From positions 1 through 23,684 of the IMG/VR virus record IMGVR_UViG_3300012936_000169: a stretch of DNA of 23,684 nucleotides. One strand, 5' to 3'. Shown here in pieces: positions 1-23,684 of this stretch (the stretch's first letter is position 1; each line of letters opens with the position of its first letter). The notes below the pieces were generated by a model. That model saw only the letters and a program-made list of their open reading frames with translations. It made no database searches and was not told where the DNA came from. The position numbers were made by a program, and so were the translations under genes. Source of the DNA: a virus.

Positions 1-86
1 AATAGTGGTGTTGTACCCGCATCTGATGGTACGTAGAAACTTTCATTTATTACTGAAACCTCTACTCCTGGTGATGTTAATGCCAT
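1..86 (-). CDS. 18: Tail sheath protein gp18, N-terminal fragment (gene runs off the left edge)
   Basis: Only the first 28 codons and part of the next are in the window. They read MALTSPGVEVSVINE followed by SFYVPSDAGTTPL. This SPGVxVxxxxES...P opening is typical of contractile-tail sheath proteins of T4-like marine phages; the sheath polymerises around the tail tube and contracts at infection. The ATG at 86-84 is chosen because a clear Shine-Dalgarno AAGGAG lies at 97-102, 10 bases upstream, and a late-promoter box lies at 126-133. In T4, gp18 follows gp13-17; here gp13 is about 1.3 kb away with unrelated genes between, so the order is rearranged. The identification rests on a short stretch, but the start context and neighbouring neck genes agree with it. 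Confidence 0.82.
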   Translation of the reverse strand, partial: MALTSPGVEVSVINESFYVPSDAGTTPL

Positions 87-96
87 TTTTCGTATT

Positions 97-133
97 CTCC
101 TTGCAAGTTACGTATATACTAGAACTATTTATT
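97..133 (-). promoter_or_regulatory. Late-type promoter and ribosome binding site for gp18
   Basis: The minus strand reads AATAAATA at 133-126 (7 of 8 matches to the T4 late box TATAAATA) and AAGGAG at 102-97. The predicted start of transcription, six bases past the box, is an A at 120, giving a leader of about 34 bases. This is a leadered gene with a normal Shine-Dalgarno site, unlike many neighbours. Confidence 0.55.
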
Positions 134-190
134 CAATCATACGGTTTTGTTGACATAATTTACCGTTTTATTGGTGCCTATATAGGTGAC

Positions 191-198
191 GTAAATAC
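191..198 (+). promoter_or_regulatory. Late-type promoter of the HNH-like gene, predicted leaderless
   Basis: GTAAATAC lies five bases before the ATG at 203. By the spacing of T4 late promoters, the predicted transcription start is the A of the start codon. No Shine-Dalgarno site is visible. A TTGACA at 150-155 has no suitable -10 box at 16-18 bases. Confidence 0.5.
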
Positions 199-202
199 AA
201 AC

Positions 203-562
203 ATGCAATATAAAGACAGACCTTTGTGTACGGAGTGTAAGAACAAGCCTAGGGCATACGCCTATAAGAGATATGGCAGGGTATATTGGCGTAGCAAGTG
301 CGACACCTGTATTAGGAAAAAGGCGGGCAAGAAAGTTGGCGGTGTGACTGCATTACAAAGGTCAGGATACAAAAAACACCGTAAGTGTGAACTGTGTGGC
401 TTCAAAGCACAGAATAAAGCACAATTGGATGTATTGTTTGTTGATGGAGATCTTAGGAATACTAACGCTACAAATTTAAAAACTGTTTGCGCCAATTGCC
501 AAAGGTTGGGCAGTACCCGTAGACTTGGTTGGCGTGTCGGTGATCTTGTTGCTGATGACTAG
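203..562 (+). CDS. HNH-like zinc-ribbon protein, catalytic histidines not present
   Basis: The 119-residue protein has four Cys pairs: C9-C12, C33-C36, C62-C65 and C96-C99. The second half follows an HNH outline, with CELC, then LDVLFVDGDLRNT, then NLKTVCANC. In active HNH nucleases the segment usually reads VHHxDGD and ends NCH; here the first is VLFVDGD and the last is NCQ, so the usual catalytic and metal-binding histidines are missing. Similar proteins ending in a GDLxAD motif occur, as I recall, in cyanophages, so this may be a conserved non-nuclease family. The start at 203 is preferred over an in-frame ATG at 5, because the longer reading adds a hydrophobic stretch that is simply antisense to gp18. 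The last 87 bases overlap the dNMP kinase gene on the other strand. Function unknown; zinc-dependent nucleic-acid binding is an inference. Confidence 0.65.
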   Translation: MQYKDRPLCTECKNKPRAYAYKRYGRVYWRSKCDTCIRKKAGKKVGGVTALQRSGYKKHRKCELCGFKAQNKAQLDVLFVDGDLRNTNATNLKTVCANCQRLGSTRRLGWRVGDLVADD

Positions 563-1129
563 ATCGTCTATACTAGCATATAGTTCGTCTTTTGTGCCAT
601 TATTTTCAATCACAAAATCAAATTCTTCTTTCGCCCAGGCGTATTCTGAGGAGTGTATACCTTTAGGTTCAATGTTACCCTCAACATAGTCAACAAACCA
701 ATCAGGATCAGGTCCTCTTTTTACTAGTATTATTTTTCCGCCGTGTGCCCTTATCTGTTTTACTTCATTGGGAAATCTTGTGTCTGCTATCACGGTGTTT
801 TGGCCTTTGTATCTTCCAATGCAACTGTCAACCCAGATACCGTCGTACATCTGACCTCGCATTACTTCTGTGCCAAAGTACTGCAACACCCATCTCGGAG
901 TGGTTGGCTTGCCAAATTTCTCGCTCCAAAACTTGTCTGGTTGTTCCCTCCAATGTCTGCTGGATTCTGTATCTCCTTCAAGCATGGCTCTATCCCAATT
1001 AAACATTGACGCCACAGCATCTTTTAGACTTTTTGCGAAACTGTCTTTTTGATATCCATGTTTTTCTACAAGTCTGTCCGCTACTGTGCCTTTACCAGAA
1101 CTTATTAATCCTACTACACCTATTAACAT
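476..1129 (-). CDS. Deoxynucleoside monophosphate kinase (T4 gp1-like)
   Basis: A 217-residue P-loop kinase that would phosphorylate dNMPs to dNDPs for phage DNA synthesis in the cytoplasm. The Walker A loop is GLISSGKGT at residues 7-15, right after a short hydrophobic strand, as expected for this fold. Other family-like stretches are FAKSLKDAVA (31-40), WREQ near 60-63, LQYFGTE (82-88) and VIADTRFPNEV (113-123), whose DTR resembles the nucleotide-binding DTR of T4 gp1. Length is close to T4 gp1 (about 240). The final 20 or so residues (TDTPTKSTGTAQ and on) are low complexity and run antisense through the zinc motif of the HNH-like gene. The ATG at 1129 sits six bases after a consensus -10 box and has no Shine-Dalgarno site, so the transcript may be leaderless. 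Confidence 0.8.
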   Translation of the reverse strand: MLIGVVGLISSGKGTVADRLVEKHGYQKDSFAKSLKDAVASMFNWDRAMLEGDTESSRHWREQPDKFWSEKFGKPTTPRWVLQYFGTEVMRGQMYDGIWVDSCIGRYKGQNTVIADTRFPNEVKQIRAHGGKIILVKRGPDPDWFVDYVEGNIEPKGIHSSEYAWAKEEFDFVIENNGTKDELYASIDDLVISNKITDTPTKSTGTAQPLAIGANSF

Positions 1130-1135
1130 AGGATC

Positions 1136-1164
1136 ATTATACTATTTTTTTAGACGTTTTTCAA
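1136..1164 (-). promoter_or_regulatory. Sigma-70-like (early) promoter of the dNMP kinase gene
   Basis: The minus strand reads TTGAAA (1164-1159), a 17-base spacer, then TATAAT (1141-1136): five of six and six of six matches to consensus at the optimal spacing. The predicted start, seven bases past the -10, is the A of the ATG at 1129. The promoter lies within the end of the 60-residue gene upstream. Confidence 0.7.
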
Positions 1165-1324
1165 TGACTATTTTTGCTTCTTTTACCGCACCCAGAATGG
1201 TTTTTCTTATATCTAACTTTTTACTTTTCAAGGCACTTATAGACATATTTTCTAGATCATTTACAATTTGTTCTAGTTCGTCTATATTGCAATCTTCATA
1301 TTTCTTGTATCTGGAGTCCGTCAT
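1142..1324 (-). CDS. Small uncharacterised charged protein (60 residues)
   Basis: I do not recognise this protein. It is highly charged and probably all-helical. The middle reads IDELEQIVNDLENMSISALK, and a lysine-rich end follows (IVIEKRLKK). It has no cysteines, signal peptide or membrane segment. It lies 32 bases downstream of gp13 on the same strand and has its own TAAATA box (1338-1333) eight bases before the ATG. No Shine-Dalgarno site is clear. The promoter of the next gene is embedded in its 3' end. The codon content, small gap and own promoter box support a real gene; a short helical hairpin or coiled-coil partner of another late protein is only a guess. Confidence 0.6.
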   Translation of the reverse strand: MTDSRYKKYEDCNIDELEQIVNDLENMSISALKSKKLDIRKTILGAVKEAKIVIEKRLKK

Positions 1325-1332
1325 GACACAAT

Positions 1333-1340
1333 TATTTAAA
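1333..1340 (-). promoter_or_regulatory. Late-type promoter box of the 60-residue gene
   Basis: TTTAAATA on the minus strand, with eight bases to the ATG at 1324. The predicted start is a G three bases before the ATG. It lies in the short gap after gp13. Confidence 0.4.
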
Positions 1341-1356
1341 AGGATTTAGGGTGTTA

Positions 1357-2118
1357 TTAACCAATAACAAAACTGTGTGGTGTACCACCTTCTGCATAGT
1401 TTCCTATGTCTGCTTCTAGTCTTTCAATTTCTGCTTGGCCTTCTGCCTTCAAGGCATCGCCGTTCAATGTTGTGCCTCCTTGTGGTCCTGCAATGGTGTT
1501 GAATTTACCTCTTGCTTCGCCAAGCATAATTTTAGATACCGCAAGTGTATAATCTCTTATCCACGGTTTTGAATATATGTCTTTGAATAGTGTTATGTCA
1601 GGTCTAAAGTTATCTGTATGCATTAACACTGTTTCATTATCTGCTCTTGGTCGTTGAGTGATTGTTAATTTTTTTGTTGCATTGTCATAATGAAACTGTA
1701 TGAAACTTCCAAACAATTTTCCAACTAACTCTTGATATGATGCAAAAGCGTAATAAGTTGCTAGTCCACCTGTAGCACCTGCTCTTAAAAGGTACGTGTT
1801 AGTGTAAGCCAAGTTGAAAGGTTCAAAAAGTGTTCCGCCTTCACCACCCTCTGTACGTGATCCCACAGTTCTTCTGTGTAGACTTCTCACATTGATTACT
1901 TCATTAGGTAAGATGTATGTGTTTTGATTTTTCTTTAATTCTAAGAATGCGTATGACTCCTCAACAGCATTTGATGATCGCTGTCTGAATTTGTTGACCG
2001 CTCTTTCCAGTGCCGTTTGATAGTGTTTTGGGTCTAATTCTACGTCAATCATCCCGTCACCGAGACTGTTTTTAACGTAATCAAAGATTTCCTGTTGTCC
2101 TGTTTGTAGTTCTGACAT
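1357..2118 (-). CDS. 13: Neck protein gp13
   Basis: This 253-residue protein matches the T4-like gp13 family, which with gp14 forms the head-completion collar where the tail joins the capsid. Recognisable parts are the opening EIFDYVKNSLGDGMIDVELD, then YAFLELKKNQNTYILPNEV, and KPWIRDYTLAVSKIMLGEAR with GKFNTIAGPQGG near the end; the last two are typical of the cyanophage-type subfamily. In-frame ATGs further upstream (2199, 2124) exist, but the one at 2118 (MSELQTGQQ) is preferred: it lies exactly five bases past a perfect TATAAATA box, and the longer forms would run through the divergent gp14 promoter. No Shine-Dalgarno site is seen. gp14 is divergent, unlike in T4, where 13 and 14 are co-directional. 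Confidence 0.85.
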   Translation of the reverse strand: MSELQTGQQEIFDYVKNSLGDGMIDVELDPKHYQTALERAVNKFRQRSSNAVEESYAFLELKKNQNTYILPNEVINVRSLHRRTVGSRTEGGEGGTLFEPFNLAYTNTYLLRAGATGGLATYYAFASYQELVGKLFGSFIQFHYDNATKKLTITQRPRADNETVLMHTDNFRPDITLFKDIYSKPWIRDYTLAVSKIMLGEARGKFNTIAGPQGGTTLNGDALKAEGQAEIERLEADIGNYAEGGTPHSFVIG

Positions 2119-2123
2119 ACTCA

Positions 2124-2131
2124 TATTTATA
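2124..2131 (-). promoter_or_regulatory. Late promoter of gp13 (perfect T4 box)
   Basis: TATAAATA on the minus strand, identical to the T4 late consensus. Five bases (TGAGT) separate it from the ATG at 2118, so the predicted start of transcription is the A of that codon. Confidence 0.65.
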
Positions 2132-2145
2132 GTCATTGTCTGTGC

Positions 2146-2153
2146 AATAAATA
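2146..2153 (+). promoter_or_regulatory. Late promoter of gp14, divergent from the gp13 promoter
   Basis: AATAAATA on the plus strand, 14 bases from the gp13 box and pointing the other way. Eight bases separate it from the ATG at 2162. The predicted start is a G at 2159. No Shine-Dalgarno site. Confidence 0.6.
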
Positions 2154-2161
2154 TGTATGAT

Positions 2162-3331
2162 ATGCCAAGATTATCCATTTTTAAGCCTGAAAAGGGCAAC
2201 GACTACAAATTCTTTGATCGTAACATCCGTGAAATGTTTCAGGTGGGCGGTACAGATCTACACCTACACAAATACCTAGGTCCATACGACCAAGGAGATA
2301 CGAACAAGGACGGCCCAGCGTCTCCTAGTCAACCCAGAGTTACAGGCAGTGACCTTAACGAAACAACCATACAAGATTTACTGTTCCTAGAGAATAGAGA
2401 CAGAAAGTATTCTAGCGATATCTACACTGTGAGAGGCATATACAACGTCCAAGATGCAGACTTTAATTTGTCACAATTTGGAATGTTCTTACAGAATGAT
2501 ACCTTATTTTTGACTGTGCATCTCAACGATATAGTAGAGAGAATTGGCAGAAAACCCATGAGTGGAGATGTCATCGAATTCCCACACATGAAAGAAGATT
2601 ATTCACTTGACGAGAGTGTGCCTATAGCATTGAAAAGATACTACGTGGTTGAAGATGTAAACAGGGCCGCAGAAGGATTTTCGCAGACTTGGTGGCCTCA
2701 CTTGCTTAGATTAAAAATGAAAACTTTAGTTGATTCTCAAGAGTTCAAAGATGTCGTAGGTGATGCAACAACAACGGGATCGGTCGCAAGTTACATGAGC
2801 ACCTACAATAGAGAAAAAACAATAAATGATCAGATAGTTGCTCAGGCAGAACAGGACGCTCCGAAGTCAGGATTTAATTACAAACAATACTATGTTGCAC
2901 CTATAGATGAAAGAGGAAATATTAGAACTGAAAATGTTAATACGCAATCTCAAAGGGCAAGTAGCAACAATACAGTCAATGCAACAATAGATACACCTGC
3001 AAGTTCACACTATGGTTTCTACCTAGATGGTGATGGTGTTGCACCAAACGGAAATCCTGCAGGATTTGGTATTACATTTCCAACTTCGGGTGTAGACAAA
3101 GGTGATTATTTCTTAAGAACAGATTTCTTACCAAACAGATTATTCCGTTATGACGGAACTAGATGGGTAAAAATAGAAGATTCAGTCAGAATTAACATGA
3201 CTAACACAGATGGCAGGTTAAATTATAAGACAGGATTTGTAAACAACACAACAGAATCAACTATAAACGGATTGACAGTCAAGCAGAGACAGTCATTAAC
3301 GGATGCATTGAAACCAAAGGCTGACAATTAA
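2162..3331 (+). CDS. 14: Neck protein gp14 with a C-terminal extension
   Basis: A 389-residue protein. Its first 200 or so residues match the T4-like gp14 neck family: DIYTVRGIYNVQDADFNLSQ, then FGMFLQNDTLFLTVHLND, then SGDVIEFPHMKEDY, then WWPHLLRLKMK. T4 gp14 is 256 residues, so about 130 extra residues follow. The extension contains GDYFLRTDFLPNRLFRYDG followed by TRWVKIED, and resembles the end of gp15 next door (YRFNGTEWVK), so both neck proteins seem to carry a similar small decoration module. An in-frame ATG at 2153 overlaps the promoter box, so 2162 (MPRLSIF) is preferred. The stop is two bases before the gp15 start, so the two are co-transcribed. The pair acts at the head-tail joint. 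Confidence 0.85.
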   Translation: MPRLSIFKPEKGNDYKFFDRNIREMFQVGGTDLHLHKYLGPYDQGDTNKDGPASPSQPRVTGSDLNETTIQDLLFLENRDRKYSSDIYTVRGIYNVQDADFNLSQFGMFLQNDTLFLTVHLNDIVERIGRKPMSGDVIEFPHMKEDYSLDESVPIALKRYYVVEDVNRAAEGFSQTWWPHLLRLKMKTLVDSQEFKDVVGDATTTGSVASYMSTYNREKTINDQIVAQAEQDAPKSGFNYKQYYVAPIDERGNIRTENVNTQSQRASSNNTVNATIDTPASSHYGFYLDGDGVAPNGNPAGFGITFPTSGVDKGDYFLRTDFLPNRLFRYDGTRWVKIEDSVRINMTNTDGRLNYKTGFVNNTTESTINGLTVKQRQSLTDALKPKADN

Positions 3332-3333
3332 GA

Positions 3334-4776
3334 ATGTTACACTTTTACGAAGGACAGGTTAGGAAGTTTCTTACTCAATTTATTAGAATTTTGAGTAACT
3401 TTTCTGTTGAAACGGGCAAAGGTAAAGATGGTCAGATTAATTTACGTGCAGTTCCTGTAGTGTATGGAGATCCAACTAGACAGGTAGCAAATATTATTAG
3501 GAACAATTCTGAAAACGCTCTAAACTATGCACCTAAGATTGCCTGCTACGTGAGAGAATTGAACTATGACAGGGAAAGAATGCAGAATCCTTATCACATA
3601 GAAAAGCAACATTTAAGAGAAAGAGATGTTGACTCTGATGGAAACTACACAAACCAATTGGGTGCTGGATATACTGTTGAAAAGGTTATGCCATCTCCGT
3701 TCAGATTGGAAGTGTCAGCAGACATATTTTCGTCAAACACAGATCAAAAATTACAAATTATGGAGCAAATACTATATTTGTTTAATCCTGATTTTGAGAT
3801 ACAAAAAACAGACAATTACATAGATTGGACAAGTTTAAGTTATGTTGAATTAACTAACATAACATTCAGTTCCAGGACGATACCAGTTGGTGCCGAATCA
3901 GAAATAGATGTTGCAACATTACAATTTTCTATGCCAATATGGTTATCACCACCTGTAAAAGTTAAGAAGTTAGGTGTTGTACAAAAGATCATCATGAGCA
4001 TATACGACGACGATGGCGGCATAGCAAAAGGATTGATTGACGGAGAACTTACGTCTAGAAGTTACATCACACCAAACAATTTTGGTCTGTTAGTGACAGG
4101 AAATCAATTGAGATTATTGGGTACAACAGGAGTGAATGTGTCATCGGGTGGTGATGGATTCCACACTGGTGCGAGAGATCCGGGTCTAGCGGATCCATTT
4201 GAAACATTTGGACCAGCAGTAAACTGGAAAGTGCTGTTAGATCAGTATGGCAAAGTCACAAATGGTACATCTCAGATAAGATTAACACAGCCGAACGGCA
4301 ATGAGATTGTTGGCACAATCGCAACCACGACACTTGATGACACAATTTTATTATACACGATTGACGGTGACACAATACCAAGCAATACACTTACCGCTGT
4401 GAAGAAAATTATAAATCCTGCAACTTTTGATCCAGGCACACCTGCCAATGGAGACAGGTATTTGGTCATAAATGATGTTGGAGACAGCACAGCCAGTTTC
4501 CAAAGTGCAACATGGGGTACGCTTGTGGCGAGAGTAGGAGATATTATTGAATACAACAGTGCTACAGGCAAATGGAATATAGCCTTTGATGCCTCAAATC
4601 CAGATTCAACACAACATTATGTTACCAACTTGAACACTGGAATACAATACAGGTTTAACGGCACTGAATGGGTAAAATCCTACGAGGGAGTGTACACACA
4701 AGGTAATTGGAGTATTGTGCTTGACGGTGGTGCAGATCCTGGATATAACTCATCAATTGACGCTACCACTCCATAA
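3334..4776 (+). CDS. 15: Tail completion and sheath terminator protein gp15, with long C-terminal extension
   Basis: The first 230 or so residues of this 480-residue protein match T4-like gp15, which caps the tail tube and sheath and docks to the neck. Signals are YEGQVRKFLTQFIRILSNF at the start, LRAVPVVYGDPTRQ, then PSPFRLEVSADIFSSNTDQK followed by LQIMEQILYLFNPDF, and FSMPIWLSPPVKVKKLG. T4 gp15 is 272 residues, so about 230 residues are extra. The added part is Gly/Thr/Asn-rich and beta-like; its end (GDRYLVIND, GDIIEYNSATGKWNIAFD, YRFNGTEWVK) looks like the gp14 extension. The gene starts two bases after gp14. I see no good Shine-Dalgarno site, so translational coupling is likely. The terminator role is from the family; the extension's role is unknown. 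Confidence 0.8.
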   Translation: MLHFYEGQVRKFLTQFIRILSNFSVETGKGKDGQINLRAVPVVYGDPTRQVANIIRNNSENALNYAPKIACYVRELNYDRERMQNPYHIEKQHLRERDVDSDGNYTNQLGAGYTVEKVMPSPFRLEVSADIFSSNTDQKLQIMEQILYLFNPDFEIQKTDNYIDWTSLSYVELTNITFSSRTIPVGAESEIDVATLQFSMPIWLSPPVKVKKLGVVQKIIMSIYDDDGGIAKGLIDGELTSRSYITPNNFGLLVTGNQLRLLGTTGVNVSSGGDGFHTGARDPGLADPFETFGPAVNWKVLLDQYGKVTNGTSQIRLTQPNGNEIVGTIATTTLDDTILLYTIDGDTIPSNTLTAVKKIINPATFDPGTPANGDRYLVINDVGDSTASFQSATWGTLVARVGDIIEYNSATGKWNIAFDASNPDSTQHYVTNLNTGIQYRFNGTEWVKSYEGVYTQGNWSIVLDGGADPGYNSSIDATTP

Positions 4777-4786
4777 TTGCTATAAT
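4757..4786 (+). promoter_or_regulatory. Sigma-70-like (early) promoter of the DUF2061 and Nudix pair
   Basis: TTGACG (4757-4762), an 18-base spacer, then TATAAT (4781-4786). Only five bases lie between the -10 box and the ATG at 4792, so the predicted start is at the start codon. The -35 lies in the last codons of gp15. Confidence 0.65.
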
Positions 4787-4791
4787 ATAGC

Positions 4792-5097
4792 ATGAAATCT
4801 AAAGTATCTAGAAGTCTAACAAAGACTATCACTTGGAGAATATTGGCCACAAGTGATACCTTTCTTATTGCGTGGTTGATTACCGGCAAATGGAGTTGGG
4901 CCGGTGCTATAGCAGGAATAGAAGTAATCACAAAAATGTTTCTTTATTACGGGCATGAAAGAGTCTGGGACAAAATAAAGTGGGGTCGTGAACCATTAGA
5001 ACTACCAACTGAAATATTTCCGTCTGAAGACTGGAAAATTAAGAGACTAAAAAATTTTTTAAACAAGAAACATAAGAGATTGGCTAAATTATTATAA
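4792..5097 (+). CDS. DUF2061-family small membrane protein
   Basis: A 101-residue protein matching the DUF2061 family along most of its length: SRSLTKTITWRILATSDTF at residues 6-24, LIAWLITGKWSWAGAIAG at 25-42, IEVITKMFLYYGHERVWDKI at 43-62 and KWG at 63-65. Two membrane segments are visible at about 18-32 and 36-54, followed by a basic tail (KRLKNFLNKKHKRLAKLL) that would lie on the cytoplasmic side. The biochemical role of the family is unknown; it is common in marine bacteria and occurs in some of their phages. It has its own sigma-70-like promoter immediately upstream and no Shine-Dalgarno site. Its stop overlaps the Nudix start (TAATG), so the two genes form a unit. Expression earlier than the surrounding late genes is inferred. 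Confidence 0.85.
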   Translation: MKSKVSRSLTKTITWRILATSDTFLIAWLITGKWSWAGAIAGIEVITKMFLYYGHERVWDKIKWGREPLELPTEIFPSEDWKIKRLKNFLNKKHKRLAKLL

Positions 5098-5525
5098 TGA
5101 AAGAAAATATAGTTTGCTCAGGTGCTCTGTTTTACGCAACCAGCACTAAACGTTTCCTATTCCTACAAAGGACTGACAAGAAAACACAGGGCATGTGGGG
5201 ATTGGTAGGCGGTAAAAGCAAGTTCACTGAAAGTGCATTCGAAGGATTAAAGAGAGAAATTGAAGAAGAAGTAGGCAGTTTGCCGAAATTTAAAAAAGTA
5301 ATCCCCTTAGAAATGTTCACATCTAACGATCAGAAATTCTTTTTTCACACATATTTGATTGCAATTGAATCAGAATTTATTCCTAAATTAAACGGAGAAC
5401 ATTCAGGATACTGCTGGACTGCGTTTGAATGTTGGCCCAAAAATCTACACATGGGTCTAAAAAATACTTTGAACAACAAAAGTATAAAAGGCAAGTTACA
5501 GACTATATTGGATCTGATTGTCTAA
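5097..5525 (+). CDS. Nudix hydrolase
   Basis: A 142-residue Nudix protein that would hydrolyse a nucleoside diphosphate linked to another group, such as an oxidised dNTP, ADP-ribose or an RNA cap. The Nudix box is complete at residues 39-61 (GKSKFTE, seven residues, then REIEEEVG), with the catalytic REUxEE glutamates present; only the final hydrophobic position is Ser. Upstream, FLFLQRTDKKTQGMWGLVGG gives the beta-strand and W-G-x-x-G-G loop usual in the family. The substrate cannot be told from sequence. The TAATG overlap with the DUF2061 gene suggests translational coupling. The stop overlaps by four bases the stop of the convergent fibre gene, leaving no room for a terminator. Confidence 0.9.
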   Translation: MKENIVCSGALFYATSTKRFLFLQRTDKKTQGMWGLVGGKSKFTESAFEGLKREIEEEVGSLPKFKKVIPLEMFTSNDQKFFFHTYLIAIESEFIPKLNGEHSGYCWTAFECWPKNLHMGLKNTLNNKSIKGKLQTILDLIV

Positions 5526-6007
5526 GGTTTATTAGTTGCTGTTATATAGTAAGCATCGCCGTCCCACAACAGATGAACATTATTTTCTCCAGCAATAGTA
5601 TCTAGTGAGTGTGTGAAGTTTGCATCAACCGAACCGCTTGTATTATAACTTTTAAATTTCACTACAATGTTACCACCGCCGTTATATCGTCTAGCAATTA
5701 AAATTACTCTCGTACCTACCGTTGTTGCATCAGGTAGACTGAAGTAATTTGTGCTTCCGCTTTGTCTGTTCCAGATGTATACGGATTTACCTGACTCTAA
5801 TGCTGTTGGTGAGCCACTACTAGTGCTTCCATTACTTGTAATTGTTTGAATATCAGGATTAGTGTTAATTGCTACGCCACCGGCTGTTGTACCATCAGAC
5901 ACTTTAAGTGTTTTTGCGTCTGTGTCTAATATTAATTCTCCAGTATCGCCAATGTGTACAGTCGCACTTTCGGCTATGTGTTTGAACTTAAATTTTCTCG
6001 TTGCCAT
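5522..6007 (-). CDS. Small appendage or fibre protein with an Mtd-N-like motif
   Basis: A 161-residue protein. After a short basic start (MATRKFKFKHIAES) comes VHIGDTGELILDTDAKTLKV with SDGTTAGG, the GEL...DT..LK..DGTT pattern seen at the N-terminus of many phage adhesins (the Mtd-N type motif). The rest is beta-rich and ends in WDGDAYYITATNKP. It may be a small trimeric adhesin or a connector in the fibre apparatus. A GTAAATA box overlaps the stop codon of the upstream 1379-residue gene, and exactly five bases separate it from the ATG, which has no Shine-Dalgarno site. It probably belongs to the same late programme as the long fibre upstream. Family membership is tentative; the gene itself is secure. 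Confidence 0.75.
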   Translation of the reverse strand: MATRKFKFKHIAESATVHIGDTGELILDTDAKTLKVSDGTTAGGVAINTNPDIQTITSNGSTSSGSPTALESGKSVYIWNRQSGSTNYFSLPDATTVGTRVILIARRYNGGGNIVVKFKSYNTSGSVDANFTHSLDTIAGENNVHLLWDGDAYYITATNKP

Positions 6008-6012
6008 AATAA

Positions 6013-6019
6013 TATTTAC
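6013..6019 (-). promoter_or_regulatory. Late-type promoter overlapping the stop codon of the 1379-residue fibre gene
   Basis: GTAAATA on the minus strand; its TAA is the stop codon of the upstream gene. Five bases (TTATT) then lead to the ATG at 6007, so the predicted transcript starts at the start codon. Confidence 0.5.
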
Positions 6020-9000
6020 TCGTGCTTAATATATGATTTACCTGTAAGTTTTTCAATGTCTCGAATCATTTCTTCCATGTTCACCCTTACAGTTTTTCCA
6101 GTTTTTGTGTTTCTTGAGAAGTACTCCCACTCACCTTTTTCATTGTGAGGAGATATTTTAGTAACGTTACCCGCTTCGTCTCTTACGAACACTTCAGCAC
6201 TTGATGATTCGTCCTTGGCGTATATGTGTGCGATATCTGTTGTAGTGTTTGGATCACCTGACAGAACACCTAGTTCAACATGTCCTGTAACCCTCAGACT
6301 GGTATCGTTCAATAATTGTAAACTGTCAGATCTAAATCTTCCTGAGATGTTGTTTGATCCGTTTTTCTTGAACGCAAATTCTAGGATACCATCCTCAGAT
6401 CCATCTGCACTATCTAAGATCTTACCTGAAATTTTGGCATAGAGAACTTCCTGGTCTGCATCGTTCTCACCTTGGAATTTGATCTGTCCCAGGTAGTCTG
6501 CGTTTGCAACGCTCGAACTGTTTCTTTTCAGATTTATTACTGGCCCTGCCGTGCTTGAATCCTCTGTTGTTGTGATGTCTAATGCATCGCTTGTCGATGT
6601 GTTCGTTATTGATGCTCCTGTGCTTGTCGTCTCAAAAACAGTTGTACCGTAATGTTTTAATTTTACTGCACCAGAGGAACCATCTGCTACAATATATTCA
6701 GTGATTCCACCACTGCCGTCATCTGTGGAAATTACAACATCCTTGTCATTGGCATAAGTTCTGATGTTGATGTCACCTGTTGTTTCGTTGACATTAAGGT
6801 TAGTGCCTGTGTGCTTGATATTGGCATCTGTGTCTGTTCCAAATTGTAGTTCAATGCTGTCCGCAAGTATGGTGTTACCTGCAAGATCGATCTTGCCCGT
6901 ACCCTGTGGATCTAATGTGATATTTGCGTTGGAGCCTGGTGATTGTATTGTATCAGTCAACACACCTGCTGTGAATGTTTTTTGTCCTGTAATTGTTTGA
7001 TTATTACTTGTAAGAACAGATAGACTGGTTGACGCACCTGCCTGGTTACGTAGTAATTGTACCCTATAACCATTAACCGTTGTTGAAGCACCACTGGTGC
7101 TCGCCGCTGATAATGTCACTGTAGACCCGCTCAATGACGCTGTAAAGGTTAGTTGATCTGTGCCTTTAGTAGATACCTGTGGTCCTGTTGCCACATACGC
7201 ATTTTCCGAATCTGCCACTACAAACACTTCACTGATCGATGCCGCTGATTCCGAACTGCTGTTTCCAACTATCACATAGTGAGCACCGTTGAACGAGTCT
7301 GTGCTAAATGTGTCAAACTCGGTCGCAGAACTCGATACAGTCACCTGTCCAACTGTTTTTGTATTGTCACTGGTTGCGTCTGATTCTGCATCACCTAGTA
7401 AGACTCTGTACATCTTGACAGCAGTATTAGGTTCATTTCCTGATGCTCTTAGTCTTACACTGCCGCTGTCTATGTCCGCAGTAAGGCTTATCAATGAATT
7501 GCTTCCTGTGAATGTGTCGTTGTACATTGTTATAAATGCATCTGTACCGTTGTGTACAACCAAACATTCTATATTTGTTAGTTCAGTTTTAGATGAGTTA
7601 TTGGCACTTATGTAATACTTTGCACCCCTGTACGATGATGCTGACCATGTGTCTAAGTTTTCTGTGGCACTATCAACATCTGTGTTAAGAATGAATGCTG
7701 TGTTTCCTGAACTGGATGCAGATGTGTTGTCACCCAGACCTATTCTAAAGAACTTCACGGAGTTTACGTCTGCGGTTCCTGTACCTCTTAACCTTACCGT
7801 GGTGCCCGAAAAGTCTGCGTCAAAGGCCACCTGCGTGTTAGTTCCCGATCTCACTATACCACCCGTTGATGTGAATGCCGCTGTGTCGTTATGTACTAAA
7901 CTGACAGCCTGTGTTGCAATTTCATTGTTTATTTCGTCTAAGGTAACCATTTGATAGAACACACTGTCAAATGCTGTCCTCTCAAACGTGTCCACGTTGA
8001 CTGCCGACGTTGATATACTTGTCTTCTCTCCTGTACTAGTACCACTAGCCTCTGTTGTCGTGGCAGTTTTGGCAATATTCACCCATCCTGACGTGTCGTA
8101 TCTTTCATACGTGTCAGTGTCTGTGTTGTATCTAATCATACCAGTGACAGAACTGCTAGGTCGATTTGCTGTGCTACCTTTTGGAAGTGTTAAAGACCCG
8201 GTAGTCCCACTTAGGCTTAAATTTTCTTCATCTAGGTCAATGTTATTGTGCTTAATGAATAGATCATCAGTTGATGTTCCACTTACTCTGTAAATATTTT
8301 CTGATTCCATGGCAAGTCTTGCAAAATAAATTTTGGTGTTAGGATTGCAACTTGCTCTCAATCTTGCTTTTCCACTTGATACATCTGCTGAGAATGTTGC
8401 AAGTGTGTTGTCTGCTGTGATTACGAAACTTTCACTGATTGTTGCATCTGTTCCAGCGTCATTCACGGTCATTATTATTTCTGAGTTCTGGTATTCAGAT
8501 CCAGATTCCATTGTTACAAAATATCTTGCCGCTTTGAATTTGAACACATCAAATGAGTCAACCGTCTCAACCGTTGAGTCAATATCTGCTTTGATACCAT
8601 ACAAGTAGTTGTCGAACTCGCCTAGTTTAGTCTTAGAACCTAGATCCTGTCTGTATAGTATTGCTGTACCTGTTGTGTTACCCGCGGACAGTCCACTTAA
8701 AGTTACTGTCGCACCTGATATGGCCGCACTAAAACTGAAAGGTGGGGTACTTCTGCTAGATGTTGCGCCGTAAGTGTCATGGAAAACTGTTGTTCCATCG
8801 TGTGTCAAACTCACCTCAGATATTTGATAATCACCTCCCGTGTCATCTTTAATCAATATAACGTATTTTGCACCTCTTATATCTGTTTTTGTGAATTGAT
8901 CAAGTGTTGTCGCTCCTGATCCTATGTTCGTTGAAGTGGCTATGATTTTTGAATTGGTGTTTGCAACAGTTTCGTGATGATCACCTAGTGCTACCCTATA

Positions 9001-10155
9001 AATTCTTAAATTAGTGTGTGAGGATGAGTTTGTCGCGGCAGACAACTCTACCACATCTCCAGAAATCGCAACAGTGAAATCTGCAATTCTAGTGGAGTCC
9101 TCATTTACGTTGTATGTTGATATGTAAGGTGTTGTGTCATCATGCACAATTGATACTCTCATGTGTCCAGTAAATCCGTGGTCTTTGTCTTCCATGACTA
9201 AATCATAAATCGCACCTCTATACTCGGACTTATCAAAGGAATCAATTACGGCTGACGTTTGACCTAATTTAAAATAATTGAATTGTTTTACTGCGGTGTT
9301 GTTACCTCCACCACCTCCCGATGATTCTGCAAAACTTATATTGCCTGAACCATCTGTTTGCAGTACTTGACCATTACTACCGTCTGAGGATGGCATAGTC
9401 AATCCTGAGAACGTAAGTGTTCCTGTAAGTGTCGTATTACCTGCTACAGATAGGTCTGTGCTGTTTAATAATTGTAATGAATCTGAATTAAGTCTCGCAG
9501 TGACTACTTCTGAACCACTTTTTATATTTGCGAATTCTATCGTGCCATCTTCTGTGCTATCACTTGCGTCTGATATCTTACCTGTAATCTTTCCGTAGAT
9601 GACCTCTTGGTCAGCGTCGTTCTCACCTAAGAATTTTATCTGTCCTAGGTGATCTAAATCCACTGGTGATCCACTATTCCTCTTTAGTGATATCACTGGA
9701 CCTGCCGTGCTTGAATTTTCTGTAGTTGTGATTAGTAGTGAATCACCTGTTGAAGTATTTGTCAAAGAAGCAGTGGTTCCTGCGATAGTTGTACCTGTGA
9801 TTGCCGCCGCTGTCGTGGCACCAATTACTGCGTTATCAATTGTACCTGCGTTTATATCCGCAGTTGTTGCCACTAGCGAAGTAGTAGTTACTGCGGCCGC
9901 TGTGTTGGCACCTATTATCACATTGTCCATGTTGGACGTGCCTGTACCGTCTATGTTTACTGCACCGTTGGCAGTCAAGCCACCAGTGGTTGTTGTTCCT
10001 GAAATTTGTAATGTTGTTGTGGGTTCAGAAGTACCAATACCTATACGACTGTTTGTGACATCGAGATACAGTAGGTTTGTTTCAAATGCCAGGTCGGTGC
10101 CATTCCTAGTCAGATTGGACTTTAGGACCGACCCAGATATACGACCTATGGCCAT
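6016..10155 (-). CDS. Giant tail-fibre protein with six internal repeats between duplicated flanks (1379 residues)
   Basis: The start (MAIGRISGSVLKSNLTRNGT) is the anchor module also seen at 13950 and 19676. Residues 134-240 and 1184-1290 are a close duplication (LGQIKFxGENDADQEVxY, SDSLQLLN). Between them lie six copies of an approximately 90-residue beta unit, at about 304-392, 416-506, 531-614, 720-809, 832-922 and 946-1035. Each runs from a DxF...RGAxY start through xxVHdGT to a YRVxLGD end. A VTGMIRYNTDTDTYERY motif (670-686) sits between units 3 and 4. The C-terminus (AEVFVRDEAGNVTKISPHNE, then VNMEEMIRDIEKLTGKS) resembles ends of other marine phage fibres. The role is probably host attachment. 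A Shine-Dalgarno AAAGGAG lies nine bases before the ATG, after a leader of about 79 bases. No Peptidase S74 chaperone domain is seen. Confidence 0.85.
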   Translation of the reverse strand: MAIGRISGSVLKSNLTRNGTDLAFETNLLYLDVTNSRIGIGTSEPTTTLQISGTTTTGGLTANGAVNIDGTGTSNMDNVIIGANTAAAVTTTSLVATTADINAGTIDNAVIGATTAAAITGTTIAGTTASLTNTSTGDSLLITTTENSSTAGPVISLKRNSGSPVDLDHLGQIKFLGENDADQEVIYGKITGKISDASDSTEDGTIEFANIKSGSEVVTARLNSDSLQLLNSTDLSVAGNTTLTGTLTFSGLTMPSSDGSNGQVLQTDGSGNISFAESSGGGGGNNTAVKQFNYFKLGQTSAVIDSFDKSEYRGAIYDLVMEDKDHGFTGHMRVSIVHDDTTPYISTYNVNEDSTRIADFTVAISGDVVELSAATNSSSHTNLRIYRVALGDHHETVANTNSKIIATSTNIGSGATTLDQFTKTDIRGAKYVILIKDDTGGDYQISEVSLTHDGTTVFHDTYGATSSRSTPPFSFSAAISGATVTLSGLSAGNTTGTAILYRQDLGSKTKLGEFDNYLYGIKADIDSTVETVDSFDVFKFKAARYFVTMESGSEYQNSEIIMTVNDAGTDATISESFVITADNTLATFSADVSSGKARLRASCNPNTKIYFARLAMESENIYRVSGTSTDDLFIKHNNIDLDEENLSLSGTTGSLTLPKGSTANRPSSSVTGMIRYNTDTDTYERYDTSGWVNIAKTATTTEASGTSTGEKTSISTSAVNVDTFERTAFDSVFYQMVTLDEINNEIATQAVSLVHNDTAAFTSTGGIVRSGTNTQVAFDADFSGTTVRLRGTGTADVNSVKFFRIGLGDNTSASSSGNTAFILNTDVDSATENLDTWSASSYRGAKYYISANNSSKTELTNIECLVVHNGTDAFITMYNDTFTGSNSLISLTADIDSGSVRLRASGNEPNTAVKMYRVLLGDAESDATSDNTKTVGQVTVSSSATEFDTFSTDSFNGAHYVIVGNSSSESAASISEVFVVADSENAYVATGPQVSTKGTDQLTFTASLSGSTVTLSAASTSGASTTVNGYRVQLLRNQAGASTSLSVLTSNNQTITGQKTFTAGVLTDTIQSPGSNANITLDPQGTGKIDLAGNTILADSIELQFGTDTDANIKHTGTNLNVNETTGDINIRTYANDKDVVISTDDGSGGITEYIVADGSSGAVKLKHYGTTVFETTSTGASITNTSTSDALDITTTEDSSTAGPVINLKRNSSSVANADYLGQIKFQGENDADQEVLYAKISGKILDSADGSEDGILEFAFKKNGSNNISGRFRSDSLQLLNDTSLRVTGHVELGVLSGDPNTTTDIAHIYAKDESSSAEVFVRDEAGNVTKISPHNEKGEWEYFSRNTKTGKTVRVNMEEMIRDIEKLTGKSYIKHE
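6286..6606 (-). repeat. Downstream copy of the duplicated flank in the giant fibre gene
   Basis: Codons 1184-1290. Its product (TNTSTSDALDITTTEDSSTA, then LKRNSSS, then LGQIKFQGENDADQEVLY) closely matches codons 134-240 of the same gene. The likeness is also visible in the DNA, for example around the GENDAD codons. Confidence 0.8.
7051..9246 (-). repeat. Six tandem beta-type units in the giant fibre
   Basis: Approximate units on the minus strand: 9246-8980, 8910-8638, 8565-8314, 7998-7729, 7662-7390 and 7320-7051. The period is about 112-115 codons within each trio, with about 190 codons between units 3 and 4. Units are diverged at the protein level (RGAIY, RGAKY, KAARY, DSVFY, RGAKY, NGAHY). 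A related unit ends the 596-residue fibre gene (about 12462-12163). Confidence 0.75.
9434..9756 (-). repeat. Upstream copy of the duplicated flank in the giant fibre gene
   Basis: Codons 134-240 of the gene (TNTSTGDSLLITTTENSSTA, LGQIKFLGENDADQEVIY, LNSDSLQLLN). Partner of 6286-6606; the two copies bracket the six internal units. Confidence 0.8.
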
Positions 10156-10164
10156 ACTAGGGTA

Positions 10165-10246
10165 CTCCTTTATAATAATGTTAGCGTGTCAAATGACACA
10201 CACGGCCTCGTTATCGTTGCCGGCCGACAGCAGTGCTAGTATTTAT
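10165..10246 (-). promoter_or_regulatory. Late promoter and structured leader of the giant fibre gene
   Basis: ATAAATAC on the minus strand (10246-10239) lies just after the methyltransferase stop codon. The predicted start is at 10234, an A. The leader can form a 5-bp CGGCC/GGCCG stem (10203-10207 with 10222-10226) and a 7-bp stem with an AUUU loop (10184-10190 with 10195-10201, one G-U pair). It ends in AAAGGAG at 10171-10165. Confidence 0.55.
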
Positions 10247-10247
10247 G

Positions 10248-10823
10248 CTATTTGAATGACCACACCTGATCAGGCCATATTTTGGCGATTCTGATCATGC
10301 CCCAATCTTTAAGTAGATCATGCACCTGTTTCTTGTGTATTCCGTATCTCTGCCCGGCTTTGTTCATCTCTATTTGTAGCAATGGCTTTTGTTCTGTGAT
10401 TGTTTGCTTGGCACCATTCAACACGGCCAACTCATACCCCTCAACATCTATTTTGACCACATCTACATTGGTGAAATTATAACTATCTAGGGTGTTGATC
10501 TCAATGTCTCCTTGTAATTCTGTCACGTGATTGGTACCTGAATGCTTGTCATATCCCATTGACACAGTGCCTTTTTTATCACCTAGTGCTGTTCTATGGA
10601 GTGTGCAGTTGTCGTAGGGCGAAATGTTATGTTCAAGCATTGTTAGTATTTTGGGATTTGGTTCAAATATTTCTAATTTTTCCGCATGTGGTTGCCAATG
10701 CAAAGACCATGGACCCCACCATGCTCCTACGTCTATGATACGCCTTAGTTTCTTGTCTGCGACATGCTCGGATAGTATGTCGTAATTGCCGTTGGGATCA
10801 GTGAAGTCAATTTGTACAGTCAT
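10248..10823 (-). CDS. FkbM-family SAM-dependent methyltransferase
   Basis: A 191-residue class I methyltransferase of the FkbM type, which usually O-methylates sugars or related small molecules. Motif I for S-adenosylmethionine is RIIDVGAWWGPW (28-39); an acidic strand follows (EIFEPNP, 51-57); the FkbM block VDVVKIDVEGYELAVLNGA is at 120-138; and LLQIEMN is at 148-154. At 191 residues it is compact but looks complete. It sits between fibre genes, so methylation of a host surface glycan or a glycan on phage particles is plausible but not shown. The ATG directly follows the eight-U tract of an intrinsic terminator, with no room for a Shine-Dalgarno site. No later in-frame ATG precedes motif I. 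Expression may need terminator read-through or an unusual initiation. Confidence 0.87.
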   Translation of the reverse strand: MTVQIDFTDPNGNYDILSEHVADKKLRRIIDVGAWWGPWSLHWQPHAEKLEIFEPNPKILTMLEHNISPYDNCTLHRTALGDKKGTVSMGYDKHSGTNHVTELQGDIEINTLDSYNFTNVDVVKIDVEGYELAVLNGAKQTITEQKPLLQIEMNKAGQRYGIHKKQVHDLLKDWGMIRIAKIWPDQVWSFK

Positions 10824-10854
10824 AAAAAAAAGGGCGATGTTGCCACCGCCCTTT
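10824..10854 (-). terminator. Intrinsic terminator abutting the methyltransferase start codon
   Basis: Read on the minus strand, AAAGGGCG (10854-10847) pairs with CGCCCTTT (10836-10829), and eight U (10831-10824) follow. The ATG at 10823 comes immediately after the last U. It would end transcripts from the 385-residue fibre gene. Confidence 0.8.
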
Positions 10855-10874
10855 GATTCTATTAAAAAGTATAG

Positions 10875-10882
10875 GTATTTAC
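10875..10882 (-). promoter_or_regulatory. Late-type promoter box upstream of the terminator and methyltransferase
   Basis: GTAAATAC on the minus strand, overlapping the stop codon of the 385-residue gene. The following bases (CTATACTT) resemble those after other boxes here (CTACAGTT). The predicted start at 10870 lies before the hairpin, so a transcript would carry the whole terminator as its leader. Confidence 0.4.
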
Positions 10883-12039
10883 TAGTGGCTAACTCTTACT
10901 GCCGCTAATACTGAACCTTGTCCTGCTTCAGTTTTACCAGTTAATGCTCTACCAATAACGTTGAATGCTGTGCATTCTGCTTTTGTAGCCGCTTTCGCGT
11001 ATCCTGGAACTGATGCAGATATAAGTCTGTCACCTTTGTTCACTGTGCCAATAACTTTTACATTTACCCTACCCGTCATTGCGATGTATGGGTGAGTGTC
11101 GTCGTTACCTGCCGCACCATTCATTTTGAATGCCGCTTGTTTCATACTAGAAACAACACCAAACACTTCGTCTGATGCTTCTTCGTTCACTTGCGTGATC
11201 TCTTGAGCGCCACCCAATGCAACAACTGTACCTGGTTCGTATGTTGTGTCAGATGCAAAACGCTCAGCAACGTCAGAATATTCCGCCGCTGTTGCTGTTC
11301 CAGTTAAGTTGGCAACTAGTGTTCCAACTGATACTGTGATACCACCTGATTTATCACCTGCTGTCGCAGTTGTTGTACCAAGTGTAAAGTTGTCTGCTGA
11401 TTCATCCCAAATGAAACATGCGTTGTTACCTGTTGAACCCCTCTCAATGATGATACCTGCATCGTTGTTCGATGTTGATATACCTGAGTTCAATTCAATG
11501 ATGTTATCATCTACTGTTAAGTTAACTGAGTTGTTGGTTGTAGTAGTACCGTTAACCGTTAAGTCTCCTGATACTGCTAACGCACCTGATACAGTTGTTA
11601 AACCTGTTACTGTCAAGTTTAGTGCACCAGTAGATGTTACAGTTAAATCTGTTCCGTCTGATTCGATTTTCTCACCGCCTGCTCCCATCAATAAACCAAC
11701 GTTGTTAGGTATTGCCACGTCCGCACCTGCTGTTAGGTTGATGTTTCCTGTTGCAGTGATAGTTGTAGCCGCTACCGCAAAGTCCGCCACTTCTGTGCCG
11801 TCTGCTGTAACTTCAATTTTACCTGTGCCCGAGTCAGTTACTGTTACGTTACTGTTACCTTGGGTGATTGCTGTTGATGAAATAGCCGCGATTGAATCGT
11901 CAACGTATTTCTTGTTTGATACGTCACCGTCTGCTGATGGTGCCGCTGTCGCTAGACCTGTGATCTTATTGGTACTTGCGTTGATTACGATGTCACCAAC
12001 TGAAATACCATTATGTACTCTAAAGTTTCTTGTTGTCAT
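10882..12039 (-). CDS. Fibre protein with a C-terminal DVAER-type domain (385 residues)
   Basis: The N-terminal part is beta-repeat fibre sequence: SNKKYVDDSI at 41-50, then the shared block LTVNGTTTTNNSVNLTVDDN at 160-179 and ACFIWDESADNFTLGT at 207-222. From about residue 254 the style changes to a compact domain: YSDVAERFASDTTYEPGTVV at 254-273, FGVVSSMKQAAFKMNG at 293-308, PYIAMTGRVNVKVIGTVNKG at 317-336, DRLISASVPGYAKA at 337-350 and VIGRALTGK at 361-369. This outline occurs at the tips of many phage fibres and is reminiscent of the Peptidase G2 type C-terminal domain, so it may be a tip or trimerisation unit; self-cleavage is not shown. A weak AAGGGA (12051-12056) precedes the ATG by 11 bases. 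A terminator follows the gene. Confidence 0.8.
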   Translation of the reverse strand: MTTRNFRVHNGISVGDIVINASTNKITGLATAAPSADGDVSNKKYVDDSIAAISSTAITQGNSNVTVTDSGTGKIEVTADGTEVADFAVAATTITATGNINLTAGADVAIPNNVGLLMGAGGEKIESDGTDLTVTSTGALNLTVTGLTTVSGALAVSGDLTVNGTTTTNNSVNLTVDDNIIELNSGISTSNNDAGIIIERGSTGNNACFIWDESADNFTLGTTTATAGDKSGGITVSVGTLVANLTGTATAAEYSDVAERFASDTTYEPGTVVALGGAQEITQVNEEASDEVFGVVSSMKQAAFKMNGAAGNDDTHPYIAMTGRVNVKVIGTVNKGDRLISASVPGYAKAATKAECTAFNVIGRALTGKTEAGQGSVLAAVRVSH

Positions 12040-12058
12040 AGTTCCATATTTCCCTTAT

Positions 12059-12076
12059 GATTTATATTAATATAAA
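12059..12076 (-). promoter_or_regulatory. Promoter-like box within a 16-bp palindrome upstream of the 385-residue gene
   Basis: TTTATATTAATATAAA (12061-12076) is a perfect palindrome. On the minus strand it runs into TATAAATC (12066-12059), seven of eight matches to the T4 late box. The predicted start would cut into the AAGGGA ribosome site, so the box at 12108-12115 is an alternative. Confidence 0.35.
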
Positions 12077-12086
12077 GTTAAGTCGT

Positions 12087-12128
12087 AAAAAAAACGCCCT
12101 AACAGTAGTATTTACCATTAGGGCGTTT
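12087..12128 (-). terminator. Intrinsic terminator of the 596-residue fibre gene, with a late-promoter box in its loop
   Basis: An 11-bp perfect stem (12092-12102 with 12118-12128; AAACGCCCTAA and its complement) encloses a 15-base loop and is followed on the minus strand by eight U (12094-12087). The loop contains GTAAATAC (12115-12108), whose predicted start is at 12103, the last loop base. Confidence 0.85.
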
Positions 12129-12159
12129 AGAATTATCTTTAAGGTTCTAGTTTTGCCTA

Positions 12160-13950
12160 CTATGCCGCCACTAGCGAGTATTGTACTTTAGCCGCTGTAG
12201 TGCCACCTGTACTAGTTGCTTTAACTTCTACTGTACCACTGTTGTAGTTTGCAGTAATTGTCGCTAAATCAGTTGAACCAGTGTTAGTGATTCCGTGTAC
12301 AGTGATGAATGCAGTTGTACCGTTGTGTACAACAACACCTTTCATTGCCGCGTATTCTGTGTTAGCAGTGTCTGTCAACTGTATGAATATCTCAGCACTT
12401 CTGTAAGTTGAACCGTTGAATGTCATAATGTTAGTTGCACTTGATGTGAAGTTAACTGAACTTGTTTCAGATCTAGCAACACCACCTGTAACTAGTGAAG
12501 TACCGTCAGCACCTGTGATCGCAAAAATTCTCGCCGCACTGTGTGGAGCAGAAGTGAATGTGATGTTAGTACCTGATACTGTGTAGTTCTCAGTTGGTTC
12601 TTGATATACGTTGTCGATGTATACGAAAACGTTGTTCGCTGATTCTGGAGCAGAGCTGAAGAAACCAGAGAACGTTGTAGTTGATCCGTCACCTGTTGCT
12701 GATTCTTTTGTGAAAGTAGGAGCCGCTCCTGCAATCGCAAAGTTTACAAATGTTGAACCGTCTGTTGAACCTTCGTATGCACCAGTTGTTGAGTTGTATC
12801 TGATGATACCTGTTGCCGCTGTAGGTCTCTGACCAGTTGTACCAACCGGTACTCTTAATGCATCAGTTGATCCTCCTACGTCTAAGTCATAAGCCGGAGT
12901 CGCAGTCTTGATACCAACATGGTCTTCAGAACCATCAACAAACAATGCGTGTGCGTGTCCATTTGATTCTACTCTGAAGTCAACACTTGCTGAACTCTCG
13001 TTAATGATTACGTTACCACCGTCTAACTCAACGTTACCTGACGCTGTTAAAGTAGTTACAGTCGCCGCCGCCGCTGTGTTTGATCCTAGGATACCGTCGA
13101 TGTCCGTACAAGTGATATCTTTTGCTCTAATGTCTGCGTAAGAGTCAATTGTTACGTTACCTGCTGTTGTTCCATCCTCACCTGATGTCACTGCAAACGC
13201 GAATTGGTCTGCTGATTCATCCCATAAGAATGATACGTTAGCATCAGATCCTCTGTTGAAGAATAAACCCTGGTCAAACGTGTTTGCCGCTCCACCTGAG
13301 TTGTTTTTCGCTAATGTTAAAAGCGGATCTTCAATAGTTAATGTTGTACTGTCAACTGTTGTAGTCGTACCATTTACTGTCAAGTTACCTGTGATTGTAG
13401 CCGCACCCGCAACTGTCAATGCTGAACTTACTGCAACAACACCTGATCCGTTTGGAGTAAGTGTAATGTTACCGTTTGTAACCAAACCAGTAATTGTTGA
13501 CGCTGTGTTTGAAATGTTTGTAACACCCAAGTCAGTTGATGCTGTTCTCATGATAGCCACTTCGTTGTTCGCTGTGTTGAAGTGTATCTCGTCTACATCA
13601 CTTGTGTGTTCTACGTTGATTGAAGTGTCTTCGTCAGCGTCTTTCAACTCTGAACCAGAAGCCAAGTTGGCGTATGCGCCATTGCTGTAACCTTCAATTG
13701 TAGAAGTAGTGGTGTTGTACCTGATGTCACCGTTTGCAGGTGAACCTGGTCTCTGTCCTGTTGTACCACTTGGTAGTCTTAGTGCATCTGTAGCCGATAC
13801 GTGTAATGTAGTTGCCGGTGAGGCCGTTCCAATACCTATCCTACTGTTTGATACATCTAAGGCTAATAAATTTGTTTCGAACGTTAAATCCGTCCCTGCT
13901 CTTTGCAGGTTGGCACTTAACATCTGTCCTGTTATTCGTCCTATTGCCAT
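12160..13950 (-). CDS. Modular tail-fibre protein (596 residues)
   Basis: The anchor module (MAIGRITGQMLSANLQRAGT, FETNLLALDVSNSRIGIG) opens the protein. Two copies of the RP...RYN motif follow at about 59-97 and 367-404 (GTTGQRP, then IRYNTTT or IRYNSTT). The TVNGTTTT...TIEDPLL...FLWDESADQF block spans 191-250. A GDGSTTTF...VYIDNVYQEPTENYTVSG block spans about 420-460, and the last 100 residues form one unit like the six in the 1379-residue fibre (FNGSTYRSAEIF, VVHNGTTAF). It is probably a trimeric host-recognition fibre. A leader of about 40 bases carries an AAGGGG Shine-Dalgarno site (13959-13964) eight bases before the ATG. A strong terminator follows the gene. It is divergent from the gene at 14043. 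Confidence 0.85.
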   Translation of the reverse strand: MAIGRITGQMLSANLQRAGTDLTFETNLLALDVSNSRIGIGTASPATTLHVSATDALRLPSGTTGQRPGSPANGDIRYNTTTSTIEGYSNGAYANLASGSELKDADEDTSINVEHTSDVDEIHFNTANNEVAIMRTASTDLGVTNISNTASTITGLVTNGNITLTPNGSGVVAVSSALTVAGAATITGNLTVNGTTTTVDSTTLTIEDPLLTLAKNNSGGAANTFDQGLFFNRGSDANVSFLWDESADQFAFAVTSGEDGTTAGNVTIDSYADIRAKDITCTDIDGILGSNTAAAATVTTLTASGNVELDGGNVIINESSASVDFRVESNGHAHALFVDGSEDHVGIKTATPAYDLDVGGSTDALRVPVGTTGQRPTAATGIIRYNSTTGAYEGSTDGSTFVNFAIAGAAPTFTKESATGDGSTTTFSGFFSSAPESANNVFVYIDNVYQEPTENYTVSGTNITFTSAPHSAARIFAITGADGTSLVTGGVARSETSSVNFTSSATNIMTFNGSTYRSAEIFIQLTDTANTEYAAMKGVVVHNGTTAFITVHGITNTGSTDLATITANYNSGTVEVKATSTGGTTAAKVQYSLVAA

Positions 13951-13995
13951 TGTTTTATCCCCTTATCGATAATTGATTGTCTTGCAAAACTGTAG

Positions 13996-14004
13996 GTATT
14001 TATT
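13996..14004 (-). promoter_or_regulatory. Late promoter of the 596-residue fibre gene
   Basis: AATAAATAC on the minus strand, followed by CTACAGTT. The 15 bases TAAATACCTACAGTT are identical to those at the promoter of the 144-residue protein (22865-22851). The predicted start is an A at 13991. Confidence 0.6.
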
Positions 14005-14026
14005 TGAAACCTGTATTAATCCACCG

Positions 14027-14034
14027 TTAAATAC
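14027..14034 (+). promoter_or_regulatory. Late-type promoter of the 14043 gene
   Basis: TTAAATAC with nine bases to the ATG at 14043; the predicted start is an A at 14039, leaving a 4-base leader. The box lies inside a short inverted repeat, CCGT-TAAAT-ACGG. It is divergent from the promoter at 13996-14004. Confidence 0.45.
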
Positions 14035-14042
14035 GGTAAGAT

Positions 14043-14573
14043 ATGAAAAAGCACAACTATATCACTGTACTTGGTTCAAATGATGTTGAAATTAACCTGA
14101 AAGAATTAAGCAAATACGGCCCAATAATAAGCGTTTCACACCACATGCACAATGCAAAAAACATTGATTATGTGTGGACCAGAGACGAAAAGGACCTTCT
14201 ATGGTTCCTCCAGCAAAGACCCTCACCTGTTAATTGTGTCACAACACCTGAATTGTATAAAAAGTACGTGTTTTATGATCAGGTTCACAGTTTCCCACCT
14301 ATCTCGCCGCAGTTCAACCTAACGTTGGATGTCAACACGGACGACCAAACATTGGCCTTGCTGAGTGCATTAGGTCTAGCCGAGAAAAGGATTCTACTAG
14401 TGGGCTATGACATATCCAATCCCAAGGTTTTGAAAGACCTTAGATCGGTGATCATGTTGCACCCTGATATGAAGTTCTATTTCCTTTGCAATCCACCTAA
14501 AACAAAACAACTTGACTATTGCTCAAATGCTGAATGTCTGCTGTTCAAGGACATAGGAGAACTTAAAAAATGA
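14043..14573 (+). CDS. Uncharacterised protein, possibly Rossmann-like (176 residues)
   Basis: I do not recognise this protein with confidence. It starts with a beta-strand and a small loop (YITVLGSNDVEINLKEL), then IISVSHHMHNAKNIDYVWTR, and later LLSALGLAEKRILLVGYDIS. That alternation of strands and helices, with a GSND loop near the start and an ALGLAxxxIxLxGYD segment in the second half, is reminiscent of Rossmann-like folds, including DUF115 or sialyltransferase-type proteins, but the match is loose. It is soluble, with no signal peptide. Its 3' end overlaps the next gene (ATGA). The two genes form a plus-strand pair between minus-strand fibre genes, so they may be an accessory insertion linked to surface modification. 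That role is a guess. Confidence 0.7.
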   Translation: MKKHNYITVLGSNDVEINLKELSKYGPIISVSHHMHNAKNIDYVWTRDEKDLLWFLQQRPSPVNCVTTPELYKKYVFYDQVHSFPPISPQFNLTLDVNTDDQTLALLSALGLAEKRILLVGYDISNPKVLKDLRSVIMLHPDMKFYFLCNPPKTKQLDYCSNAECLLFKDIGELKK

Positions 14574-14929
14574 AGCAAGAAACAACCAATTACATAATAA
14601 AAGTATTGTGGCCACCACACTGCCAGAACAGGGGTCTAAAAGTCTTAGAAGAACGTGCAGACATAGTCAATGAGATGAACGGAATGAGGACCAAAATTGA
14701 AAATTTTTTGAAAGCATCATGCAGTGGGTATTTTAAAGTAAGTGATGAATACAACATGAAAGGTTTCAACGTTGGATTTGAACAAGGTCCGGACGTTTAT
14801 AACTTTATACTAGAGCAAGCCACTATAGGTTACGAGGTGGACAGAGAGATAGGCAGATATAACATCTTCTCAGGCAAGTACATCAAGCACAGATTATTGT
14901 ATACTGCAAAAGGTATTGTGATAGGTTAG
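14570..14929 (+). CDS. Uncharacterised protein (119 residues)
   Basis: I do not recognise it. It is soluble and mixed alpha/beta: TNYIIKVLWPPHCQNRGLKV near the start, a charged helix (LEERADIVNEMNGMRTKIEN), then NVGFEQGPDVYNFILEQATI and a basic C-terminal strand (KYIKHRLLYTAKGIVIG). The start overlaps the stop of the upstream gene (ATGA), so the two are translated as a pair. The stop overlaps by four bases the stop of the convergent 348-residue fibre gene, leaving no space for a terminator. The codon pattern and tight packing on both sides argue that it is a genuine gene. Confidence 0.7.
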   Translation: MKQETTNYIIKVLWPPHCQNRGLKVLEERADIVNEMNGMRTKIENFLKASCSGYFKVSDEYNMKGFNVGFEQGPDVYNFILEQATIGYEVDREIGRYNIFSGKYIKHRLLYTAKGIVIG

Positions 14930-15972
14930 TCAGCAAAACCATGCATGACTACCACTCGTGCACCTGCATGTGGAGCCTCGACACTGCTTCCGTCATCACC
15001 GCCTGTAAATGCCAACACATTTGAAGCAATAGTGTAGTTCTGGGTAGGCTCTTGCATCACACCATCAACATATACAATGATATTCCTTGCGTTGGTCGGC
15101 GTAGAAGTCATAGTGAATTGTGTTGATGACCCATCGCCAGTGAACACATCTTTGGTTATAGAGGATGCCGCGGCCTCTGTACGTAACGCGGTGTAGGTCG
15201 ATCCGTCAAGACAGACTTCATATTTGCTGGTTGTAGTATTAAAGCGTATGATACCTTCCTGTCCTGTTGGTCTTTCACCCGTAGTTCCTACCGGAACGAC
15301 CAAACCCGTCGTCGTGTTGAAATCGAACAGTCCCGTTCCCTGAGTGGTGAACGTCATGTCCGCATTGGTCACTATGTTGCCAATATTGTTTGCCGAGAAT
15401 TCAGTGTTTCCCGTTGATGTGCTTAAATTTTGTAATCCTTTTGTACCTGTGTATCTTCCCCCTGATATGTAAACGCTCTTGCCCGAGAATGATACACCAT
15501 TGGGTAAGTTCGTGCCAATAAAATGCAACACACCAGACTGATAGTCAAAGAACCATTCGTCATTGTTTGATGCACTTGAACCAACAGCAAAAACTTGTGA
15601 ACCACCTGAAGCGGCATTGCCGGCATCACTGGCAGTGTGTATGTAAACTTTTACCTGATATGTGGAACCAACTTCGGGCGGTATCCAGTCTGTTAGTCCT
15701 GTCTTCCATGTTCTGTTGGCCGCGGCTGTGTTATCGTTTGTGGTTTCCCTTGGTGCTGTTGTAGGGAACACTGCAACAACTCCAGCACTAGATGCCGGCA
15801 GTACCGCAGGAATGCTTGACGCTTGGTTCCATGTGTTATCTCCCCTTAGTAGTAAAGGTGATGCAATTTCTTCTTGTGGTGCTTTTTTGGCTGTGTTGGT
15901 ATCAGTCTTGGTGGCACCATAACCGAGTTTCTTCCAAAGATAGTCTACTTTTTTTGCGTCTGTAATTGCCAT
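14926..15972 (-). CDS. Fibre protein with KVDYLWKK start (348 residues)
   Basis: The opening KVDYLWKKLGYGATKTDTN with ASPLLLRGDNTWNQ at 37-50 is a pattern found at the start of several marine phage fibre or appendage proteins. A beta domain around residues 100-170 follows (YQVKVYIHTAS, FFDYQSGVLHFIG). Next comes the shared motif VPVGTTGERPTGQEGIIRFN at 226-245, then VYVDGVMQEPTQNYTIASN (300-318), the same block as in the 596- and 154-residue proteins. It lacks the MAIxRI anchor. The start codon overlaps the stop of the upstream PKD-containing gene (TAATG), so the two are translationally coupled and may form one fibre. No separate promoter is visible. Confidence 0.82.
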   Translation of the reverse strand: MAITDAKKVDYLWKKLGYGATKTDTNTAKKAPQEEIASPLLLRGDNTWNQASSIPAVLPASSAGVVAVFPTTAPRETTNDNTAAANRTWKTGLTDWIPPEVGSTYQVKVYIHTASDAGNAASGGSQVFAVGSSASNNDEWFFDYQSGVLHFIGTNLPNGVSFSGKSVYISGGRYTGTKGLQNLSTSTGNTEFSANNIGNIVTNADMTFTTQGTGLFDFNTTTGLVVPVGTTGERPTGQEGIIRFNTTTSKYEVCLDGSTYTALRTEAAASSITKDVFTGDGSSTQFTMTSTPTNARNIIVYVDGVMQEPTQNYTIASNVLAFTGGDDGSSVEAPHAGARVVVMHGFAD

Positions 15973-18900
15973 TATTCAATACTCAGTGCTGTAACACTAT
16001 CTCCTGATTCCAATTTTATTCTGATCAATACATTGTTACCTGTGGCATTTGAAGAGTTTTGTGTACCTAGGTTCATTGCGAAAGTTTGATTCGAATATGT
16101 TGTGTTATCAACAATCCTATCACCAGGCGTCGAAGCACAACCATCGGAGCCATTACCGCCGTTGCCTGTATCCGATCCCGGAACCCCAGAACCTGCATAA
16201 GTTTCACTTGCAGTCAGCCAACCATTCAATCCAGATGCAGAGTCTATAGCAGTGCCTGGTGCGGCGATAAACACGCCTGACACTTTTCCAGATAGTCTTA
16301 TTGTAAAGGTGTTCATTAGAGTTCTTCTGAAAGCAAAGTTGAAATACTGTGCACCTGATCTACCTGTGTTTAGGTCTGGTCCTGCAGGCAGATATCCTGA
16401 GCTCAAGTCTGTGGTGAAGTGTTTGATTGTTCCAAATCTTGATATTGCTTCGTTGGTCCCTGCCACGGTTTCTGCACCCGACCATGCTGAATCTGTGTAG
16501 TAGTTGGCATTTGAAGAGTCGAACAGTGCCGGTGTGTCACCGGACAGGGAACCAAACCCGCTTATCCTCACGGCGTCGTCATTAAAGCCATCGCCGAGTG
16601 AATCTGATACAGTGATACCACCATCTTCCTTATCTAGCAAAGAAGGTGTAGCGGTATACACTTGAATTTTAGTTGTGTCTTCATCGTAAGAACTTTCGTC
16701 TCCATTAGCGTTTCTACTTTTTGCACCAATGGTTTTGACTGTTTTTGTTGAACTTGGACCAATCGGAATTGTCAAAGTTCCTAATGTGTATGGTGATCCA
16801 ACACCGGTATTTTTTACAGGTATGCCACCTGACAGCATAGTGCTGGATCCATCTATTTGTGCATATGTAAATGTTGTCGGATCAGATGCTAAAACTTCTC
16901 CTGTTGTTGATTCTTGGTTTGTACCACCGCCGTATTCATGAGGTGAGGCAGTATCCTGGTATGCCTGTCCTGTGAAGTTCGCAACTGTCGTGCCCGTGAC
17001 TGTCAAAGTTGGAGAACCTGAATTGTAATACGGAATACCAGACACATACCTTAAACTTCCTTGGGTGCCTTGTGTTACTGTTCCTATAGTAGTGGTTGGT
17101 CTACCTGTCAATAAGTCTCTGACAACGTGTACATAGTTGGTGTTACCGCCCGCTGAACTCTCAATTCTTTGTGCATTCAATCCAGCGGTGTAATCTGTAA
17201 GTGCCTGTGCAATTTTTGCCGTTGCAACCAGGTATAATCGCTGTGGATAAGAGGCATCCACTTCGTCGTAGTCTCTATGATTTGTGATTACTAGATCTGT
17301 AAATGTGTTATTGTTGGCGCCACCCTCTGACGTTGTGAAGGTCCTAGCACCACTGGCACTGCCATTTATTGATGCTGTAACTGTTTGATTAACAGTTGAT
17401 CCTGTACCATTAGCATCGTTTACTAAAAAGTTTGTAACTGTGTTTGTGTCAATAGGTGTTGAACTTGTATACCTTCTTGCAGTTGTTGATTCAAGAGAAG
17501 TTCCAGCCGCAAGTGTGTCTGCAGAGCCAGTGGCATCATCAAAGTTTGCACACAGGTGTGGGTTGGTTCCTTGTGCTGAATCTGATAATGTCAAACTTTT
17601 AGAACTTAGACCTGCAGGCGCACTTGGTGTCGATTTCATCACAAAAGTGATGGTTTCTTCGTCATCTTGGAAGAATGTATCTGGTTGCCCACTTGCTCTA
17701 AATCTGAAATTTATGTTTCCTGCCGATGTGCCTGAGTAGTCTTTGTCCAGTGTTGCACCTATGCTTCCTGCGTCTGATCCATTTTCTACTACAGCCGTCA
17801 ATGAACTTGAGTCATCGAAGAAATCATACACATAATTGTCTGCATTTTGAGAAGTGTTAGTGAATCTTGCTATGGCTCTGTCTGTGCCATCTAGGTCAGT
17901 GACATCATACAAAGATAAACTGTTGTCACCCGATCCGGTGTTCACTGTCACTGCCGTACCGGCAATGTTTGCTCTCACGTCTGGTTCAACAATAATGTTA
18001 ACGTTGGAACTAAAAGGCGAACTACTATGACCATTTGATAAGTTTAGGCTTGTTGTAAATTTTGTTGTTACACCATTGTTCTGATCAGAAGTACTCAAAT
18101 TAAATGTGTTAGATATTGTGTTTCCTGTGTCACCTGTGCCACCACCACCTATGGGTGTAGTTACTGCTGAATCTCCTTCGCCGAAGTTGTAAGTGTACTG
18201 CTGTGTGGCAGAGAAGGCAGTATTTGCTCCAGGGTTTGTTGCTGTGTCGTTTGTGAATGTTACAGGGAAACCTGATGTTGCTTCCTCGTTGATTCCTCGT
18301 ATCGTTGAACCCGCTGTGGAGTACAACGGCGTGTGAGTTGAGTAAACTTCAAAATTGTTTGTTGCTGTCTTAGGTATCACAGATGGGTTAGCAGTTGAGT
18401 GAGTCAACAGTCTTAAACGTATTGCATACTTGGTATCACCTGTTCCTGTACCTGCAACAGTTGAACCATCATCACCAGCCGAGTTATTGTAAGTGTGTGC
18501 CAGTCGTGTACCTCCGTTGGCACTTGAACCTCCTGCTGTACCATCACCTGATATTGTTTGTTCAGTTCCATCACCCCAGTCAACGTCATAAGTGACAGTC
18601 GCACCTGACGTGTTTGTGCAATTATTTTGTAGATAAACTGTTGCTCCGTTGTCTGCTTTGGTGATCGGTGATCCTCCTGTCGGGTTAGCGTACATGGCAA
18701 AAGTTAGATTAGGTTCTGCTGTTGATGCCACAATGTAATTTGATCTAGTTGATGTCGCGAAACTTCCTGCAGAGTCAGTTGTGCCTGCATCATTCTCGAA
18801 TGCTTTCACTGTCACAGAGAAAGTTCCGCCTGATGAATATGTATGTGATGGAGTTGAATCAGCAGACGCCGTGTCTGTGTTTCCGTCTCCCCATGTGATA

Positions 18901-19676
18901 GTGTAACGTGTGTTTGCTCCTGCTGTCGGCACTGTGGTTACGGTCAAAGTTACTGTGTCACCAGCACTGATACTCGTTGAATCTGCCACAAAGGAAACTG
19001 ATTTTAGGTAGGTTCCTGCCTGTACGTTACCAAGCACTTCGTTTAGTTCATCAATTGCATTCGTAACTTTTGTAGAAGAATCAAATCCTAAGTATGCACC
19101 ATCACCAAATGTTGAATCTGTTGGCAGTCTAAGTTCAACGTTATCACCAGTAACACCACTGCTTGACACAGTTGTGATCTGATCATCCACATATTTCTTA
19201 GTTGATGCGTCAGAGTCCGCGGTAGGCTCTCCAACTTGGACCTTAGCAAGTGTCATGTTTGAAAAGTCTGTCACCGTTGAGCCGTCCTGTGTTGTCGTTC
19301 CAAATCTAAATTTATCTAGAGTTTCGTCCCAAATGAATAATGCGTTGTTTTCTGCTGTCCTGTTGATCATTATACCTGCATCTGTCTTACCTGATGCATT
19401 CTCATTGATCGTTATTATGTTGTCTTCTACAACTAAATTTTGTGAGTCTATGGTTGTGGTTGTACCTTGGACAGTAAGGTCACCTGTGATTATTTGGTTA
19501 CCTGATACTCTTGTATTTCCGTTTACATCTAAGGCAAAATTGCCCGGAGAGTCAGTTTTAACACCAATTCTTCCGTTTGTTACATCTACATATAGTAAAT
19601 TCGTTTGGAACGCTAGGTCACTCGACCTAAGCAGGTTCGCTTCTAATATATCACCACTTATTCTGTTAATTGCCAT
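15972..19676 (-). CDS. Long fibre protein with PKD-type domains (1234 residues)
   Basis: The anchor module (MAINRISGDILEANLLRSSD, TNLLYVDVTNGRIGV) starts at the ATG at 19676. An in-frame ATG at 19715 adds 13 residues and includes the promoter box, so it is rejected. Next come the shared block LTVQGTTTTIDSQNLVVEDN (67-86), NALFIWDETLDKFRFGT and KKYVDDQI. From about residue 226 there are PKD-type beta domains with the WGDG signature at 262-265 and 367-370 and HTY closers; a third, weaker one (YNFGEGD, about 496-502) follows. PKD folds usually mediate binding to polysaccharide or protein. The end (AAPGTAIDSASGLNGWLTAS, then YAGSGVPGS) resembles a receptor-tip domain. It shares the TAATG junction with the 348-residue gene. 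No Shine-Dalgarno site; the predicted leader is about 7 bases. Confidence 0.83.
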   Translation of the reverse strand: MAINRISGDILEANLLRSSDLAFQTNLLYVDVTNGRIGVKTDSPGNFALDVNGNTRVSGNQIITGDLTVQGTTTTIDSQNLVVEDNIITINENASGKTDAGIMINRTAENNALFIWDETLDKFRFGTTTQDGSTVTDFSNMTLAKVQVGEPTADSDASTKKYVDDQITTVSSSGVTGDNVELRLPTDSTFGDGAYLGFDSSTKVTNAIDELNEVLGNVQAGTYLKSVSFVADSTSISAGDTVTLTVTTVPTAGANTRYTITWGDGNTDTASADSTPSHTYSSGGTFSVTVKAFENDAGTTDSAGSFATSTRSNYIVASTAEPNLTFAMYANPTGGSPITKADNGATVYLQNNCTNTSGATVTYDVDWGDGTEQTISGDGTAGGSSANGGTRLAHTYNNSAGDDGSTVAGTGTGDTKYAIRLRLLTHSTANPSVIPKTATNNFEVYSTHTPLYSTAGSTIRGINEEATSGFPVTFTNDTATNPGANTAFSATQQYTYNFGEGDSAVTTPIGGGGTGDTGNTISNTFNLSTSDQNNGVTTKFTTSLNLSNGHSSSPFSSNVNIIVEPDVRANIAGTAVTVNTGSGDNSLSLYDVTDLDGTDRAIARFTNTSQNADNYVYDFFDDSSSLTAVVENGSDAGSIGATLDKDYSGTSAGNINFRFRASGQPDTFFQDDEETITFVMKSTPSAPAGLSSKSLTLSDSAQGTNPHLCANFDDATGSADTLAAGTSLESTTARRYTSSTPIDTNTVTNFLVNDANGTGSTVNQTVTASINGSASGARTFTTSEGGANNNTFTDLVITNHRDYDEVDASYPQRLYLVATAKIAQALTDYTAGLNAQRIESSAGGNTNYVHVVRDLLTGRPTTTIGTVTQGTQGSLRYVSGIPYYNSGSPTLTVTGTTVANFTGQAYQDTASPHEYGGGTNQESTTGEVLASDPTTFTYAQIDGSSTMLSGGIPVKNTGVGSPYTLGTLTIPIGPSSTKTVKTIGAKSRNANGDESSYDEDTTKIQVYTATPSLLDKEDGGITVSDSLGDGFNDDAVRISGFGSLSGDTPALFDSSNANYYTDSAWSGAETVAGTNEAISRFGTIKHFTTDLSSGYLPAGPDLNTGRSGAQYFNFAFRRTLMNTFTIRLSGKVSGVFIAAPGTAIDSASGLNGWLTASETYAGSGVPGSDTGNGGNGSDGCASTPGDRIVDNTTYSNQTFAMNLGTQNSSNATGNNVLIRIKLESGDSVTALSIE

Positions 19677-19688
19677 AATACTACTTTC

Positions 19689-19696
19689 GTATTTAC
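19689..19696 (-). promoter_or_regulatory. Late-type promoter of the PKD fibre gene
   Basis: GTAAATAC on the minus strand. The ATG at 19676 is 13 bases beyond TAAATA+C; the predicted start is a G at 19684. It is half of a divergent pair with 19725-19731. Confidence 0.5.
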
Positions 19697-19724
19697 CAAA
19701 TCCACACAACGACACAGATCAACC

Positions 19725-19731
19725 ATAAATA
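19725..19731 (+). promoter_or_regulatory. Late-type promoter of the 288-residue fibre gene
   Basis: ATAAATA with eight bases to the ATG at 19740, so the predicted leader is two or three bases. No Shine-Dalgarno site. It is divergent from the promoter at 19689-19696. Confidence 0.5.
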
Positions 19732-19739
19732 TTCATTAT

Positions 19740-20606
19740 ATGACACTATTACCTATCAATAAAATTGAAAGAGTTGCCGAAAAACGTGTTGACGTCAGAC
19801 AAGTTGATGTGTATGAGAACAGCATCAGTGGAGACGCTATCCATGGTGGCAGAATCACAAACTTCAACAGCACAGGTATTAAGGACGAAGCAGAATCATT
19901 ACAGATAACTGTTGCTGATGACAAGATTGAAGTACAAAATGATCTTGTTGTAAAGGGCACTGTCACTGTTGAGAATTTAAAATACGTTGAAGCACAGGTG
20001 CCAAAACTTAATGTCACAAATGCTGTGATGATAGATCACAATGAAGTGATCTGGAAAGACACATTAGGCAAAAGTGTTAAGACAAGTTCACTTACACAAC
20101 TTGGCGTGTTGAAAAATCTCCAAGTAGATAAAACACTTTTTGCATCACAGAATAGAGTTGGTATCAATACTGAAGCACCGTCGGCAGAGTTTTCAGTCAA
20201 CGTTGATGGGTATGAAGTCATTACTACCATGCACGAAAGAAATGCCTATGTTGGCACACATTCTCCCTCAGCATTTGGTATAGGAACCGACAACACAGCA
20301 AGAATTATCTGCAAGTCAAATGGCGATATTGTATTAGGCAATGAAAATGAAACTGCTACCAATGTCACTGTGGTAGGTAAGTTAGGGGTAGGAGCAAAAA
20401 ATCCTCAAGAAAGTTTGCATGTTGTTGGAAATTTAAGATTTGCTGAAAGAACTTTTTCATCAGGGTCGCATTCTCCAAAAGAAAAAAGATGGGAGACAGG
20501 ATCAATAGTATGGAATGATAAGCCAGAAATAAATCAACCAGTAGGATGGGTATGTGTTAAAAGTGGTACCCCAGGCAGTTGGAGACCGTTCGGTCAAATC
20601 AGTTAA
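19740..20606 (+). CDS. Fibre or appendage protein on the plus strand (288 residues)
   Basis: A beta-rich structural-type protein. The start (MTLLPINKIERVAEKRVDVR) differs from the anchor module of the other fibres. The middle holds NRVGINTEAPSAEFSVNVDG and KLGVGAKNPQESLHVVGN, the GVGT.NPxxxLxVxG pattern common in phage fibre repeats. The end (ETGSIVWNDKPEINQPVGWV, then CVKSGTPGSWRPFGQ) is a familiar closing motif of marine phage appendage proteins. It is the only fibre-type gene in the cluster on the plus strand. It converges on the 154-residue gene with a 10-base gap and no terminator, so the two transcripts would overlap at their ends. The exact place in the particle is unknown. Confidence 0.78.
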   Translation: MTLLPINKIERVAEKRVDVRQVDVYENSISGDAIHGGRITNFNSTGIKDEAESLQITVADDKIEVQNDLVVKGTVTVENLKYVEAQVPKLNVTNAVMIDHNEVIWKDTLGKSVKTSSLTQLGVLKNLQVDKTLFASQNRVGINTEAPSAEFSVNVDGYEVITTMHERNAYVGTHSPSAFGIGTDNTARIICKSNGDIVLGNENETATNVTVVGKLGVGAKNPQESLHVVGNLRFAERTFSSGSHSPKEKRWETGSIVWNDKPEINQPVGWVCVKSGTPGSWRPFGQIS

Positions 20607-20616
20607 GAAATAAAAA

Positions 20617-21081
20617 TTAAGAACCTAATTTATGTAGATTGTGTATCACAGCAATAATGTGTCCGCTGTCTACACCGTTGTTGGCTGGTGGCGCTGATCC
20701 AAATGTTATTGCTCCGCCTGAATATGTGTAGTGTGTTCCTGGCACTTGGTAAACACCACCAATGAATATCTGTAAATCAGTGGCATCTGTTGGTTCCACG
20801 GTCAAGTTTGCCGCAGTTGATCCGTCAAGTGTGTTACCTGATCCATTTCCAAAAACAGTTGTTGAACCATCACCTTGGAATGTATCCACTGTCAAAGTTT
20901 TTTCTCTTGATGCTTCTGAAACATTGTACCATTGTGCACCATTGTACACTTGATAAGTTGATGTTGTTGTGTTAAAAATTATCTGTCCGTTCTTACCACT
21001 TGGTCTGTTTGCAGTGGTAACTTGAGGGATTTCTAAAGTTTGCCCTTGTGTAGCCTCTGGGTTTTTTACATATCTACCCAT
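20617..21081 (-). CDS. Small fibre-type protein (154 residues)
   Basis: After GQTLEIPQVTTANRPSGKNG comes IIFNTTTSTYQVYNGAQWYN, the RP...FNTTT motif shared with four other proteins here. A GDGSTTVFG segment follows, and then LQIFIGGVYQVPGTHYTYSG with ITFGSAPP, the VYQxPxxxY block also present in the 596- and 348-residue fibres. It is essentially the C-terminal half of those fibres as a free-standing protein, so it may be an accessory adhesin or a tip module. It is third in a minus-strand series of three genes (22257 to 20617) with gaps of 1 and 5 bases, so it is probably transcribed with them. No convincing Shine-Dalgarno site is seen. Confidence 0.78.
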   Translation of the reverse strand: MGRYVKNPEATQGQTLEIPQVTTANRPSGKNGQIIFNTTTSTYQVYNGAQWYNVSEASREKTLTVDTFQGDGSTTVFGNGSGNTLDGSTAANLTVEPTDATDLQIFIGGVYQVPGTHYTYSGGAITFGSAPPANNGVDSGHIIAVIHNLHKLGS

Positions 21082-21086
21082 GACTA

Positions 21087-21422
21087 TTATAATCCTATCG
21101 TTGATATCGTGGCTATGATCTGACCAGAAGAGTCTGGAAGTTCTATGAAAATCTTATCACCATTTGCCAATATTAATTTTTCAGTGTCTATGATATAAGT
21201 GTCTGTTGCTTGGATTGTCAACTGGTTGTAAAGTTTGTTGTTCACAGTTGGTGCAGTTGTTGAACCATCGCTTGGAAGCAAGTACACGTTCACTACTGCA
21301 TCTGCCGCCGACGATATGTTACAAAGGTGTATCGTAGTAACAGCCGTGTCTGCCGTTGCCGTGAACACCGCCGTGCCCAATTGTTCTGCTGATCCGTCAA
21401 TTCTTGTCTGTGTTATCGCCAT
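21087..21422 (-). CDS. Small beta-rich structural-type protein (111 residues)
   Basis: A protein with no recognised name. It starts MAITQTRIDGSAEQLGTAVF, then TTIHLCNISSAADAVVNVYL, and ends LILANGDKIFIELPDSSGQI. The pattern (a threonine-rich strand, HLCN, V-V-VYLLPSDG, then ANGDKI) resembles small beta-sandwich virion proteins often found next to tail fibres in marine phages. No membrane segment and a single cysteine. The ATG is one base after the stop of the 277-residue gene, with AGGA just upstream inside that gene's last codons, so it is likely translated by coupling. It may decorate or cap the neighbouring fibre, but that is inference from context. Confidence 0.72.
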   Translation of the reverse strand: MAITQTRIDGSAEQLGTAVFTATADTAVTTIHLCNISSAADAVVNVYLLPSDGSTTAPTVNNKLYNQLTIQATDTYIIDTEKLILANGDKIFIELPDSSGQIIATISTIGL

Positions 21423-21423
21423 A

Positions 21424-22257
21424 TTATCCTAACGCAATAGCCAAAGCCGTTGCTTTCTTTTTACTTATCAGTTCTCCTTCTGCTCCTGAACTGATGTTTG
21501 AGTTGATGAAATACAATCCTGTACCGCCACCTGCCGCTGTTTTGTTGTATAATTTTGTTACTGTTGTTGCAGTTGGTGTACTTGCCGCCGCTGAAAACGT
21601 TAAAATATCGTTGATCACTATGTGACCTGTACCGTTCGCTTTCAATTCTAAATTTCCATTTGATGCGTCACTTGTTACTGATGTGATCCCTGTTAAGTCA
21701 TTGTCAAGGCTTATAGTAATTGTATCTGGTTCTGAGCCTTTTGTGTTGATATTTGAGCCACCAACGTATTGTAAAATTTGGTTTGAACCAACTGTAATTG
21801 CAGTTGAATCGTCACCTGCAATCTTAAGTGTAAATGCACCTGAGGATGCATCAACATAACTTTTTGTAGCCGCATCTGATCCAGATGTAGGTTCACCAAC
21901 TTGTATTTTGGCTAAAGCCGTGTCGGCAATTGAAGTTCCTGTTCCGTCTGAAGTTGTTGTGACTGCTTTGAAAACGTCATCGCCTTCGTTCCAATAAAGT
22001 GCCGCGTTGTTTGCCGCTCCTCTGTTTACTAAAATACCTGCGTCAACATCACTTGGAGTTGAATTGTTTCTGCTTAAAATTATGATTGGATCTTCGATAG
22101 TTAAATTTGCAGTATCTACTGTGGTGCTTGTACCTTCGATGTCCATGTCACCTAAAACTTTAAGCGTTTTAGCGTCTATTATGACAGAGTTTGATCCACC
22201 CGCGCCAGCACCTGCTTTAATTGTATAATCTGTTGATGTTCGTAAATGCTTTGCCAT
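21424..22257 (-). CDS. Fibre-type protein (277 residues)
   Basis: A short N-terminal segment (MAKHLRTSTDYTIKAGAGAG) leads into MDIEGTSTTVDTANLTIEDP, then ILSRNN...GILVNRGAANNAALYWNEGD, the shared TVNGTTTT...WDES block of the 596-, 385- and 1234-residue fibres. AKIQVGEPTSGSDAATKSYV follows, which closely matches AKVQVGEPTADSDASTKKYV of the 1234-residue fibre. The C-terminal half is beta-rich and ends in GELISKKKATALAIALG. It is first in a three-gene series. The late box ATAAATA is seven bases from the ATG, without a Shine-Dalgarno site. The absence of the MAIxRI anchor suggests that it attaches differently from the three long fibres. Confidence 0.8.
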   Translation of the reverse strand: MAKHLRTSTDYTIKAGAGAGGSNSVIIDAKTLKVLGDMDIEGTSTTVDTANLTIEDPIIILSRNNSTPSDVDAGILVNRGAANNAALYWNEGDDVFKAVTTTSDGTGTSIADTALAKIQVGEPTSGSDAATKSYVDASSGAFTLKIAGDDSTAITVGSNQILQYVGGSNINTKGSEPDTITISLDNDLTGITSVTSDASNGNLELKANGTGHIVINDILTFSAAASTPTATTVTKLYNKTAAGGGTGLYFINSNISSGAEGELISKKKATALAIALG

Positions 22258-22264
22258 TTGCTAT

Positions 22265-22271
22265 TATTTAT
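22265..22271 (-). promoter_or_regulatory. Late-type promoter of the 277-residue gene and its series
   Basis: ATAAATA on the minus strand, seven bases from the ATG at 22257. The predicted start is an A at 22259, two bases before the start codon. No Shine-Dalgarno site. Confidence 0.5.
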
Positions 22272-22278
22272 GTTGTGA

Positions 22279-22303
22279 ATGGGGGAGCGTGTAACTCCCC
22301 CAT
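22279..22303. other. Stable GC-rich hairpin after the 144-residue gene
   Basis: ATGGGGGAG (22279-22287) pairs with CTCCCCCAT (22295-22303), a perfect 9-bp stem with a 7-base loop. There is no U tract on either side, so it is not a standard intrinsic terminator; it may mark or protect an RNA 3' end. Confidence 0.6.
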
Positions 22304-22322
22304 AAAAGCACGTTTAAAAGTA

Positions 22323-22757
22323 TTAGATTGTGTCGATTGAACCAACTCCAGATACTTTCTCTTCGTCTGTTCCTTCAGCACTTAATGAGTACTTCACTGA
22401 ACCAGTGACACCACCTGCTGTTACGTAGTGTACTGTGTTGTTGAAGATTTTACTTGCATAAGCCACTGTTGAGTCATCTAAGATGATCTGCACACAGAAT
22501 TGACCTGCTACAAGTGATCCTGTTGCAACTGGTGTCAACGTTAACACTTGTGTTAATCTTGTTGAACCGTCCGCAGAAAGAAAGTTAACTTTGAATTGTT
22601 TACTTGATCTCTGAGATACAATGTAGTTGCCTGATGCAGTTGATACTGCTTCAGCACCTGATCCGTCTGGTTGTGTTGCTTCAGTAGAGAACGCACCTGT
22701 GACTTCGAAGTCACCTGCATCGCTACCAAATCTACTTTTCTTTACTGGTCTTCCCAT
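22323..22757 (-). CDS. Structural-type protein with a structured leader (144 residues)
   Basis: It starts MGRPVKKSRFGSDAGDFEVT and continues with small beta strands (NYIVSQRSSKQFKVNFLSAD, LTLTPVATGSLVAGQFCVQI, HYVTAGGVTGSVKYSLSAEG). Small proteins with an MGRPVKKxxFG start are familiar beside T4-like structural genes in marine phages, but I know no function. A small abundant virion or decoration protein is possible. It is preceded by a strong Shine-Dalgarno site (AAAGGAG, 22771-22765, seven bases before the ATG) and a leader of about 97 bases that folds into four hairpins, the last of which includes that site. Its promoter is of the extended TAAATACCTACAGTT type. This suggests high but controlled translation. 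Confidence 0.82.
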   Translation of the reverse strand: MGRPVKKSRFGSDAGDFEVTGAFSTEATQPDGSGAEAVSTASGNYIVSQRSSKQFKVNFLSADGSTRLTQVLTLTPVATGSLVAGQFCVQIILDDSTVAYASKIFNNTVHYVTAGGVTGSVKYSLSAEGTDEEKVSGVGSIDTI

Positions 22758-22764
22758 TTGTTTT

Positions 22765-22832
22765 CTCCTTTAAAGGAGTCCAATGCCAGTTCTCCTGGCT
22801 ACGCGGTTTAATCCGCATAAGTCTCTCACTTA
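22765..22832 (-). promoter_or_regulatory. Four tandem hairpins in the leader, the last one covering the ribosome binding site
   Basis: In mRNA order: UAAGU-gagag-ACUUA (22832-22818), GCGG-auuaaa-CCGC (22816-22803), GCCAG-gagaa-CUGGC (22799-22785) and CUCCU-uuaa-AGGAG (22778-22765). The last is a perfect 14-base palindrome in the DNA, and its 3' arm is the Shine-Dalgarno site. Gaps between stems are 1, 3 and 6 bases. Confidence 0.7.
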
Positions 22833-22850
22833 GATGCAAGAGCACGTTTG

Positions 22851-22867
22851 AACTGTAGGTATTTACC
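22851..22867 (-). promoter_or_regulatory. Late promoter of the 144-residue gene
   Basis: GGTAAATACCTACAGTT on the minus strand. The predicted start is an A at 22854. The last 15 bases match the promoter at 14002-13988 exactly. Confidence 0.6.
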
Positions 22868-22894
22868 AAAAATTGAGATGTATAAAGTACAAAC

Positions 22895-22939
22895 AAAAAG
22901 GGTGATGCAATCCAATCCAAAAAATTAATTACACCACCC
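22895..22939 (-). terminator. Intrinsic terminator of the small membrane protein gene
   Basis: On the minus strand GGGUGGUG (22939-22932) pairs with CAUCACCC (22907-22900), eight pairs with one G-U, then UUUUU (22899-22895). The loop is 24 bases and contains a second U run. Confidence 0.7.
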
Positions 22940-22980
22940 TCATGGTTTTTACGTACTTCTAGATTTATATGTGTCTATGA

Positions 22981-23214
22981 TTATTTCCTATTATAGATAT
23001 GATATAAAATCCAAACTGCTACCAAACCGATCAGACCTTGATCTGAAAAGCCTTGCAGTACGCCCTGGACGTTTCCTATTACAGAAACATTTGGCCAGAA
23101 CGGAATACCTTGACCGTTGAAAAGGATTTCTAAAACGATTCCTAATGCGATGAAACTTACACCGACGTCAGCAATTCCTTTTGCCCATCCTTTTACTTTG
23201 TTAAGATAATCCAT
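22981..23214 (-). CDS. Small membrane protein upstream of gp23 (77 residues)
   Basis: Two hydrophobic segments are visible: about residues 16-33 (DVGVSFIALGIVLEILFN) and 58-73 (DQGLIGLVAVWILYHI), joined by a conserved-looking loop GIPFWPNVSVIGNVQGVLQG. The N-terminus is basic and amphipathic (MDYLNKVKGWAKG). I recall similar proteins near gp23 in marine T4-like phages, but no function. A holin-like or membrane-anchoring role is possible; the two-helix hairpin shape is the only support. The Shine-Dalgarno site is very strong (AAGGGAGGT, 23228-23220, five bases before the ATG). Two late-type boxes lie upstream and a terminator follows, so it is an independent and probably strongly expressed unit. 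Confidence 0.78.
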   Translation of the reverse strand: MDYLNKVKGWAKGIADVGVSFIALGIVLEILFNGQGIPFWPNVSVIGNVQGVLQGFSDQGLIGLVAVWILYHIYNRK

Positions 23215-23219
23215 GTTGG

Positions 23220-23266
23220 ACCTCCCTTTGTTGTTTAAGTTTCTTTCGAAACTCTGAATTATTTAG
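23220..23266 (-). promoter_or_regulatory. Late-type promoter and strong ribosome binding site of the 77-residue gene
   Basis: CTAAATAA (23266-23259), predicted start a G at 23254, then a small GUUUC-uuuc-GAAAC hairpin (23239-23252), then AAGGGAGGT (23228-23220). A second box, TATAAATT, lies further up at 23335-23328. Confidence 0.55.
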
Positions 23267-23363
23267 AAGTCTAACATATAGATAAAACTACCACATTTGG
23301 TCTGTGACTAGTATGAATATGAAAAAAAATTTATAAGTGTGTGGTTAATGATCGGTCAGTCAC

Positions 23364-23393
23364 AAAAAAAGGGCGACCGAAGCCGCCCTTTTT
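23364..23393. terminator. Bidirectional-looking intrinsic terminator after gp23
   Basis: On the minus strand GGGCGGC-UUCG-GUCGCCC (23388-23371) forms a 7-bp stem (one G-U) closed by a C(UUCG)G tetraloop. It is flanked by five A and seven U, which extend the stem. T runs occur on both sides, so it could work in either direction, but only the minus-strand gp23 transcript reaches it here. Confidence 0.85.
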
Positions 23394-23414
23394 GAAATAA
23401 AAATAAACCTTGGC

Positions 23415-23684
23415 TTATTTGAATTTTAAGTTTGTTCCGCTGTTCATTCCTACTAATCCTACGTAGTCACCTGCGTTACCTAGTGAAGATGCAGTGTTTG
23501 TTAATTCAACATAACCGTATCTTGTTAGGAAACCAACAACTGGTTCGAATGTAGCCGGATCTAGTACAACACCAGAAGACATTAAAGGAATGTAAGGACA
23601 ATAGAACGCTGGTGCGTCTGCCTCACTTGCTCCTTTGTAACCAACTAGTACGTCTGTACCGTCTGAAGCGTAAGCGTCAACGTA
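23415..23684 (-). CDS. 23: Major capsid protein gp23, C-terminal fragment (gene runs off the right edge)
   Basis: The last 89 codons are in the window. They read DVLVGYKGASEADAPAFYCP, then YIPLMSSGVVLDPATFEPVV, then GFLTRYGYVELTN, and end in NLKFK. The VGYKG...DAPxFYxPYxPL...TFxPxxGFxTRYG signature is that of the T4 gp23 family, which forms the hexameric shell of the head. In T4-like phages the N-terminal part is cut off by the prohead protease; that part is outside the window. A strong UUCG-loop terminator follows 22 bases after the stop, as expected for a highly expressed monocistronic gene. This is the firmest T4-lineage marker here. Confidence 0.92.
   Translation of the reverse strand, partial: YVDAYASDGTDVLVGYKGASEADAPAFYCPYIPLMSSGVVLDPATFEPVVGFLTRYGYVELTNTASSLGNAGDYVGLVGMNSGTNLKFK

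Follow-up and report, generated by a model that had tools for sequence, protein, structure and literature searches.

Leaderless mRNAs are usually regarded as exceptions in phages, and the late genes of T4 are textbook cases of mRNAs led by a Shine–Dalgarno (SD) sequence. The T4 late promoter is an 8-bp element, TATAAATA, located at −13 to −6 and used by the gp55/gp33/gp45 system, and the late promoters of Aeh1 vary at positions −13/−12 (PMC2988020). Lambda cI is a known leaderless mRNA (PMC9031893), and in S. meliloti 171 leaderless mRNAs, a small fraction of the genes and all starting with AUG, were mapped by RNA-seq (PMC3616915). Phage transcripts have been described as "often leaderless", in a source that holds no T4-type data (PMC5312081); another (PMC4848604) contains nothing on leaders, and the literature searched yielded no account of late genes being leaderless in T4-like or SAR11 phages.

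The virus fragment analyzed here (the window) comprises 23,684 bp and comes from a T4-superfamily phage. Its genes include a gp1-like dNMP kinase, gp13, a gp14-like gene, a tail-sheath or sheath-stabiliser-like gene, several fibres, and the end of a gp23-like capsid gene; starts were called by a simple ORF scan. By gp14, the nearest isolates are Agrobacterium phage Atu_ph07 and Sinorhizobium phage Phosso, with ~37% identity, and at least 597 relatives of the window are present in IMG/VR. A previous sequence-only reading had claimed that TAAATA boxes and two sigma70-like promoters lie so close to many start codons that the mRNAs should begin at or within a few bases of the ATG. All the coordinates on which it relied were correct when checked again. 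The arrangement TAAATA-N5-ATG was found at 192–205 (plus strand), 2129–2116, and 6018–6005 (both minus strand), and nowhere else in the window, and six further boxes are located 7–13 nt from an ATG. The TAAATA core (−11 to −6) was the search word and is hence present at every box, and TA at −13/−12, as in the 8-bp T4 consensus, was observed in the window at the gp13 box only. The short-spacing late boxes, and the genes with an assigned function that follow them, are the following:

192–197, plus strand: late box TAAATA, 5 nt from ATG 203 of the HNH-like gene
203–562, plus strand: HNH endonuclease-like gene, predicted leaderless (PHROG 10822, E = 1.7e-4)
1333–1338, minus strand: late box, 8 nt from ATG 1324 of a 60-aa gene (1142–1324)
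1357–2118, minus strand: gp13 head–tail adaptor, predicted leaderless (PHROG 211, E = 2.8e-33)
2124–2129, minus strand: late box, full TATAAATA, 5 nt from gp13 ATG 2118
2148–2153, plus strand: late box, 8 nt from ATG 2162 of gp14 and forming a divergent pair with the gp13 box
2162–3331, plus strand: gp14-like virion protein, predicted 3-nt leader, GAU-AUG (PHROG 11591, E = 2.3e-83)
6013–6018, minus strand: late box, 5 nt from ATG 6007 of a 161-aa gene (5522–6007)
14028–14033, plus strand: late box, 9 nt from ATG 14043 of a 176-aa gene
19690–19695, minus strand: late box, 13 nt from ATG 19676 of a 1234-aa gene, predicted 8-nt leader without SD
19726–19731, plus strand: late box, 8 nt from ATG 19740 of a 288-aa gene, divergent from the box at 19690–19695
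22265–22270, minus strand: late box, 7 nt from ATG 22257 of a 277-aa gene

In the window, TAAATA is non-random in its placement, not in its abundance. The total number of occurrences was at expectation (17 versus 17.2). In the 60 nt upstream of the 23 starts, however, three boxes had a spacing of exactly 5 nt, where 2000 dinucleotide shuffles gave a mean of 0.03 and a maximum of 1, and nine had a spacing of 5–13, where the shuffles gave a mean of 0.28 and a maximum of 3. A further occurrence, at 8291, falls within the 1379-aa gene, on the strand opposite to it, and is probably due to chance. The scoring of TAAATA-to-ATG distances was extended to relatives and here, as with the shuffles, the outcome was the one that the sequence-only reading had predicted. 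Among distinct contexts in 80 relatives, TAAATA was never found 0–4 nt before an in-frame ATG, but 49 times at spacing 5 and 81 times at 6–9, followed by 10 at 10–19, one at 20–34, and 43 at 35–60; no other anagram of TAAATA combined a floor at 5 with a mode at 5–8. Because these contexts are related by descent, the safer count is that of gene families, about 28–40 independent ones per spacing class by N-terminal grouping, which overcounts. When a different gene of the clade was used to retrieve loci, these gave 104, 77, 48, and 36 boxes at spacings 5, 6, 7, and 8, respectively, and a near relative of 196.6 kb (capsid fragment 90% identical) gave 9, 10, 7, and 3, with none at 0–4, so that 29 of its ~63 boxes are at spacing 5–8. 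Among more distant capsid relatives, long contigs included, the pattern was blurrier (15 at spacing 4 and 30 at spacing 5). A few of the TAAATA close to an ATG are probably a stop codon followed by an SD (TAAATAGGAG), and whole-record pattern counts made without gene starts were too noisy to use.

Late boxes are also found at longer range. The sequence-only reading had set the short-spacing starts, for which it saw no clear SD, against several genes that do have one, and both observations held in the window: no SD was present upstream of the short-spacing genes, and SD-like sites with long leaders precede five others:

126–131, minus strand: late box, 39 nt before the left-edge gene (sheath-like start), SD AAGGAG
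10240–10245, minus strand: late box, 84 nt before the 1379-aa gene, SD AAAGGAG
13997–14002, minus strand: late box, 46 nt before the 596-aa fibre gene, SD AAGGGG
22860–22865, minus strand: late box, 102 nt before the 144-aa gene, SD AAAGGAG
23260–23265, minus strand: late box, 45 nt before the 77-aa gene, SD GGGAGG

This second class of late promoters, with leaders of about 37–40 nt or longer and usually an SD, is also present in the relatives, and the box of the sheath-like gene kept a spacing of 39–41 in 18 ortholog contexts. In the 196.6-kb relative, the short class includes the terminase large subunit, a gp4-like head-closure protein, a tail-tube-like protein, gp13, and enzymes, and the long class the sheath-like gene, baseplate proteins, and virion proteins. 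The capsid gene has its own SD and no box within 200 nt. Our impression is that the split sorts low-copy from high-copy products.

The long-leader boxes provided an estimate of the transcription start that is independent of any ATG. Across 76 distinct contexts, the sixth base after TAAATA was a purine in 87% (78% when weighted by gene family), compared with 21–45% at positions 1–5 and 7–8, and this peak has a pyrimidine just before it. The sixth base is thus the estimated +1, which matches the T4 geometry (PMC2988020). In agreement with the earlier remark that this base is nearly always a purine, it was one in 15 of 16 cases among the window's boxes located before genes, the exception being the T at the 19726 box. 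At spacing 5, the base before the ATG was a pyrimidine in 90% of cases (weighted, ~28 family groups), so the A of the ATG is the predicted +1. In the pelagiphage set, a pyrimidine preceded the ATG in 28 of 29 boxes at spacing 6, consistent with a start at the A, and at spacing 8 position 5 was always a pyrimidine and position 6 a purine in 94%, from which a 3-nt leader is predicted. The 3-nt leader of gp14 was derived from this same pyrimidine–purine step at positions 5/6. An in-frame ATG at 2153 overlaps the gp14 box itself and would fall upstream of +1; the start implied by the promoter is therefore 2162.

With such starts, spacings of 5–8 leave no transcribed room for an SD. The start codons at these spacings were ATG in 340 of 342 cases, with one GTG and one CTG, and the first 45 nt of short-spacing genes were less folded than those of SD genes (−2.9 versus −4.0 kcal/mol, p = 0.01, kinship ignored). 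The proposal of systematic leaderless initiation can thus be kept as far as promoter placement is concerned, but since spacings of 7–13 would give leaders of about 2–8 nt, the word leaderless should apply strictly only at spacing 5 and probably 6.

The divergent gp13/gp14 region illustrates the conservation. The two ATGs are 43 bp apart, with both boxes between them. The gp13 box was exactly 5 nt from its ATG in 35 of 35 distinct contexts (72 loci), with spacers as different as TGAGT, CGACT, TGTAC, TGTGT, or TAGGT, and the gp14 box was at 8 nt in 33 of 33 (74 loci). Across the 78 loci, almost without exception, the two boxes and their spacings have been retained as the intervening bases drifted, which argues for selection. 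Other boxes behave similarly: that of the HNH-like gene was at 5 nt in 10 of 12 ortholog contexts and at 7 in the other two, again with different spacers; that of the 60-aa gene was at 6–8 nt across 36 distinct contexts; that of the 176-aa gene was at 9–10 nt in six; and that of the 161-aa gene was at 5 nt in the locus L077 as well.

The same placement was observed for promoters of the sigma70 type, which adjoin the ATG in the window as had been claimed, and whose spacing of 5–7 nt is conserved in relatives:

476–1129, minus strand: deoxynucleoside monophosphate kinase (gp1-like), predicted leaderless (PHROG 139, E = 3.9e-45)
1136–1164, minus strand: sigma70 promoter TTGAAA-17-TATAAT, 6 nt from ATG 1129, 11/12 match
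4757–4786, plus strand: sigma70 promoter TTGACG-18-(TG)TATAAT, 5 nt from ATG 4792, 11/12 match
4792–5097, plus strand: 101-aa gene, predicted leaderless, between the sigma70 promoter and a NUDIX gene (5097–5525)

For the first promoter, the 6 nt to the ATG predict that +1 is the A of the start codon. In relatives, TATAAT was found 5, 6, and 7 nt from an ATG in 50, 27, and 9 distinct contexts, respectively, and rarely at other spacings, and a −35 element matching in at least five of six positions was present at 98 of 111 of these short-spacing sites, versus 2 of 111 shuffled ones. In relatives that have no 101-aa gene, the NUDIX ATG lies 5 nt from what seems to be this same promoter. Apparently one promoter thus serves two unrelated genes at 5 nt each, and what is kept is the spacing, not the gene.

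Taken as a whole, the sequence evidence makes it very probable that leaderless or near-leaderless (0–3 nt) mRNAs, of both late and sigma70 type, are made in this clade beside SD-led mRNAs. T4-type late promoters with the core TAAATA would be read by a gp55-type sigma on the host RNA polymerase, and host sigma70 promoters would be used too; in a large class of both, transcription would start at the A of the first AUG or up to about 3 nt upstream. These mRNAs would presumably be translated through recognition of the 5′-terminal AUG rather than SD pairing; the other late genes (sheath-like, fibres, and some virion genes) would have leaders of ~40 nt or longer, usually with a strong SD, and the split between the two may set the level of expression. 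A gp55-type late sigma is encoded, outside the window, in the 196.6-kb near relative G033 (L496:16869–17921, minus strand; phrog_12791, E = 7e-85), where the clamp loader gp44 was also found and gp33 and gp45 had no match with HTVC008M or Syn9 queries. Like the leaderless mRNAs of S. meliloti and lambda cI, those predicted here would have a 5′-terminal AUG, use AUG only, and have no SD. They differ from the S. meliloti ones in being predicted from sequence and in involving many phage genes of the late and sigma70 types.

Three other explanations were considered. The boxes could be real but minor late promoters, with the translated mRNAs arriving by read-through from upstream and carrying ordinary leaders. 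Some short-spacing genes do lie closely behind another gene on the same strand, yet between the divergent gp13 and gp14 genes upstream transcription could come only from the antisense strand of the other gene; the box of a 463-aa gene in relatives follows a terminator-like T-run; and the starts have no upstream SD, all of which makes read-through unlikely. That the predicted ATGs are misassigned, the true starts being internal ATGs behind normal leaders, is suggested by additional in-frame ATGs at the gp13 and gp14 boxes. We consider it very unlikely, since the gp13 N terminus is coding from the spacing-5 ATG in nearly all loci, some loci (L016, L025) have lost the in-frame ATG upstream of it, and internal starts would produce neither the spacing floor at 5 nor the pyrimidine before the ATG.

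AT-rich phages have A/T-rich start regions, and TAAATA near an ATG might be an A/U-rich translation enhancer or a matter of start-region composition instead of a promoter. This we regard as extremely unlikely: the spacing pattern is absent for the other anagrams, the same box stands at long range before SD genes with its +1 signature, the sigma70 promoters keep the same spacing and have −35 elements, and a gp55 homologue is present in a near relative.

Compared with T4, the promoters of the window clade have in common a −10-like TATA box without a −35 element and a +1 about one helical turn downstream. T4 late boxes, however, are mostly 16–30 nt from the ATG, with an SD, and none is at 5–8 in 50 kb, whereas the window clade has a large class at 5–8 nt without SD and a core TAAATA rather than TATAAATA. 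Zero or one box at 5–8 nt was found in 41–50 kb of each of T4, Syn9, P-SSM2, phiM12, Phosso, Atu_ph07, PA5oct, SCTP-2, a Vibrio jumbo phage, and the OM43 phage Melnitz, and leaders were mostly 16–60 nt in these T4, cyanophage, rhizobial, Pseudomonas, Vibrio, Salicola, and OM43 phages. Atu_ph07 and Phosso share gp14 and TAAATA boxes with the window clade but have none of the boxes at 5–8 nt (41 kb each), their leaders being mostly 23–30 nt or longer, with an SD. The Pelagibacter phages HTVC008M and Mosig (Kyanoviridae), with their group, resemble the window clade in having a pyrimidine before the ATG, and TAAATA is exactly 5 nt from the ATG in 12 genes of the whole HTVC008M genome and in 5–6 genes in 50 kb of Mosig. 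They belong to another lineage, however; their late genes mostly have leaders of 16–60 nt, and their TATAAT promoters form no class at 5–7 nt. Relatives of HTVC008M had 14 boxes at spacing 5 and 21 at spacing 6.

A link of the short-spacing class to SAR11-like hosts is plausible, and comes from two isolates of one lineage. Tentatively, and with more doubt than confidence, we suggest that at least two marine T4-superfamily lineages may have come independently to place their late promoters on the start codon, in response to streamlined hosts (SAR11 for the two isolates) that initiate translation largely without SD pairing, and that leaderless versus SD-led mRNAs could act as a dial between low-copy products (neck, terminase, enzymes) and high-copy ones (sheath, fibres). 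If leaderless initiation in the clade is confirmed, a common marine T4-type clade would offer a natural setting for its study at scale, gene callers and promoter filters that require an SD or intergenic space would misjudge starts in such genomes, and the connection of host ribosome preference with phage promoter architecture would become a testable one.

Other features of hosts and phages were also inspected. Besides HTVC008M and Mosig, the phages Melnitz, Atu_ph07, and Phosso and the relative G035 encode the ribosomal protein bS21, which had no match in G033, T4, or Syn9; its presence therefore does not track the short-spacing trait. No tRNA genes, looked for as a clue to the host, were found in the 196.6-kb relative. 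In a SAR11 genome, TATAATN6ATG was not clearly enriched genome-wide; at divergent starts there was a modest peak at the predicted spacing of 6 (11 versus a background of 4.4, sd 2.1), and control words gave similar peaks at other offsets. SD matches before genes in the SAR11 genome pieces L223–L252 were barely above those in shuffled upstream sequence.

A strong intrinsic terminator (12092–12128, minus strand) has a late box (12114–12109) within its hairpin, so that promoter and terminator have sequence in common. The methyltransferase ATG at 10823 comes directly after the T-run of a terminator (GGGCGGTGGCAACATCGCCCTTTTTTTTATG, 10823–10881, minus strand), and a late box precedes this terminator. 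At the 463-aa tail-tube-like gene (L009, L033, L027, and others), a T-run, a late box, and the putative leaderless ATG all fall within ~30 bases (TTTTTTTGTGACTATAAATAACACTATG).
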